A stretch of 64,000 nucleotides of DNA from an uncultured Bacteroidales bacterium (GTDB lineage: Bacteria; Bacteroidota; Bacteroidia; Bacteroidales; FEN-979), in assembly GCA_903877385.1 (NCBI GenBank), contig CAIRDP010000054.1, positions 124,001 to 188,000 on the forward strand, given 5' to 3'. Both the position numbers and the translations under genes were made by a program. Positions within the stretch are counted from its first letter, which is position 1; every line of letters starts with the position of its first letter. The notes beneath the pieces are model-generated. The model was not told the origin of the DNA. It did not search any database and saw only the letters and a list, made by a program, of their open reading frames with translations. Positions 1 through 64,000 of this stretch are shown here, piece after piece.

Positions 1-1
1 G

Positions 2-412
2 GCCGACTCCACCATGTCGATTATCAAAAAGAATGAACTTCTTATCGAGATCCGCAAAGAACTGGACCAGCAAAAAAAGCTTCTTGGAAATCAATACCCC
101 TCGTATTTATTCGAACGTATCCATTCGCTTATCCGGAAAAATATGACAACCAACCAGGACTGGCAGATTTTTGAGGAACTGTTTGACCAGGCGCACCAGG
201 ATTTCTTTAAACGCTTAAAATTGTCCTATCCCGGGCTTACCCAAAGTGATTTAAAACTTTGTGCCTATTTAAAACTAAATCTGTCGTCAAAGGAAATTGC
301 TCCCTTGCTGAATATCAGTTTCCGTGGAGTTGAAACCCGGAGGTACCGGCTCAGGAAAAGGCTTGACCTGTCACTTGACAGTAACCTTGTAGAATTCATT
401 ATGCAGTTTTGA
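2..412 (+). CDS. C-terminal part of a LuxR-type HTH regulator (5' end outside window)
   Basis: The reading frame is open to the first base of the window, so this is the C-terminal end of a longer protein; the ATG at 14 is probably internal. The visible 137 or so residues contain a helical segment followed by a LuxR/GerE-like helix-turn-helix (LTQSDLKLCAYLKLNLSSKE, then a recognition helix around GVETRRYRLRKRL). In Bacteroidota this end is typical of large regulators with a propeller (Reg_prop) and Y_Y_Y sensor region, a membrane segment and an HTH; that upstream part is inferred, not seen. It sits 294 bp upstream of the susC-like gene on the same strand and is the obvious candidate regulator of the polysaccharide locus that follows. 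A small A/T-rich inverted repeat (438-465) follows the stop and could be a weak terminator. Confidence 0.75.
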   Translation, partial: ADSTMSIIKKNELLIEIRKELDQQKKLLGNQYPSYLFERIHSLIRKNMTTNQDWQIFEELFDQAHQDFFKRLKLSYPGLTQSDLKLCAYLKLNLSSKEIAPLLNISFRGVETRRYRLRKRLDLSLDSNLVEFIMQF

Positions 413-538
413 TTCATGGAATGAACACTTCAGTCGGATTATTATCAGCTTGTTGAAATAATAATTTTAATGCTGTATATCATATTGTTAAATCATTTTT
501 TAAGTGATTGGCGTAATAATGACGTAATCCTATATTAG

Positions 539-578
539 CCTCTTCACTCGGGTGGTGTATTAGTGCGGGTGAAAGAGG
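539..578. promoter_or_regulatory. Inverted repeat upstream of the susC-like gene
   Basis: CCTCTTCACTCG (539-550) pairs with CGGGTGAAAGAGG (566-578), with one bulged base, across a 15-base centre. It lies in the 293-bp non-coding leader (413-705), about 130 bp before the susC start. It could be an operator for the upstream HTH regulator or an RNA hairpin in the leader; the sequence does not decide between them. The rest of the leader is A/T-rich, with no convincing TAnnTTTG box; TATTTTTTG near 662 is only a partial match. Confidence 0.4.
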
Positions 579-705
579 TGAACATTTTAATCAAGTCCGT
601 TGTATCTTGGTCCTGAGATTTATTACAAATCGCATTTGTCTGATTTCGTGCAACTTAATAATATTTTTTGTTTTTTTCACACAATACTAAATCAAACAAC
701 GGCCT

Positions 706-3700
706 ATGATTAAATCATTTACGCTATTACAAAAGGTAGTTTCCAAACGGGCAATAGTTTCAGTAATCCTGCTGTTGTCTGTTACGTCTATTGCTTTTGC
801 ACAGGTTAGGACTGTTAAAGGGACGGTCACTGCTTCTGATTCCCGGGAAACTCTTCCCGGAACTACAGTCAGGCTGAAAGACAGTCCTACGGGTACCGTT
901 ACCGATATTGACGGGAAATACAGCATACAAGTAAAACAGGATAAGGCAATACTGGTGTTTTCTTTTATCGGTTATACCACCCAGGAGATTGAGGTAAAGA
1001 CCCAGAAAATACTGGATGTGGTACTTGAGCCGGCGAAAATTTCCTTGCAGGAGGTGGTGGTTGTCGGGTACGGCACACTGAGAAAGAGCGATCTGACTGG
1101 TTCTGTCGGTTCTTTAAAATCAGAAGATATTACAAAAATCACGGCTCTTGACCCTGTGCAAAGCCTGCAGGGGAAAGTGGCTGGTGTTCAGGTAGCAAGT
1201 TTATCGGGAACACCAGGGGAAAGCCCCATGGTCCTTATCAGAGGTGTAGGTACCTTTAATAATTCCTCCCCAATTTACGTGGTTGACGGAAATATCCTGG
1301 ATGACATATCTTTCCTGAACTCGGCCGATATAAAATCGATGGAAGTTCTGAAGGATGCTTCCGCAACGGCTATGTACGGTTCCAGGGGCGCCAACGGGGT
1401 AATCATTGTTACAACGAAAAGCGGCTCGGCTGTTGAAGGCAAGACCACTTTCAGTGTAACAGGGGAATATGGGCTGCAGAGTGTTGTAAAAGACATTAAA
1501 TTGTTAAACGGGCATGACTTTGCAGTAATTGCAAACCGTATATCCCCGGGCACCTATAACAATGTTGATGCTGTGTCCAGTACCGACTGGCAGAAACTCA
1601 TCTTTCACGTTGCCCCTGTTTATAATTTCCAGGTTTCAGCGACCGGGGCCTCAAAAGCCGTGCAATACTACCTTGGGTTGGGTTATTTTAAACAGGATGG
1701 TATAATTGATAAATCTAATTACCAGAGATTTACGGTTAAATTTGACAATACCTTCAATTTAGCACCATGGTTCAAGTTCGGTACTAATATTACACTGACA
1801 CCATTCTCCCAACAGATCGCCCCGGATGTTACCTACCAGGCTTACAGGGCAATTCCTACAATTGCACCGTATTATTCCAACGGGCAATTCGCGGCCCTTG
1901 ACGGTGTTGGCAACCCCTTGGCCGATCTTGAAAATTCCAACAATTTCCGTAAAGGAGTCAGGGGGGTCGGAAATATGTTTGCCGAGCTTACTTTCCTGAA
2001 ATCCATAACGTTAAAATCGAGTATTGGCATTGATGGGGAGTATGACAAAGCCGAAAGTTTCACCCCCAAATTCACTGTCTTTGAACCAAACGGATCGCCT
2101 TCCCAGCAATACAACCAGTATCCTACCCTGAGCAAGGCCTGGAGCGACAACCTTACCTGGCTTTGGGAAAACACCATTTCCTATGTAAAAGACATTAAAA
2201 AGCATTCTGTAAATGCGGTTGTTGGATACACCATGCAGAACACAACTTCCGAGAGTGTAGGCCTTACCGGGAAGAATATTATCCGTGATGGCCCGAATTA
2301 CTGGTACATCAATCCCAATTACATTTATGACGCTGCAAACGGGGTGAATACAATCAGTTCTATTTATAATTCAGTCAATCCTGACCAATATTATTCAATG
2401 ATCTCCTTTCTTGGCCGTATCAATTATACCTTCGACAGGAGATATATTTTAACAGTCACTTTCCGTGGCGACGGTTCATCCAAATTCATACAGCAGAACC
2501 GCTGGGGATATTTTCCCTCAGTCGCTGCCGGATGGAACATCACCTCCGAGAAATTCATGAAGAATATCAGCTTCCTTTCAAACCTTAAGCTCAGGGCCAG
2601 TTGGGGCCAGGTTGGGAATGACAAGATCCCATATACAGGACGCTATTCACAGGTCGATAATAGCCTGATTACGATTTTTGGAGCCACATCCTCTTCTAAT
2701 CCGGCCGCTTCCTATGGTCTGCTTGGAAACCCGAACCTGAAATGGGAAGTGACTTCACAAACCGATATCGGGCTTGAAACTGGATTTCTCAATAACAGGC
2801 TTACCGGTGAATTTGATTTTTATTATAAAAAAACCGACAATATCTTGGTTCCCTTGTCCATCCCGGGATATTTCGGGAATGGAGCCGGACAGCAGGAGTG
2901 GTTTAATGCCGCATCAATATTGAACAGGGGGTTCGAGTTTAATGTAAGCTGGAAGGATAAAATCGGGCAACTCAAGTACGGGCTTGGTTTTCTTGGTACT
3001 ATAAACCATAACGAAGTGCTCAGTATTGGGGGAAACAGCGGAGTTGATTCTGTGTTATTAGGAGGTTATCTTGGGAACGGTATCCCTGTGACCCGGAGCA
3101 AAGTCGGTTTGCCGGTAGGAGCCTTTTATGGATATGAGACTGACGGTATATTCCAGACGCAAGCCGAGCTGAATGCCTACCCGCATATGTCGGGGGCAGG
3201 CGTTGGAGACCTCCGCTTCGTGGATGTGAACCATGATGGAAAAATCGACGGCAAGGACCGTACATTCATAGGGTCGCCTATCCCCACTTTTATCTTTGGG
3301 TTTAACCTCGATCTTGAATACAAGGGGTTTGATTTTTCGGTGAACATCCAGGGACAAACAGGCAATAAAATCTTTAACGCAAAGGATGCAGTCAGACCTG
3401 ATCCTTATAATTTCGAAACCAATGTCATGAGCGGTTGGTATGCAGCAGGCACAAGTTACACCGAACCGCGAGCTTCATACGGAGGGTATAACTACATACC
3501 ATCCGACAGGTTTATACAGGACGGTTCCTTTGTGAGAATTCGCAACCTGATCCTTGGATACACTCTTCCACAGAAACTCAGTACAAAGATCTGTATGCAA
3601 AAACTGCGTTTCTATTTAAAAGTGGATAACCTGTACACGTTTTCCAAGTTCACAGGATACTCTCCCGAAATAGGGAGTTCGAATGTCCTTTCCAGCGGTA

Positions 3701-3762
3701 TTGATAACGGCGGATATCCTATTACTGCTTTATATGCGTTTGGTATTAATATTTCAATGTAA
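706..3762 (+). CDS. SusC/RagA-family TonB-linked outer membrane receptor
   Basis: Outer-membrane TonB-dependent transporter that takes up glycan fragments together with a SusD partner. Residues 1-33 form a signal peptide ending ...SIAFAQ. Residues about 38-112 are the carboxypeptidase-regulatory-like N-terminal domain of SusC proteins (GTVTASDSRETLPGTTVRLK). The TonB-box/plug motif EVVVVGYGTLRKSDLTGSV begins at residue 116, followed by the plug (VLIRGVGT, PIYVVDG, MYGSRGANGVIIVTTKSG) and a long beta-barrel to the C-terminus. At 1018 residues it has the normal length for the family. The susD-like gene starts 5 bp after its stop, so the two are co-translated. It is the first gene of the locus. 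The predicted substrate, beta-1,2-glucan, comes only from the downstream enzymes. Confidence 0.95.
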   Translation: MIKSFTLLQKVVSKRAIVSVILLLSVTSIAFAQVRTVKGTVTASDSRETLPGTTVRLKDSPTGTVTDIDGKYSIQVKQDKAILVFSFIGYTTQEIEVKTQKILDVVLEPAKISLQEVVVVGYGTLRKSDLTGSVGSLKSEDITKITALDPVQSLQGKVAGVQVASLSGTPGESPMVLIRGVGTFNNSSPIYVVDGNILDDISFLNSADIKSMEVLKDASATAMYGSRGANGVIIVTTKSGSAVEGKTTFSVTGEYGLQSVVKDIKLLNGHDFAVIANRISPGTYNNVDAVSSTDWQKLIFHVAPVYNFQVSATGASKAVQYYLGLGYFKQDGIIDKSNYQRFTVKFDNTFNLAPWFKFGTNITLTPFSQQIAPDVTYQAYRAIPTIAPYYSNGQFAALDGVGNPLADLENSNNFRKGVRGVGNMFAELTFLKSITLKSSIGIDGEYDKAESFTPKFTVFEPNGSPSQQYNQYPTLSKAWSDNLTWLWENTISYVKDIKKHSVNAVVGYTMQNTTSESVGLTGKNIIRDGPNYWYINPNYIYDAANGVNTISSIYNSVNPDQYYSMISFLGRINYTFDRRYILTVTFRGDGSSKFIQQNRWGYFPSVAAGWNITSEKFMKNISFLSNLKLRASWGQVGNDKIPYTGRYSQVDNSLITIFGATSSSNPAASYGLLGNPNLKWEVTSQTDIGLETGFLNNRLTGEFDFYYKKTDNILVPLSIPGYFGNGAGQQEWFNAASILNRGFEFNVSWKDKIGQLKYGLGFLGTINHNEVLSIGGNSGVDSVLLGGYLGNGIPVTRSKVGLPVGAFYGYETDGIFQTQAELNAYPHMSGAGVGDLRFVDVNHDGKIDGKDRTFIGSPIPTFIFGFNLDLEYKGFDFSVNIQGQTGNKIFNAKDAVRPDPYNFETNVMSGWYAAGTSYTEPRASYGGYNYIPSDRFIQDGSFVRIRNLILGYTLPQKLSTKICMQKLRFYLKVDNLYTFSKFTGYSPEIGSSNVLSSGIDNGGYPITALYAFGINISM

Positions 3763-3767
3763 AGACC

Positions 3768-5258
3768 ATGAAAGCGAAAACATCAATATTATTCATACTT
3801 GCAATTTCAGGGCTCCTTGCTGTTCCAGGCTGTAAAAAATTTCTGCAGAAAGATTTGCAGGGAACAATGACACAGGAGTCATTCCCGGTATCTGCATCAG
3901 ATGCCCTTCTCGCAACCAACGCGGTTTATACCACAACCCGGGAATGGTATTATCATTCAGGCGGGTATCCTATCCTTGACATCATGTCGGACGATGCCCG
4001 CAAAGGAAGCAATCCATCGGACCAGTTGAATACCGTAGGGCCATATGACAACTTCAAGATTACCACGACCCAGGACGGCCTTGACCGCTGGTGGTCCGAA
4101 ATGTATGTAGGTATTAAACGTGCAAATGTGGTTATAGAGAAGGTTCCTTTGATTTCTATGGATACTGCCCTTCAGAACCGATACCTGGCTGAGGCTCATT
4201 TCCTGAGGGGGCTCTTTTATTTCGACATGGTACGTGCCTGGGGAGGAGTACCTCTTGTTACCACCACCACTCCTCCTCTTAAGCTCTCAAGATCATCGGA
4301 GACGGAAACCTTTGCTCTTGTCATGGCCGACCTCCTTTATGCCGAAAGCCATTTGCCTTTACGTAACAGTTATTCCTCTACCGATCTGGGAAGAGCGACA
4401 AAGGGAGCCGCAGATGCATTACTGGCAAGGGTTTATCTTTTCAGGAAAGATTTTCCAAATGCTGAAAAATATGCCAAACTGGTCATCAGTTCCAACCAGT
4501 ATTCACTTGAGCCCGATTTTATAGACGCTAACGGGGTGAACGGTAATAACGGCCCGGAATCAATTTTTGAAGTCGGAGCGATACAAAATGAAGGGACAGA
4601 AGGCGGGGGCGACCAGTATGCAAATACCCAGGGAGTAAGGGGAACCCCAAACCGCGGATGGGGTTTCAACCGACCGACTCCCTCCCTTACAAATTCATTT
4701 GAAGCAGGAGATCCCCGACTGAAAGGGACTGTGATCAGTCTGAAAGACACTATTGACGGAGTTATTATCATAGGGGATGGTTCAACACCGGCTGTAACTA
4801 AAGATTCAGCCGGAAACATTCTGGAAGTCCAGTGCTATAACAGGAAAGTCTGGGTTCCGGGGACTAGCACTGCCAGCCAATGGGCCCATCACAGAAGGCT
4901 GATCAGGTATGCTGATGTGCTTTTAATGGCAGCAGAAGCCCTGAATGAGGACAATAATCCGACAGAAGCGCTGTTATATCTTAACATGGTCAGGGCAAGG
5001 GCCAGGAACGGGAACCCCGGCATTCTCCCGGATATCACAACAACCAGCCAAAGTGAACTACGTGACATTATCTTTAATGAGAGAAGGCATGAACTGGCGA
5101 TGGAAGGCTGGAGATTCTGGGACCTCATCAGGACAGGGAGGGCACCCGCTGTTCTTGGTCCCCTGGGCTTTATTACCGGGACCCACGAACACCTTCCCAT
5201 TCCCCAGAGCGAAATTGATATTTCACAAGGAAGTTTAACACAAAATCCAGGATATTAA
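3768..5258 (+). CDS. SusD/RagB-family glycan-binding lipoprotein
   Basis: Surface lipoprotein that caps the SusC barrel and binds the glycan. The lipoprotein signal ends AVPGC with the lipidated Cys at residue 22. The SusD TPR-like features follow: QNRYLAEAHFLRGLFYFDMV (about 135-155), a central loop-rich binding region, and the conserved C-terminal block RYADVLLMAAEALNE, NMVRARA, IFNERRHELAMEGWRFWDL. The 496-residue length is usual. It lies 5 bp after the susC-like gene and 34 bp before the LamG lipoprotein. The family assignment is secure; the ligand is inferred from the locus. Confidence 0.95.
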   Translation: MKAKTSILFILAISGLLAVPGCKKFLQKDLQGTMTQESFPVSASDALLATNAVYTTTREWYYHSGGYPILDIMSDDARKGSNPSDQLNTVGPYDNFKITTTQDGLDRWWSEMYVGIKRANVVIEKVPLISMDTALQNRYLAEAHFLRGLFYFDMVRAWGGVPLVTTTTPPLKLSRSSETETFALVMADLLYAESHLPLRNSYSSTDLGRATKGAADALLARVYLFRKDFPNAEKYAKLVISSNQYSLEPDFIDANGVNGNNGPESIFEVGAIQNEGTEGGGDQYANTQGVRGTPNRGWGFNRPTPSLTNSFEAGDPRLKGTVISLKDTIDGVIIIGDGSTPAVTKDSAGNILEVQCYNRKVWVPGTSTASQWAHHRRLIRYADVLLMAAEALNEDNNPTEALLYLNMVRARARNGNPGILPDITTTSQSELRDIIFNERRHELAMEGWRFWDLIRTGRAPAVLGPLGFITGTHEHLPIPQSEIDISQGSLTQNPGY

Positions 5259-5292
5259 AATCTTTATTGTTTAATTTAAAAATCACACGTTT

Positions 5293-6558
5293 ATGAGAAA
5301 ACAAATTATCGCGTTAAATGTTTTACTTCTTGCACTGGTGGTGTTCATCGGTGTCATCAGTTGTAAAAAATCGAGTGACAACACTGTCACTTTCGGACTG
5401 TCCTCCATTAAGGCTGGTACCATAGATCTGAACGGAGCCACACCCCCGGTCAATGTACCGCCCAACGCTGTCATTACTGCCGCTTTTTCTGTCGCAGTCA
5501 ACCCGGCAACCGCAACCTCAACAACTATCAAATTGTTACGTGGTTTTGATACAGTTTACGTATCTTCAACAATTACTGTGACCGGAAGCGTAATAACGAT
5601 CACCCCATCGACCGATCTTGGGAACGGAACTGCATACCAGCTCAGTTTCTCAGGCCTGATGTCAACCGATGGACAGGGTTTAGCCCCTTTTACAAGGGCA
5701 TTTGTAACAATCGGGACCTTTGCACCCAGCGGAGCTGTCGCTTATTATAATTTTGAAGGCAACGCCAACGACCAGGTAGGCACATGGAATCCATCCCCAA
5801 CCGGGATTGTTGACCTTACTTATGCAGCTTCTTATTCTACAGCAGCCGGTCAGTGCGCAGCTTTTAACGGAACATCCACTATCATTGAAATCCCCAATGG
5901 CGACCAGCTGGATAACACAACCGATTTCACTATCGCTTTCTGGGTTAAAGCCAATTCAGTAGGTCATGTTGACTCATTAGGAAATCCCAAAGGCCAGTTT
6001 GTTTTTGGTCTTGGAGCTTTCAAAGGATTCGAGTTTGAAATGTCGGGAGATTACAGTTCATGCAAACTCTCAGCTTCATATCGTCTTGCCAATGATTCCA
6101 CTTCTTCCGAAGACCTCTGGTTTGCTGGTGACGGCAATCTCGGCTGGCAGGGATGGACCTATTGCAGGGACCTCACCCAGTCGGGTGGTGTTGCAGGCCT
6201 GTTAAAAGACAAATGGGCATTCGTGACCTGTGTCTATAACAGCACTTCGAAGATCGGAGCCATGTATATCAATGGGCAGATCATGAAAACACAGGACTTT
6301 AACCTCTGGCCGGCTGGCGATCCCAAGACAGGTGTCAAGGGCCTGAAGTATGGCGGCGTTACTCCCGATGTATATCCTATTCTTGCCCTTGGTCATATCT
6401 TTTCAAGGAATTCAACCATGTGGTCCGATCAATCCTGGGCCAGATACTCTTCACAATATGCCAATCATTTCGGTGGCTGGCTTGATGATCTCAGAATTTA
6501 CCACAGGCCACTTTCAGCTAACGAAATTGTCCTGATGTACAATTCTGCAAAACCATAA
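5293..6558 (+). CDS. Ig-like/LamG-domain surface lipoprotein, probable surface glycan-binding protein
   Basis: A 421-residue lipoprotein; the signal ends GVISC with Cys at residue 24. Residues about 35-140 form a bacterial Ig-like (Big_5-type) domain (AVITAAFSVAVNPATATSTTI ... GTAYQLSFSGLMSTDGQGL). Residues about 145-415 form a concanavalin/LamG-like jelly roll (VAYYNFEGNANDQVGTW, DFTIAFWVKA, WAFVTCVYNSTSKIGAMYING, GGWLDDLRIYHRPLSANEI). It directly follows susC/susD, the usual place for the surface glycan-binding protein (SGBP) of a PUL. The N-terminal Ig-like domain resembles that of the next gene, which suggests both are presented on the cell surface on similar stalks. No catalytic motif was recognised. 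A strong terminator follows. Confidence 0.8.
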   Translation: MRKQIIALNVLLLALVVFIGVISCKKSSDNTVTFGLSSIKAGTIDLNGATPPVNVPPNAVITAAFSVAVNPATATSTTIKLLRGFDTVYVSSTITVTGSVITITPSTDLGNGTAYQLSFSGLMSTDGQGLAPFTRAFVTIGTFAPSGAVAYYNFEGNANDQVGTWNPSPTGIVDLTYAASYSTAAGQCAAFNGTSTIIEIPNGDQLDNTTDFTIAFWVKANSVGHVDSLGNPKGQFVFGLGAFKGFEFEMSGDYSSCKLSASYRLANDSTSSEDLWFAGDGNLGWQGWTYCRDLTQSGGVAGLLKDKWAFVTCVYNSTSKIGAMYINGQIMKTQDFNLWPAGDPKTGVKGLKYGGVTPDVYPILALGHIFSRNSTMWSDQSWARYSSQYANHFGGWLDDLRIYHRPLSANEIVLMYNSAKP

Positions 6559-6582
6559 TAAGAAGTTTCTTTCAGATCCTTT

Positions 6583-6618
6583 GGGAGGGTTCCGGTTAAT
6601 TACCGGCCCTCCCTTTTT
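6583..6618 (+). terminator. Rho-independent terminator after the susCD-LamG genes
   Basis: GGGAGGGTTCCGG and CCGGCCCTCCC form a strong hairpin (6583-6613) around TTAATTA, followed by TTTTT. It lies between the binding/uptake genes and the first enzyme gene. It would therefore attenuate read-through, giving more SusCD/LamG than enzymes; this last step is inference. Confidence 0.8.
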
Positions 6619-6650
6619 ATCCTGATAATTTTCATCTCACGGATGTTTGT

Positions 6651-8630
6651 ATGAATAACCGGAATAATATTTTATTGCTTGTTTTTATCTTACTTTTATT
6701 AATTACTTCCTGCCGTAAACAGTCTGATACTTCTTCTTCAAATGTTCTCCAGATTAAAAATGTTACTGCAGGAACAACTCCCATTACATTGCAGGGGCCG
6801 AATAAAAATATTCCGGCCGACAGTACAATCAGCCTGTACTTTGATCATAAGCTCGACACATCAACGGTCTCAAAAAGCATAATAATTTCAGGTCCCGATA
6901 AGCTTCCCGTAGATTTTATAAGCGGGTTTTCTCCTGATTTCACCGTGGCGCTGATCCGTCCGCGCCTGTCACTGAATGTACTCAGCGATTACACCCTCAG
7001 TATATCTTCAGGCATAAAGGGGGCTGCAGGTGAATCCTACCCAGGGGCAGTTTATTCTTTTACGACCGCCACTGGCAAACTTAAACTTGAAACCATTACT
7101 GTCAACAGCATACCGTTTCCCTCAAACGTCCATCTGCGGGAAGTAAACCGCAACAATGTAAACATTCAGCTGAGATTCTCCCAACCTCTCGACACCGCAA
7201 ATTCCAGGGTCATCTTTTCCCTATCGGGCAACCAGGTAGTAAAAATATTCTTTTCGGCCGATTTCAAATCCGTTACAATTAATAATTCGACAGCACTGAG
7301 GGGATATTCCAGGTACTACTTTACCGTCATGAACAGCCTGAAAGGTAAAAACGGCTTTTCATATGACGGGTACTATAATTATTTTTTTTCATCTCTTGAT
7401 TCGACTCAGAAATTCCCTACCATTTCGGATGACGAGTTGCTCACCCTCATCCAGCAAAAAACCTTCAGCTATTTTTATGATTTTGCCCATCCAGCCTGTG
7501 GTATGGCCAGGGAGAGAAATTCTTCGGGAGATGTTGTTACAACCGGAGGTTCAGGTTTCGGGATCATGGCGCTGGTTGTGGGGATGAACAGGAACTTCAT
7601 TACAAGGGAACAGGGGATGACAAGGCTTTCAAAGATACTTGGGTTCCTCGAAACCTGCGATCGCTTTCATGGAGCCTGGCCGCACTGGATGGATGGCACT
7701 ACAGGGAAAACTGTACCATTTACAGTAAAAGATGATGGAGGGGATCTTGTGGAAACGTCCTATATGGTCGAAGGCCTTATTACAATGCGACAATACCTGA
7801 ATGCCGCCGATGTGACTGAAAGTGCTCTGATTGGCAGGATAGATGCACTTACCAATGCAGTGGAATATGACTGGTTTACCAGGGGAGAGAATGTGCTTTA
7901 CTGGCACTGGTCGCCTGATTACGGCTGGGCTATGAATATGCAGATCCGCGGATATGATGAAACTCTTATAACCTATATTATTGCAGGAACATCAACAACA
8001 CACCCGATAAGTGCATCCGTGTATCAGCAGGGATATGCCCAGAACGGTTCAATAAAAAACGGGAAAAGCTTTTACGGTTATGTGCTGGCTCTTGGAGAGG
8101 ATTACGGAGGCCCTTTATTTTTCACACATTATTCTTACCTGGGGCTGGACCCGAGAAATCTGACAGACCAGTACGCAAATTACTGGCAGCAGAATGTCAA
8201 CCAGTCAATGATCAATTACTCATACTGCGTGGCCAACCCTCATCATTATTCCTGTTATAGTGCAAACTCCTGGGGCCTCACGGCCAGTGACACTCCCGAT
8301 GGCTATGGCGCCCAGTCTCCGACTAACGACGTTGGGGTGATCACACCAACTGCCGCTGTTTCGGCACTTCCTTACACCCCGGTCCAGTCCATGAATGCTA
8401 TCAGGTTCTATTATTATATACTGGGCGACAGGTTATGGGGAACTTATGGTTTTTATGATGCATTTGATGTTACCGACGAATGGTGGGCCGATTCCTACCT
8501 TGCTATTGACGAGGGCCCCATTGTGAGCATGATAGAAAACTACCGGTCCCAGTTGCTATGGAACCTGTTCATGAGCAATCCTCAAGTAAATGCATCCCTG
8601 ACAAAACTTGGTTTTACATATAAAAAGTAA
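6651..8630 (+). CDS. Glucoamylase-like (GH144-type) lipoprotein, probable endo-beta-1,2-glucanase
   Basis: Lipoprotein signal ending LITSC, Cys at residue 21. Residues about 35-250 hold two Ig-like domains, the first similar to that of the preceding LamG protein. Residues about 255-655 are the (alpha/alpha)6 glucoamylase-like domain (Pfam 'Glycoamylase' family, CAZy GH144). Recognisable blocks are QQKTFSYFYDFAHP, VVTTGGSGFGIMALVVGMNR, GGDLVETSYMVEGL (D365, E368), GYDETLITYIIA, WGLTASDTPDGY and WWADSYLAIDEGPIVSMIENY. Characterised GH144 members cleave beta-1,2-glucan internally to sophoro-oligosaccharides. Surface location is inferred from the lipid anchor and Ig stalk. It is the first enzyme gene of the PUL and lies 27 bp before the GH3 gene. 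Confidence 0.85.
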   Translation: MNNRNNILLLVFILLLLITSCRKQSDTSSSNVLQIKNVTAGTTPITLQGPNKNIPADSTISLYFDHKLDTSTVSKSIIISGPDKLPVDFISGFSPDFTVALIRPRLSLNVLSDYTLSISSGIKGAAGESYPGAVYSFTTATGKLKLETITVNSIPFPSNVHLREVNRNNVNIQLRFSQPLDTANSRVIFSLSGNQVVKIFFSADFKSVTINNSTALRGYSRYYFTVMNSLKGKNGFSYDGYYNYFFSSLDSTQKFPTISDDELLTLIQQKTFSYFYDFAHPACGMARERNSSGDVVTTGGSGFGIMALVVGMNRNFITREQGMTRLSKILGFLETCDRFHGAWPHWMDGTTGKTVPFTVKDDGGDLVETSYMVEGLITMRQYLNAADVTESALIGRIDALTNAVEYDWFTRGENVLYWHWSPDYGWAMNMQIRGYDETLITYIIAGTSTTHPISASVYQQGYAQNGSIKNGKSFYGYVLALGEDYGGPLFFTHYSYLGLDPRNLTDQYANYWQQNVNQSMINYSYCVANPHHYSCYSANSWGLTASDTPDGYGAQSPTNDVGVITPTAAVSALPYTPVQSMNAIRFYYYILGDRLWGTYGFYDAFDVTDEWWADSYLAIDEGPIVSMIENYRSQLLWNLFMSNPQVNASLTKLGFTYKK

Positions 8631-8656
8631 TCCCTGTATATTAAATTTATACACTC

Positions 8657-10900
8657 ATGCATTGCATCACCGGATTTCCGAAGTCCTTCCTTCTGTCGTT
8701 CGTCCTTTGCCTTCTGATCGGGACTGCAATTGCACAGGAAACATCTTTTGGAAGGATTTCTCAGTCCGACAGCATGAAAATTGAGGCCTTGCTTAAACAA
8801 ATGACAGTGGACGAAAAATCAGGCCAGCTGTCGATGTTTGCCTCGGACTGGGGAGTTACAGGCCCGACACAGAATTCGGCTTACAAAAAGTTTATCAGGG
8901 ATGGCAAGGCAGGAGCTATCCTGAATGCCAACACCGTAGACTCGGTTAAGTCCCTGCAAAGAGTGGCGGTGGAGGAATCACGTTTGAAAATACCCCTGCT
9001 TTTTGGTTTTGACGTGATCCATGGTTACCGTACTGTTTTCCCTATTCCACTCGGACAGGCGGCCAGCTGGGACCTGGATGCCATTGAAAAGGCAGAACAG
9101 GTAGCGGCTATGGAGGCCTCTGCCGAAGGGATCAACTGGACCTTTGCACCCATGGTGGATATTGCGAGGGATCCGCGCTGGGGAAGGGTTTCGGAGGGTG
9201 CAGGAGAAGACACCTGGCTTGGATGCCAGATCGCTAAAGCCAGGGTAAGGGGTTTCCAGGGTAAGGGGTTTGCTGATGGCAGGCATATCCTGGCCTGTGC
9301 AAAGCATTTTGCCGCCTATGGGGCCCCCGTGGCAGGCCGGGATTACAACGTTGTTGACATCTCCCCTCTTTCACTGTACGAATATTATCTGCCAACGTAT
9401 GAGGCCTGTGTTAATGCAGGGGTGGCCACTGTAATGACTTCATTCAACGAAATCAATGGAATTCCATCTACTTCTAACCATTGGCTGCTTACAGATATCC
9501 TCCGCAGGGACTGGGGATTTACTGGTTTTGTGGTTACCGATTATACGGCCATCAATGAACTGCTAAGCCATGGTGTGGCCGCAGACCTGAAGTCAGCAGC
9601 AGAACTGGCTCTGAATGCGGGCGTTGACATGGATATGATGGGAGGTGCTTTCCTGGAACATATTCCAGGACTGCTTAAAGACAATAAAGTAAGCCTTAGC
9701 GCCATAGATGAGAGTGTTCGCCGCATCCTGCGCCTTAAAATTCAATTGGGTTTATTTGATGACCCTTACCGTTACTGCAATAAACAACGGGAACAAACCG
9801 AGATCATGACGAAAGAAAGCCTGGATTTTGCAAGGAAGCTGGTTTCGGAAAGTTGTGTGCTTTTAAAGAATAATAATCATACGCTTCCGGTTCCTTCAAC
9901 TGTAAAGACCCTTGCAGTTATCGGCCCGCTTGCTAATGCCAGGGAAGAAATGCAGGGGAACTGGTCTGCGGCCGGGGAAGCGAAGAAGTGCGTTACTTTG
10001 CTGGATGGGATCAGGAACAAATGCGGAGGATCGGTCAGGGTTGTTTATCGAAAAGGATGTAATATCAACGATAACGAACTGTCGGGGATCGATTCAGCAG
10101 TGCAGCTTGCCCGGCAAGCCGATTATGTGATTTTAGCCCTTGGTGAAAGCGGCGAGATGACAGGGGAAGCCGCATCAAAGTCAAACCTTGATCTGCCGGG
10201 CGTGCAGAACCAGCTGGCCGAAGCTGTGATCAAAGCCGGCAAACCTGCCGCCGTAGTTCTTTTTAATGGCCGCCCCCTGACCATCTCAGGTTTGAATGAA
10301 ATTGCCCCGGCCATACTTGAAGCATGGTTCGGGGGAACACAGGCCGGCAACGGCATTGCTGACGTTTTATTCGGTGATGTTAACCCCTCGGGAAAGATCA
10401 CCATGAGTTTTCCAAGAAATACCGGGCAAATACCGGTGTTCTACAATTCAAAAAATACCGGAAGGCCGGTTCGCCCTGATGAGCCTGACGAGAAATATGT
10501 CTCAAGATATCTTGATTGCCCGAATACACCCTTGTATCCTTTTGGATACGGCCTGAGCTACACGAATTTCAGGTATTCCGGCATTACAACCGTAGTCAGC
10601 GGGAATACAATCACAGTCACTTCAGATGTCACCAATACCGGGGATCGCGACGGGGAGGAGATTGTACAATTATACATACAGGACAAAGTAGGAAGCATTA
10701 CCCGCCCCCTTAAAGAACTTAAAGGCTTCAAAAAACTATTAATCAGAAAAGGGAAAACTATTAAGGTGTCATTCACATTGACAAGCAGGGATCTGTCCTT
10801 TTATCATCCTGATCTGAAGAAATATTGGGAACCCGGTGAATTCAATGCATTTGTGGGAGGGAATTCCGAAGAGGTGATTTCAGCCTCCTTTAAACTCTGA
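8657..10900 (+). CDS. Secreted GH3 beta-glucosidase (BglX-like)
   Basis: A 747-residue exported glycosidase with signal peptide ...LLIGTAIAQ. It has the full GH3 layout: an N-terminal TIM-like barrel (MTVDEKSGQLSM, PLLFGFDVIHGYRTVFPIPL, DPRWGRVSEGAGEDTWL, CAKHFAAYGAP), the nucleophile motif GFVVTDYTAINEL with Asp295, then the alpha/beta sandwich (SCVLLKNNNHTLPV, ALGESGEMTGEAASKSNLDL) and a C-terminal fibronectin-III-like domain (TNTGDRDGEEIVQLYIQD). GH3 enzymes release terminal beta-glucose and some are specific for beta-1,2 linkages. In this locus it probably trims sophoro-oligosaccharides in the periplasm; the linkage specificity is inferred from its neighbours. No lipobox is seen, so a soluble periplasmic enzyme is likely. 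Confidence 0.92.
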   Translation: MHCITGFPKSFLLSFVLCLLIGTAIAQETSFGRISQSDSMKIEALLKQMTVDEKSGQLSMFASDWGVTGPTQNSAYKKFIRDGKAGAILNANTVDSVKSLQRVAVEESRLKIPLLFGFDVIHGYRTVFPIPLGQAASWDLDAIEKAEQVAAMEASAEGINWTFAPMVDIARDPRWGRVSEGAGEDTWLGCQIAKARVRGFQGKGFADGRHILACAKHFAAYGAPVAGRDYNVVDISPLSLYEYYLPTYEACVNAGVATVMTSFNEINGIPSTSNHWLLTDILRRDWGFTGFVVTDYTAINELLSHGVAADLKSAAELALNAGVDMDMMGGAFLEHIPGLLKDNKVSLSAIDESVRRILRLKIQLGLFDDPYRYCNKQREQTEIMTKESLDFARKLVSESCVLLKNNNHTLPVPSTVKTLAVIGPLANAREEMQGNWSAAGEAKKCVTLLDGIRNKCGGSVRVVYRKGCNINDNELSGIDSAVQLARQADYVILALGESGEMTGEAASKSNLDLPGVQNQLAEAVIKAGKPAAVVLFNGRPLTISGLNEIAPAILEAWFGGTQAGNGIADVLFGDVNPSGKITMSFPRNTGQIPVFYNSKNTGRPVRPDEPDEKYVSRYLDCPNTPLYPFGYGLSYTNFRYSGITTVVSGNTITVTSDVTNTGDRDGEEIVQLYIQDKVGSITRPLKELKGFKKLLIRKGKTIKVSFTLTSRDLSFYHPDLKKYWEPGEFNAFVGGNSEEVISASFKL

Positions 10901-11012
10901 GACAGCCTGCCTGCTCTGGATCAGGCTGTAAGGGAGTTGTTCATGATGCAGCAGTTCTTTAAAAGCAGGATCATTATCAGAAAGTAAGACCGCATAAGTG
11001 TTACAAAATTAA

Positions 11013-12416
11013 ATGAGAAACCAAATGAAGATCAGCAAAGTTTCGTTGTTTTTGCTTTTAATATTGACCCTGAGTTGCGCAAAGGCCCAGGATATCCTAT
11101 TCAAATCGCAGGGAAGAGTTAATTATCCTTTAAGCCCCGGCGATGAAAAAATGCTGGATTCCATTCAGCATAAAACCTTTCTTTTCTTCATGAATGAACA
11201 ACATCCCGAAAAGGGAATTGTCAAAGACCGGACCTTGACCAAGGCTCCCTGCAGTATAGCAGCGACAGGTTTTGGGATACCATCTTTTGCGATCGGGGCC
11301 GAAAGGAACTGGATCAGCCGTGAACAGGCTGCCTCGATCACCCTCAAAATCCTGAAATTCTTTATCAATTCGGTACAAAACACCGCAAAAGATGTTACAG
11401 GTTATAAGGGATTTTATTACCACTTCCTGAAAATGGATTCAGGCACAAGGGAATGGAATTGCGAACTTTCGTCGGTAGATACAGGACTTCTGATGATGGG
11501 GATTATCTTTGCCCGGAACTATTACAACAAAAACACTGAATCTGAGAAACAGATCCGCCTGCTTTCAGCAAAACTGCTGGATAGAATTGACTGGAATTTT
11601 ATGCAGCTACCGGCTTCGGGGGAGTCGGCATATCAAATTTCCATGGCATGGTCTCCTGATAATGGTTTGGAAAAAATGGGTTGGAGCGGGTATAATGAAG
11701 CTCTTTTCCTATACATCCTGGCTGCGGGCAGCGGAATGAACAATGCAGAACAAAGCTACAGTTCATGGCTGAAAACCTATAAATGGTACACTCCATACAA
11801 AGGACTTTCACATTTAGCTTTTCCTCCTCTTTTTGGTCATCAGTTTTCCCAGGCATTCATAGACTTCAGGGGTATTGCTGATAAATACATGAGGGAAAAA
11901 GGGATTGACTACTTTGAAAACTCCCGCATTGCAACTTATGTTCAGAGGCAATATGCCTCAGACAATCCTGGTGGCTGGATTGGTTATGATTCACTCTGCT
12001 GGGGAGTGACGGCAAGTGACGGACCGCCCGACAAATATAATTTTGACGGTAAAAAATTCCTGGGTTATGCAGGCAGGGGTACCAGCGGACCAGGGTTTAA
12101 CTACTTTGATGATGGAACGATTGCACCTTACGCCTCACTTTCATCCCTGCCTTTTGCGCCGGAAATAGTATTGCCAACCATTAAATCTCTGAATAAAAAG
12201 TTTGGGAATAAACTTTGGGGGAAATATGGTTATTATGACGCTTTTAATTCGACCGCCAAGTGGATCGACGATGATTTCTTAGGCATAGACGAGGGTCCTA
12301 TGCTTATAATGATTGAAAATTTCAGGACAGGACTGGTGTGGAATTATGTGATGAAAGACCCGATAATCCAGAAAGGATTAAATAAACTGGGCTATCAATA
12401 TTTGAAACGTAAGTAG
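11013..12416 (+). CDS. Second glucoamylase-like (GH144-related) secreted protein
   Basis: A 467-residue exported protein; the N-terminus ends ...LTLSCAKAQ, which could be a lipoprotein signal or be cleaved after AKAQ. The single (alpha/alpha)6 domain shares blocks with the protein at 6651-8630: QHKTFLFFMNEQHPEKG, AATGFGIPSFAIGAERNWI, GYNEALFLYILAAGS, WGVTASDGPPDKY, KWIDDDFLGIDEGPMLIMIENF. The central acidic motif differs: CELSSVDTGLLMMG (E151, D156) replaces the GGDLVETSYMVEGL of the other copy. It also has no Ig-like domains. It is therefore a paralogue from another branch, perhaps acting on shorter chains or on a branched or substituted glucan. The 112-bp gap before it has an imperfect CAGCCTG/CAGGCTG hairpin (10903-10928) without a U-tract. 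Confidence 0.8.
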   Translation: MRNQMKISKVSLFLLLILTLSCAKAQDILFKSQGRVNYPLSPGDEKMLDSIQHKTFLFFMNEQHPEKGIVKDRTLTKAPCSIAATGFGIPSFAIGAERNWISREQAASITLKILKFFINSVQNTAKDVTGYKGFYYHFLKMDSGTREWNCELSSVDTGLLMMGIIFARNYYNKNTESEKQIRLLSAKLLDRIDWNFMQLPASGESAYQISMAWSPDNGLEKMGWSGYNEALFLYILAAGSGMNNAEQSYSSWLKTYKWYTPYKGLSHLAFPPLFGHQFSQAFIDFRGIADKYMREKGIDYFENSRIATYVQRQYASDNPGGWIGYDSLCWGVTASDGPPDKYNFDGKKFLGYAGRGTSGPGFNYFDDGTIAPYASLSSLPFAPEIVLPTIKSLNKKFGNKLWGKYGYYDAFNSTAKWIDDDFLGIDEGPMLIMIENFRTGLVWNYVMKDPIIQKGLNKLGYQYLKRK

Positions 12417-12424
12417 TGCTGGTT

Positions 12425-15400
12425 ATGAAAAACCATATCAGTAAAAGAGTCGCATTATTATTACTTCAGGTCCTTTTTGCGACAATAGTCAACTCCCAGG
12501 TCAGTACCCTTGATAATTTTGAAAACAAGGATGGCTGGACATTCATCAGGTCCGATGGAGTCAATCTTGCATTAACCAATGAAAAAGGATTGACGGGCAA
12601 TGCCATCCGCTTTGATTATGATTTTAAAAATGGAACCGGTTACGGCGGAATACAGAAGTTGTTCCCGATTGATCTCCCCGATAATTATGAATTCACCTTT
12701 TATATCAGGGCCGAATCTCCTGCCAATAATTTTGAAATAAAATTTATTGACAGTACAGGGAACAACGTGTGGTGGGTCAACAACCACAATTATGATTTCC
12801 CTGTTGAATGGAAAAAAATCAGGATCAAAAAAAGACATATTAATTTTGCCTGGGGGCCGGCAACAAATCATGATCTGAAACGCATTGACCGGATTGAATT
12901 CACCATTTCATCCTTTGTTGGCGGCAAAGGCACGATCTGGATTGACGACCTGAAATTTGAACCCCTTCCCTCTGAAACGGATACCTATCCAACTCCTTTA
13001 CTGAAAGCTTCTTCCTCCCAACAGGATCATCCGGCTTTCCTGGCGATAGATGATTCGGATAAGACTTACTGGCAGAGTAAAGGATCGAAAGACCAGAATA
13101 TGATTATTGATTTCAAGACCCGCAGGGAATTCGGAGGTGTGCGGATTAACTGGCATAAAGGCATGTCGGCCGCTAAATTTAATATTATGCTTTCGGATGA
13201 CGGGGTGAAATGGGAACAGGCATACTCCGTTTCGGCGAATAAGGCTGATGTAAGTTTCATAAGGATGCCCGAAGCCGAGACAAGGTATCTTAAACTGAAC
13301 CTGGCCGGGTCCAATTCCAATGAAGGATTCGGTATCAGCGAGATCAGCTTCCTGAAGATAAAAAATTCAATGACAGCTAATGACTTCCTGATCTATACGG
13401 CCGAACATTCCACGGCAGGAGATTACCCAAGGTACTTCTCAGAGCAGGCATCATACTGGACGATCACCGGTGTTAACAATGATGTAAAGGAAGCCCTGAT
13501 CAATGAAGATGGAATGGTTGAAACGGATAAAGCCAGGTTTTCAATCGAGCCCATGATAAAAACAGGGGATACACTCTATAACTGGCACAACGTTAAAGCT
13601 GTTCAATCACTGGGATCCTATGAAGACAGTAAGGAATTTAATTTTGTGCCTTCTGTAACATGGCAATGCAGCGGCATTAAATTCATTACCGGGGTCACGG
13701 CCGGGGGAGAGGCAAATAAAGACTCCAGGCTTGATATCAGCTATTCGTTTGAAAATCTCAGTACCGGGACTAAGGATTTTGAGTTCTACCTGCTGATCCG
13801 ACCATACCAGGTCAACCCATATTACCAGTTTCTGAATCTTATGGGAGGGGCCGGTAAAATAAATTCGATAAAGGAAGCTGAAGGGGGGTCATTGCTTATC
13901 GATGGTAAAGTACTTCTTTCGGGGAAAAAATATGATTCTTTCGGTGCATCAGTCTTCGATTATGGAAATATTGTTGATCTTGTCAGCAAAGGCAAAGTTC
14001 CCCCGGATAAATTTGCTGATGACCCAGGCGGGCTTGCCAATGGAGTAATAAAATATTCGTTTCACTTAAAACCCGGCGAACAAACCCTGTTCTTTGTGGT
14101 CGTCCCTTTTTACGGTAATCAAATCCCTGCTAAAAAGTTAAGCAATGATGTTATCGCTGAAGAATCAAAGCAGGCGAGCGATTTCTGGAGAAAGAAAACA
14201 GGGCATATCCGGTTTAATTTACCTGAGTCGGCAAACAGTATTGTAAATACATACAGGTCAAATCTTGCATATATCCTTATCAACAGGGATAATGCAGGCA
14301 TTCAGCCCGGCTCGCGTTCATACGAACGCAGTTGGATACGCGACGGAGCCCTAACTTCATCTGCACTTTTAAAATCAGGTATTGTTGCCGAAGTGAAGGA
14401 TTTCATCGAATGGTATACAGCCCACCAGTTCGAAAACGGCAAGGTTCCATGCGTAGTCGATTCCAGGGGCCCCGATCCGGTTCCCGAAAACGACAGCCAC
14501 GGGGAAATGATTTACCTGATCCGCGAATATTTCAACTTTACAAAGGATACTGTTTTTCTCAGGTCAAAAAACAACAATGTCTTAAAGGCAGCCGGGTATA
14601 TAGAATCGCTGATCGCACAAAGATCAACAGACTATTTTAAATATGGAAACGACAGTATTCGTGCATGCTACGGCCTGGTTACTGAATCGATCAGCCATGA
14701 GGGATATTCCTCAAAACCGATGCACTCTTACTGGGATGACTTTTTTACAATGAAGGGATTGAAAGATGCCGCGGAGATACAAAAGATACTGGGCGAGAAA
14801 GAATCTTATGAAAGGATAATAAAAATACGGGATACATTCAGGGAAAATCTTTACAACTCGATTCAGCTCGCAATGAAGACAAAAAGGATTGATTACATCC
14901 CGGGTTGTGCCGAGCTTGGCGATTTTGATGCAACATCAACAACCATATCCCTGACGCCCTGCAACGAATTGAATAACCTGCCAAAGCCGCAGGTTTATAA
15001 CACCTTTGACAGGTATTATGAATTTTTCAAAAACCGCAGGGACGGCAAGTCTGAGTGGGTGAATTACACTCCTTATGAAAACCGCCTGATCGGTTCATTC
15101 ATACTTCTTGATCAACCCGCAAGGGCACATGAGCTAATAGAATTCTTTTTGCATGACCAACGACCCCAGGGATGGAACGACTGGGCAGAAGTCGTCTGGA
15201 AAGATTACAGGGCTCCTAAATATATAGGGGATATGCCGCATACCTGGGTCGGGAGCGATTTTATTAATGCAATAAGGACTATGTTTGTTTATGAGAACGA
15301 GTATGACCAATCTCTTGTTTTAGCCTCTGCCCTTTATCAGGATTGGATCGATTCGCCGGCGGGAATGTCGGTAGAACATCTTCCGACTTATTATGGAGAA

Positions 15401-15610
15401 ATCTCCTATTCAATAAAAAAAGACAAAGACAGATACATCTTTTCAATTTCCGGTGATCTGAAACTTCCTCCCAATGGAATAAAGATCAAAAACTTTAACG
15501 GCTCGAAGCTGCCTCTCAGTGTCACCATTAACGGTAAAGGGCAAACCGGTTTTACAGATAAGGAGATTTCAGTAAAAACTTGTCCTGCAGAGGTGGTGAT
15601 TTATTATTAA
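12425..15610 (+). CDS. Secreted discoidin-domain protein with (alpha/alpha)6-barrel, unassigned glycosidase-like
   Basis: An exported protein of 1061 residues. The ATG at 12425 is preferred to the GTG at 12416, which overlaps the previous stop; the signal peptide is MKNHISKRVALLLLQVLFAT followed by IVNSQ. Residues about 27-180 are a jelly-roll carbohydrate-binding-like domain (DNFENKDGWTFIRSDG ... GTIWIDDLKF). About 185-300 is an F5/8 type C (discoidin) domain (DSDKTYWQSKGSKDQNMIIDF). About 310-590 is beta-rich, and about 595-960 is a six-hairpin (alpha/alpha)6 region with SYERSWIRDGALTSS (D640), NDSHGEMIYLI (E694) and DMPHTWVGSDFINA. The acidic residues resemble catalytic residues of inverting (alpha/alpha)6 glycosidases, but no family could be named. 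Its place between a GH144-type gene and the sugar importer argues for a role in glycan breakdown. Confidence 0.65.
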   Translation: MKNHISKRVALLLLQVLFATIVNSQVSTLDNFENKDGWTFIRSDGVNLALTNEKGLTGNAIRFDYDFKNGTGYGGIQKLFPIDLPDNYEFTFYIRAESPANNFEIKFIDSTGNNVWWVNNHNYDFPVEWKKIRIKKRHINFAWGPATNHDLKRIDRIEFTISSFVGGKGTIWIDDLKFEPLPSETDTYPTPLLKASSSQQDHPAFLAIDDSDKTYWQSKGSKDQNMIIDFKTRREFGGVRINWHKGMSAAKFNIMLSDDGVKWEQAYSVSANKADVSFIRMPEAETRYLKLNLAGSNSNEGFGISEISFLKIKNSMTANDFLIYTAEHSTAGDYPRYFSEQASYWTITGVNNDVKEALINEDGMVETDKARFSIEPMIKTGDTLYNWHNVKAVQSLGSYEDSKEFNFVPSVTWQCSGIKFITGVTAGGEANKDSRLDISYSFENLSTGTKDFEFYLLIRPYQVNPYYQFLNLMGGAGKINSIKEAEGGSLLIDGKVLLSGKKYDSFGASVFDYGNIVDLVSKGKVPPDKFADDPGGLANGVIKYSFHLKPGEQTLFFVVVPFYGNQIPAKKLSNDVIAEESKQASDFWRKKTGHIRFNLPESANSIVNTYRSNLAYILINRDNAGIQPGSRSYERSWIRDGALTSSALLKSGIVAEVKDFIEWYTAHQFENGKVPCVVDSRGPDPVPENDSHGEMIYLIREYFNFTKDTVFLRSKNNNVLKAAGYIESLIAQRSTDYFKYGNDSIRACYGLVTESISHEGYSSKPMHSYWDDFFTMKGLKDAAEIQKILGEKESYERIIKIRDTFRENLYNSIQLAMKTKRIDYIPGCAELGDFDATSTTISLTPCNELNNLPKPQVYNTFDRYYEFFKNRRDGKSEWVNYTPYENRLIGSFILLDQPARAHELIEFFLHDQRPQGWNDWAEVVWKDYRAPKYIGDMPHTWVGSDFINAIRTMFVYENEYDQSLVLASALYQDWIDSPAGMSVEHLPTYYGEISYSIKKDKDRYIFSISGDLKLPPNGIKIKNFNGSKLPLSVTINGKGQTGFTDKEISVKTCPAEVVIYY

Positions 15611-15654
15611 ATGTGTAGTGCCGTATTGAAATACATTAGCCTTAAGCGATATCT

Positions 15655-17712
15655 ATGATGGAACAAGAATCAGTAAAGGACAAGGAAGCAAAGCCGGAAC
15701 ACCAGATTCATTTTTCACAGTTGGCTGCCTATGGGGCCGGGGGTATTATTCCCATTGCACTCTTCAACATTACGGGAATACTTGTAGGGTTGATGGGGAA
15801 TATCAGTTTAGGGTTAAGCGCCTTTTGGCTTGGAGCTATTTTAATCGTTCCCCGTTTGTGGGATGCCCTTTCTGATCCTTTTATCGGCCATCTTTCTGAT
15901 AATACCCGGACCCTCTGGGGGCGCCGGCGTCCCTATTTGCTGATTGGCGGAATACTCGTTGCGGTTTTTTTTGTGGTTATCTGGTGGATCCCCAAGGGAG
16001 ATATGATACGCACCTGGTTTCCATCTGATACGGGTTTTCAATGGTTTCAGCTGAGCTATATTCTTTTTTCCCTTTTGCTGTTTTTCACTGCCGTTAATCT
16101 GTTCGAGATTCCTCACGGAGCCCTTGGCATGGAGATGACCACAAACTACCACGAACGCACCCGTCTTTTTAGCGCGAAGAGTTTTGTTGGCAATCTTTTT
16201 GCGATGAGCACCCCCTGGCTTTTTGCACTTGCCAGCATGGAAATCTTCAAAGGTCCGGGAGGAAATGAAGCCGATGGCATGCGTTATGTTTCTTTGATGA
16301 TCGCTGCTTTCCTCATCCCGCTTTCATTCTGGTGGTTCTTCAAGCTGAAGGAGCCGGGTTTTGTCAAGGCTGCAAAGCATGAAAAAACGCCCTTCTGGAA
16401 AGACATGAAACGCACGGCCGGCAACCGGAACTTTATCATGCTAACGTTGACGATCTTCACACTGGCCATGGGTTTTAATTTCGTCCAACTGCTGGGGTCA
16501 TACATTCCTATTTTTTATGTTTTCGGGGGTGACAAAGTTGCAGGAGCCTACTTGCTTGGAATTAACGGCACCATATGGGCCATCACTGGGGTATTGGCAG
16601 TATTTCCCCTCAACTGGATCAGCCCGAAATTGGGGAAACGTAATACCCTCACCATTGCTATTTTACTCATGTGCATGGCACAAATTTCCAAGATTGTCTG
16701 TTACAATCCTTCACATCCCTATTTGATCATCATCCCCACCATGCTCCTTTCTGTGGGCATGCTTTTTTTCTTTACCCTTGGATCTTCCATGGTTGGAGAT
16801 ATATGTGATGAAGAAGAATTAAAGACTGGTTATCGCACTGAAGGTAGTTATTACTCTGTTTTCTGGTGGTTTATAAAAATGGGATCCGCTTTAGCCAGCT
16901 TTGTGGCAGGTGCACTGATCGTGTTTACGATGTTTGACGAAACCCAGGTCACAAAAGTCGATAAAATACAGGGCAGTGTGAGGGAAATGCGCAGCACCGT
17001 TCAGTTCTGGAAAGGCTACCATGGCATTGCCAGCGCAAATAAGGTATGGCTTGAAAACACTAAAACCCGGAATGCTGAAGCGCTCAAAGAGTCAAAAGAA
17101 TATCTCACTTACCTGGGAAAAGAATCACTTAAAAATCATTCTAAGGCGAACCTGAATCTGCATGAATATCCGAACCAGAAGAAAAATGAATTATTAAACG
17201 CCATCTCTACTACAAAAGCAACCATTGGTTCACTGGAACAGCTGCAATGGAGTTTTGAAAAACCAGAGGCCGGCGCCCAGTCCTCCAGGCTTGACAGCCT
17301 CATCAAAGAAGCAATCCCGCTTACACTGCAAACGAAGATCGTAAAAGCAAGGATGAACTCGTTTGAACTTAGGTCGCGGCTGGAAGATAAATCCCTGGTA
17401 ACAAAGAACAGCAAAGAACACTATAAGAAGCTTATGGAGGAGGTAACAGGGGTTAATACCCGCCTTCTAAACCTGGACATAAATTCATCACCCGATTCTC
17501 TCGAAAAAGAGCTCGGCTCAATCGAAAGCAGCATCATGCCGCTCACCCAGCAAACCCCATATACACTTTTAATGATGCGTGTGGTTGAGATCGGGCTTCC
17601 TTTGCTTCTAAGCATTTTTTCGATTTTCTTTGTACTCCGTTACTCACTGACCGAAAAACGAAGCCATGAGATCAAGGAACTTCTCAGACAAAGAAACTTG
17701 GCAAAAACGTGA
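15655..17712 (+). CDS. GPH/MFS-family oligosaccharide transporter with large periplasmic insert
   Basis: Inner-membrane sugar carrier of the glycoside-pentoside-hexuronide group. The family signature DALSDPFIGHLSDNTRTLWG-RRRPYLL is present after TM2, followed by regular hydrophobic segments and the motif GDICDEEELKTGYRTEGSYYS. The last two transmembrane helices are about 405-427 and 640-665. Between them lie about 205 highly charged, helix-forming residues with coiled-coil character (e.g. KQ/KNELLNAISTTKATIGSLEQ, KEHYKKLMEEVTGVNTRLL). Usual GPH carriers have a short loop here and are about 450 residues long; this one has 685. With cytoplasmic termini the insert would face the periplasm. Inferred role: import of sophoro-oligosaccharides for the cytoplasmic GH35 and GH94 enzymes encoded next. 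Confidence 0.85.
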   Translation: MMEQESVKDKEAKPEHQIHFSQLAAYGAGGIIPIALFNITGILVGLMGNISLGLSAFWLGAILIVPRLWDALSDPFIGHLSDNTRTLWGRRRPYLLIGGILVAVFFVVIWWIPKGDMIRTWFPSDTGFQWFQLSYILFSLLLFFTAVNLFEIPHGALGMEMTTNYHERTRLFSAKSFVGNLFAMSTPWLFALASMEIFKGPGGNEADGMRYVSLMIAAFLIPLSFWWFFKLKEPGFVKAAKHEKTPFWKDMKRTAGNRNFIMLTLTIFTLAMGFNFVQLLGSYIPIFYVFGGDKVAGAYLLGINGTIWAITGVLAVFPLNWISPKLGKRNTLTIAILLMCMAQISKIVCYNPSHPYLIIIPTMLLSVGMLFFFTLGSSMVGDICDEEELKTGYRTEGSYYSVFWWFIKMGSALASFVAGALIVFTMFDETQVTKVDKIQGSVREMRSTVQFWKGYHGIASANKVWLENTKTRNAEALKESKEYLTYLGKESLKNHSKANLNLHEYPNQKKNELLNAISTTKATIGSLEQLQWSFEKPEAGAQSSRLDSLIKEAIPLTLQTKIVKARMNSFELRSRLEDKSLVTKNSKEHYKKLMEEVTGVNTRLLNLDINSSPDSLEKELGSIESSIMPLTQQTPYTLLMMRVVEIGLPLLLSIFSIFFVLRYSLTEKRSHEIKELLRQRNLAKT

Positions 17713-17713
17713 C

Positions 17714-17762
17714 GGGATGCGGGATGCATGATGCGGGATGCATGATGCGGGATGCATGATGA
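17714..17762. repeat. Tandem GGATGC-type 14-bp repeat between transporter and GH35 genes
   Basis: GGGATGC is followed by three copies of GGGATGCATGATGC at 17721, 17735 and 17749 (the last base of the third copy differs). It starts 2 bp after the transporter stop and separates it from the GH35 gene. The same GGATGCGGGATGC core recurs at 26678-26734, 28160-28228 and 41726-41753, so this is a dispersed family and not a local slip alone. Confidence 0.85.
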
Positions 17763-17786
17763 CGAGTGTTAAATAAGAAGCGACGA

Positions 17787-20216
17787 ATGAATTTCTTTAT
17801 TAAAGAAGGTAATTTTTATCTTAACGATAAAAAAGTATTTCTTAATTCGGGAGAGATCCATTATTTCAGGATCAGGCGCGATCTGTGGAACAAGCACCTG
17901 GCAGCAGCCAGGGAAGCCGGGCTAACCACGATCAGTACTTATGTTCCATGGGCCTGGCACGAATCAGAGGAAACGATTTTTGATTTTGACGGAGCCAGCT
18001 GTCCCGAACGGGACCTAAAAGGCTGGCTGGAGCTTTGCCAGTCCCACGGATTGAACTGTATCGTAAAACCGGGGCCATTTATCCTTGCTGAGTTCAGGGG
18101 GGCAGGACTGCCCGATTGGTTTATGGAACAGCATCGCGATGAGGTTAAAATGCGTAACAACAAAGGCGAGATATTTCCAAGTGACGGGGTCAGCCTGTTT
18201 AATAAGACATACCTCGAGAAAGTATCGCTATGGTATGATCAGATCATGCCGTTCATCGCTGAGCGCGAAGTCACAGCCGGCGGACCAATAATAATGATGC
18301 AGGTTTGCAATGAGATCGGCGTATTCTCGTGGCTGGCGCACCAGGCCGATTACAGTAATGTTGTAAAGGATCATTTCATCAAATACCTTGAACAAAAATT
18401 CACCGGCATTAAAGAAGTGAACAGCTTATGGGGAACAGCTTACAAGGATTTTATTCATGTTGAACTTCCTCCCGACGGCAGGCTCCCCTATGCATCCAAA
18501 GGCGACCGCAGCCGTGACCATGAATGGCATCTCTTCTGGAGAAAATATTACGGGGACTACCTGAGAATGCTCAGCGGCATGGCCAGGGAGAGAGGCGTCA
18601 GCCTTCCCCTGTATCACAACCTGCCCGGCTGGATCTATGGAAACGGCTATGAATTCCCGGTTAACATCAGCATGTATGAAGATCTGTTCGGAGATAAGAG
18701 CGAGATCATGTTCGGGGTGGATCATATTCCCGAATTCCTCTCGTACCGTAACATGCATGACGACAGGATCATTAATGATATAAGCTCTGCCATGCAGGGC
18801 AATAAACCGATGTTTGCTGCCGAGCTCCAATGCGGTTCCCGTGAATATCACGTGGTGACAAACCCGCGTGAGATGGAACTCTTCTACAAGGCAAGCGTTG
18901 CCAACGGTTTAACCGGCTGGAACTACTATATGTTCTCACAGGGCCTCAACCCCGCACGCAAGGGCTATTCTGGGGACACATTTTACTGGTTCAACCCCCT
19001 CAATGCAGAAGGTGAGCGGGGCAGCGCTTTTCCGTTGGTTAAACGGATGAGCAAACTAATTAAAACATCCGAAAACCTTATCGTCAACGCAAAGCGTAAA
19101 GCCGGGATCTGCATCCTTTTCTATCCGCCGTATTACGCCACAGAGCTGGAAAGGCCGCTTGACGTGAGGTGTGAACTTAAGTTTACCCCTTCGGCCATCC
19201 GCAGACCAGCATACTTTGACGGATTACTGAAAGCTTTGCTGATCCTCAATATCGATTATGACATGCTCGATCTCAGCCAGGTTTCAGCTGATGAGCTGCT
19301 TCACTATAAACAGGTATGGTGCTTCAGCACTGATGAAATGAATGCAAGGGAGCAGCAAACCATTGTGGATTATACAAAAGCCGGAGGCAACAGTGTTCTT
19401 TTCCCATACCTGCCCGACCGGGAGATGTCGCAAAAACCCTGTACCATCATTCGCGACGCAATCTCTATATCACCATCGGGAGTTGAGAACATTGATTCAC
19501 CCCTGGTCGACATCTTTGAATTCAAAGATATCAAGTGCTCGAATCCTCAGATCATTTATTCAGAAGTATCGGTTTCGGGAGCCGAAGTAATTGCCAGGAC
19601 TATTAATGGGAATGTCTGCGGATTTCTGAAATCGGTTGGAAACGGGTCCCTGCTTCAGCTGGGAACCTGGATCGGGTTTGATACCGAAGGGCATAAACCG
19701 GTGTATGAAGCGATCCTTAATAAGTCAGGAGCTAGACTAAGGCAGGCCTCGGCCGGGAATGCCGGTTTAGCTTTGAGAGAAAGATTCACAGAGGGTTCTG
19801 CTGTGCTTTTTATAGGGAATTATTACAATGAAGAGCAGGCCGGGAAAGTAAGCTATACCCATCCCCTCACCGGTGAAGCCATGAATATTCCTTACTCAAA
19901 GGATGAGATCTTATGGCCGGCCTTATATGGCGTACTTACCCCTGTATGCCTGGAAATTTCTGACGGAATACAGATTCTGCACAGCACTTCCGATATCCTG
20001 GGGGTGGAAGAGATTTACGGACAGATAGAGATCACTTTGTACGGCAACCGCGACCTGGCCGGGGAAATAGTGTTCGAAGGAGCCAATGTGAATAAAATCA
20101 TATCTGCTACCCTGAGGGGTAAAACCGTTAAAATGGTCCGTGACGAAAAACGCATCGCATTTTTATACAGCCATAAGCACAAGAGTGAAATGGTTCTTAA
20201 CATTGTCATTAGCTGA
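17787..20216 (+). CDS. Cytoplasmic GH35 enzyme (beta-galactosidase fold; possible beta-1,2-glucosyltransferase)
   Basis: The 809-residue protein starts at ATG 17787; an in-frame GTG at 17766 would add seven basic residues. No signal peptide, so cytoplasmic. The N-terminal GH35 TIM barrel is clear: FLNSGEIHYFRIRRDLW, TTISTYVPWAWHE, NCIVKPGPFILAEF, acid/base motif MMQVCNEIG (E176) and a probable nucleophile in MFAAELQCGSREY (E346). The second half is beta-rich. Most GH35 proteins are annotated as beta-galactosidases, but a GH35 enzyme from Ignavibacterium is known to transfer glucose between beta-1,2-gluco-oligosaccharides. Next to a GH94 phosphorylase and GH144-type proteins, that activity is more likely here than lactose cleavage. 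The specific activity is inference; the family is secure. Confidence 0.85.
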   Translation: MNFFIKEGNFYLNDKKVFLNSGEIHYFRIRRDLWNKHLAAAREAGLTTISTYVPWAWHESEETIFDFDGASCPERDLKGWLELCQSHGLNCIVKPGPFILAEFRGAGLPDWFMEQHRDEVKMRNNKGEIFPSDGVSLFNKTYLEKVSLWYDQIMPFIAEREVTAGGPIIMMQVCNEIGVFSWLAHQADYSNVVKDHFIKYLEQKFTGIKEVNSLWGTAYKDFIHVELPPDGRLPYASKGDRSRDHEWHLFWRKYYGDYLRMLSGMARERGVSLPLYHNLPGWIYGNGYEFPVNISMYEDLFGDKSEIMFGVDHIPEFLSYRNMHDDRIINDISSAMQGNKPMFAAELQCGSREYHVVTNPREMELFYKASVANGLTGWNYYMFSQGLNPARKGYSGDTFYWFNPLNAEGERGSAFPLVKRMSKLIKTSENLIVNAKRKAGICILFYPPYYATELERPLDVRCELKFTPSAIRRPAYFDGLLKALLILNIDYDMLDLSQVSADELLHYKQVWCFSTDEMNAREQQTIVDYTKAGGNSVLFPYLPDREMSQKPCTIIRDAISISPSGVENIDSPLVDIFEFKDIKCSNPQIIYSEVSVSGAEVIARTINGNVCGFLKSVGNGSLLQLGTWIGFDTEGHKPVYEAILNKSGARLRQASAGNAGLALRERFTEGSAVLFIGNYYNEEQAGKVSYTHPLTGEAMNIPYSKDEILWPALYGVLTPVCLEISDGIQILHSTSDILGVEEIYGQIEITLYGNRDLAGEIVFEGANVNKIISATLRGKTVKMVRDEKRIAFLYSHKHKSEMVLNIVIS

Positions 20217-20240
20217 ATTACCTGAATCAATTCCATCAAG

Positions 20241-23200
20241 ATGTCAGTGAACAACACTAAGGATAATCACAGGGATGAACCCCCGGGTAAACCCCGGCAT
20301 GATGTTCCAACTCAGGCTGAAGGGAATTTTCCGGGAGAGATCAGAAATTCGGAAGGACTTTCCATCAGGTTCCTCGAAAATGGCTCTCTTAAGTGCATTG
20401 AAGCCGGTCCTGTAAGGATCAGCCTGAAAGCTGCAACGGCATTTTCGGGACCCGGAGCAAACATTTACCTCAGAAAAAGGACAAAACCTTGTGAATTCAC
20501 AGTTCTTTCAGGTCCGGAAAGCGATAGCCGTTTCATTGTAAAAGAGGATGCCTTTATTGCTGAAGGCAGCTGGGGAGGCCTGGACTATACCTGTGTTCTT
20601 AAGCTTTCGAAAAAAAGTCTGAGCTGGGCCTGGAGCATTGATATTACAAATTCATCTGAGGATACAGTTGAACTCGATCTGATCTGTATGCAGGATGCCG
20701 GGCTCAAGCAGGCGACCGACGGTCTCATCAATGAGTATTATGTAAGCCAGTATCTTGAACGCAGGATCCTTAAAGACCCGAACTATGGTTCAGTGGTATG
20801 CTGCCGGCAGAATATGAAAGAACCGGCAGGCAATCCATGGCTTATGATGGCTTGCAAAAACTCTGCAATAGCCGCTAGTGTTGACGGCATGCAGTTTTAT
20901 GGTCAAACATACCGTGAAACGGGAATCCCGGAAGGCCTACTTTCAGAAAAGTTGGGGGGCGAATATTCCGGCGAATCTTCTGTGCTTGCCTTGCAGGAGA
21001 AACCCTTTAAACTGCCTGCGGAACACCATCATAAAAGTGTGTTTTTTGCCACTTATCTGCCTGACCATGCCCGCGCAACCTCAGATGATGACCTGAAACT
21101 ATTGCCCGGTCTTATTTCTGAATTTGATGATGAAGTTCTATCTGGGGTTTCAAGCGGGTTGCGGAATGCTCAAGTAAACATATTCAAAACCTCTGGTTTT
21201 TTACCGGTTGATGACCTGAACGGGGATGACCTTAATGGCTTTTTCGGTAGGGAAAGACGGCATGCCGAATATAAGAACGGAAGGCTGCTTTCATTTTTCT
21301 GCGGACAAAACGAGCATGTTGTGCTGCGTACGAAGGAAGTGCTGGCCGACCGTCCGCATGCCCACATCATGCAAGCGAAGGCAGGTTATGCTCCCGATGA
21401 AAACATCGTTTCTACCACATCTTTTGCTTTTGGCGTTTTTAATTCACACCTCAGCCAGGGCAATACAAATTTCAACATCTTCCTTTCAGTATGTACGACA
21501 GCATTCAACCAGTCCCCTGAAACCGGGCAGAGGATCTTTGTCGTCATCAAGGGGAGGCGATATCTCCTTGGAGTTCCTTCGGTTTTTGAGATGGGCTTAA
21601 ACCATTGCCGGTGGATTTATAAACATGGAGACCATTGCTTCCAGGTCCGAAGCTGGACATCTAAAACCAGCCCCCGGGTCAATATGGACTTCAAGGTGCT
21701 TCAAGGAGGAGATGTGGACCTTTTAATTACACATCATTTTGACCGGCTTAACGGCTGGAAAATCAGCCCGGGAACCAATGTTGGTGAGTACACGGGCAGG
21801 CCTGAGGCAGGCAGCATGATTGCCTGCAAATTTCCCCAGGCACAATTCAAAATGCTTGTCAACAGCACCGATTGTGAATTCAAAGCATGCGGTGATGAAG
21901 CGCTTTACAGCGACAATACAAGCCATGGAGATCCTTTTTTCGTTCTCGACGTAAAGGAGACATCCGATTTCTGCTTGAGCTTTATCGCCGAGGTTTGTTC
22001 TGTCGTCAAGGCTGTTAAAATTGAGAATGCCGATGAACAGTGGCTGGCTGATTGCCGCGATGCCCGCTCGGCCTGGCAGGAACTTAGCCTGAACATTTCA
22101 ATAAAAGGAGAGCAGGAAGATATTGCCGCAATCGGGGAGATCCTTCCCTGGTATGGAATGAATGCGCTCACCCATTTTTTAACGCCTTACGGGCTTGAAC
22201 AATTCAGCGGAGCCGCCTGGGGAACCCGAGATATTGCACAGGGCCCGTTTGACCTGCTGCTGTGCATGGAAAAATTTGCAGAAGCCCGCCAGGTAATATG
22301 CATCATTTTCTCAAATCAGAATGCCGACGGTGGCTGGCCTCAATGGTGGATGTTCGACAGTTATTCCAACATAAGGGCCGACAGTTCGCATGGAGATGTT
22401 TTTTACTGGTGTATTATTGCCCTCAGCAACTATATCAAAGTTACAGGCGACCTGAAGATTCTGGATGAGATCCTCCCCTACTATCATGAGAATGGTGCCA
22501 ACCATGCCGAAAAAACTGCCCTGAGCGAACATGTTGACAGGCTGGTTAAAATGATCATTAATTCATTTATCCCGGGTACTTCCCTGGTCCCGTTTGGAGG
22601 CGGTGACTGGAATGATTCCCTTCAGCCGGTAAGCAGGGAGCTCGCTCAACGAATGATATCGAGCTGGACCGTTGAAATGAATTACCAGGCTTTTCACCAG
22701 TACCGCCTGGTGTATGAGCAAACCGATGCCAAAAGAGCTGATGAATTAAAAGAAATCTGCGAAAAGATCAAAGCAGATTTCAACTTGCACCTGGTCAGGG
22801 ACGGGGTGGTTGCAGGGTACGGGCTGCTTGAAGAGGACCGCAGCATCAGTCTGCTGCTGCATCCAGTTGATGACAGAACCGGCATCCGTTACAGCATACT
22901 GCCGATGAACCGCGGCATCATCAGTGGAATTTTCACGAAAGAACAGGCTCTGCAGCATCTTGACCTGGTTGAGAAGAAGCTAAAAGGCCCTGATGGCGCC
23001 CGTTTGATGGACCGTCCGCTCAAATACAAAGGCGGAGTTCAAACCCTGTTCCAGAGAGCCGAAAGCAGTACCTTCTTTGGCCGGGAAATCGGCCTGATGT
23101 ATGTGCATGAACATATACGTTATGCCGAATCACAGGCCCGTACCGGTAGGGCCGATGCTTTTATCAAAGCCCTGCGGCAGGCAATCCCGGTGGCTTACAG

Positions 23201-23675
23201 GGATATTGTGCCCTGCGGGGATATAAGGCAATCGAATTGTTATTACAGCAGTTCGGATGTCACATTCAGGAACCGTTATGAAGCAGATGAGCTGTACCAA
23301 GAAATAAAAACGGGAAAGATCACCCTTAAAGGGGGCTGGAGGGTTTATTCCAGTGGGCCGGGCATCTACATTGGCATCGTAGTTTCCCGCCTGCTTGGTT
23401 TGCGCCTGGAATCAGGAAATGTAATTCTTGACCCCGTACTTCCCTTTTCGATGGATGGCTTATCGGCTACATTGGATTTTATGGGCCATTCCTTAACAAT
23501 CAGGTATGCTGTAAAGGAAAACAATTTTGCTCCTAAAGCTGTTTCAGTTAACGGAAAACCTGTTCGGTTTACTTATGAAGACAACAACTATCGCCAGGGC
23601 GGGGCTGTTATCCCCAAAGCAATATTTTCAGCTTTGCTGGACCTGGAGGAGAATGTTGCAGATATAGAACTATAG
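20241..23675 (+). CDS. GH94 glycoside phosphorylase, probable 1,2-beta-oligoglucan phosphorylase
   Basis: A 1144-residue protein without signal peptide. The N-terminal half is the beta-sandwich lid region (WGGLDYTCVLKLSKKSLSWA). The C-terminal half is an (alpha/alpha)6 barrel with GH94 motifs: WGTRDIAQGPFDLLL, NADGGWPQWWMFD, FGGGDWNDSLQPV (D789/D792, the motif holding the general acid) and the ending SCYYSSSD-like QSNCYYSSSDVTF. GH94 members use phosphate to split beta-linked oligosaccharides to alpha-glucose 1-phosphate. The length and split layout match 1,2-beta-oligoglucan phosphorylases better than cellobiose phosphorylase (about 800 residues). It would feed glucose 1-phosphate to glycolysis without spending ATP. 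It is the last gene of the locus, 24 bp after GH35. Family secure; linkage specificity inferred. Confidence 0.87.
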   Translation: MSVNNTKDNHRDEPPGKPRHDVPTQAEGNFPGEIRNSEGLSIRFLENGSLKCIEAGPVRISLKAATAFSGPGANIYLRKRTKPCEFTVLSGPESDSRFIVKEDAFIAEGSWGGLDYTCVLKLSKKSLSWAWSIDITNSSEDTVELDLICMQDAGLKQATDGLINEYYVSQYLERRILKDPNYGSVVCCRQNMKEPAGNPWLMMACKNSAIAASVDGMQFYGQTYRETGIPEGLLSEKLGGEYSGESSVLALQEKPFKLPAEHHHKSVFFATYLPDHARATSDDDLKLLPGLISEFDDEVLSGVSSGLRNAQVNIFKTSGFLPVDDLNGDDLNGFFGRERRHAEYKNGRLLSFFCGQNEHVVLRTKEVLADRPHAHIMQAKAGYAPDENIVSTTSFAFGVFNSHLSQGNTNFNIFLSVCTTAFNQSPETGQRIFVVIKGRRYLLGVPSVFEMGLNHCRWIYKHGDHCFQVRSWTSKTSPRVNMDFKVLQGGDVDLLITHHFDRLNGWKISPGTNVGEYTGRPEAGSMIACKFPQAQFKMLVNSTDCEFKACGDEALYSDNTSHGDPFFVLDVKETSDFCLSFIAEVCSVVKAVKIENADEQWLADCRDARSAWQELSLNISIKGEQEDIAAIGEILPWYGMNALTHFLTPYGLEQFSGAAWGTRDIAQGPFDLLLCMEKFAEARQVICIIFSNQNADGGWPQWWMFDSYSNIRADSSHGDVFYWCIIALSNYIKVTGDLKILDEILPYYHENGANHAEKTALSEHVDRLVKMIINSFIPGTSLVPFGGGDWNDSLQPVSRELAQRMISSWTVEMNYQAFHQYRLVYEQTDAKRADELKEICEKIKADFNLHLVRDGVVAGYGLLEEDRSISLLLHPVDDRTGIRYSILPMNRGIISGIFTKEQALQHLDLVEKKLKGPDGARLMDRPLKYKGGVQTLFQRAESSTFFGREIGLMYVHEHIRYAESQARTGRADAFIKALRQAIPVAYRDIVPCGDIRQSNCYYSSSDVTFRNRYEADELYQEIKTGKITLKGGWRVYSSGPGIYIGIVVSRLLGLRLESGNVILDPVLPFSMDGLSATLDFMGHSLTIRYAVKENNFAPKAVSVNGKPVRFTYEDNNYRQGGAVIPKAIFSALLDLEENVADIEL

Positions 23676-23743
23676 AGGGGAGAAGCCAGGGAACCTCACG
23701 ACCTGATTTTTCTCTTCGGGAATCTGCTTTATGGGAACCTGCT

Positions 23744-24685
23744 TTATTTCAGGTTATTCAGAACAGAACCGTCTTTCAAATACAAATCCATTTCCCGAAA
23801 AGACAGTTTCCATGTAAAAGAGAAGTCCATAACCTGGATCACATGCGGAAATGCAAAGTAATCATCAACAACAATATTTAACATCCCGCTTCTTAAATAA
23901 AAGTTTCCCAGCAAACTATCTTTTACTTCCGATAGTTTAAATGATTTTTCATAAGTCTCCTTATCCCCGAATGCATCAATCCATTCGCTTTCGGAATACG
24001 TTTTTTTGTGTTCATCTAATTTTTGCCCGATCAGGATTTTCATTTTGCTTTTCAATGCCGGCAATTTGGAAGGATCAATTTCATTCAGAAGCGAAATTTC
24101 CTTATTTTTCGTTAAATCAAATGTGTGATAAACCTTCCCGGCAGACAAATAAGGGCCCATATACTCCCATTCAAACGAGGTGCTCAGAATATTCTTTTCG
24201 GCAAGGAGGAAAACCAGTTTTGGCTTTTTGCCGCCCTCATTTGTATATTCTGCAAGTTCATCGTTCAGCGTTTTGCCGTTTGATAAAATAAGCCTGGCAG
24301 CATCAGGTATCCTCGCATAGGTTTTAAAGGAAACATCTGTTTTGTACAATTTCACCGATGAAAATTTCGTGCTGTTGGGTTTATTCCAGTTCCCTGTAAT
24401 GCTGTCGCCGAAATTTGTACAGTTAAAGATGCCCGTACAAATCCCGTCTTTGTTCATTTCATTGAGGATTATCTGTTTAGCCTTGACTGTTCCCGACAAT
24501 GGAATGATCCCTCCGTCTTTTTTATAGAAGTAAGTACCTGAAAATGGACCGTCGGTTGAAGGGATGTTCAATTCGACCCAAACGGGTAAATTTCCCGCGA
24601 TATAGCCCTCATAGGATTGGGCCACCGATACTTTCAAACAACCCAGGATGAAAAGACAGCCCAGGAGCAAGGTTTTCTTCTTCAT
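23744..24685 (-). CDS. Hypothetical exported protein downstream of purL
   Basis: A 313-residue protein of unknown function. The signal peptide is MKKKTLLLGCLFILGCLKVS followed by VAQ; it contains Cys residues but cleavage after VAQ looks more likely than lipidation. The remainder is predicted beta-rich, with YEGYIAGNLPVWVELNIPS, DSITGNWNKPNSTKFSSVKL and a C-terminal part FPHVIQVMDFSFTWKLSFREM. I recognise no family. Its start codon overlaps the purL stop as ATGA, so it is translationally coupled to purL although no functional link is apparent. Between its stop and the GH94 stop (convergent) is a short region with two copies of GGGAAYCTGCTTTAT (23718-23747). Confidence 0.7.
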   Translation of the reverse strand: MKKKTLLLGCLFILGCLKVSVAQSYEGYIAGNLPVWVELNIPSTDGPFSGTYFYKKDGGIIPLSGTVKAKQIILNEMNKDGICTGIFNCTNFGDSITGNWNKPNSTKFSSVKLYKTDVSFKTYARIPDAARLILSNGKTLNDELAEYTNEGGKKPKLVFLLAEKNILSTSFEWEYMGPYLSAGKVYHTFDLTKNKEISLLNEIDPSKLPALKSKMKILIGQKLDEHKKTYSESEWIDAFGDKETYEKSFKLSEVKDSLLGNFYLRSGMLNIVVDDYFAFPHVIQVMDFSFTWKLSFREMDLYLKDGSVLNNLK

Positions 24686-27600
24686 ATGCCGGTATTAAGC
24701 TGCAACGCCATTTTATCTTCTATCCATTTCCTTGCATTCACGAAAGCCTCGATCCATGGGGCAACCTCATCCGCCTTGCGGTCTTCGGGATAATAAGCCC
24801 ATTGCCAGGGCAGAACAGCATCTTCAATATGCGGCATGATTGCCAGGTGGCGGCCGTCGGCCGAAGAGATGCAGGCCGCATCATACTGTGAACCGTTGGG
24901 ATTTGCAGGATACCCGTGGTAGCTGAATTTAGCAGGGATATGGTAATTCTCTTCGGTGAGCGGGAAATTGAACTTTCCTTCACCGTGTGCAGTCCACACT
25001 CCCAGCCTTGCCCCGGCAAGTGAATGAAGCATCACCGAATGATTTTCCTGTACGCTGAGGTTGATAAACGCGCATTCGTATTTATGCGAATCGTTCCACG
25101 ACATCTTTGGGTGCAGCTGATGTTCAGGACAGATCAGGCCAAGCTCGACCAGCAGCTGGCAGCCGTTGCAAACGCCCAGGCTCAGGGTGTCTTCGCGGGC
25201 AAAGAAATTGCCGAGCGCTTTCCTGGCTTTTTCATTGTACAGGAAAGAACCCGCCCAGCCTTTGGCCGAGCCAAGCACGTCGGAATTGCTGAAACCTCCC
25301 ACAAAGGCAATCATATTTACATCTTCCAGCGTTTCCCTTCCCGAGATGAGATCGGTCATATGAATATCCTTCACATCCATACCGGCCATATACATAGCCC
25401 AGGCCATGTCGCGGTCACGGTTTACTCCCTGCTCGCGGATGATGGCAGTCTTCACGCCGGTGGGCTTGCGGCGTTCAAGGTCTATGCCGTACTGTTGAGC
25501 ATTTCCCTGGAATTTTTCAGGGAAACGGAATTTTATGGGCTGGTTCTTGTAATTGGTATAGCGATCAAGGGCCAGTTTTTCGCCGCATTGTTTACGGTCG
25601 AGGAGGTAAGAGGTTTTAAACCAAATATCCCTGTAATGGTCTGTATCAAGTGAATAATACTGTTCATGAAGGCGGATGAGGACTCTCCGTTCATCCGACG
25701 GGCGGCCGATGCTGTGAACTTTCAGGCCTGAGGATGTTTCCATATCCGACATCAATTTCCCTGCTTCATTTTCCTTTACCTGTAAAACCAGTCCGGGATT
25801 CTCAGAGAACAGTAGCTTTACCAGGTCTGTTTCACCTATGCCTCCCAGGTCAATATCAAGGCCCAGGCCGGTATGGGGGAAGGTCATTTCCAGCAAGGTA
25901 GTGATGAGCCCTCCGGCCGAAATATCATGCCCTGCAAGCACCCTGCTTTTGTTGATCCATTCCTGGACGACGGCAAAGGCAGCAGCAAACGCCCTTGGAT
26001 TCTTTATATCCGGGGCAGAGTCACCCAAACGGTTCATCACCTGGGCAAAACTGCTGCCGCCCAGGGAGTACTCATCCGCAGACAAATTAATATATAATAA
26101 AACGGTGCCCTTTTGTTCGGAGAGCAGGGGGCTTACCACTTTGCTGACCTCCGAAACCTCGCCCACGGCTGAAATGATGACGGTGCCGGGGCTATAAACC
26201 ACCTTGCCGTCGGGGTATTTCTGGGTCATCGAAAGACTGTCCTTCCCTGTAGGGATATTGATCCCAAGGCTGATGGCAAATTCGCTTACCGCCTGCACTG
26301 CGGTGTAAAGCCGGGCATCCTCGCCTTTGTTTTTACAGGGCCACATCCAGTTTGCACTCAGCGAGACGCCTTTTAGTCCGTGGCTCAGGGGCGCCCATAC
26401 AATATTGGTGAGAGCTTCGGCAATTGAGATCCTTGAACCGGCTGCGGGGTCGATCAGGGCAACAGCCGGAGCATGTCCGAGAGATGTTGCGATCCCTTTT
26501 TTGCCCTGGTAATCAAGGGCCACGACCCCGGTGTTGTTTAACGGGAGCTGAACAGGGCCGCAGGTTTGCTGCATGGCGATTTTACCTGAAACAGCACGGT
26601 CAACCTTGTTGGTGAGCCAGTCCTTGCAGGCGACGGCTTCGATTTGCAGAACCTGGGTCAGCAGCTTATACAAATCGGGATGCGAGATGCGAGATGCAGG
26701 ATATTCAAGATCCTGCATCCTGTATCCTGCATCCGTAGTATCGTTCATGATGGTCTTGGGCGGTTGTCCGAAGAAGTCATCCACATTCAGATCAATGGGG
26801 CTGGTTCCGTTGCGGCGGTCGGTAAATGTAAGCTGGTGGTCGCCGGTGGCTTTACCTGCCACATACATTGGAGCCCGTTCACGTTTTGCAACTTCCCCGA
26901 GCAGGCTGATATCCTTTTCCCTCATCAGCAGCCCCATTCTTTCCTGGGACTCATTGCCGATGATCTCCTTGTCGGAAAGTGTAGGGTCTCCAACCGGTAA
27001 AGCATCAATATAAATCTCCCCTCCTGTGGCTTCGACCAGCTCGGATATGGAATTCAAATGCCCGCCGGCTCCGTGGTCATGAATTGACACGATAGGATTT
27101 TCCTCCATTTCAACCATGGCACGGATGGCATTGAAGACCCTTTTCTGCATTTCGGGATTCGAACGCTGAACTGCATTCAGTTCGATGGCATTTCCGTATT
27201 CCCCGGTGGCAACTGATGAAACAGCTCCCCCGCCCATGCCTATGCGGTAGTTATCGCCACCCAGGATGATTACATCTTCTCCGCCTTCTGGTATTTCCTT
27301 CAGGCTGTCCTCGCTCTTTCCAAACCCAATGCCGCCGGCCATCATGATCACTTTATCGTAACCAAAGACCTTGTTGTTTTCGGCATGTTCAAATGTGAGT
27401 ACCGAACCGCAGATAAGGGCTTGTCCGAATTTGTTTCCGAAATCGCTTGCCCCGTTGGAGGCTTTTATCAGCAGATCTTCGGGATTTTTATATAACCATT
27501 TACGGGCGGGAAAAGTTTTTTCCCATTCACGCCCTCCGTCCAGCCTTGGATAGGAAGTCATATAAACCGCTGTACCTGCCAGGGGGATACTTCCCTTTCC

Positions 27601-28473
27601 GCCGGCCATTCGGTCGCGGATTTCCCCCCCGCTGCCGGTGGCAGCCCCGTTGAAAGGCTCTACCGTTGTAGGGAAGTTATGTGTTTCGGCTTTCAGCGAG
27701 ATCACCGAGCTGATATCGCGGATTGTAAAAAAATCGGCCTGCCATGGGTTGCCGGGTGCGAACTGTTCAATCAGCGGACCGCTGATGAAAGCAACATTGT
27801 CTTTGTATGCTGAAACAAGGAAATTCGGATTTTTATTAGACGTCTTTTTGATTAGGGCAAAGAGGGATTCTGTCATCTCTTTCCCATCGATGATGAAGGT
27901 ACCGTTAAAGATTTTATGACGGCAATGTTCTGAGTTGACCTGTGAAAAGCCGAAGACTTCGCTGTCGGTAAGTTTACGGCCGATCTTTTTGCTTAATCCC
28001 TTTAAATATTCAATTTCTTCACCGCTAAGCGCAAGGCCTTCAGAAAGGTTGTACGATTCAATATCGTCAATGAAGAGAATGGGATCGGGTTCATGGATGA
28101 TGTGAAAACTATGCTGATTCAGGCCGTTGTATATGTTCTGGAGCATGGGATCGAAGCTTGGATGCGGGATGCGGGATGCAGGCGTCGGGATGTCGGATTT
28201 TTCATCCTGAATACTGTATCCTGCATCCAGTACAAACTCTTCTATTCTCCTGATCCCGGCTATCCCCATGTTCTGGGTTATCTCAACGGCATTGGTACTC
28301 CAGGGGGTGATCATTTCCTTCCTGGGCCCTACGAAAGTCCCCTGTAAAGCAGGTTCGGCGATGCATTCTGCATCGCCGAACAGCCAGTTTAGTTTTTCGA
28401 TATCCGTTGAAACCAGTGGATCCTGATGCTCCACGGCGTAGTATTTGTCGATGTTTTTAAAAAAAGTCAGCAT
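24682..28473 (-). CDS. purL: Phosphoribosylformylglycinamidine synthase (single-chain PurL)
   Basis: Converts FGAR plus glutamine and ATP to FGAM in purine synthesis. At 1263 residues it is the large single-chain form. Visible motifs are the linker SEHCRHKIFNG, the synthase ATP/FGAR-binding blocks KAETHNFPTTVEPFNGAATG and GGGAVSSVATG, DHGAGGHLNSISELVE, ACKDWLTNKVDRAVSGKIA, LSANWMWP, and the C-terminal glutamine amidotransferase domain with REQGVNRDRDMAWA and nucleophile motif LGVCNGCQLL. Two segments with no counterpart in E. coli PurL, at residues about 82-104 and 581-599, are encoded by GGATGC-type palindromic repeats that keep the frame. Both lie in variable linkers, so activity is probably kept. 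It follows trxB by 55 bp on the same strand. Confidence 0.95.
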   Translation of the reverse strand: MLTFFKNIDKYYAVEHQDPLVSTDIEKLNWLFGDAECIAEPALQGTFVGPRKEMITPWSTNAVEITQNMGIAGIRRIEEFVLDAGYSIQDEKSDIPTPASRIPHPSFDPMLQNIYNGLNQHSFHIIHEPDPILFIDDIESYNLSEGLALSGEEIEYLKGLSKKIGRKLTDSEVFGFSQVNSEHCRHKIFNGTFIIDGKEMTESLFALIKKTSNKNPNFLVSAYKDNVAFISGPLIEQFAPGNPWQADFFTIRDISSVISLKAETHNFPTTVEPFNGAATGSGGEIRDRMAGGKGSIPLAGTAVYMTSYPRLDGGREWEKTFPARKWLYKNPEDLLIKASNGASDFGNKFGQALICGSVLTFEHAENNKVFGYDKVIMMAGGIGFGKSEDSLKEIPEGGEDVIILGGDNYRIGMGGGAVSSVATGEYGNAIELNAVQRSNPEMQKRVFNAIRAMVEMEENPIVSIHDHGAGGHLNSISELVEATGGEIYIDALPVGDPTLSDKEIIGNESQERMGLLMREKDISLLGEVAKRERAPMYVAGKATGDHQLTFTDRRNGTSPIDLNVDDFFGQPPKTIMNDTTDAGYRMQDLEYPASRISHPDLYKLLTQVLQIEAVACKDWLTNKVDRAVSGKIAMQQTCGPVQLPLNNTGVVALDYQGKKGIATSLGHAPAVALIDPAAGSRISIAEALTNIVWAPLSHGLKGVSLSANWMWPCKNKGEDARLYTAVQAVSEFAISLGINIPTGKDSLSMTQKYPDGKVVYSPGTVIISAVGEVSEVSKVVSPLLSEQKGTVLLYINLSADEYSLGGSSFAQVMNRLGDSAPDIKNPRAFAAAFAVVQEWINKSRVLAGHDISAGGLITTLLEMTFPHTGLGLDIDLGGIGETDLVKLLFSENPGLVLQVKENEAGKLMSDMETSSGLKVHSIGRPSDERRVLIRLHEQYYSLDTDHYRDIWFKTSYLLDRKQCGEKLALDRYTNYKNQPIKFRFPEKFQGNAQQYGIDLERRKPTGVKTAIIREQGVNRDRDMAWAMYMAGMDVKDIHMTDLISGRETLEDVNMIAFVGGFSNSDVLGSAKGWAGSFLYNEKARKALGNFFAREDTLSLGVCNGCQLLVELGLICPEHQLHPKMSWNDSHKYECAFINLSVQENHSVMLHSLAGARLGVWTAHGEGKFNFPLTEENYHIPAKFSYHGYPANPNGSQYDAACISSADGRHLAIMPHIEDAVLPWQWAYYPEDRKADEVAPWIEAFVNARKWIEDKMALQLNTGI
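26678..26734. repeat. In-frame palindromic GGATGC repeat inside purL (copy 1)
   Basis: A 57-bp element (19 codons). The outer arms GGATGCGAGATGCGAGATGC and the matching right arm ending ATCCTGTATCCTGCATCC pair as a long hairpin around ATTCAAG. On the purL strand it encodes DAGYRMQDLEYPASRISHP, between the linker ...MNDTT and DLYKLL. The reading frame is kept. Confidence 0.85.
28160..28228. repeat. In-frame palindromic GGATGC repeat inside purL (copy 2)
   Basis: A 69-bp element (23 codons) with a left arm of GGATGCGGGATGCGGGATGC and a right arm ending CTGTATCCTGCATCC. On the purL strand it encodes a segment beginning DAGYSIQDEKSD and ending ASRIPHP, inserted between EEFVL and SFDPML. It shares the DAGYxxQD...PASRIxHP pattern with the other purL copy, because both ends of the element are conserved and read in the same frame. 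Confidence 0.85.
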
Positions 28474-28528
28474 GTTTGCTTTTAAAATTATTCGATCTCA
28501 ACATTCGTTGATCAATATTCGGTATTCA

Positions 28529-29464
28529 TCAGGACGTCAAAAATCTCTCTGCTTCAATTGCTGCCATGCAGCCTGATCCGGCAGCAGTCACGGCCTGGCG
28601 GTAATGATGATCCTGAACGTCACCGGCCGCAAACACTCCATCCACACTGGTTCTTGTTGACCCCGGGATGGTTTTTATATAATGCAAATCATCAAGTTCA
28701 AGTTTTCCCTCGAAAATATCGGTATTCGGTTTATGACCTATGGCCACAAAGAAACCGTGCACATCTATATCGCGTGATTCGCCCGACAGTATGTTACGCA
28801 CACGTATGCCTGTAACCCCGCTCTCATCGCCCAGGACTTCTTCGGGGACCGAGTCCCATACCAGTTCTATATTGGCTGTGTTCAATACCTTATGCTGCAT
28901 GGCTTTGGAAGCACGTAATTCATGCCTGCGATGAACCAGGTAAACTTTTTTGCAGAGTTTGGCAAGATAGGTAGCTTCTTCAGCAGCGGTATCTCCACCC
29001 CCTACGATTGCCACATCCTTGCCCCTGTAAAAAAATCCGTCGCAGGTTGCACAACCCGACACGCCCATGCCCATGAACTTTTTTTCAGATTCCAGCCCAA
29101 GCCATTTGGCCGATGCACCGGTGGCGATGATGAGTGTTTCAGCTTTAACCGTTTTTCCGTCATCCGCAGTCAATATAAAAGGACGGGTCGAAAGATCAAC
29201 AGAAGTAACCACTCCGTACCTTACCTGGGTTCCGAAGCGTTCGGCCTGTTGTTTGAACTCTTCCATCATTTCGGGGCCTGTAATTCCTTTAGGGTAACCG
29301 GGAAAATTTTCAACCTCGGTCGTTATGGTAAGTTGTCCGCCCGGCTGCATTCCCTGGTAGATGACGGGTTTAAGATCGGCTCTTGCAGCATAAATGGCTG
29401 CCGTATATCCAGCAGGCCCTGAGCCTATGATCAGGCACCTTACAGTTTCTATTGTTTCATTCAT
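28529..29464 (-). CDS. trxB: Thioredoxin-disulfide reductase
   Basis: FAD- and NADPH-dependent reductase that recycles thioredoxin in the cytoplasm. Residues about 8-40 hold the FAD-binding motif IIGSGPAGYTAAIYAARA. The redox-active CATC lies in GVSGCATCDGFFYRGK, followed by the NADPH-binding motif VAIVGGGDTAAEEA and the C-terminal FAD motif VDGVFAAGDVQDHHYRQAVTAAGSG. The 311-residue length is normal. It is probably the first gene of a trxB-purL-orphan operon and has a TAACTTTGC promoter box just upstream. Confidence 0.96.
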   Translation of the reverse strand: MNETIETVRCLIIGSGPAGYTAAIYAARADLKPVIYQGMQPGGQLTITTEVENFPGYPKGITGPEMMEEFKQQAERFGTQVRYGVVTSVDLSTRPFILTADDGKTVKAETLIIATGASAKWLGLESEKKFMGMGVSGCATCDGFFYRGKDVAIVGGGDTAAEEATYLAKLCKKVYLVHRRHELRASKAMQHKVLNTANIELVWDSVPEEVLGDESGVTGIRVRNILSGESRDIDVHGFFVAIGHKPNTDIFEGKLELDDLHYIKTIPGSTRTSVDGVFAAGDVQDHHYRQAVTAAGSGCMAAIEAERFLTS

Positions 29465-29486
29465 ATTTCCGGTAATTTTTCTTTCG

Positions 29487-29495
29487 GCAAAGTTA
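29487..29495 (-). promoter_or_regulatory. Promoter -7 box for trxB
   Basis: On the minus strand this reads TAACTTTGC, a full match to the Bacteroidota -7 consensus TAnnTTTG, ending 22 bp before the trxB ATG. No clear -33 TTG was found at the usual distance. Confidence 0.55.
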
Positions 29496-29596
29496 GGGAA
29501 AATAAGGAAATTCCGGGTCCGGACTTGTGAACAATGAGCGGGTATAGTGAAGGGGAACGGGAAATCCCTAATTTTACTGTTTAATCAACTCCCCCG

Positions 29597-30673
29597 ATGA
29601 AACGATTTATTTTGATCCTGCTTTTTTTCTGTGCTTTCCTGTCCCCTGTTTTGGCATCCCAGCCTGCGGAAGGAAGAAAACTCAAAATTGGCATTACTTA
29701 TGCACCCCCTTACATTATTATACAGAAAGGGATAGTATCGGGTGTTTGTGTTGACCTGTGGAGGCTGATCTCTGACTCACTGAAACTTTCGTACGAATAC
29801 AAGGTATACAGTTCCTCCGACAGCCTGATGCATGGTTTGCATAAAGGAGATATCGACCTTACCATCCTTCCGCTCACAGCAACGAGCGAACGTCTTACGA
29901 AGTTGCGGTTGTCAATTCCTTTTTATATATCCACTATGGGAATTGCAAGCCGAATCGAGAAGCAGTCCCCCCTGTTGCAGCTGGTTAAAAATATTTTTTC
30001 CTGGAAGATCTTGCGGTCGGGGATTATCATTTTGCTTATAGCCACCGTTTTTGCTGTTTTTCTCTGGCTGGCCGAACGAAAAAAGAACTCAAAGCAGTTC
30101 CGGCCCGGGATAATGGGTGTAACCGACGGCATCTGGTGGGCTTTTGTTACCATGACGACTGTAGGATACGGGGATATGATTCCAAAAACGGTAATTGGAA
30201 GAACGCTTGCCATTTTCTGGATGTTTTTCGCAATCGGCATGTTTTTTATAGCATCGGGGGTGATCTCATCCGAGCTTACCGTTACAAAGCTTCAATCTCA
30301 GATCAAGGATCCGAACGACCTGAAATCTTGTAAGGTTGGTGTGGTTTACCGGACAGGGTATGCCGAGACCCTGAGCCGGCACAATATCCATTACACTACG
30401 TTTAAGTCCATACCCGACGGACTAAAAGCAGTGGATGCAGGCTTGATTGATGCTTTTGTTTACGACCAGGCTATCCTTCAGTTTGTGATTGACAAGTTGA
30501 ACCTGAAAGACAAGATTGTGATCATTCCCAGCGGATTGAATCTTCAATACTTCTCATACATGACCGGTAAAAACAATCTTGAGCTGATGGATAACATAAA
30601 CCTTGCCATGTTAAATGTTATTGACAGTGATTCCTGGGATGATATTTTATCGAGGTACGGTATTGAGCATTAG
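29597..30673 (+). CDS. Prokaryotic ionotropic glutamate receptor homologue (GluR0-like ligand-gated K+ channel)
   Basis: A 358-residue membrane protein. After the signal peptide (...LSPVLAS) comes half of a periplasmic solute-binding domain (KIGITYAPPYIIIQ, DIDLTILPLTATSER, LRLSIPFY; about 30-115). A pore module follows: a hydrophobic helix (SGIIILLIATVFAVFLWLAE), a re-entrant pore loop with the potassium-channel filter TVGYGD at residues 188-193, and a second helix (LAIFWMFFAIGMFFIASGVI). The second half of the binding domain is about 228-358 (KVGVVYRTGYAETL, DAFVYDQAILQFV). A pore inserted into a binding protein is the hallmark of ionotropic glutamate receptors; the TVGYGD filter marks the bacterial potassium-selective type. 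The ligand, probably an amino acid, is not determined. It is divergent from trxB and monocistronic. Confidence 0.9.
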   Translation: MKRFILILLFFCAFLSPVLASQPAEGRKLKIGITYAPPYIIIQKGIVSGVCVDLWRLISDSLKLSYEYKVYSSSDSLMHGLHKGDIDLTILPLTATSERLTKLRLSIPFYISTMGIASRIEKQSPLLQLVKNIFSWKILRSGIIILLIATVFAVFLWLAERKKNSKQFRPGIMGVTDGIWWAFVTMTTVGYGDMIPKTVIGRTLAIFWMFFAIGMFFIASGVISSELTVTKLQSQIKDPNDLKSCKVGVVYRTGYAETLSRHNIHYTTFKSIPDGLKAVDAGLIDAFVYDQAILQFVIDKLNLKDKIVIIPSGLNLQYFSYMTGKNNLELMDNINLAMLNVIDSDSWDDILSRYGIEH

Positions 30674-30738
30674 AGGATATTGAAACATTTGGGTGGATTC
30701 ATGCGGACAGCATGCAGGCACCCTGCATAAATTTACGA

Positions 30739-30769
30739 TTGAAATATCAATAATCTTTTCTATATTTGC
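30739..30769 (+). promoter_or_regulatory. Promoter of tRNA-Pro
   Basis: TTG at 30739-30741, a 19-bp spacer, then TATATTTGC at 30761-30769: an exact Bacteroidota sigma-ABfr-type promoter, about 18 bp before the tRNA 5' end. Confidence 0.75.
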
Positions 30770-30786
30770 ACTCCCAATTTGGGTAT

Positions 30787-30860
30787 CGGGGCGTGGCGCA
30801 GTTGGCTAGCGTACTTGCATGGGGTGCAAGGGGTCGGAAGTTCGAGTCTTCTCGCCCCGA
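30787..30860 (+). tRNA. tRNA-Pro (anticodon GGG)
   Basis: A 74-nt cloverleaf. The acceptor CGGGGCG pairs with CGCCCCG (30853-30859), with discriminator A. The D-arm is CGC-AGTTGGCTA-GCG. The anticodon stem CTTGC/GCAAG encloses the loop ATGGGGT, giving anticodon GGG (proline). The T-arm is GGAAG-TTCGAGT-CTTCT. The 3' CCA is not encoded. Confidence 0.95.
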
Positions 30861-30863
30861 CAA

Positions 30864-30900
30864 AAAAAGAGGCAGTTTCAATATGAAGCCGCCTCTTTTT
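30864..30900. terminator. Bidirectional terminator between tRNA-Pro and the convergent gene
   Basis: AAAAAGAGGC...GCCTCTTTTT with an inner TTTCA/TGAA pairing. The poly-A on one side and poly-T on the other let it serve the tRNA on the plus strand and the gene ending at 30917 on the minus strand. Confidence 0.8.
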
Positions 30901-30916
30901 ATTTATTGCTGTTCGC

Positions 30917-33031
30917 TTAATGTTGTACTATAATCGACCTGGTTATCTTGGTATCACCTGAAGTAACCACGAGGTAATAAATTCCACTGGGCAGATCGGC
31001 TGTTGAGATAGAATGCTCATAACCTTCATCCATATTTGCAGATTTTGTTACAACCTGGTCACCGAATCTGTTATATAGTACCATGTCATAGGTACCTGTG
31101 CTTGAATCATCGAAAGATAAGGATAATGTATTATTGGCCGGGTTGGGGAATGCACCAAACTTATAAATTGCGATTGTGAAATTGTTGGCGCTTTGGTCAA
31201 GAATGGAATTATCAAGAACACTCATAATTTTAATCTTGTAATCAGATCCCGCCTCAAGCATACTGGAAGCATACCATTCACAGGATAATCCATACTGTGA
31301 AGTTTTGATAAGAGTGTTGAAAGCACCACCCTTCCATAATTCAACCCTGACATTTTCGGGAAATGTTTTTGTCCAGGTGATCGTTGTTGTTGATCCTCTG
31401 TGGATGATAATTCCAGCTGCATCGGGATAAGTTAAAGAACAGGTGCCTCCTGTACTCAGAATAATATTAAAAGCGGCAGAAAGACTGTATACCGTGGGAT
31501 CACCCATTTTTATTACTTTAATTTTATATTGACCGGCGTCGGTATTTGCAGGAATAAACCAATTGCAAGCCGTACCGTATACATATGACCTGAGCAGGGT
31601 GACTTTATGGTCTCCACCTAAGGTTGACCAAAGTTCCAGATCAATTCTGTCACCGAAATTTTTAGTCCAGCTGAGCGTATGCAGGGTTCCTCTAAGCCAG
31701 TTTTCGCCTCCAGCAGGTGATGTAACCGTGACTGTTTCAGCAGCGCCCCCGGGAACAGAAGTAATAGTAAATGCTGCGGAAAATCCGTATACAGAAGCGT
31801 CATTCGTTTTTATTACTTTAATCTTATACTGACCGGCAGCAGTGCTTGTAGGCACATACCAGTTACAAGCCGTACCATAAGCATAAGTACGAAGTGTGCT
31901 TACCTTATGATCACCGCCTAAAGTTGCCCAAAGTTCAAGATCGACCCTGTCAACAAAATTCTTAGTCCATGCAATTGCATGAGTTGTTCCTCTTTGCCAT
32001 GAATCGGTAACGATAGGAGCGGTGACTGTAACGGATTCGGTGAGACCTCCCCCGGTTGCCGTGATATTGAATGCGCTGGCCGAGATTGCTACCTTATCCC
32101 CCGGAGGGGTTGCGCCCGGATATAAAACACTTCTCACCATGATTTTATAAGAGCCAAGCGGCAGGAAATTAGCAGGAATCGCCCAGGTCGTCGATTGACC
32201 GTATGCATTGTTCCCTATTAGTGACACTATTGCGTTCGTCACTCCGTTACACAAATATATATTAACATTTTCGCTGAAGGTTTTAACCCAGTGAATCGGC
32301 ATTGCAGTTCCCCTTGTAAAAGTTCCACCGCTGGGAGTGACGCCTGTAACAGTTCCATCGGTATTGGCACTGATGTGAATGGTGGAAGTTCCCAGGTCGA
32401 ATAAACTAAGGTTGTTTAAATTTGACACCTTGATCTTATAATCTCCCACAGCAAGTAAGGCCGGTATGTTCCAGTTAACGGAAAGGCCGGTTGCCCAGCT
32501 GTCTATTGTTGAAATATAAGTACCTGTTGCATCGCACAAATCTATTTTCACATTGGAAGAAAGGTTATCGTCCCAGGTGATCGATTGGGTGGTTCCCCTT
32601 TGCCAGACTTCACCCCCGTTGGGTGATATCAGTGTAAGGAAAGGCAGGGCAGTAGTCACTATCTGGAAATCTGCACTGATAGCAAAGACACTCCAGGAGG
32701 GAGTCTGTCCCCATGCGAAAATCCTGATCTGGTAAGTACCATCAGCAAGTCCTGCGGGTACATCATAAGCATATGTTAAGCCTGTTGTATTCGCAATAAT
32801 AGTACCATTAGGACCAGGCAGCTGAGCACCACCTTGCCATAACTCGATATCGACATTATCAGTGAATCCCAGTTTGGTCCAGGAAATTATACGTGTTGTA
32901 CCTTTTTCCCATTGCGCCGCTCCGTCCGGGGCATTAATTGTTATGGATCCCGCACCAATAGCACTGACATTAAATGCGAGCAGGATGATACCCAGGAAAA
33001 GAGTATTGAGAACGTAACGTACTTTTTTCAT
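30917..33031 (-). CDS. Six-repeat Ser-Thr-rich/Kre9-like exported protein with T9SS type A sorting domain
   Basis: A 704-residue secreted protein with signal peptide ...NVSAIGAG. Six repeats of about 95 residues follow, each starting with a pattern such as ITINAPDGAAQWEKGTTRII or LISPNGGEVWQRGTTQSI, continuing W.k.f...V.IeLw and ending GQYKIKV. This matches the Ser-Thr-rich GPI-anchored/Kre9-KNH domain family seen in many Bacteroidota surface proteins. Repeats 4 and 5 are nearly the same (both contain LGGDHKV and YGTACNW), implying recent duplication. The last about 75 residues (FGAFPNPANNTLSLSFDD ... GIYYLVVTSGDTKITRSIIV) are a T9SS type A C-terminal sorting domain. Function unknown; probably a surface or released structural protein. 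A clear promoter lies upstream at 33076-33105. Confidence 0.85.
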   Translation of the reverse strand: MKKVRYVLNTLFLGIILLAFNVSAIGAGSITINAPDGAAQWEKGTTRIISWTKLGFTDNVDIELWQGGAQLPGPNGTIIANTTGLTYAYDVPAGLADGTYQIRIFAWGQTPSWSVFAISADFQIVTTALPFLTLISPNGGEVWQRGTTQSITWDDNLSSNVKIDLCDATGTYISTIDSWATGLSVNWNIPALLAVGDYKIKVSNLNNLSLFDLGTSTIHISANTDGTVTGVTPSGGTFTRGTAMPIHWVKTFSENVNIYLCNGVTNAIVSLIGNNAYGQSTTWAIPANFLPLGSYKIMVRSVLYPGATPPGDKVAISASAFNITATGGGLTESVTVTAPIVTDSWQRGTTHAIAWTKNFVDRVDLELWATLGGDHKVSTLRTYAYGTACNWYVPTSTAAGQYKIKVIKTNDASVYGFSAAFTITSVPGGAAETVTVTSPAGGENWLRGTLHTLSWTKNFGDRIDLELWSTLGGDHKVTLLRSYVYGTACNWFIPANTDAGQYKIKVIKMGDPTVYSLSAAFNIILSTGGTCSLTYPDAAGIIIHRGSTTTITWTKTFPENVRVELWKGGAFNTLIKTSQYGLSCEWYASSMLEAGSDYKIKIMSVLDNSILDQSANNFTIAIYKFGAFPNPANNTLSLSFDDSSTGTYDMVLYNRFGDQVVTKSANMDEGYEHSISTADLPSGIYYLVVTSGDTKITRSIIVQH

Positions 33032-33075
33032 ATGCCTTATTTTTTATATTTCTAGATAATATTTCTACTAATTTA

Positions 33076-33105
33076 CAAAGATAAACAACAAATCATTTAA
33101 AACAA
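33076..33105 (-). promoter_or_regulatory. Promoter of the six-repeat T9SS protein
   Basis: On the minus strand: TTG (33105-33103), a 19-bp spacer, then TATCTTTG (33083-33076), matching the Bacteroidota TTG-N19-TAnnTTTG form, about 45 bp before the ATG. The rest of the 289-bp gap (33032-33320) is A/T-rich. It includes TAAATTTG at 33232-33239 on the plus strand, a weaker candidate -7 box for the divergent gene. Confidence 0.7.
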
Positions 33106-33320
33106 GTTAACGTGGATATAAAATAAGTAAGTGTAGCTTTTTTTCTGGTAAATGTAACATCCGGCATTTTCATCATAAAAAAATCAGTCATGAAATTGTT
33201 AAGTTTTTACATTCATCAATCGTATTTGTATTAAATTTGTTTTCACGGTTTTTGCTTGCTGCGGTTTAAATATTACTGCTTTTCATTTTCATTCGATAAT
33301 GAGGGTAAAATAAATTAAAA

Positions 33321-35495
33321 ATGAAAACAAAGTCTCTGATTTTCTCCTTATTTTTCTATGTCGGCTGTATTAACAGCCTTTTTTCAGGAAATCCCACCTG
33401 GCTCAACTATACTAGCGGAAACATTGTAGGCTCCGCAGCAATAGAGGGGAATATTATCTGGCTGGGGACAAACGGGGGCCTGGTCAGGTTTGACATTTCC
33501 CAGGGGTCATCTCAATATTACAATAAGGCGAACTCAGCCCTGCCTGAGAATACCATTTCAGCAATATGCATCACGATCCAGGGAGTAAAATGGATTGGGA
33601 CTGAGCAGTCGGGATTGGCTAAATTTGACGGGACCAACTGGCAGGTTTACAATACTTCCAATTCAGGGTTACCCGGGAACCGCATCGGGGCCCTTGCCAT
33701 TGATCCCTCAGGAAATCTGGTGGCAGGAACCCTTGACAAGGGGTTTGCCATTTTCAACGGAACCACCTGGACAGTATACAATAAATCCAATTCGGGTTTG
33801 CCATCTAACGTGATCTATTCCATTATGGTCGACAATAACGGGAATTACTGGATTGGCACTGATTCAGGCCTCGCTTTGTTTGACGGGACCACCTGGACGG
33901 TATACAATAAATCCAATTCGGGCCTGCCCGATAACAATATCCATGCAATTGCCATTGACTCCCTGCAAAGGATACTGCTTGGCACCGTTCAGGGTTTTGC
34001 GACCTACGACGGGATAAACTGGAATGTTTACGATACTTTGAATTCAGGGATACCCGACAATTATGTAAACAGTATCACCCTGGCCCAGCAAAATTATTTC
34101 TGGATAGGCACCCAAAATGGACTAGCCGGTTTTAACGGGACCAAATGGAGCGTTTACAATACAAAAAACTCGGGAATCCCGGGGAACATTATCGGAGCGA
34201 CTGTTGTTGATGCCAATAATAATCCCTGGATGGGGACCGAGAACGGCTTAGCCCTTTTTGATGGCATCAACTGGGACACTTATGCAACCTCTAATTCCTC
34301 CTTACCCAGTAACTGGTGCAAGGCCATTGCCATCGATCAAAAGGGAAACAAATGGATAGGAACCGAAGAAGGCCTGTCAGAAAATTATGGTTCCGGCTGG
34401 ACCATGTATAACAAGATAAATTCGGGCTTACTGGTAAGTACAATAAACACATTATGTGTTGGTTCCCAAAATAACATTTGGATGGGTACCAGCGAATATG
34501 ATATTTTTTTCGGTGGGCTCACAAGATTCGACGGGAATCTGTGGACACGATACGGCACAAATAATTCGAACATACCTGCCGATGAAGTGCTGGCAATAGC
34601 CCTTGATGCTTCAGGAAATAAATGGATAGGAACGGCGGGAGGCCTGGCCAAATTTGACGGGGTGAACTGGACTGTTTACAATACTTCAAATTCACCGCTT
34701 CCTTCAGATCGCGTTGAAGCTGTTGCATTCGACTCCAAGGGAAACAGGTGGATAGGGACCTATGCAGGCCTGGCCAAATTTGACGGGACCAACTGGGTGA
34801 TTTACACCACTTCAAATTCAGGTCTCCCGTATAATGATGTTTATCTTGTTTCCATCGACTCAAAAGACAACATCTGGCTCGGGTCAAGGGCCAACACCAT
34901 ACTTTACTCAGGCCTGACCAGGTTTAACCAGGGTGTTTGGACCACGTTCAACACATCAAATTCAGGGATCCCGGGAAATGAAGTCAGCGCAATTGCCAGG
35001 GATTCGGTGGACAATCTATGGGTGGGGACCCTGAATAACGGGATGGCGGAGTTTGACGGGAATAACTGGAGCATTTTCAACCAATCCAATTCCGGCCTGC
35101 CCGATAACGACCTAAGGGCTATTGCAGTGGATGCCAACGACAATAAATGGATAGGGACCTATAGCGGGGGCACTGCTGTTTTCAATAAAAACGGGATCTC
35201 GAATGTGGGTATAGCTGAGCTGAACAGAACAAGAAGCGTCTTGCATATTTCAGCTTATCCAAATCCCTTTAAAGGCTCAACTACCTTTTCGTTTAACCTG
35301 CCGCAAAACTCATCTGTAAAAATCTGTATACTAAATAGTTATGGGCAATTGCTTGGAGAGGCCCTGGATGAATACCGGCAAAAAGGGGAGCAAAAGACAA
35401 TTTGGAATGCCGGGAACCTGACTGCAGGCATTTATTTTTATACGGTGGAAGCCGGAACAGATCATGAAACCGGGAAGATCATCGTACTGAGATAA
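33321..35495 (+). CDS. Exported double beta-propeller (Reg_prop repeats) with T9SS type A sorting domain
   Basis: A 724-residue protein with an N-terminal signal (MKTKSLIFSLFFYVGCINSL). I count fourteen repeats of about 42 residues with the pattern AIAIDSxGNKWIGTxxGLAxFDGTNW followed by TVYNTSNSGLPxN, the two-component-regulator-propeller (Reg_prop) signature. Fourteen blades would make two seven-bladed propellers. Such repeats usually form the periplasmic sensor of one-component or hybrid regulators. Here there is no membrane segment, kinase or HTH; the protein ends instead in a T9SS type A sorting domain (ISAYPNPFKGSTTFSFNLPQ ... GIYFYTVEAGTDHETGKIIV). It is thus a secreted or surface propeller of unknown ligand. 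It is followed by the convergent flavoprotein gene. Confidence 0.88.
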   Translation: MKTKSLIFSLFFYVGCINSLFSGNPTWLNYTSGNIVGSAAIEGNIIWLGTNGGLVRFDISQGSSQYYNKANSALPENTISAICITIQGVKWIGTEQSGLAKFDGTNWQVYNTSNSGLPGNRIGALAIDPSGNLVAGTLDKGFAIFNGTTWTVYNKSNSGLPSNVIYSIMVDNNGNYWIGTDSGLALFDGTTWTVYNKSNSGLPDNNIHAIAIDSLQRILLGTVQGFATYDGINWNVYDTLNSGIPDNYVNSITLAQQNYFWIGTQNGLAGFNGTKWSVYNTKNSGIPGNIIGATVVDANNNPWMGTENGLALFDGINWDTYATSNSSLPSNWCKAIAIDQKGNKWIGTEEGLSENYGSGWTMYNKINSGLLVSTINTLCVGSQNNIWMGTSEYDIFFGGLTRFDGNLWTRYGTNNSNIPADEVLAIALDASGNKWIGTAGGLAKFDGVNWTVYNTSNSPLPSDRVEAVAFDSKGNRWIGTYAGLAKFDGTNWVIYTTSNSGLPYNDVYLVSIDSKDNIWLGSRANTILYSGLTRFNQGVWTTFNTSNSGIPGNEVSAIARDSVDNLWVGTLNNGMAEFDGNNWSIFNQSNSGLPDNDLRAIAVDANDNKWIGTYSGGTAVFNKNGISNVGIAELNRTRSVLHISAYPNPFKGSTTFSFNLPQNSSVKICILNSYGQLLGEALDEYRQKGEQKTIWNAGNLTAGIYFYTVEAGTDHETGKIIVLR

Positions 35496-35540
35496 ACTGT
35501 TATTAGTTACCTGCAATGGAATAAGACCACCCGTTCATAT

Positions 35541-36824
35541 TCAGGAAACCTGCTGGCTGAAGCCCTTTTTAGGTCTGTTGCGGGATGCAAATAATCTTTG
35601 AAATGTAAACAAATAAATCAGCCTGAATACCAGGAGGATTCTTGAAAAAATCGCACCAGAGTGAAGGTTCCAGATAAGCTGCTTCAATGAGAGTTCAACC
35701 TCAGGATAATTTGCTGCCGAACCAAGGATGTAATTCAGAAGTCCGGGGTAATACAATAACTTTTGCAGGCTGAGGTGGAAGCGAAATTCATTCTTCATCC
35801 TCCTGTATATTTCAGCATCATAGGCCTTGTTGGCAGCCCCTGAAAAATCAGCGGACTTAAAACACCTGATGATATGTTTACCCGCGACTCTCCCGCTCCT
35901 GATTGCATTACCAACTCCTTCGCCTGTAATGGGGTCAACCAGGGATGCCGCATCACCGGTGAGGATAAACCGGTTACCCGAAATATCCCTCTTTTGGCCA
36001 CCCATCGGGATTATACGCCCCCTCACTGCGTCCGTTCGCTCTGCCCCGGCCAGCCGGCTTTTCAGGGGCTCCGACATCAGCAGTCCTTCAAAACATTTTT
36101 TAAGCTTGATCCCTTTACGTTTGATCACTTTGGCCGGCATCCCCAAACCAACATTTGAACTGCCGTCGGCAAGGTGAAATATCCATAAATACCCCGGCAG
36201 TATCTCTTTGGCAAGGTACATTTCAATGGCGCTGCCCTCACTCAGGGGTTTAAGGCCCCGGTAATATGTTCGCAATGCCACGCATTGCTGTTCCTTTGTT
36301 ATATGCTTAACCCCCATTTCCCTGGCCACAAAGGAATTCACCCCATCGGCCCCTACCAGGATACTGCCTTCGAACCGGCCTTGATTCGTATCGAGAATAA
36401 TACTGTCGCCGGCATGAATGATTTTTAATGGGATGCAGTTCTCAAAAGTGCAAACATTTTCATATTGCTTCAGCTCACCGAACATGAAATCATCAAAATC
36501 GATCCGCCTGCATGTAAACATCGGTTTCTTCTCACTGTCGGGCCTCACACCCAGGCTGAAACGGTCCAAGGAAGGCGAAAAGATCTCAGCCCCGGAGCAG
36601 GGCAGTTTGGAATTAAAATCCATGAAAGCTGCGTACAGCCGGGGCGAGATGAGAAACAACTGGTTAATGACATCCAGGGTGAGGCCGTCGCCGCAGATCT
36701 TTTCCCTGGGAAAGCAGGCCTTATCAATCACGGCGACCTTCAGTCCTGAATTTCCAAGGCATATGGCGGTCGTGACGCCTGCCGGGCCAGCTCCCACGAT
36801 CAGTACATCAAATTTTCCACTCAC
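35541..36824 (-). CDS. Geranylgeranyl-reductase-like FAD-dependent oxidoreductase
   Basis: A 427-residue flavoprotein of the digeranylgeranylglycerophospholipid/geranylgeranyl reductase group. The start is a GTG (36824-36822), directly followed by the dinucleotide-binding motif FDVLIVGAGPAGVTTAICL. Further motifs are FPREKICGDGLT, the internal GVNSFVAREMGV, and the C-terminal FAD block FILTGDAASLVDPITGEGVG with NAIRSG. The family reduces isoprenoid double bonds or acts on other lipids and quinones; the substrate here is not evident. It is divergent from the OB-fold lipoprotein and does not clearly belong to an operon. Confidence 0.85.
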   Translation of the reverse strand: MSGKFDVLIVGAGPAGVTTAICLGNSGLKVAVIDKACFPREKICGDGLTLDVINQLFLISPRLYAAFMDFNSKLPCSGAEIFSPSLDRFSLGVRPDSEKKPMFTCRRIDFDDFMFGELKQYENVCTFENCIPLKIIHAGDSIILDTNQGRFEGSILVGADGVNSFVAREMGVKHITKEQQCVALRTYYRGLKPLSEGSAIEMYLAKEILPGYLWIFHLADGSSNVGLGMPAKVIKRKGIKLKKCFEGLLMSEPLKSRLAGAERTDAVRGRIIPMGGQKRDISGNRFILTGDAASLVDPITGEGVGNAIRSGRVAGKHIIRCFKSADFSGAANKAYDAEIYRRMKNEFRFHLSLQKLLYYPGLLNYILGSAANYPEVELSLKQLIWNLHSGAIFSRILLVFRLIYLFTFQRLFASRNRPKKGFSQQVS

Positions 36825-36856
36825 ATGCCAGGGGTGTTAAAACCAAAGGATTTTTT

Positions 36857-36865
36857 TAGCTTTGC
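36857..36865 (+). promoter_or_regulatory. Promoter -7 box of the OB-fold lipoprotein gene
   Basis: TAGCTTTGC matches TAnnTTTG and lies 25 bp before the ATG at 36891. This supports the internal ATG as the true start over the longer open frame from 36825. Confidence 0.55.
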
Positions 36866-36890
36866 GCAAAAATTACCAACAGACAAATAT

Positions 36891-37628
36891 ATGAAAATCC
36901 ATATTCGGGGATTCTGCTTCTTCGCTATCCTCTCGGCCTTCCTGGTATCATGCCAGGGCGGCACTGACAAAAAAAACGCAGACCTTGCGCCTAATGCCCA
37001 CCAGGTCAGGGCCGAAGAAGTCATACAAACCAGCTCATACACTTATGCCAGGGTTTCGGCCGACGGAAGGGATTACTGGATAGCCGTGGCCAGGATGGAC
37101 GTTAAGCCCGGTGAAACATATTACTGGTCGGAAGGATCCGAAATGCGTGAATTCACAAGCAAGGAGCTGAAAAGGACTTTCCGCAGCATTTTCTTTATCC
37201 AGGACTTTTCGGCCGAACCCATAACCCTGGCAAAGCAGGAACCTGCCAGTCCCGGGACGGGGCAAACGGACAAGTCGGGCAGTATGGGTAAAACACCTGC
37301 CGTGGAACACCAGGGTCTTTCAGTTCCTAAACTTGCAGGAGGCGTAAGCGTTGCCGAGCTCTACTCAAAACGCAAAACCTATGAGGGAAAAACGGTTAAA
37401 ATAAGGGCCGAGGTGGTGAAATTTGCAAGCGGTATCATGAACAGGAACTGGGTGCATGTCCAGGACGGAACAAAGGACGGGGAACATTTTGATCTCACCA
37501 TCACCACCCAGGATTCTGTAAAGGTGGGCGACATCGTGATCTTTGATGGCAAGGTATTTCTTGATCAGGATTTTGGTGCAGGCTACTTTTACGAAGTAAT
37601 TCTTGAGGATGCCATATTGAAGAAGTAA
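36891..37628 (+). CDS. OB-fold (nucleic-acid-binding-like) lipoprotein
   Basis: A 245-residue lipoprotein. The open frame begins at 36825, but ATG 36891 gives a good lipoprotein signal ending FLVSC (Cys21) and has a promoter box upstream. Residues about 40-110 form a small domain (YTYARVSADGRDYWIAVARM). A linker rich in Lys, Gly and Pro follows. The C-terminal part, about 155-245 (GKTVKIRAEVVKFASGIMNR, NWVHVQDGT, VGDIVIFDGKVFLDQDFG), is a typical OB-fold of the kind seen in exported 'nucleotide-binding' Bacteroidota proteins. The actual ligand is unknown. It ends in a bidirectional terminator shared with the next gene. Confidence 0.75.
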   Translation: MKIHIRGFCFFAILSAFLVSCQGGTDKKNADLAPNAHQVRAEEVIQTSSYTYARVSADGRDYWIAVARMDVKPGETYYWSEGSEMREFTSKELKRTFRSIFFIQDFSAEPITLAKQEPASPGTGQTDKSGSMGKTPAVEHQGLSVPKLAGGVSVAELYSKRKTYEGKTVKIRAEVVKFASGIMNRNWVHVQDGTKDGEHFDLTITTQDSVKVGDIVIFDGKVFLDQDFGAGYFYEVILEDAILKK

Positions 37629-37653
37629 ACCCACAGGCAACAGTACTTTAAAT

Positions 37654-37685
37654 AAAAAGCCCCGGCCAAAGACCAGGGCTTTTTT
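37654..37685. terminator. Bidirectional terminator
   Basis: AAAAAGCCCCGG (37654-37665) pairs with CCAGGGCTTTTTT (37673-37685) with one mismatch, around CCAAAGA. It sits between two convergent genes and has poly-A and poly-T flanks. Confidence 0.85.
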
Positions 37686-37702
37686 ATTCCAGGTATCTGA
37701 AA

Positions 37703-37951
37703 TTACTTCTTTTCAGGAGTTGTGGTTTTTTTATCCTTATCGCAGCATTTTCCACCATCCTTATGCATGGTGCAACCAGGCTTGCAAGCGTCCTTCTTAT
37801 CGCTTGATGCGGGAGTCTTTGCATCAGCTTTAGCAGGAGTTGTCTGGGTTGTTGCGGGTTTGGTATCTTTTGCCTTATCCTGGGCAACAGCGGTAGTTGA
37901 CAAGAATGCTGCCATGGCAATCATTCCTACAAATAATGTTACTTTTTTCAT
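37703..37951 (-). CDS. Small Lys/Thr-rich exported protein with Cys-rich metal-binding-like motif
   Basis: An 82-residue protein. The open frame extends to 38050, but that would overlap the upstream SDR gene; ATG 37951 gives a clean signal peptide, MKKVTLFVGMIAMAAFLSTT followed by AVAQ. The mature part is about 57 residues, very rich in Lys, Thr, Ala, Pro and Asp. It carries a Cys/His cluster CKPGCTMHKDGGKCC followed by a Lys-rich tail. The four Cys plus His could bind a metal ion or form disulfides in the periplasm; this is inference from composition. No family recognised. Similar small Lys-rich exported proteins are common in Bacteroidota. Confidence 0.65.
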   Translation of the reverse strand: MKKVTLFVGMIAMAAFLSTTAVAQDKAKDTKPATTQTTPAKADAKTPASSDKKDACKPGCTMHKDGGKCCDKDKKTTTPEKK

Positions 37952-38013
37952 TGATTGTTCGATTTTATGATTTAACATTGGTAAAACGTATGAAATATAA
38001 TTATAGTACAAAA

Positions 38014-39015
38014 TTACATCTTTTTCTTTAGGGCGGATGACATCTCCCATAATTTTTTACCGTTGTCGAAGTTCAAGGCTTTGGAATCCACATCTTTACG
38101 GTTCATAAGAAAAAGGTAGTCGAAAGATTTCCCTTCCACATCTTTCGAAACCGAAAAATAGATCACGGGAGCCGAAGCGTCTTTCGGCGACCTGAAAAAC
38201 ATCCTGAACACCAGTCTCAAAAGAGGTTGGAAGATCTTTGGCGACTCACGGGCGATGTTTGAGTTGACCGGTCCGGGGCAGAGGGCGAATACCGAACAGG
38301 CATTATGGCTGTTGGGATTGAGCCTTCTCGACAATTCCACGGCAAAGGTCGTAAGCAGCAGCTTGTTGTGCCCGTAATGTTCCATAGCCTGCTTTATACT
38401 GTACGGAGTGAACCTCCCAAAATCATCCCATTTGATCATTGAAGGGTTACGGTGCGATTCGGACGAAACAAAGATGATCCTGGGGATGTTCATGCCATGC
38501 TGCCCTTCGAGGCTCAGCTTCCCGAAACTTCCGTTTTCGATCAGGCTGGTCACATAGCAGAACTTCGAAAAATAATTCACCACGAACATCTCTTCCAGGC
38601 CCTGGGGAGTTTTCCTCGACTTATTCGGGACCACTCCTGCATTGCTTATCAGTACATCGATGGGAGCAAACCCGGATTTCAGCTCCAGGCAAACCTTTTC
38701 AATGCTTCTCAAATCGGAGAAATCCACCTGCAGCATATGTACATCGGGGTTCCCGCTGAGCCTTTTAACTTCCTCCCCTTTCGAAGGGATACCGCTGCGG
38801 CAGACCATCACGGTTTTTGCACCCCTCGATGCCACCTCAATTGCTACGGCAAACCCAAGGCCTGAACTGGCCCCGTCAACAACCACCGTTTTGCCGTCGA
38901 GGCGGTCCGAATCGCTTATCGTACCCACAGGCACCTGCTTTTTGAACAGGTCCATAATACCTGTAAGCGTTGCCCTGAAAGGATCCTTGTATTTTTCCTG
39001 TTTATTTTCTTCCAT
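38014..39015 (-). CDS. Short-chain dehydrogenase/reductase, retinol-dehydrogenase-like
   Basis: A 333-residue NAD(P)-dependent oxidoreductase. The cofactor motif is GASSGLG (in TVVVDGASSGLGFAVAIEVA), then DVLISNAGVV, the catalytic Ser in IIFVSSESHR and the catalytic pair YGHNK (Tyr-x-x-x-Lys). The C-terminal extension includes LLRLVFRMFF, an amphipathic or membrane-associating stretch, as in lipid-acting SDRs of the retinol/protochlorophyllide group. The start codon overlaps the end of the sulfotransferase gene by 14 bp, so the two are translationally coupled. The substrate is unknown. Confidence 0.88.
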   Translation of the reverse strand: MEENKQEKYKDPFRATLTGIMDLFKKQVPVGTISDSDRLDGKTVVVDGASSGLGFAVAIEVASRGAKTVMVCRSGIPSKGEEVKRLSGNPDVHMLQVDFSDLRSIEKVCLELKSGFAPIDVLISNAGVVPNKSRKTPQGLEEMFVVNYFSKFCYVTSLIENGSFGKLSLEGQHGMNIPRIIFVSSESHRNPSMIKWDDFGRFTPYSIKQAMEHYGHNKLLLTTFAVELSRRLNPNSHNACSVFALCPGPVNSNIARESPKIFQPLLRLVFRMFFRSPKDASAPVIYFSVSKDVEGKSFDYLFLMNRKDVDSKALNFDNGKKLWEMSSALKKKM

Positions 39016-40255
39016 AATGTGCTTTCATAAATTCCTGGTAATGCGATGTGTGTTTGTCGATGTCGGCTTCGGTGAGCCCGAAATCACCCAGCGAATACTG
39101 GTGAATGCCGTGTTTGCGGTGGGGATTTTCCAGCTCATGCTGCCTGAAACGCTCAACCAGCACATCGTTCAACCCCCCGTCCATGGAATAGATCCTGCCC
39201 AGTTCACGCATCGAATCCCCTATGAGATCCTTGTAATATATATCGAGAAATTTGTCGTTATTATTCCCCTTCAGCCTGTAATCCAGGGCCTGTTCGAGCA
39301 TATACCCCGTTTTTCTCACCCAGTGAGCCGCAATCTTACGTTCATCCACAGCATCGCTGAACATCATATAATTGTAAGTAAGCATACTGAGGTACGAAGG
39401 CACCGATTCATAAATGTTCCGGTGGGGCCAGATGAACTTCACATCCCCGAAATGTTTTGTTATCAGGTGAGGGAACTCAAGATGGTGGGGTGTTTTAAGC
39501 AACCAGCGTTTTGCAGGTTTCGCCCATTGCAGGAATTTCAGCAGCTTCACGGCATATTCGTAAGCCGGCGACTGGTCAGTCGTTTCCAGCCAGGCTGCAT
39601 AGGAAGGCACATTCATCATTGCCTCGGTGGTTGTGCTTAAAAAACTTACATCCAGCATCAGAATATCTTCTTCAGGCTGAATGGCATCGATGGGATGTAT
39701 GGCAAAAAAGCCGGGCGACATGAGCTCCACGGCCTTCACCGAGGTACGGGCCACCCTGATCCGTTTCGGATCTTCATGCACCTCCGAAGGCCTGAAATCG
39801 AGGTTTAAAGGCATTGGATTGATCACCTCCCAGCTCGGGATCACCCTGTGGTTGGGATCCACGGCAAGCAGTCGGTGAAGTTTGGTCGTCCCGGTCCTCT
39901 GCAGCCCTACAATGATCCAGGCGGGATACAGCTCCTGTTCAAGGATCCCGGGGTGTTTCTTAAAGAAATACTCAGCCCTCAGCCTGATGCTGATCAGGCT
40001 CGACAGCCTTTCCCTTGTTATAAACCTTCCGATTGGATGAAGGTTTGCTTCCTCGTTGATGGATCTCAGCATCCGTTCAACAGGTTCATCCTGGAAATCC
40101 TTCCCGAGATCGCTCAGGCCCGTCATCTTTCTTGCCTTGCCTATCAGCTCGTCCTTATCCAGTTTTATCCTGCTGCCCAAAAAGTATATGTTCTTCCATG
40201 CCGAATTGATGCCCCGGAATAAAAGGGGTCTTTTTGAGAAACTTTTATTACTCAT
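39002..40255 (-). CDS. Sulfotransferase-family protein
   Basis: A 417-residue protein of the Sulfotransfer_3 type. The 5'-phosphosulfate (PAPS) binding loop is visible as PAWIIVGLQRTGTTKLHRLL (about residues 108-127). The region LLKTPHHLEFPHLI, then KFIWPHRNIYESVPS, corresponds to the 3'-phosphate-binding part. The family transfers sulfate from PAPS to hydroxyl groups of lipids, sugars or small molecules. Situated between DUF1214 and SDR genes, with 23 bp and -14 bp spacings, it is clearly in one operon; a lipid or polyketide-like acceptor is plausible but not shown. No PAPS-synthesis genes are in the window. Confidence 0.85.
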   Translation of the reverse strand: MSNKSFSKRPLLFRGINSAWKNIYFLGSRIKLDKDELIGKARKMTGLSDLGKDFQDEPVERMLRSINEEANLHPIGRFITRERLSSLISIRLRAEYFFKKHPGILEQELYPAWIIVGLQRTGTTKLHRLLAVDPNHRVIPSWEVINPMPLNLDFRPSEVHEDPKRIRVARTSVKAVELMSPGFFAIHPIDAIQPEEDILMLDVSFLSTTTEAMMNVPSYAAWLETTDQSPAYEYAVKLLKFLQWAKPAKRWLLKTPHHLEFPHLITKHFGDVKFIWPHRNIYESVPSYLSMLTYNYMMFSDAVDERKIAAHWVRKTGYMLEQALDYRLKGNNNDKFLDIYYKDLIGDSMRELGRIYSMDGGLNDVLVERFRQHELENPHRKHGIHQYSLGDFGLTEADIDKHTSHYQEFMKAHYGRK

Positions 40256-40278
40256 TACTTACATTTTCATGTTTATTA

Positions 40279-41460
40279 TTACTGCGGATGGCGGAGCGGG
40301 ATCACCCTGCATTGAGGTTCAGGGGCCAGGACTCCGGGTTTAAGCCGGTACCACCTCCAGAGCATGGTGCCTTCGTAATGCCCGCATGTGTTGATCCAGT
40401 TTGGCATCCCGGGATCTGAATGCGCCACAATTACCTTTACAGAACCGTCCGGTTCATATTTTGCTGAAGCTTTATTTATACATATTGTAAAATACCTGTA
40501 ATCAAGTGATTCCATCCAGTAGTTGTTCAGCTGGAAATTCCAGGAATCACAGCCGGGAGGCATCACTTCGATCAGCAGGGCCTCTTCTTTGGCAAGTTTC
40601 CAGTATGAATGGTAATAAATGATGGAAGCATCCCCGCCTGCATCATTCGACTTTTTCGGATCAAACAAGGGCAGCTTATTGGCATGTTCCCTGAAACCGT
40701 TGGCCCAGCGTGAGAATAAAAGCGCTGCACCTCCCACGAACATGGAGGCTGTAGTAAGCCCTTCGTCAAGCATGGCCGGGCTGATATTTTCAGGGGCCTT
40801 TCGGCCGTCAAGGTTTTCAATCCTGATCTCTGCCGGGGTTTCGGCAAAACGGTCGTTAAAGGTCTGCCTTACCATGAGCATGCTGGTGGTTTTTTCAATC
40901 TTAAGCCAGTTCTTTCCTTTCCTTTCCCTGCTAAGGATGACCTCGAAACTGCCGTCCTCCTCGTACAGTATATCATTATGCTCAAGCACGGCGCAGGGAG
41001 CCATTCCGCCGGTCGTCCCGTAATTCCCGTTCTGGGTGAACAGCCCGAAGTAATGGACTGTATTCCTTTTCCCGCTCAGGCGGTATTCATATTTCCCGCT
41101 GACCTGGGCGTTGAAATAATAATTATCGGGGTTGTCGGCCCCCAGTTTGATTGTTTCGTGGGCGGTTCTCCTCAATACCGGGAACGAAGGGTCGCTGTAT
41201 TCAATAAATGCTTCCAGCCCTCCCCTGGTAAGCCTGCTGAGGTAGCGGATCCCTTCGGCCTGGTTAAAGGCATCGCGGGGAGCTCCCGGCATTCCGAGAG
41301 CAGCTCCTGCGGCTTTAAGGTTGTCGCAGAACTCATCCCATGCCTTACCCGAAACGATACGTTCCTGGTGGATGTCATCCGCAGTCTTACCTTTAAGTTT
41401 TAACAGAAAGGCCTGCCAGGACTTCATCATCCTGAGGAAGAAAAACAGAAGCTTAGGCAT
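40279..41460 (-). CDS. DUF1214-domain protein
   Basis: A 393-residue protein. The ATG at 41460 (MPKLLFFFLRMMKSWQAF) is preferred to a TTG at 41493. The N-terminal stretch is hydrophobic-basic, perhaps membrane-associating. The C-terminal half fits DUF1214 (YYHSYWKLAKEEALLIEVMP, WNFQLNNYWMESLDY, KVIVAHSDPGMPNWINTCGH). It also contains YYFNAQVSGKYEYRLSGKRN, FGLFTQNGNYG and FEVILSRERKGKNWLKI, typical of the DUF1254/DUF1214 superfamily. No enzymatic role is established for the family. First gene of a minus-strand operon with sulfotransferase and SDR. Confidence 0.75.
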   Translation of the reverse strand: MPKLLFFFLRMMKSWQAFLLKLKGKTADDIHQERIVSGKAWDEFCDNLKAAGAALGMPGAPRDAFNQAEGIRYLSRLTRGGLEAFIEYSDPSFPVLRRTAHETIKLGADNPDNYYFNAQVSGKYEYRLSGKRNTVHYFGLFTQNGNYGTTGGMAPCAVLEHNDILYEEDGSFEVILSRERKGKNWLKIEKTTSMLMVRQTFNDRFAETPAEIRIENLDGRKAPENISPAMLDEGLTTASMFVGGAALLFSRWANGFREHANKLPLFDPKKSNDAGGDASIIYYHSYWKLAKEEALLIEVMPPGCDSWNFQLNNYWMESLDYRYFTICINKASAKYEPDGSVKVIVAHSDPGMPNWINTCGHYEGTMLWRWYRLKPGVLAPEPQCRVIPLRHPQ

Positions 41461-41489
41461 TCGTAAAAAATTAAGTATTATTGCAGGCC

Positions 41490-41522
41490 GCAAATTTAGG
41501 AAATATCATGGAAGAAGGGCAA
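41490..41522 (-). promoter_or_regulatory. Promoter of the DUF1214-sulfotransferase-SDR operon
   Basis: On the minus strand: TTG (41522-41520), a 21-bp spacer, then TAAATTTGC (41498-41490), 30 bp before the DUF1214 ATG. The upstream element lies inside the 5' end of the divergent SDR gene. A weaker plus-strand box, TATTATTGC (41476-41484), may serve that SDR. Confidence 0.5.
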
Positions 41523-42293
41523 TGGGCTCTGATCGCAGGATCGGCCGAGGGATTGGGAGAGGCATTCACCGAAAGCCTTGCTGCGCAAGGGGTTAACCTC
41601 ATACTGCTTGATCGTAAGGAAGATGCCTTAAATGAGATCGTGAAGGAGGTCGTGAGGAAGCACGGGATTAAAATTGTTCCGTTATGCATTGACCTGGCCG
41701 ATGAGAATGCGTGGAAGGTGTGCATGGATGCGATGCGGGATGCAGGATGCAGGTTATTGGTGTATTGTGCAGCCATGTCGGAAGTGAAACCGTTTCTGGA
41801 ACATTCTCCCGGGACCCTTGATCGTTTTATCGATGTGAACAACCGCAGCCTGATCCTTCTTGTCCATGCTTTTGCCGGGTATCTGAAAGAACAGGGGAAA
41901 ACAGGAAAAATTCTCCTGGTCTCGTCCCTGGCTGGTTTGCTGGCGCCGGTATATATTGCGCCCTATGCTGCAAGCAAAGCATTCCTGGTAGCACTTGCAC
42001 GCTCCCTTTTTTACGAGTTCAAACCTTATGGCATCGGCATCAGCGTTTGCGTTGCGGGCATCATCAAGACCCCTAAATTTCTTGAAAGCAGGGCCGAAGG
42101 CAGGATTGCCATGGCTGATCCATACAGCGTAGCCGCTTATGCTTTGAGCCGTTGCGGAAAAAAGGCGGTCTGCATCCACGGATGGAAGAACCGCCTTAAT
42201 TATTTTATTCTGTCAAAAATGCTGCCTGCTTCACTTGCTTCATATTTCGTGAACAGGGCTATGCGTATAATGTATCCTACTTTCTCTCGCTGA
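41508..42293 (+). CDS. Short-chain dehydrogenase/reductase (second, divergent)
   Basis: A 261-residue SDR from ATG 41508; an upstream in-frame TTG at 41481 is less likely. The cofactor motif is ALIAGSAEGLGEAF, then NDD-type LLVYCAAMSEVKPF, the catalytic Ser in ILLVSSLAGLLAP and YAASK (Tyr-x-x-x-Lys). The sequence resembles 17-beta-hydroxysteroid/3-ketoacyl-reductase-like SDRs (FYEFKPYGIGISVCVAGII). Codons for DAMRDAGCR just before the central beta strand come from a GGATGC-type repeat. It is divergent from the DUF1214 operon and overlaps the 3' end of citrate synthase by 17 bp tail to tail. Confidence 0.86.
   Translation: MEEGQWALIAGSAEGLGEAFTESLAAQGVNLILLDRKEDALNEIVKEVVRKHGIKIVPLCIDLADENAWKVCMDAMRDAGCRLLVYCAAMSEVKPFLEHSPGTLDRFIDVNNRSLILLVHAFAGYLKEQGKTGKILLVSSLAGLLAPVYIAPYAASKAFLVALARSLFYEFKPYGIGISVCVAGIIKTPKFLESRAEGRIAMADPYSVAAYALSRCGKKAVCIHGWKNRLNYFILSKMLPASLASYFVNRAMRIMYPTFSR
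41726..41753. repeat. GGATGC-type partial repeat inside an SDR gene
   Basis: GGATGCGATGCGGGATGC followed by AGGATGCAGG, read in frame as DAMRDAGCR. It looks like one arm of the palindromic element seen twice in purL; no matching inverted arm follows. Confidence 0.6.
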
Positions 42294-43626
42294 CCGGGAT
42301 ATATTTATGGTCAGGTTCAACGGCCTTGTAGGCCGGACGGATGATCCTGCGACCGCTGATCAGTTCCTCGAGACGGTGCGCACACCATCCGGAGATACGT
42401 GAAATAGCAAAAAGCGGGGTAAAGAGTTCCTTGGGTATCTTGAGACATTCGTAAACGAAACCACTGTAGAAGTCCACGTTCGGGGAGATCAGTTTCTCCT
42501 TTGTTCCCTTGAATTCATAATAGATCTCAGGTCCTATGCGCTCGATGGCTTCGTAAAGCCCCATCTCCTTTTCGCGTCCTTTTTCTTTTGAAAGCAGCCT
42601 TGCCTTTTCCTTTAAAAGGATGGCACGGGGATCGGAAACTGTGTAAACTGCATGCCCGAAACCGTAAATTTTTCCGCTCTTGTCATAGGCTTCTTTCTTC
42701 AGGATCTTGCGCAGGTAGTCCGTCACCTCGTCATCATTGCCCCAGTTCTTTATATTGGCCTTGATGTTGTCCATCATGTCGATGACTTCTATGTTGGCCC
42801 CGCCATGGAGAGGACCTTTAAGCGATCCAATGGCTGCAACGATGGCCGAATACGTATCGGTGCCGCTCGAACTTACAACCCTTGTCGTAAAGGTGGAGTT
42901 GTTACCGCCTCCATGCTCGGCATGAAGCATCAGGCAAAGATCAAGAAGTTCGGCTTCCAGAGGGGTGTAGTCCTGCCCCTTGAGCATATACAGGAAATTC
43001 TCGGCCGTACCTAATTTCTTGTCGGGGTATCGCACACTCAGCGTATCATAATAGATGAGGTGCCTCATGGCATGATAGGAGTAAACTGCGATGGTCGGGA
43101 ATTTTGCGATGAGGCTGATCGACTGCCTGATGATGTTCTGGACCGTTGTATCGTCGGCCTGTTCGTCGAGGGTGTATAAGGCCAGGATGGACCTTGCCAT
43201 CATGTTCATGATATCCTTTCCTTTCATGGTAAGGATCATATCCCGGTTGAAATTCTCGGGTAACGCCCTCTGCTCAGCCAAACCTTCAGAGAAAATCTTC
43301 AATTCTTCCTCTTTGGGAAGACGCCCAAAAAGGAGGAGGAACACGGTTTCGTCAAACCCTGCACGTTTCCCGGCCTGGTTGCCCCTGACCAGATCGCTGA
43401 TCTCAATCCCGCGGTAAATAAGCTTGCCATCGATCGCAACAAGCTTGCCATCAATTTTTTCATATCCTACCACGCTTCCAACCCGTGTAAGCCCGACAAG
43501 TACGCCCGTATGGTCTGCATTGCGCAGTCCCCGCTTTACATCAAACTGCCTGAACAGCTGTTCGTCAATAGTGCATGAATCCTTGGTCTCCGGGGCATGC
43601 TCCTCAATGAATTTCTGAATATCCAT
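42277..43626 (-). CDS. gltA: Citrate synthase
   Basis: Condenses acetyl-CoA and oxaloacetate, the entry step of the TCA cycle. The 449-residue protein has GKLIYRGIEISDLV, LHAEHGGGNNSTFTTRVVSS (active-site His), GSLKGPLHGGANIEVIDMM, the second active-site region GFGHAVYTVSDPRA, and NVDFYSGFVY with the catalytic Asp. It lies 30 bp downstream of aconitase on the same strand, so both are probably one operon. A TACATTTGC box in the gap (43647-43655) may be an internal promoter. Confidence 0.95.
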   Translation of the reverse strand: MDIQKFIEEHAPETKDSCTIDEQLFRQFDVKRGLRNADHTGVLVGLTRVGSVVGYEKIDGKLVAIDGKLIYRGIEISDLVRGNQAGKRAGFDETVFLLLFGRLPKEEELKIFSEGLAEQRALPENFNRDMILTMKGKDIMNMMARSILALYTLDEQADDTTVQNIIRQSISLIAKFPTIAVYSYHAMRHLIYYDTLSVRYPDKKLGTAENFLYMLKGQDYTPLEAELLDLCLMLHAEHGGGNNSTFTTRVVSSSGTDTYSAIVAAIGSLKGPLHGGANIEVIDMMDNIKANIKNWGNDDEVTDYLRKILKKEAYDKSGKIYGFGHAVYTVSDPRAILLKEKARLLSKEKGREKEMGLYEAIERIGPEIYYEFKGTKEKLISPNVDFYSGFVYECLKIPKELFTPLFAISRISGWCAHRLEELISGRRIIRPAYKAVEPDHKYIPVSERK

Positions 43627-43646
43627 AAAATGTGGTTGTTACGTAT

Positions 43647-43655
43647 GCAAATGTA
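43647..43655 (-). promoter_or_regulatory. Possible internal promoter box before gltA
   Basis: Minus strand TACATTTGC fits TAnnTTTG, 20 bp before the citrate synthase ATG and next to the aconitase stop. No -33 element was found. Confidence 0.35.
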
Positions 43656-43656
43656 A

Positions 43657-45915
43657 TTATTTTTCTTTCATGTAATTAAGAGCACTGCCGGCTTTGAACC
43701 AGTTAATCTGCAGATCACTGTATGTGTGGTTCAGGAGGATGACATCCGAACTGCCGCCGGCATGATGGATCTTTAATGTAAGAGGCTTGCCGGGTGAGAA
43801 TGTTTCCAGTCCTTCCAGGTCAAACGTGTCATCTTCGAGTATCCTTTCGTAATCTGCGGGATTAGCGAAAGTCAGGGCCAGCATCCCCTGCTTTTTAAGG
43901 TTGGTTTCGTGAATCCTGGCAAAGGACCTTACCAGTACGACTCTTACTCCAAGATACCGGGGTTCCATTGCGGCATGTTCACGGGAGGAGCCTTCGCCAT
44001 AATTTTCATCCCCTACCACAATCGAGGGAAGACAGTTGGCCTTATAATACCTGGCTGTTTTTGACACTTCGGCATATTCTCCGGTAATGGCATTCTTTAC
44101 CGAATTGGTCTTGCCGTTGAAGGCATTCACTGCACCCATCAGCAGGTTATCGGAGATCTTGTCGAGATGGCCGCGGAATTTAAGCCATGGGCCTGCCATG
44201 GAAATGTGGTCGGTGGTGCACTTGCCCCTGGCTTTGATAAGCAGTCGCATTCCCCTGATGTCTTTCCCGTTCCAAACCTCGAACGGTTCCAGCAGCTGAA
44301 GCCTGCCCGATGCGGGATCCACCTTAACGCTGATCCCTTCGCTGTTTGCGGGAGCTGCGATGAATCCGGGATCCTTCACATCGAAACCCATGGGCGGCAG
44401 TTCGTACCCCCGGGGCTCGTCGAGTTTCACCTCAATGCCATCAGCATTCATAATGGTATCCTTTACCGGGTTGAATGACAGCTTTCCGGCAAGAGCCATG
44501 GCCGTCACCATCTCGGGGGAAGCAATGAAAGTATGTGTCCCGGCATTGCCGTCGTTACGCTTTGCGAAATTCCTGTTAAAGGAAGTGACGATTGAATTTT
44601 TCCTTTCGGGATCATCCATCTTTCTCGACCACTGGCCTATGCAGGGGCCGCAGGCATTGGCCATGATCACCCCTCCTATTTCACCGAAGGCATCCAGCAG
44701 TCCGTCCCTTTCGGCAGTAAACCTGATCTGCTCCGAACCCGGGGTGATGATAAACCCTGCTTTTACATTCAGCTTCTTGGCCTTGGCCTGTTTTGCAATG
44801 AACGCAGCCCGGGAAAGGTCTTCATAGGATGAGTTGGTACATGAACCTATAAGCCCTACCTCCAGGGTATCGGGATAATTGTTTTCCTTAAGGAAAGCCG
44901 GAAGGGCCGAAACAGGGTTTGCCGTGTCGGGAGTAAACGGACCGTTTACATAGGGTTCCAGTTCCGAGAGGTTGATGCGGATTACCTGCTCATAATATTT
45001 CGACGGGTCCGATGCGACCTCGGGATCGGCTTTGAGGAAGCCGGCATACCGATCGGCAGTTTCGGCCACAGCATTACGGCCTGTGGCTTCAAGATACCGT
45101 TTCATGCTTAGATCGTATGGGAACACCGAACAGGTTGCCCCTACTTCGGCGCCCATATTGCAGATAGTGCCTTTGCCGGTACAGGAAAGCGATTCGGCGC
45201 CTTCTCCGAAATACTCAATAATAAAACCTGTGCCGCCTTTTACAGTGAGCAAACCAGAAATTACCAGGATGATATCTTTGGGCGAAACCCAGCCGCTGAG
45301 TTTGCCTGTAAGTTCAACGCCCATTATCTTCGGCATTTTCAGTTCAAGGGGTATACCCGACATCACATCCACTGCATCGGCCCCGCCTACACCTATAGCC
45401 AGCATTCCCAGCCCCCCGGCATTCGGGGTATGTGAATCCGTTCCTATCATCATCTGCCCGGGGAAGGCGTAATTCTCAAAAACGACCTGGTGGATGATCC
45501 CGGCTCCCGGTTTCCAGAAACCTATGCCGTATTTTGCCGAAACCGATTGTAAAAAATCATATACTTCGGCATTCTGCGACAAAGCAGACTGAAGGTCGGC
45601 ACTAACGCCTTCCTTTGCGAGGATAAGGTGATCGCAATGAACCGTGGCGGGAACTGCCGATGTGGGCCTCCCGGCCGTCATGAACTGAAGCAGGGCCATC
45701 TGAGCCGTGGCATCCTGCATGGCCACCCTGTCGATCCTGAAATTCACATAATCCCTTCCCCGTTGATACGGTTTTGAAGGAACTTCATCATATAAATGCC
45801 CGTACAAAAGCTTTTCAGTAAGGCTTAAGGGCCGGTTCAGAACCTTTCTTGCTTTTTCCACAGATGTACTGATCTTCTGATAGATGGCTTCTATGTTTTC
45901 CAATTTAAGCAACAT
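43657..45915 (-). CDS. acn: Aconitate hydratase
   Basis: Interconverts citrate and isocitrate with a [4Fe-4S] cluster. The 752-residue length fits the mitochondrial-type aconitases rather than the 890-residue AcnA/IRP type. Cluster Cys residues are in [17 protein letters not shown] and [11 protein letters not shown]. Other motifs are [31 protein letters not shown] and the swivel-domain block [20 protein letters not shown] with the active-site Ser-Arg. First gene of the acn-gltA operon, divergent from the large acyl-CoA synthetase/GNAT fusion. Confidence 0.95.
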
Positions 45916-45934
45916 GGTATAAAATATCTTTAAT

Positions 45935-45963
45935 TCGAATTCAAAATTAACAATTTGAATCGA
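45935..45963. promoter_or_regulatory. Inverted repeat between divergent acn and acyl-CoA-synthetase-fusion genes
   Basis: TCGAATTCAAA (45935-45945) and TTTGAATCGA (45954-45963) form a near-palindrome around ATTAACAA. A minus-strand TAATTTTG box (45949-45942) overlaps the left arm and a plus-strand TAAATTTGC box (45964-45972) abuts the right arm. A repressor or activator site serving both genes is possible. Confidence 0.4.
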
Positions 45964-45972
45964 TAAATTTGC
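45964..45972 (+). promoter_or_regulatory. Promoter -7 box of the acyl-CoA synthetase/GNAT fusion gene
   Basis: TAAATTTGC, a full match to TAnnTTTG, 37 bp before the ATG at 46010. The -33 region is not convincing. Confidence 0.5.
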
Positions 45973-46009
45973 ATTTCCGGTTTAATGATTCTATTTAAAT
46001 TTTAAAATA

Positions 46010-49000
46010 ATGCTGGCAGAATTACTTGGGTCCTGGAAAAATACAAAAGACAAACAGAGGCAAGCCATCGCACTTAAGGTCCTGGCTGAGGCTGAGGCCT
46101 GCCTTGCAAAGCAGGGACCGGCCAATGCGGTTTCACGTAAGACCGGGAAAGCCCGTTCTGCCGTAGAACCTTCAGAAGGAAAGCCAGACGGGAAAGCCCG
46201 TTCTGCCGTAAGCCCTGCACAGGAAAATCCAGGACGAAAAACCTGGTTTGAATTTCTGGATGAAACCTCCAGGCCACTCTTCCTGAATGTCCTGGATACA
46301 GAAGCACGAAACCGTTGGGCGGAAATTGTTTTCAGGGTTCTTCAGCTAACTCAATACTCCCTCGATGACCTGATGAGGCAAAGGGTTGAAGAGCACCCTC
46401 AGCAACTGCTGTTCAAAGACATGTCGGTTTCACCCACAGTGGACTGGACTTATGAACAGATCTACCGACATCTCAGGGAGATTGCAGCGGTCATCCGCCT
46501 GTCGGTACAGGACGAACCACGGGTCGCCCTGTACACCGAGAACTGCGTGGAAGGGGCATGTACCGACCTCTCATGCCTTTGTTCCGGTATATTCATCTCG
46601 CCATTCAACACCCATTTCGGGGCCGAGATCCTCGCCCCCCTGTTTGACAAGCTTTCTGTCAACATAGCCATCGCCGACACCCCCCAGAGAGTTGCCGTGC
46701 TTGAAAAAGTCAGGGGCATGACGGCACTCCAGTTCAGGATCTTTTCATTGAATCCGCTTGCCAGGAAGGCAAGCTCAATCGCTTTCCTGCAGGAAGAATG
46801 CAAAAAGATCTCCCGAACCGAGATTGAAAAAATTCTCTCATCCAGGCCCCCGAAACCAAGCAATACCGTTGCCACAACGATGTTTACTTCGGGAAGCACC
46901 GGGCTGCCCAAAGGGGTTTCCTTTTCGGTATATAACATTGTTTCAAAACGCTTTGCTCGGGCCGCCGCTCTGCCGGAAGTAGGCAATGAGACTTTTTTAT
47001 GCTACCTGCCGCTGTTTCATACATTCGGCCGTTATCTCGAGATGACAGGCTCGATTTTCTGGCACGGCACGTATGTTTTTGCCGGCAATAATTCGGCGGA
47101 AACCTTGTTTGCCCTTTTTCCGAAAATAAACCCCAGCGGGTTCATCAGCATTCCCTTACGCTGGCAGGAACTGTATGAAAAATGCCAGGAAAAGATCAAC
47201 GGGATAATGAATCCCGGGCTCAGGGACAGGGCCATTGAAGAAGTATTGGGCAACCGCCTCAAATGGGGGCTGAGTGCAGCCGGTTATCTTGATCCCGCGG
47301 TGTTCCGGTTCTTTAACGACCATGGAGTTGCCTTATGCAGCGGGTTTGGAATGACCGAGGCCACAGGAGGCATAACCATGACCCCTCCTTTCCGGTACCA
47401 GGATTTTAAAGTCGGCATCCCTTTGCCCGGTGTGCTCACCAGGCTCAACGGTAACCGCGAACTGGAAATCAGCGGCCATTATATTGCGAGGTATCTTGAA
47501 GATGCCCCCCCGGGAGGCATTATCCCTTATCCTGAATCTGAAACGAAAGACTACTGGCTCAGGACAGGGGATGTCTTCGTCATCAATAAAGACCAATACC
47601 ACGAAATTGTTGACCGTGTAAAGGATATTTATAAAAATAACCGTGGACAAACGGTTGCCCCCCAGGTGATAGAAAAGAAATTTCACCGTGTGCCGGGCAT
47701 TAAAAGCACTTTTGTGGTTGGGGATAACAGGCCGTACAATGTACTTCTGATCGTTCCCGATAAATCCGATTCACTGTTCACATCCTGCAAGGGCGACAAC
47801 CTCCGGGAGTATTTCCACCAGATTGTAATGTCGGCCAATAATGATGTGGCACCCTATGAAAGGGTGGTGAATTTCGCCCTTCTCGACAGGGAATTCAGCG
47901 CCGAAAAAGGAGAGCTTACCTCCAAGGGATCCTTCAACAGGAAAGCCATTGAAAGCAGCTTCTCAAAACTTATTGATTCTCTTTACCTGAGCAATTCGGT
48001 GCAGCTTGAACGTGCTGATGCCACGGTTGTGATACCGAAGTGGTTTTACAGGGACCTGGGCATACTTGAAACAGATGTTGTTTTAAACAAAGATGGACTC
48101 GAGAACAATAGGACCAAGCAAAAACTGAGGGTTAAAAAACGCAAAGGCCCGGGCTGGATCATAGGCGACCTGGTTTACGGGATTAGCGGCAAGACAATCG
48201 ACCTGGGGTTATTTACGCGATCGCCTAAACTCTGGGCCGGCAATCCCGCCCTGATCTCATTCTGTCCCGTGAAGGAAGGCTGGGACGTTCCGATCAAAGG
48301 GATGACCGAAAGCATATACCTCGCCCGGCCCGGTCTTGCAAACGGGGCTGAGTTCAAGTCCCCGAAGAACATCAGGGACCAGTTCCTGGCCAATGCAAAT
48401 ATGTTGCTGTTCCAGGCTTTGTACTCAGCTGAACCCGACGCAATAAATGCGATAGAAAAGATCGGGGAAATTTTCGCCGAATCGGAGTCAAGGCTGGCTG
48501 AAGTGATGAGGCTGAGGCTGGAAGCCCTTGCTTTTCATCCCGCCGAAGAGATCCGATGCATGGCATACAGGACCATACTATTGCACTCTCCCCAGCCCGA
48601 GACCATTTCCAACCTTCCCATGTTCATGGAATCGGGCTTGTCGTTCCTGAACGAAAAATCTATCCGTGCGATAGCCTCTTCAAGGATCGGCAAACACAGG
48701 CTTGACGCCCTGAAACAAAGGCTTTATTTTTACCGGACCCATTTCAGTTGGCCTGCCCCGGTAAAGATGCGCCACCAGTTGGAGGATGTGCTCAGGATGC
48801 TTTATAACTTCGCACTACAGCATCTCGATTTTTATGTACCCGTAAGGGCTGAACTATCGAGGTGGATACTTCACCGGCAGGATCCATGGCTTTCGAAAAA
48901 AGCAGAGGATTATTTTTACAGGCTGGCCCAGGTCTTTGAAAATCACATGGAAGGCAGCCGTTCAAAATACCCACTTGCCACCTGGAAATCGAAACTGGTT

Positions 49001-50683
49001 TTCGAGCATGGGATACAGGAAACTGATAAAGAAAGGATACTGAAGATTTTCCAGACCACTAAATTTCTCGAAGAAAGCATTGTACTTACCTTCAACGAAT
49101 GGAATTTTGACCTTAAGGATGTCCCGCCCGGGGGGATATGGATACTTCGGCTTCTTGCATACAAGGAATTCAAACACTACCGTCTGAGTGTGAATACGAA
49201 GGCAGAAAAACATTTTGACCTACATATCGTGATCAGTAACAATCCTGAATTCAGACCGAATCCTGACACATTCTACTGGCAGGCATCTCTGGCAGGTTTC
49301 CCGTTCGGGGCAGCGGTGGCCTCGCTGATGGGCAGCAGCAGGCCTAAGCTGGGCCTGCTAAGCACCCAGTACATTGGCGGTCTCACGGCCTGGGATAAAA
49401 TCAGGGAGTATGCCGAGATCCACCGTTCATCGGGTTACGTAAAACCCAACGCCTGGAAAAAAGTCTTTATCCGTTCCCTGGCCACGGTATTTAAGGCCTG
49501 GCATCATAGCGGTTACCAGATAGTTCCCGGGGCGATCACCCCTACCAATATTTCCATCCCCGAAATGGATTTCAGGGAATCGGCCGTGATACTTACCCTT
49601 ACGGGATGGTCGGAATACCGCAGTCCGCTTTCACTCGTAATCCCGATGGTGCAGGATTACTATTGTAAAACAACGGCTCTGTATCCCTGGGTGAAAAAGC
49701 AGATTGACATCAACTGGATATTCGATGCCTGCATCGAAGCCCTCGGCAAGGATGAAGCCCTGGATTTCCTTTCAAAACTCAAAAACGAACTGCTTAAACA
49801 CAAACTTGTTTGTCACGACCAGACCAGCTTAAAAGACCAGCTGAATAAATACCTGACCGAAAACATCCGGCGTTTCCACCTACCGCTTTCATTGTATGCA
49901 GCCATTGATCAGTACATCGACTGGTACCGCATGAATCCTTTGACTACGGCTGCCGCCAAGGAACAAACCATTACCGAGCTCATGGAACTTTTCAGGCTGA
50001 ATTCATGGCCCGATCTCGTCAGGTATTCTTTTTACAGGCATACTTATTTTATGGATTCCAGTGCCGGGGTCACAGGATCATTTGACATCCTGCTTGAGAA
50101 AATGCAGGAGAACCATGAAACGCTCCCTGTCCAGCTGATAGAGCTTTCCGACATGCAATCTGCCTTAACGGAAGAAGAAGATAAAACCATCTTCAGCCAT
50201 ATGGTCTTTCCGCGTTTACAGACTGACCAGCACATCGACCTGCTGAAGATAGGAGAGCTTTCGAAAGAACATGTAGTGGTACGCTTCGACATCCATGACA
50301 GGGAAGGCAGGCAGTATACCCAGTATGAGCCGCTGGGGCCGAGGGAGATAGGGCAGCTGTACCAGATGTTCTTCAGGGAGAATTACCCCAAGGAGATCAG
50401 CAAGAACGACCACCAGCATGTGGTTGCGGATGAAAATTCGAGGATCATAGGCGGGCTTACCTGGCATTACCTCGACGAGCACACGGTACTGTTTGACGGA
50501 ATCGTTGTAACTTCGGCCCTGCAGGGAAAAGGGATTGCCGCAGCAATGATAGCCAATTTCTTTGTCAGCATGTCGGCTTACGGGATTAAAATGATCAAGG
50601 CACATTTCCTTTTCGGAAACTATTATATGAAACATTTCTTTGAGATCGACCAGAAATGGGGAGCCCTGGTGAAGGTCCTTTAA
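46010..50683 (+). CDS. Giant acyl-CoA synthetase (AMP-binding) - unknown region - GNAT acetyltransferase fusion
   Basis: A single 1557-residue frame. Residues about 25-80 are low-complexity with a duplicated GKARSAV segment. About 105-640 is an adenylate-forming domain of the long-chain acyl-CoA synthetase type: TSGSTGLPKG (293-302), CSGFGMTEATGG, WLRTGDVFVI, KDIYKNNRGQTVAP, FALLDREFSAEKGELTSKGS with FNRKAIES. About 700-1050 is helical and unrecognised. About 1050-1210 has faint kinase-like (APH-type) features (TQYIGGLTAWDKIREYAE, VPGAITPTNISI, LTGWSEY) without clear catalytic residues. The C-terminal about 150 residues are a GNAT domain with the acetyl-CoA motif LQGKGIAAAMI (1505-1510). Cytoplasmic. 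It may activate an acyl group and modify or regulate a partner; its substrate is unknown. It sits between aconitase and isocitrate dehydrogenase. Confidence 0.85.
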   Translation: MLAELLGSWKNTKDKQRQAIALKVLAEAEACLAKQGPANAVSRKTGKARSAVEPSEGKPDGKARSAVSPAQENPGRKTWFEFLDETSRPLFLNVLDTEARNRWAEIVFRVLQLTQYSLDDLMRQRVEEHPQQLLFKDMSVSPTVDWTYEQIYRHLREIAAVIRLSVQDEPRVALYTENCVEGACTDLSCLCSGIFISPFNTHFGAEILAPLFDKLSVNIAIADTPQRVAVLEKVRGMTALQFRIFSLNPLARKASSIAFLQEECKKISRTEIEKILSSRPPKPSNTVATTMFTSGSTGLPKGVSFSVYNIVSKRFARAAALPEVGNETFLCYLPLFHTFGRYLEMTGSIFWHGTYVFAGNNSAETLFALFPKINPSGFISIPLRWQELYEKCQEKINGIMNPGLRDRAIEEVLGNRLKWGLSAAGYLDPAVFRFFNDHGVALCSGFGMTEATGGITMTPPFRYQDFKVGIPLPGVLTRLNGNRELEISGHYIARYLEDAPPGGIIPYPESETKDYWLRTGDVFVINKDQYHEIVDRVKDIYKNNRGQTVAPQVIEKKFHRVPGIKSTFVVGDNRPYNVLLIVPDKSDSLFTSCKGDNLREYFHQIVMSANNDVAPYERVVNFALLDREFSAEKGELTSKGSFNRKAIESSFSKLIDSLYLSNSVQLERADATVVIPKWFYRDLGILETDVVLNKDGLENNRTKQKLRVKKRKGPGWIIGDLVYGISGKTIDLGLFTRSPKLWAGNPALISFCPVKEGWDVPIKGMTESIYLARPGLANGAEFKSPKNIRDQFLANANMLLFQALYSAEPDAINAIEKIGEIFAESESRLAEVMRLRLEALAFHPAEEIRCMAYRTILLHSPQPETISNLPMFMESGLSFLNEKSIRAIASSRIGKHRLDALKQRLYFYRTHFSWPAPVKMRHQLEDVLRMLYNFALQHLDFYVPVRAELSRWILHRQDPWLSKKAEDYFYRLAQVFENHMEGSRSKYPLATWKSKLVFEHGIQETDKERILKIFQTTKFLEESIVLTFNEWNFDLKDVPPGGIWILRLLAYKEFKHYRLSVNTKAEKHFDLHIVISNNPEFRPNPDTFYWQASLAGFPFGAAVASLMGSSRPKLGLLSTQYIGGLTAWDKIREYAEIHRSSGYVKPNAWKKVFIRSLATVFKAWHHSGYQIVPGAITPTNISIPEMDFRESAVILTLTGWSEYRSPLSLVIPMVQDYYCKTTALYPWVKKQIDINWIFDACIEALGKDEALDFLSKLKNELLKHKLVCHDQTSLKDQLNKYLTENIRRFHLPLSLYAAIDQYIDWYRMNPLTTAAAKEQTITELMELFRLNSWPDLVRYSFYRHTYFMDSSAGVTGSFDILLEKMQENHETLPVQLIELSDMQSALTEEEDKTIFSHMVFPRLQTDQHIDLLKIGELSKEHVVVRFDIHDREGRQYTQYEPLGPREIGQLYQMFFRENYPKEISKNDHQHVVADENSRIIGGLTWHYLDEHTVLFDGIVVTSALQGKGIAAAMIANFFVSMSAYGIKMIKAHFLFGNYYMKHFFEIDQKWGALVKVL
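46144..46210. repeat. 22-bp direct repeat in the 5' end of the AMP-binding fusion gene
   Basis: An identical 22-bp unit beginning CGGGAAAGCCCGTTCTG occurs at 46144-46165 and 46189-46210, 45 bp apart and therefore in frame, encoding GKARSAV twice. The unit contains a CGGG-AAAG-CCCG hairpin. The region codes for a low-complexity linker before the synthetase domain. Confidence 0.8.
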
Positions 50684-50767
50684 TGTACAATGTACAATGT
50701 ACAAATTAACTTTGAATACCGAATGATGAACCGGGAATGAAGAAATCACTCATGGCTTAGGGCTTAG
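50684..50767. repeat. Short tandem repeats in the gap before icd
   Basis: Three tandem copies of TGTACAA start directly after the stop codon of the large fusion gene (50684-50704), and two copies of GGCTTAG plus GGCT follow (50754-50771). The 132-bp gap otherwise shows no clear promoter; the icd leader is A/T-rich. Confidence 0.7.
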
Positions 50768-50815
50768 GGCTGACAACTCATCTCCAATCGTTTAAACAAA
50801 TTAATATATAAATTT

Positions 50816-52078
50816 ATGGGAGAAAAAATCACATTGTCGAATGGCCGGCTTATCGTTCCTGAGAACCCGGTGATACCGTTTATTGAAGGAGACGGCACAG
50901 GGCCGGATATCTGGAATGCGAGCGTTAGAGTGTTCGATGCTGCAGTTGAAAAAGCATATGTAGGTAAACGGAAGATCGAATGGAAAGAAGTACTGGCTGG
51001 AGAAAAGGCTTTCAAACAGACCGGGGAATGGCTGCCGCAGTCAACCCTGGATGAGATCCGCGAATACCTGGTGGCTATAAAAGGCCCTTTGACCACTCCG
51101 GTGGGTGGAGGGATCCGTTCGCTCAATGTCGCCCTCAGGCAGATTCTTGATCTTTATGTATGCCTCAGGCCTGTGAGATATTTCAAGGGTGTTCCATCGC
51201 CGGTTAAAAAGCCGGAACTTACGAACATGGTCATCTTTCGTGAAAATTCAGAAGACATTTATGCAGGTATTGAATGGATGGCAGGAACCCCCGAGGTAAA
51301 GAAAGTCCTGGATTTCCTGATCAGTGAGATGGGGGTTAAAAAGATCCGTTTCCCCGAAAGTTCATCCATCGGCATCAAGCCTGTTTCCAAGGACGGCACA
51401 GAGCGTCTTGTAAGGGCGGCCATTTTGTATACCATTGAGAAAAACCTTCCATCGCTTACCCTGGTTCATAAGGGCAATATTATGAAGTTTACCGAAGGGC
51501 AATTCAAGAACTGGGGTTATGCCCTGGCCGAAAAAGAGTTCAGTGCGAAAGTCTTTACCTGGGCTGAATATGAACGGATCAAAGAGAAGGAAGATGAAGC
51601 CGGAGCCGATGAAGCCCAGAAGAAAGCTGTTTCCGAAGGCCGCATTATTATAAAGGATGTGATTGCCGATGCCTTCCTTCAGCAGATACTCACACGTCCG
51701 GCCGAATATTCAGTGATCGCAACCCTGAACCTTAACGGTGATTACATTTCTGACGCCCTTGCTGCCATTGTTGGCGGGATTGGCATTGCACCGGGAGCCA
51801 ATATCAATTATGAGACCGGTCATGCGGTTTTTGAGGCGACTCATGGCACTGCCCCCAAATATGCCAATAAAGACCAGGTCAATCCTGGCTCTGTGATACT
51901 TTCGGGAGGGATGATGTTCGAATATATGGGATGGAATGAAGCTGCAGCCCTCATCCTCAAAGGGCTTGAAGGGGCCATCGCGAAAAAGAGGGTGACCTAT
52001 GATTTTGAGCGGCAAATGGAAGGAGCCACCAAACTCAAATGCTCTGAGTTCGGCAACGAGATCATTGCAAACATGTAG
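50816..52078 (+). CDS. icd: NADP-dependent isocitrate dehydrogenase
   Basis: Oxidative decarboxylation of isocitrate to 2-oxoglutarate. The 420-residue protein is colinear with E. coli Icd. It has [65 protein letters not shown] (including the Ser that is phosphorylated in E. coli), [39 protein letters not shown] and [12 protein letters not shown]. It is monocistronic, followed by a perfect terminator hairpin. With acn and gltA nearby, three consecutive TCA steps are clustered. Confidence 0.96.
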
Positions 52079-52080
52079 AT

Positions 52081-52120
52081 ACTAAAGAAGCCGGGTTTGA
52101 TGCCCGGCTTCTTTAGTTAA
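52081..52120. terminator. Terminator after icd
   Basis: A perfect 15-bp stem, ACTAAAGAAGCCGGG (52081-52095) with CCCGGCTTCTTTAGT (52103-52117), around a 7-base loop. It begins 2 bp after the icd stop and also faces the convergent porP-type gene. Confidence 0.85.
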
Positions 52121-52136
52121 ATAGTGAAACTCTCTG

Positions 52137-53249
52137 CTAATAAAAGCTTGGACATTCCATTGGTCCGCCATACCTTCTTGAACTGCCGCCGGTACCACCC
52201 GGAAGGGATCCGCCTCCGCCGCCTCCGCCGAATACCGAAAGTTTGTCAAATTCGAGGATCAGGCTGATCTCATGAGCCCCTCCTGTACCCTGCAAGGCAC
52301 CGCTGACCTGGATATCATATGAATACATGAACTTTATGCTCATGTTTTCGTAGAAATTGTACTTATAGCCTGCCACCACGGCACAGGAACTGTTAACCAC
52401 ACCGGTAAGCGTGCTTTTGTACCAGCAACCCAGATAGATATTGTACTTTAACAGGTTCAGCCCGAATTGCAGTGAATTCAGGTTTGACTGGTTCATGTAT
52501 ATAGCGCCCACATCGATCTTGAGGGGTTCTACCGCACTGGAGTTTATGGCATTTGGAGCTCCCCCCGGCCCAGTTGAAAACACCAGGTCAAGGTGCCCCG
52601 TCCATTTGCGCGGATATTGTGAAGAACCCACGGAAAGGAAGGATACGTCGGGTTTGAAAATATGATCCACTGCAAAACCAAAATTACCGGTGATATTCCC
52701 TTCACTGGAAGAGAATTGCAGTAAACCACCTGCCCCGAAATCAGGAACCACCCTTTTACTGGCGTTGAAATCGGTAAAACCGCTCTGGTATATATTTCCA
52801 TACCTGGGATCCAGGCTGCTGGTAAAAACGAGGTCGTTATACGAGATCTGCCTTTGCATAATGCCAGCTTTTATACCAACCTGGGCAACTAAAAACCCGG
52901 TAATCGGAATGCGAACACCAATGGTAAGGGCGGCATTCAGGTTGTTGATCAAACCTGCACCGGGATTATCCGATTCAACGACCAAACCTAATCCACCAGC
53001 CCCAGGCAAAGCGCGGTCACCAAGATCGGCCGAGAAGTAATAGGACTTGTAGGCAATCGGGGCCGAAGGCCATTGATCCCTGAACAGAAACCTGGCACGA
53101 ACCCCGGTATTGATCCCTGTAAAGGCGGGGTTCACATAAAGTGGTGTGCTGAAGTACTGTGTGTAATTCATGTCCTGTCCCCGGGCGGACGTTAGAGGCA
53201 AAATCCACCCAAGAACCAACAGGCAAAGAATACATGAGAGCTTTTTCAT
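52137..53249 (-). CDS. T9SS membrane protein of the PorP/SprF family
   Basis: A 370-residue outer membrane protein with signal peptide MKKLSCILCLLVLGWILPLT followed by SARGQ. The family opening is QDMNYTQYFSTPLYVNPAFT with GINTGVRARFLFRDQWPS, then a beta-barrel with YNDLVFTSSLDPRYG, GGLLQFSS and KDPDVSFL-type strands. The C-terminal tail is Gly-rich (FGGGGGGGSLPGGTGGSSRR). PorP/SprF proteins anchor or export T9SS cargo with type B (CHU_C) ends and are often encoded next to such cargo. That is the case here: the gene lies 21 bp after the giant PKD protein on the same strand, so the two form a cargo-partner operon. Confidence 0.9.
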   Translation of the reverse strand: MKKLSCILCLLVLGWILPLTSARGQDMNYTQYFSTPLYVNPAFTGINTGVRARFLFRDQWPSAPIAYKSYYFSADLGDRALPGAGGLGLVVESDNPGAGLINNLNAALTIGVRIPITGFLVAQVGIKAGIMQRQISYNDLVFTSSLDPRYGNIYQSGFTDFNASKRVVPDFGAGGLLQFSSSEGNITGNFGFAVDHIFKPDVSFLSVGSSQYPRKWTGHLDLVFSTGPGGAPNAINSSAVEPLKIDVGAIYMNQSNLNSLQFGLNLLKYNIYLGCWYKSTLTGVVNSSCAVVAGYKYNFYENMSIKFMYSYDIQVSGALQGTGGAHEISLILEFDKLSVFGGGGGGGSLPGGTGGSSRRYGGPMECPSFY

Positions 53250-53270
53250 CGAGCTATAAGTTAGATTGAT

Positions 53271-56200
53271 TTATCTTAATAAAATTAACGTTCCCATGGT
53301 TCCACCACTGCCTTTCACACCGGTATCGGAACCAGTCCACGGGGAATCGTCTACAAAGGTCGCCGTCGCTTTCCAGAAATAATTCCCCTGCGGCATCAGC
53401 TGACCATTAAAGGTCCCATCCCAACCTTCAAGCGGTGCACCGTTATTATCCAGTTTGTTTGATTCCCACATCAAATGCCCCCAGCTATCAAACACCGTGA
53501 TATTGTATGTCTTCAGATTCAGACCTACAGGTTTGAACAGCCTTACGGCCATGTTTCCGCTGTTTGGAGCAAATGCATTCGGAACAAAAAGCCCGCGGAA
53601 CAGGATCTTGTATTCATAATAAGATGTATCATTACATCCGAAGGTGTTGGTCGATATCAGCCTGATGGTATAAGTCCCATCTTCGGTATACGTGGCAACC
53701 GGATTGGTGTCGTTGCTGGATTTTCCGTTCCCGAAATCCCAGCTATAGGCCGTTGCTCCTGTAGTCTGGTTATTCAACTTGACTTTACCCACTGTTCCAT
53801 CGTAACCGTTGATAAGGGTAAAGGCAGCTACAGGGGTCACATGAACAGCGACTGTTGAATCAATCGTATCCTTGCATCCGAAGTGGTCCCTGACTATAAG
53901 GCGAACAAGGTAATTGCCCGGTGTTTTATACTTGAAACTCGGATCTTTAACCAGCGAAGAATCTTTCCCTGCGCCAGGGTCTCCAAAGTTCCAGTGCCAG
54001 AAACCAATAGTGGTATCGGCAATGGAGGAGGTATCCCTGAACATGGTAGGATCTCCGGAACAGGCTGCAATATATTTGAAACTGGCTACAGGCAAACCAT
54101 ATACCCTGAGTTGCTTGGTAAGAGAGTCCTTGCAACCAAACCTGTTCATAGTAACCAATTTCACGTTGAAGGTATCCCGGCTTGCATAGGTATGCTTCGG
54201 GTTGAAAATTAATGATGTGTCATTCCTGCCTGAAGATGGTTCACCAAATATCCATTTCCATGCCGAGACGGGCTCCCCGTTAGTGAGTGAGGTATCCGTG
54301 AAGACCGACTGCTGGTGCAGGCAAACATTCAAATCCGAGAACAAGGTTTGAGGGGTCGGGTGGATCACTACCAGCTGGGTCATACTGTCGGGTACGTTGA
54401 CCGAATTCACAACAGCGTTGATCCATAACTTCACATGGTATGTCCCTGCAATGGAATATATATGTTTAACATTGGTCACATACTGAGTATATGCCGTATC
54501 CTTTCCGTCATCCCATGTCCATTTCCACTGGCTTATCCTGTATACCGGGACAGATGTGTCGTGGAATGTCACCATATAATTCATACACCTCAGCGTATCC
54601 TGGAAAGTATAATTAGCCCTGATACACGGGAGCCGTGTTACATCCTGGGTTATGCTGTCGGTACACCCGTTTGAGTTGGTTATGATGAGTGTGACATTGT
54701 AATTACCTGTTGCGCTGTAAATATGCGAAGTATCGCCAGGGCCCGGTGATGGTATGACCAGGGGAGGCGTGCCATCTCCGAAACGCCATTCCCAGCTGGC
54801 AATTGTGCCGGTACCGTAATTGCTGGTCGTGTCGATGAAATGAAGCGTACTGTCACATTGGGGCGCCGTGTATTTAAAATGAGGTTTGGGCAAGGCAAAT
54901 ACCTGCACCGTTTTGAATATGCTGTCGACACAGTTGTCGGTGTTGAAGCATCTCAGTTTCACATAATACAATCCCGGGGCTGTAAATAAATGCGATGTAT
55001 TGAAGAGTGTTGAGTTGTTTGAAGGACCGGAGTTCGGGTCACCGAAGTCCCAGTTCGGAGAGTATAACGAATCGCCCTGGGCCAGGTCAACCGGGTGGAA
55101 ATGCATCGGGTAGCCGAAGCATACCGTATCGTGGGTGTAAGTGAAATGGAAGGCAGGTTTCACCCTTACACTATCCACTATTGTATCCATACAACCATTG
55201 CCATCGGTAACAATAAGCGTTACCGGGTAAATTGTATCATAAACAGTATACGTATAGGTCGGGTTTGCAACAGTAGAAGTTGCCCCGGCTTCGAATATCC
55301 ACAAACGGCTGGTAATGACTGTGCCGGATGCAGAAGACTGATCCTGGAAAGTAACCTGTCCTTTCGGGCAGAATTTACTCGAGTACTGGAATGCTGCACT
55401 GGGCTTCGGATGGACGAGTACCGACTGGCTTATCGAGTCCATACATCCGCTCAGGTTGGTTACAACTTCCTTGACAAGGAAGGTGCCGGAATTGGCATAT
55501 GCATGCTTCGGGTTCTGGACCGTTGCAGTGCCTCCATCACCAAAGTCCCATAACCATGCTACAAGCTGGCTGTTAGGTGCAGTAGAAAGATCGGTGAAAG
55601 AGGTTGAATCCTTCACACAGGCTGCGCTATACGAGAACAAGGCCACAGGTTTCGGGCTTACGTTGACCTGTTTTACTGTATCCTTGGTACAGTTATTTGT
55701 TGTTGTGACACTCAGAGTTACCATATAAGCCCCTGAAACCGAATAATTATGGGTCGGGTTCTGCAAAGTTGAAGTGTTAAGCGTACCGGATGAAGGATCG
55801 CCGAAGTTCCATAACCAGGCATTGATTGTTCCGCTCGACGAGGTCGAATTGTCGTGGAACTGCGTGGGGCTGGCCATGCAAGCGGTATCAAACGTGAACA
55901 ACGGCACCGGGGCTGCATTTACAGTGATCGGTTTTGTAAGTGTATCGGTGCAACCGGTCGCATTGGTAATCAATATGTTTACCGAGAATGTCCCGCCGGC
56001 AGAGAATGCATGCGTGGGATTTTTCAGGATCGAAGTGTTATTTGAACCGGTGGAAGGATCACCGAAATTCCATAACCAGGTGACAATAGGTGTTCCCCCG
56101 TTGGCCTGGGAAAGGTCGGTGAACTGATTCTCCATAGCCGCGCAGGCGCCTGGGGCATTCGTGAAGTTGGCAATGGGTTCAAAAGCAACAGGAACCGGGA

Positions 56201-59200
56201 TCATGATATTGTTCTTGCAACTGTCGGTTGTCGTGATGGCCAGGTTCACGTTGAAAGTACCTCCGTTCGGGAATTTATGTTTAATGTTCGGTGTGGCAGG
56301 GAAAACAATATGAACATCGGCTGAACCATCTCCGAAAGACCAGTACCAGTCATGGATACTGCCGTGGGCTGTGGTCGAAAGATTGGTGAATTGTACCGAG
56401 TCGCTCGCACAGGTTTGTGATGTAAAACTGAACTGGGCCGTAGGCTGTCCGTAAACCTGGACTGTTTTGGTTACTGTGCCATGACATCCCCCGGCTGTTG
56501 TAACTACAAGCACCACATTATAGATCCCTGCATTGGGATAAGTATAGGTAGGATTCTGGTTGGTTGCCGTACTCCCGTCGCCAAAGCTCCATGCCCAGCT
56601 CACAATGGGTCCGCCTGTTGAATTATCGGTGAATGTTGTAGCATTGCCCTGGCAGGCGCTTGTTGCTGTGAAGCTTGCTGTAGGATTTGCAGCAATAACC
56701 ACCGTGGCGCTGCTGTCTTTATAACATCCGCTTGCATTGGTAACTTTCAGATGAACAGTAAAGGAGCCGGCAGCTGAAAAACTATGAGTCGGGTTTTCCT
56801 GTGAAGAAATATTATTTCCGCCTGATCCGGGATCACCGAAGGTCCATGCCCAGGTAGTGATCTGCCCTCCCCCGTTCTGCTGGGAATTATCATAGAAATT
56901 AACCAATGATAAAACGCAGAGACCAGATGTTGACCAGCTGAATCCTGAGATTGGGTTATACTGAATCTGCACAGGAATAGTGGCAGAGTTTGTACAGCCG
57001 TCGGAAGTGGTAATTGTAAGTATTACCTGGTAAGGTCCTCCGGAAGTATAAACATGCGAAACACTTGGTCCTGGTGCTGTTTGTGTATTGCCATCTCCAA
57101 AATCCCAGGCCCTGGTGGTAACATAACCATGAGATGTTGTCGAGATGTCGGTAAAGGTAACCGAACTGCCGGCGCAGGTGGGAGAGGTATAGCTGAACAT
57201 GACATTGGGCTTGGTCCATACCTGCACCTGCTTGGTTACAGTATTTACACATCCGTTGGAAGTTGTCACAACGAGTGTCACAGGGAATGTCCCTCCCGAG
57301 GAATAAGTGTATGTAGGATTCTGAGCCAATGAATTGCCACCGTCGCCAAAAGTCCAGGCCCATGCAACAATTGTACCTGCAGTTGATGTTGAAATGTCGG
57401 TAAACGTTGTAACGTTCCCCTGGCAGGCATTGGTTGCCGTGAAATTGGCCACAGGATTTGCGAAAATAGTAACCTGCATCGAGTCTCTTCCAACACAACC
57501 ATCGGCATTGGAAACAGACATGTGAACCCAGTAAGTCCCCGGGCCGCTGAAATTATGGACCGGGTTCTCCTGGGCTGAACCGTTGTTGCCACCCGAGCTG
57601 GGGTCGCCAAAGGTCCAGGTCCATTGAGTGAGGGCTCCTCCCCCGTTAGGTTGGGAGAGGTCGTTGAACTGAACAGGGGAAAGTGAACAAAGTGAGTTGG
57701 TCACGGAAAAGTCTGCAATGGGGGCAAACTGTATGTTTACCGGGATTGTCGTTGTTCCTGTACAGGAGTCGGAAGTCTTTACGGTAAGAATAACACTATA
57801 CGGTCCTCCGTTTACATACTGATGAACAATGGAAGCAGAAGTGGTATATCCGAATATGCCGTCACCGAAATTCCATATTCTTCTTACAATATAGCCATGG
57901 CCTGTAGTCGACATATCTGTAAAGGTCACGTTATTGCCGGCACAGGTTGGGGAAGTAAAGCTGAAAGCAGTGACAGGAGTAGGATAAACTTCCACCGGGA
58001 TTGTTATATTATCGGTGCAGCCATTTGAATTTGTAACGGTCAGTTTCACATAATGTATCCCTGATGTGCTAAAAAGCCATGAGGGGTTCTGAATATTGTC
58101 CGTTCCTCCGTCACCAAAATCCCAGGCCCAGGTAACGATAGTGCCGGTGGGAGATGTTGATGCATCTGTAAATACCGTGAGGTTTCCCAGGCAGCTGTTT
58201 GCAGCGGAAAATGCAGCTACAGGTTTAGGATTGATAGTTACATCAATCGTCTTTGGGGAAGAACATCCGTTGGCATTGGTAACGGTAAGGGTAACATGGT
58301 GAACACCGGTGCTTGTAAAGCTGTGGGTCGGATTCTTAAGAGGGGAAGTGTTGTTAGGACCTGAACCCGGGTCATCAAAGTTCCATGCCCACTGGGTGAT
58401 GGTGCCGCCCCCGTTGGTCTGGGAATTATCATAAAAATTAAGGGCCTGGTTTAAACAGCCTATGCCGATATAGGTAAAATCGGCAAGAGGTGCAGGTATG
58501 CCCGTAACAATCTTGGTAATCGAATCAACACATCCGTCGGATGTGGTTGCGATGAGTGTGACGGGATGAGAAAGCTGGACATCGAGGAACGTATGGACAA
58601 CCACCGGCCCGGTTTGATTGGGAGTTCCGTCATTGAATTCCCAGACCCAGCTGTTGATAAAGCTGGTAAATCCTGCCGGCACATAGGCCTGGCTTGTAAA
58701 AGTAACCTGGGCATGCTGGCAGAAAGGTGTGGTTTGTATAAAATCAACAACAGGTTTCGGATTAACGATTACTGTTTTGGTTATGGTATTCGTACAACCA
58801 TTTGAGTTAACCACGACCAGTGTAACCGGATGTAATCCTGCTGTTAAAAACAGATGCTGGGGGTTCTGCAATGGGGAACCTCCCGTTCCGTCGCCAAAAT
58901 CCCATGCCCATGAAAGAATGCCCGGGGAATTGGGATTGGTGGCATCTGTAAACAAAGTATTATTTCCAAGACATGGAGTGGTGAAAGTAAAATCAGGCGC
59001 CGGCAATGCATTAACCGTGATGGTTTTTATAATTGTGTCGGTACAGCTGCTGGTATTGGTAACAACGAGGGTGACTGTTTTATTTCCTGAAGTATTGTAA
59101 ATATGGAAAGGATTCTGTGCATGGTCGATGTTACTCCCTCCCGAGGCAGGGTCTCCAAAGTTCCATGACCAGGTCATAAGGTTACCTCCGCCGTTGGTTT

Positions 59201-62144
59201 GCGAAAGATCGGTGAAATGCACCGACTGAGGTGAAACACAGGAATAACTTCCTGCCGTTACCTGGAAATCGGCCACAGGTGCAGCAATCTGGGTTACATT
59301 GATCGTTTTGGTTTGTGAACAGCCCCGGTTCGTAGTAACCGTAAGGATCACATTCCAGCCTGTGGCGCTGTAGACCGAATATACGTGCGATGGATTTTGT
59401 ATGGTGGAATGAGGCATTGTACCGTCGCCGAAATCCCAGTCCCAGGCCACGATAATATCATTGTATGGCAAAGGAACAACCGAAAGATCCGTAAACTGTA
59501 TGGCAGTACCGAAACAGCTGGGTGATGTGAAGCTGAAATTAGCAATTGGCTGGGGAATTATGCTCACCACATGCTGAATTGATTTTGTACAGCCGCTGGT
59601 ATCAGTAAGTGTAAGTGTAACCGTATAATTTCCGACCGAAAGATAAAGTTTGGATACGCTTCCCGGGTTGGTAGAATTGGTGCCGTCGCCGAAGTCCCAT
59701 AACCAGGTATAATTGGCAGGGGGCAGGGTAACAGCATCCGTTGTAAAGTTCACTGTCTGGTTAAGGCATACGTTATTATTGTATGAGAACTGAACAGGAA
59801 TGGGGGTGTTGATGGTTACCGGGATGGTTACAACAGGGCTTGGACAATTTTCAAGGTTTTCCCATGATTGCAAAGTAACATTAAAGGTCGTTTTGTTAGT
59901 GATAAAAGTGTGCGTAGGGTTTTGCAGGTTTGAAGTATTTGACGGTCCCGAACCGGGGTCGTCGAAGTTCCATGACCATTGGTAGATCGTTCCCGGGGGA
60001 GTTGTGTTGGCGTAGGATTCATCCTGGAAATAAACAGTCTGCCCATCGCAGGCCTGTCCCTGGTGCAGGTGGGCGGGATCGCTGAACCATATAAAATTGG
60101 CAGTGGGAGCGTCATAAATCGTAATCCACAAACCGAAAGTTGCTTCAAGCGGGGTTCCCTGGTTCAATATCCTTTGCACATAAAAAGGACCCGGTGTAGT
60201 ATAAGTATGTGTTGGTGAGGCCGGTACATTGGGGGCAACGAAATGCTGAACTGGTGAACCGTCGCCAAAATCCCAGTCTTCGGTAGTGATGAGACCGCCC
60301 GGGGGACAGGGAACGAAAAGAACAGCTACGTTCTGGCACTGGTTCGGGGGATTTGCAGTAAAGCAGGGCGCAGGGGGTGAGCCCAACATAATGCTGTGAG
60401 TAACGGTATTGGAACATCCTGTTACCATGTCGGTGGCCGTGCAGATGATATTGTACAGGCCCGGTCCCGGGTAATTATGGGTTATGGGGGATCCGTAACC
60501 GCTCTGTCCGTCGCCGAACTGCCAGTTCACGTTGTTCCCTACATTCTGGCTTGCATTGACCTGGGCAGTAAAAGTCTGCTCATAGGAGGTAGCCCCCTGT
60601 GCCGAGGTAAAATCAATATCAGGATGGGGACTTACAACAAGCGGGTTAGTTGTCAGTGTCTTGGTATTGGCACATCCGCTCAGGTTGGTAACCGTTAGCG
60701 ATATATGATAGGTTCCGGGTCCTGAGAAAAGATGGGATGGGTTAGGATCGCTTGAAGTATTGTTTGCAGAAGTGGGATCATCGAAAGTCCATAAATATGT
60801 ACCAATTGCACTGCCTGTAAGCGGGGAACTCTTATCGGTAAACTGAACAATATCCCCTGTACAGATAACTGTGGGATACGAAAAATCAGCCTGGGGAGAA
60901 GGAGCTGCCTGAACCGGTACCTGGACGGATGTAGCCTGGCAACCATTGGTATTCATTACTCTCAGTGTCACATTGTGTGAATTGAGGTCGGTAAATGTAT
61001 GGGTGAGGGGGCTTGGAGGAGGGTTGGTCCCTGCAATGTAATGATCAGTGGATCCGTCACCCCATGTCCACCACCAGTCGCTCATCGTTCCTGTATTGGC
61101 CAGGGACTGGTCGGTAAATGTGGTAGGTTCGTTTACGCAGGCCTGGGCATATATAAAGCCTGCAGAAGGAACGGTGTTGCCTACAAGGAGTGAGGATGTT
61201 GTTGTATTGGTGCAGTTGATGGTGTTGGTAACTGTAAGGCTTATAGTGTAGGTACCAGGAGATAAAAAGGTGTAGTTTGCCGTCATGGCACAGGGAATCG
61301 TCAACCCGTCGCCAGTATGTATGGTTGTATCAAGACCACCGCTGCTGTTGTATATCTTCCAGTCGCAGTATTTTATTTTGATGGTATTGTCAGGATTGCT
61401 TGGAGGCTTTGCCTGACTACCCGTACCTGAGAAAGTATACGAGTTGTACAAACAGTTTGGTATAGGTGCCGTGATGGAAGTTATATCGGCTGCGGGTTTG
61501 AATTTATCGGGATCCACATATACATAATCGATAAGCGAATCTTTCTGACCTGCGGGATTCTGAATGATCAGGGTTACAGGGAAAGTATGAGGCGGAAGAT
61601 AAGCCCCGGTAATCGGAAAAGTATGCTGTTGGGCCTGTGTGCCAATCTGATATCCGGCACCGTCGCCAAAATTCCATGTATAGGTAACCGTGGGGTCGTT
61701 CGGGTGAGTCGAAACATTAGGGTCGGCCGTAAAGTTGACAATGTTATAATAACATCCGCCCGTGGGATCGAACTGGTAGTAAAAATATGCGTGCAATAAT
61801 GGCTGTAATGTAACGGTCTTCTGTGCCGTAACCCCGGTACAGCCGGCTACTGTTGTATTTACTTCAGTAACCGAAAGCAATGCTGTTGTCGGGGTGCCAC
61901 CCCAAACAATCGTAACCTGGTTCGAGGTGTTTGAACCTGAAATTGTCCCGCTTCCTGCAACAGTCCAGAGGTAGGTATGGCTGGGTATTGCATTGGTGAG
62001 ATAAGTCACGGTTTGCCCCGCCCTGACTACATCAGGGCCTATTACAACCGGTTGTGTGTCTGGACATGTTTGAGCAAGAAGTGAGGCATGACAGAGTAGC
62101 AGGAACCCGGAAATAAAAATAAGGCGCAACGTTAAATTCCGCAT
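53271..62144 (-). CDS. Giant PKD-repeat surface protein with T9SS type B (CHU_C) sorting domain
   Basis: A 2957-residue exported protein with signal peptide MRNLTLRLIFISGFLLLCHA followed by SLLAQ. It consists almost wholly of about 31 PKD (polycystic kidney disease-like Ig) modules of about 85-90 residues. Each is marked by a W-x-[FW]-[GD]-D core (e.g. ITQWAWNFDDPGSG, IVTWAWDFGDGG) and paired C-S/NGC residues near the end. Modules 7-21 form five copies of a three-module super-repeat. The last about 110 residues (LFVPNAFAPNSGNMAVRLF ... GWDGTFNGQLMPQGNYFWKA) are a gliding-motility/T9SS type B C-terminal domain. Such proteins are surface adhesins or stalks. Transcribed with the downstream PorP/SprF gene. 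Confidence 0.93.
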   Translation of the reverse strand: MRNLTLRLIFISGFLLLCHASLLAQTCPDTQPVVIGPDVVRAGQTVTYLTNAIPSHTYLWTVAGSGTISGSNTSNQVTIVWGGTPTTALLSVTEVNTTVAGCTGVTAQKTVTLQPLLHAYFYYQFDPTGGCYYNIVNFTADPNVSTHPNDPTVTYTWNFGDGAGYQIGTQAQQHTFPITGAYLPPHTFPVTLIIQNPAGQKDSLIDYVYVDPDKFKPAADITSITAPIPNCLYNSYTFSGTGSQAKPPSNPDNTIKIKYCDWKIYNSSGGLDTTIHTGDGLTIPCAMTANYTFLSPGTYTISLTVTNTINCTNTTTSSLLVGNTVPSAGFIYAQACVNEPTTFTDQSLANTGTMSDWWWTWGDGSTDHYIAGTNPPPSPLTHTFTDLNSHNVTLRVMNTNGCQATSVQVPVQAAPSPQADFSYPTVICTGDIVQFTDKSSPLTGSAIGTYLWTFDDPTSANNTSSDPNPSHLFSGPGTYHISLTVTNLSGCANTKTLTTNPLVVSPHPDIDFTSAQGATSYEQTFTAQVNASQNVGNNVNWQFGDGQSGYGSPITHNYPGPGLYNIICTATDMVTGCSNTVTHSIMLGSPPAPCFTANPPNQCQNVAVLFVPCPPGGLITTEDWDFGDGSPVQHFVAPNVPASPTHTYTTPGPFYVQRILNQGTPLEATFGLWITIYDAPTANFIWFSDPAHLHQGQACDGQTVYFQDESYANTTPPGTIYQWSWNFDDPGSGPSNTSNLQNPTHTFITNKTTFNVTLQSWENLENCPSPVVTIPVTINTPIPVQFSYNNNVCLNQTVNFTTDAVTLPPANYTWLWDFGDGTNSTNPGSVSKLYLSVGNYTVTLTLTDTSGCTKSIQHVVSIIPQPIANFSFTSPSCFGTAIQFTDLSVVPLPYNDIIVAWDWDFGDGTMPHSTIQNPSHVYSVYSATGWNVILTVTTNRGCSQTKTINVTQIAAPVADFQVTAGSYSCVSPQSVHFTDLSQTNGGGNLMTWSWNFGDPASGGSNIDHAQNPFHIYNTSGNKTVTLVVTNTSSCTDTIIKTITVNALPAPDFTFTTPCLGNNTLFTDATNPNSPGILSWAWDFGDGTGGSPLQNPQHLFLTAGLHPVTLVVVNSNGCTNTITKTVIVNPKPVVDFIQTTPFCQHAQVTFTSQAYVPAGFTSFINSWVWEFNDGTPNQTGPVVVHTFLDVQLSHPVTLIATTSDGCVDSITKIVTGIPAPLADFTYIGIGCLNQALNFYDNSQTNGGGTITQWAWNFDDPGSGPNNTSPLKNPTHSFTSTGVHHVTLTVTNANGCSSPKTIDVTINPKPVAAFSAANSCLGNLTVFTDASTSPTGTIVTWAWDFGDGGTDNIQNPSWLFSTSGIHYVKLTVTNSNGCTDNITIPVEVYPTPVTAFSFTSPTCAGNNVTFTDMSTTGHGYIVRRIWNFGDGIFGYTTSASIVHQYVNGGPYSVILTVKTSDSCTGTTTIPVNIQFAPIADFSVTNSLCSLSPVQFNDLSQPNGGGALTQWTWTFGDPSSGGNNGSAQENPVHNFSGPGTYWVHMSVSNADGCVGRDSMQVTIFANPVANFTATNACQGNVTTFTDISTSTAGTIVAWAWTFGDGGNSLAQNPTYTYSSGGTFPVTLVVTTSNGCVNTVTKQVQVWTKPNVMFSYTSPTCAGSSVTFTDISTTSHGYVTTRAWDFGDGNTQTAPGPSVSHVYTSGGPYQVILTITTSDGCTNSATIPVQIQYNPISGFSWSTSGLCVLSLVNFYDNSQQNGGGQITTWAWTFGDPGSGGNNISSQENPTHSFSAAGSFTVHLKVTNASGCYKDSSATVVIAANPTASFTATSACQGNATTFTDNSTGGPIVSWAWSFGDGSTATNQNPTYTYPNAGIYNVVLVVTTAGGCHGTVTKTVQVYGQPTAQFSFTSQTCASDSVQFTNLSTTAHGSIHDWYWSFGDGSADVHIVFPATPNIKHKFPNGGTFNVNLAITTTDSCKNNIMIPVPVAFEPIANFTNAPGACAAMENQFTDLSQANGGTPIVTWLWNFGDPSTGSNNTSILKNPTHAFSAGGTFSVNILITNATGCTDTLTKPITVNAAPVPLFTFDTACMASPTQFHDNSTSSSGTINAWLWNFGDPSSGTLNTSTLQNPTHNYSVSGAYMVTLSVTTTNNCTKDTVKQVNVSPKPVALFSYSAACVKDSTSFTDLSTAPNSQLVAWLWDFGDGGTATVQNPKHAYANSGTFLVKEVVTNLSGCMDSISQSVLVHPKPSAAFQYSSKFCPKGQVTFQDQSSASGTVITSRLWIFEAGATSTVANPTYTYTVYDTIYPVTLIVTDGNGCMDTIVDSVRVKPAFHFTYTHDTVCFGYPMHFHPVDLAQGDSLYSPNWDFGDPNSGPSNNSTLFNTSHLFTAPGLYYVKLRCFNTDNCVDSIFKTVQVFALPKPHFKYTAPQCDSTLHFIDTTSNYGTGTIASWEWRFGDGTPPLVIPSPGPGDTSHIYSATGNYNVTLIITNSNGCTDSITQDVTRLPCIRANYTFQDTLRCMNYMVTFHDTSVPVYRISQWKWTWDDGKDTAYTQYVTNVKHIYSIAGTYHVKLWINAVVNSVNVPDSMTQLVVIHPTPQTLFSDLNVCLHQQSVFTDTSLTNGEPVSAWKWIFGEPSSGRNDTSLIFNPKHTYASRDTFNVKLVTMNRFGCKDSLTKQLRVYGLPVASFKYIAACSGDPTMFRDTSSIADTTIGFWHWNFGDPGAGKDSSLVKDPSFKYKTPGNYLVRLIVRDHFGCKDTIDSTVAVHVTPVAAFTLINGYDGTVGKVKLNNQTTGATAYSWDFGNGKSSNDTNPVATYTEDGTYTIRLISTNTFGCNDTSYYEYKILFRGLFVPNAFAPNSGNMAVRLFKPVGLNLKTYNITVFDSWGHLMWESNKLDNNGAPLEGWDGTFNGQLMPQGNYFWKATATFVDDSPWTGSDTGVKGSGGTMGTLILLR
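56170..60085 (-). repeat. Five tandem copies of a three-PKD-module unit (ABC x5)
   Basis: The equivalent F-x-[GD]-D-P codons of the A modules occur at about 59972, 59165, 58385, 57617 and 56846, with another A-type at 56072. The spacings are 807, 780, 768, 771 and 774 bp, all multiples of 3 (256-269 residues). Type A has FGDPxSGGxN...ENP; type B has CxGNxTxFTDxST...WAWxFGDGG; type C has SPTCAGxSVTFTDxSTTxHGY. Confidence 0.8.
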
Positions 62145-62337
62145 AGGGTTAGGATTAGAAGACGTTTACAATAATTAACTTATAATTGATTTAGATGACA
62201 ATGTTTGCAGTTGTATGGTTGCCTGAAATTGATATTTTTTCAGATTCTACAAATTTAAAACTTATTTTTAATTTTTAATGCTTTCCCGTACAACCCTAAC
62301 AAATTAATTCTGTCTGTTAATATAATCGGCTGTCATT

Positions 62338-62371
62338 TTGATATTAATTAATTCCTTGTAAATTTGCAAGG
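62338..62371 (+). promoter_or_regulatory. Promoter with overlapping palindrome before the small lipoprotein gene
   Basis: TTG (62338-62340), an 18-bp spacer, then TAAATTTGC (62359-62367), 18 bp before the ATG. The -7 box lies inside the near-perfect palindrome CCTTGTAAATTTGCAAGG (62354-62371), which could be an operator. The rest of the 241-bp gap (62145-62385) is A/T-rich; TAAATTTG on the minus strand (62257-62250) may be the -7 box of the PKD gene. Confidence 0.6.
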
Positions 62372-62385
62372 CGAAGATTTTCACT

Positions 62386-62724
62386 ATGAAAAAAAACCTC
62401 CTGATCCTGGCCGCACTGATATTTAGTTCAGTGTTTGTTTCAACGTCCTGTAAAAAGAGCTCAAGTTCATTGCCCTGCGATGGTGTCGGGACTATCTGCT
62501 TTGAAAATAAAAGAGATTCCCTGCTTGTTATTACCATAGTTCAAAGCCATGTTACCCTCAACCTTCAGCATGATAATATTATGTGCCAGGGGTTTTCGGG
62601 CGGAACCACTTATACGATCAAATACTCAGGCCCTGCCTATACTTCCAACCTTAAAGATACAACAATACTTGTTCAGAACTGCGATAACAAGATCATCATT
62701 ATCCAGCCTCCGGTAAAAAAATAG
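62386..62724 (+). CDS. Small lipoprotein of unknown function
   Basis: A 112-residue lipoprotein. The signal sequence ends FVSTSC with lipidated Cys at residue 22, followed by KKSSSS, a Ser-rich tether. The rest (ICFENKRDSLLVITIVQSHV, TYTIKYSGPAYTSNLKDTTI, NCDNKIIIIQPPVKK) is beta-rich and has three further Cys residues. It resembles no family I recognise. It has its own promoter and is convergent with the last gene, with only 2 bp between the two stop codons. Confidence 0.8.
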   Translation: MKKNLLILAALIFSSVFVSTSCKKSSSSLPCDGVGTICFENKRDSLLVITIVQSHVTLNLQHDNIMCQGFSGGTTYTIKYSGPAYTSNLKDTTILVQNCDNKIIIIQPPVKK

Positions 62725-62726
62725 CG

Positions 62727-64000
62727 TTACTCCCCGTATTTTACCTTGGTTAAATAGAATACAAACCTTTTATTGTTGCTCTCCAGGGCAACATTTTTTA
62801 TTTCCTGGAACCCTGAACAAAGGAAAAAATTATCGTACCAGGGGATAAGCCCGCTCCTGGTTTCCGCAATGATCACGTCGTCGGGGTATTTTAACTCCAG
62901 TGGGCTGAATTCAAGTTTACCAGTTGTTTCTTCATTGCGGATAAGCTTTGAACCAATCTTCCCCCCGGCACTGTATGCTAAAAGAATCTGATTGCCCTGC
63001 AGCCTGGCAAGCACTTTGGGGCTTAGTTCCGAACTTACCAGGTCCCTCACTTCCACAACATTATCCCACTTTAGCTGTCCCTCGGGGCTGAAAGAAGTGA
63101 TTATTGCCCCTGTAAACCTGTACCCATCGAAAACCGAATATGAATTCGTAAACGGTCTTCCGTAAAAATCAAAATCCGTGAAATTTTCAACATGGTATTG
63201 GTGAGTATAAACTTCCGATACCTGGATGAAATCCCCATTCCGTTCGGCAGGATCATCCAGAAGTACACTGAAATCAACAGAATACTCGCTCACATTTTTG
63301 CTTTTCTTTAAGGCTTTCTTTTTCAGATCAAGAATATCTTTGGCAGTAAGAAGAGTATTGATGCTCTTAAGTTCCAGGAAATTATTAAAGTTCAGATTTT
63401 TCTGAATTCCCTGAACGATCAGGCTGGTGAAAATTCCGGATGATTCATCCGGTTCCTTGTTTTTAGCCGATGATCCTTTTTTAGTAAGCCTGTATGTGCC
63501 GATTACCAGCTCCTCCCCTTTCTGAGTTGTAACAGCCCTGAACGCGGTAAACTCCCTGTCCTGGTTAATGGCGCTGATTTTTACCGACATCATTACTTTC
63601 CCGGTCGTGTCGAAGACCTCGAACCAGTGTTCAGTTTCCTTTTTGCTCACAGCCTTGCTTATAATGGCTTTCAAACTGTAGGAAAGAGTATCAGCCTTAA
63701 ACCAGCGGAATGCTGCAGGGGTTTGACGGTCGATAAGAAAACCCTTGCTGTGATTCGATTTCAGGTCCAGGATTTCAACCGCCGACTGCCCGTTCTTATG
63801 ATTCAGCGCCAGGTATGCATTTCGTCCAAGTACCTGGAAAAAGACAGGTTCAGAATTAGCCGGGACTTTAGTCAGGTTTGGGATAAAATTTCCCGCCTTC
63901 AGCGCTATCCTCACAATTTCAAGAGGCTGGTCCTCGCTATTCTGTTTACCTTTATAGACAAATACCAGCAAAAGGGTATCTCCCGAAAAGCTTTTAAAAC
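62727..64000 (-). CDS. Hypothetical beta-rich protein (N-terminus outside window)
   Basis: The frame stays open to the last base of the window (…FKSFSGDTLLLVFVYKGK), so the start lies beyond 64000; about 424 residues are visible. The sequence is beta-rich with repeated short strands (PVFFQVLGRNAYLALNHKNG, HWFEVFDTTGKVMMSVKIS, GEELVIGTYRLTKKGSSAKN) and a Lys-rich helical stretch (LTAKDILDLKKKALKKSKNV). It may be a propeller-like or exported protein, but no family is recognised, and no sorting domain is seen at its C-terminus (NKRFVFYLTKVKYGE). Confidence 0.75.
   Translation of the reverse strand, partial: FKSFSGDTLLLVFVYKGKQNSEDQPLEIVRIALKAGNFIPNLTKVPANSEPVFFQVLGRNAYLALNHKNGQSAVEILDLKSNHSKGFLIDRQTPAAFRWFKADTLSYSLKAIISKAVSKKETEHWFEVFDTTGKVMMSVKISAINQDREFTAFRAVTTQKGEELVIGTYRLTKKGSSAKNKEPDESSGIFTSLIVQGIQKNLNFNNFLELKSINTLLTAKDILDLKKKALKKSKNVSEYSVDFSVLLDDPAERNGDFIQVSEVYTHQYHVENFTDFDFYGRPFTNSYSVFDGYRFTGAIITSFSPEGQLKWDNVVEVRDLVSSELSPKVLARLQGNQILLAYSAGGKIGSKLIRNEETTGKLEFSPLELKYPDDVIIAETRSGLIPWYDNFFLCSGFQEIKNVALESNNKRFVFYLTKVKYGE

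Follow-up and report, generated by a model that had tools for sequence, protein, structure and literature searches.

The window analysed here is a 64,000-nucleotide stretch from an uncultured Bacteroidales bacterium. Near its start ten co-directional plus-strand genes span exactly positions 706-23675, as the initial annotation had claimed, with open reading frames of, in order, 1018, 496, 421, 659, 747, 467, 1064, 685, 816 and 1144 amino acids. The gaps between them (5, 34, 92, 26, 112, -1, 44, 53 and 24 bases in order) are short across all ten genes, so that a single transcription unit is likely. Directly upstream of the SusC gene, and on the same strand, is the gene for a Y_Y_Y-domain protein that ends at window base 412.

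1-412, plus strand: 3′ end of the gene for a 952-residue Y_Y_Y-domain protein, probable regulator (PF07495 over cut-off; start outside the window, L003:9555-12413)
706-3762, plus strand: SusC-type TonB-linked outer-membrane transporter (TIGR04056 835 bits, cut-off 368; plug and barrel)
3768-5258, plus strand: SusD-type glycan-binding lipoprotein (PF07980 and PF14322 over cut-offs)
5293-6558, plus strand: lipoprotein with LamG and Big_5 domains that probably binds glycan at the cell surface (PF13385 and PF13205, both above cut-off)
6651-8630, plus strand: predicted GH144 of the CpSGL/4GL3 branch, with Big_5 repeats (4gl3 518 bits, 5gzh 502 bits)
8657-10900, plus strand: GH3 beta-glucosidase, by family, with an N-terminal signal-like segment (Pfam; BglX equivalog 830 bits, cut-off 666)
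11013-12416, plus strand: predicted GH144 of the XcSGL branch (8xul, i.e., XCC2207, 357 bits, next 220)
12416-15610, plus strand: 1064-residue protein with a signal-like segment, an F5/8C domain and a beta-sandwich plus (alpha/alpha)6 barrel; candidate new glycoside hydrolase family
15655-17712, plus strand: GPH/MFS_2 inner-membrane sugar symporter with a long C-terminal extension (PF13347 over cut-off)
17766-20216, plus strand: GH35 of the beta-1,2-glucosyltransferase (IaSGT) type (7vkx 503 bits, next solved GH35 group 228)
20241-23675, plus strand: GH94 of the SOGP type, 1144 residues (SOGP_N, SOGP_2nd and SOGP_4th; 5h3z 542 bits, next 43)

The adjacent SusC and SusD genes (706-5258), 5 bases apart and with the carbohydrate-active enzymes following downstream, have the arrangement by which a SusCD-type polysaccharide utilization locus is recognised. 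The families given earlier for the ten products were correct, with Pfam matches above the curated cut-offs: in order, SusC plug and barrel; SusD; Laminin_G_3 and Big_5; Big_5 and PF10091; GH3; PF10091; F5/8 C; MFS_2; GH35; and SOGP_N, SOGP_2nd, SOGP_4th and GH94. The grouping is beyond chance, since homologues of the set are found again in other genomes beside relatives of one of its members.

Statements on where the products reside come from N-termini read by eye. In this way a lipobox-like ...VISC was seen in the LamG/Big_5 protein (5293-6558). The Y_Y_Y-domain protein is probably a regulator and, as judged by eye, probably has a C-terminal HTH. In the symporter the PF13347 match stops at residue 433 of 685, and TIGR00792 scores 164 bits, below its cut-off of 231. 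A search of the whole genome gave only two SusD matches, that of the locus being one of them.

Three markers of beta-1,2-glucan

The GH94 protein was expected to group with 1,2-beta-oligoglucan phosphorylase (SOGP), and so it does, with 542 bits to LpSOGP (5h3z) against 26-43 for the other solved GH94 proteins listed. The approximately 250 extra N-terminal residues expected of SOGP are present as SOGP_N (residues 43-269, 173 bits). The catalytic acid, D792, corresponds to LpSOGP D760; Q654, R663, D664, W790, R939 and R948 to Q621, R630, D631, W758, R907 and R916; and E949, Y954, H956, Y1036 and S1037 to E917, Y922, H924, Y1004 and S1005. All twelve are invariant in an alignment of 18 sequences, the window protein included; LpSOGP G623 is replaced by S. 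By domain, score and residues the protein is a SOGP, for which phosphorolysis is predicted.

Both PF10091 proteins, the only two matches to that model in the genome, match tested GH144 beta-1,2-glucanases and keep the clan residues used by a 2025 study, as their earlier designation as GH144-type would have it. They come from two branches, and the evidence supports both as predicted beta-1,2-glucanases. In the product of 6651-8630 (PF10091 231 bits; lipobox-like ...ITSC), E437 and E368 align with the CpSGL general acid E211 and acidic E142 (5gzh), and E437, D361, D365, E368, F490 and Y552 occupy the key GH144 places. For the product of 11013-12416 the best solved relative is XcSGL (XCC2207) of Xanthomonas campestris, a GH144 enzyme tested as an endo-beta-1,2-glucanase (PMC12102758). 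Its E229, F274 and Y352 correspond to XcSGL E239, F286 and Y367, its D156 is at the place of CpSGL E142, and these four do not vary among 16 aligned sequences, that of the window among them. As that solved relative is not a classic GH144, membership of GH192-194 was considered and set aside, XcSGL itself being placed in GH144 (PMC12102758). The 8xul chain carries Q at the place of XcSGL E239, presumably a mutant made for crystallisation.

What of the GH35 protein, to which no role had been assigned? It scores 503 bits to IaSGT (7vkx) against 228 for the next solved GH35 group. Its Y59, L107, E109, N182, E183 and N285 correspond to IaSGT Y52, L100, E102, N175, E176 and N275, and its G288, W289, D319, E353, R359 and Y388 to G278, W279, D309, E343, R349 and Y378; all twelve are unchanged across the 16 sequences aligned, counting the window protein, and the retained R359 (IaSGT R349) is absent from many homologues. 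No signal peptide is apparent in its N-terminus, as read by eye. The protein is of the IaSGT type, a predicted beta-1,2-glucosyltransferase, and this strengthens the case for beta-1,2-glucan. The best NCBIfam model is that of exo-beta-glucosaminidase, at 242 bits for a cut-off of 1500; the score gap of 503 to 228 argues against either a glucosaminidase or a beta-galactosidase, as does N182, the equivalent of which is aspartate in GlmA and N175 in IaSGT. The GH3 protein is not diagnostic. It most resembles generic beta-glucosidases, as the BglX equivalog match over its cut-off indicates, and is a poor guide to linkage. Its scores are 849 bits to JMB19063, 801 to 5tf0, 763 to 5xxl and 607 to Lin1840, the last two of which we take to be beta-1,2-specific.

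Probable scavenging and its alternatives

SOGP, GH144 and an IaSGT-type GH35 are thus three separate beta-1,2-glucan markers in one operon, and very probably the locus is a polysaccharide utilization locus that scavenges beta-1,2-glucan made by other bacteria. At the sequence level this bears out the substrate originally proposed: neither a GH94 grouping with other phosphorylases nor glucoamylase-like proteins grouping outside GH144 was observed. To judge from the families, glucan would be captured and cut at the surface by SusD, the LamG protein and the lipoprotein GH144, and the pieces imported by SusC. In the periplasm the XcSGL-type GH144, GH3 and the 1064-residue protein would shorten or trim them, and the GPH symporter would pass oligosaccharides to the cytoplasm, where SOGP would phosphorolyse any chain with at least three units, releasing glucose 1-phosphate and leaving ever shorter chains down to sophorose. 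The initial annotation read the set as a full pathway to glucose 1-phosphate. However, glucose 1-phosphate would not be the sole end product; the substrate of SOGP is chains of three or more (the consulted text of PMC5309861), and so sophorose should be left over. Its likely consumer is the IaSGT-type GH35, which could transfer glucose units to other acceptors, or use them to rebuild chains on which SOGP can act.

Could the target be a different beta-1,2-linked glycan, e.g., a beta-1,2-galactoside, so that GH144 would attack some variant of the backbone? A precedent exists in the GH35 Bxy_22780 of Bacteroides xylanisolvens, encoded in a locus with SusCD and GH144, which is a beta-1,2-galactosidase and inactive on beta-1,2-glucooligosaccharides (in the part of PMC11739564 available), so the company of GH144 alone can mislead. 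However, Bxy_22780 belongs with the beta-galactosidases of GH35 and is distant from SGT (same source and extent). The window GH35 scores 503 bits to SGT, the next score being 228, keeps the SGT residues and has a SOGP for company, all of which makes a different glycan highly improbable. A role in the turnover of beta-1,2-glucan that the cell itself makes, instead of foreign material, has some appeal in that such glucans are bacterial products that serve osmoregulation (PMC12102758, text available in part), but it is scarcely to be expected of a locus with SusCD import machinery. In this genome, 98% complete, there is no match to an MdoG/OpgG-type gene and no second GH94, the sole GH94 match being the SOGP itself, and so, in a search that covered synthases with these markers, no cyclic-glucan synthase with a GH94 domain was found. 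The two absences make scavenging the better reading.

Beta-1,2-glucans are bacterial polymers of symbiosis, virulence and osmoregulation and, to our knowledge, little is known of their consumers. With only two SusD genes found in the genome, beta-1,2-glucan may be a main diet of this organism. The combination of SusCD capture, cytoplasmic phosphorolysis and glucosyl transfer was not found described among the open-licence papers that our searches listed. Among the closest known clusters is that of Ignavibacterium album containing IaSGT (IALB_1185), which, like the window locus, has two GH144, a GH94 and a GH35 beta-1,2-glucosyltransferase, and for which TonB-dependent uptake, also a shared feature, has been proposed. 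It has a transporter of the ABC type, and its GH94 is described as resembling the SOGP domain at the C-terminus of cyclic glucan synthase. The window locus has SusCD/LamG, GH3, a GPH symporter, a complete SOGP and the 1064-residue protein. The Bacteroides thetaiotaomicron SGL gene cluster, also from Bacteroidetes, shares GH144 and a beta-1,2-glucan beta-glucosidase with the window; its description names no SOGP, SGT or relative of the 1064-residue protein. The Listeria innocua SOGP cluster shares SOGP and a GH3 beta-glucosidase, but has an ABC transporter and binding protein, with neither SusCD nor GH144 named (for all three clusters, the portions of PMC8861115 consulted).

The 1064-residue protein

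The guess that the product of 12416-15610 has an (alpha/alpha)6 barrel holds in a predicted model of residues 336-1064 (pLDDT 92.0, pTM 0.93). The 50 matches listed by a fold search with that model run from Z 26.2 (8zbv, rmsd 4.4, 559 aligned) down to 21.1, at 9-14% identity, and are sandwich plus (alpha/alpha)6 enzymes of GH95, GH65, GH78, GH15, GH94, GH116 and GH139, some of these family numbers being our own presumed assignments. Placement was attempted with Pfam, NCBIfam, PDB by sequence and by profile, and fold searches with two models. In the Pfam search the catalytic part was without a model, and none of the GH15, 65, 78, 94, 95, 116 and 133 models matched the window protein at E≤1. Among ten aligned family members, Bac_rhamnosid6H matched seven (best 2.4e-7), GDE_C five, GH15 five and GH95 one. 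NCBIfam gave only a weak oligosac_amyl match (26 bits against 821), and the family profile found no PDB chain at E≤1. Its comparison with the SOGP alignment (probability 12%) does no more than suggest E762 as a candidate for the acid. As GH95, GH65, GH78, GH15, GH94 and GH116 lie within a few Z units, no family is named. Barrel acidic residues, including D643, E691, E762, E833, E888 and E925, are invariant across 54 aligned sequences (relatives of 36-76% identity). We read the protein as the candidate founder of a family of glycoside hydrolases not yet described, with an accessory part in the use of beta-1,2-glucan; it is a concrete, widespread target for the discovery of a new enzyme activity.

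A scan for relatives gave at least 578 related stretches, found with two peptide patterns such that one gene may count twice. GH144 is present in all 20 sampled genomes with a strong match, and in 136 of the whole sample of 395. Across the 80 loci kept, the neighbours are GH144 (71), GH35 (55), GPH (51), SOGP (38), SusC (32), SusD (28), LamG (24) and GH3 (19), counted as the best BLAST match at E≤1e-5, some partial, and for SOGP at ≥30% identity; outside Bacteroidales-type loci many of the SusC counts are partial matches over about a fifth of the length. Seven of the nine loci without GH144 are under 12 kb (L097, L110, L125, L134, L145, L150 and L162), and of the other two L133 starts inside the gene itself and L151, at 14.7 kb, is an exception. 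A further set of 20 loci, from 19 of the 20 strong-match genomes (the window's own excluded) plus one genus relative, partly overlaps the 80 (e.g., L136, L152, L161), and the counts are not summed.

What might the protein do? Quite possibly, if at less than an even chance, it attacks plain beta-1,2-glucooligosaccharides as an exo-hydrolase and gives the cell a further way to glucose or sophorose: GH144 is near its relatives in all 20 loci of the one set and 71 of the 80, beta-glucoside enzymes (GH94 and GH116 among them) share its fold, and with GH3 in only 19 of the 80 loci it could fill the exo role. However, at the window locus GH3 is already present, and 116 of the 136 sampled genomes that bear GH144 are without a strong match to it, as though the activity were optional. 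Tentatively, and as a suggestion rather unlikely to be right, it may found a new family of glycoside hydrolases directed at some feature of natural bacterial glucans beyond the reach of GH144, GH3 and SOGP, either a decoration or a bond other than beta-1,2. The cyclic glucohexadecaose of Xanthomonas has its ring closed by a single alpha-1,6 bond, an example of what might be removed, and the fold neighbours include alpha-glucosidases, i.e., dextran dextrinase, glucodextranase, amylo-alpha-1,6-glucosidase and a GH65 alpha-1,2-glucosidase. That only some carriers of GH144 have the protein also fits this suggestion. A role in binding alone, with the barrel degenerate and no longer catalytic, would fit its F5/8C domain, often a binding domain, but is improbable given barrel acidic residues unchanged in the 54 sequences. 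A tie solely to the XcSGL branch of GH144 was also considered and set aside, since a strong match to the 1064-residue protein occurs in just 10 of the 16 genomes in which that branch reaches 520 bits or more. In three genomes (G006, G011 and G016) the protein is present with GH144 of the other, non-XcSGL, branch only.

Organization of the locus

Ten plus-strand open reading frames at 706-23675 lie exactly where the initial annotation put them, with intergenic gaps of -1 to 112 bases, and every family it named for their products is backed by Pfam. The whole source genome (G000; 4.3 Mb, 67 contigs, given as 98% complete), of which the window is C54:124001-188000, has two SusD_RagB matches only, the second at C48:1255-1848, the locus being one of the two SusD-bearing loci found there.

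Features of the window
Ending at 412, plus strand: Y_Y_Y-domain protein (Pfam), 952 aa, probably a regulator
6651-8630, plus: GH144, 659 aa
8657-10900, plus: GH3
11013-12416, plus: GH144, 467 aa
12416-15610, plus: 1064-aa protein
15655-17712, plus: GPH symporter, with a long C-terminal extension (residues 434-685) past the MFS_2 match and a hydrophobic stretch close to its end
17766-20216, plus: GH35
20241-23675, plus: GH94, 1144 aa
23744-24685, minus: 313-aa protein adjoining the locus end, no Pfam match at E<=0.001
30787-30861, plus: tRNA-Pro (ggg), downstream of the locus
53271-62144, minus: very long open reading frame, 2957 aa, elsewhere in the window

Probable enzymes of beta-1,2-glucan breakdown

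How far do the individual enzymes speak for one linkage? The GH94 protein had been claimed as a 1,2-beta-oligoglucan phosphorylase (SOGP), and so it appears: it carries SOGP_N, SOGP_2nd and SOGP_4th domains (Pfam), scores 542 bits against the solved LpSOGP (5h3z) with the next structure at 43, and is identical at twelve residues named in the available part of PMC5309861, including the catalytic acid D760 (window D792). These residues, mapped via alignment to the solved chain (Y1004 and S1005 from the match line, chain letters being unprinted there), are invariant among 18 aligned sequences, the window's included; LpSOGP G623 is serine here. Against IaSGT, the Ignavibacterium album beta-1,2-glucosyltransferase (SGT), the GH35 scores 503 bits, and the second-best solved GH35 reaches 228. 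By PMC8861115 (available text) IaSGT moves beta-1,2-linked glucose units without hydrolysis; twelve residues named there for it are identical in the window protein and do not vary across 16 aligned sequences, among them the window's own and an Ignavibacteriales form of 38% identity; R349, by the same text missing in many homologues, is kept. Bxy_22780, a GH35 in a SusCD and GH144 locus, is a warning, as it is a beta-1,2-galactosidase, but by the account in the accessible part of PMC11739564 it belongs to a GH35 group other than SGT. The GH3 passes the BglX equivalog cut-off (830 bits against 666), with JMB19063 its best solved relative; by sequence, that family match does not settle linkage.

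Of the two proteins called GH144-type, the 659-aa one has 4gl3 as its best match (518 bits; 5gzh, 'Endo-beta-1,2-glucanase', 502) and the 467-aa one XCC2207 (8xul; 357 bits, next 220). Both keep the clan residues named in the portion available of PMC12102758, which describes XcSGL (locus XCC2207) as a member of GH144 with specificity for beta-1,2-glucan. A phylum search with the 467-aa query gave two peaks among the matches listed, 315-1090 bits and then <=238, and so the two copies represent two separate branches.

A search of G000 for MdoG gave no match and one for GH94 only the SOGP itself; no synthesis route was seen. As SOGP acts on chains of at least three units (PMC5309861, in part), sophorose should remain, and would probably be used as donor by the GH35, a role that the IaSGT authors propose for SGT in its own cluster (PMC8861115, in part). 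The GH3 and the 1064-aa protein would act in the periplasm, judging by eye from N-terminal hydrophobic segments. Clusters of GH144 with GH3, and SOGP clusters, are each already known; from the available texts, so are SusCD with GH144 in B. xylanisolvens (PMC11739564) and GH144 with GH94 and SGT in I. album (PMC8861115). No description of SusCD, SOGP, SGT and the 1064-aa protein in one locus was found among the open-licence papers listed in literature searches.

The 1064-aa protein

Its only Pfam matches at E<=0.001 are F5/8C domains, and a profile of 50 catalytic parts of the family found no PDB chain at E<=1. Among ten aligned members, matches at E<=1 to Bac_rhamnosid6H (7/10; best 2.4e-7), GDE_C (5/10) and GH15 (5/10) place the protein somewhere in that superfamily. 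The full-length model has pLDDT 81.7, that of residues 336-1064 (50-sequence alignment) pLDDT 92.0 and pTM 0.93. The latter matches sandwich plus (alpha/alpha)6 enzymes (Z 21.1-26.2 over 313-602 residues, 9-14% identity), in agreement with the earlier (alpha/alpha)6 guess. These neighbours we take to be GH95, GH65, GH78, GH15, GH94, GH116 and GH139; the modelled match fixes the fold, not the GH family. Invariant in 54 aligned sequences are D643, D687, E691, D693, E762, E833, D836, D838, E888, E925 and D939, of which E762 as candidate acid and E925 as candidate base are guesses from their places in the predicted barrel. A large protein at another locus (L005, G000:C27 near 45815-46117), with DUF608/GH116, GDE_C and MGH1-like matches, is weakly similar to it over about 100 residues.

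Some match to it occurs in 40 of 395 phylum genomes, with E<1e-100 in 20, window included; within the window's family it is 29 of 43, strong (>=967 bits) in 19 of those. PF10091, the GH144-type domain, is in 136 of the 395, all 20 strong-match genomes among them (Fisher p 2e-10, genome kinship ignored), and GH144 is in 20/20 fetched neighbourhoods (6-20 kb each). A pattern scan gave at least 578 relative-encoding stretches of at least 596, from which 80 loci were kept; their neighbours include GH144 (71/80), GH35 (55/80), GPH (51/80) and an SOGP-like frame of >=30% identity (38/80). The scan adds further MAG examples of the last, SOGP_N being in one of the 395 sampled genomes, the window's own. 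Closest among the matches listed are Bacteroidales/Bacteroidetes MAGs, several with lake-like names. By record titles the relatives accompany GH144 in Bacteroidetes, Ignavibacteriales, KSB1 and Calditrichia, yet most GH144 genomes of the 395 are without one, which fits an accessory activity. Which activity? Xanthomonas OpgD closes a 16-unit beta-1,2-glucan by one alpha-1,6 bond (PMC11228985, in part), and that the protein might act on the bond closing such a glucan is an idea drawn from that paper rather than from a direct link.

In Ignavibacteria-type loci ABC-transporter-like frames, by eye, occupy the GPH place. At L132:13689-15761, in one of the scanned loci, a GH2-family gene flanked by the 1064-aa relative and GH144 takes the position that an IaSGT-type GH35 has in other loci, and is possibly its substitute. 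In a MAG titled Chitinophagaceae (L115:3802-6039), a 745-aa protein upstream of the cluster has GH2 N-terminal and GH15 signals below cut-offs.
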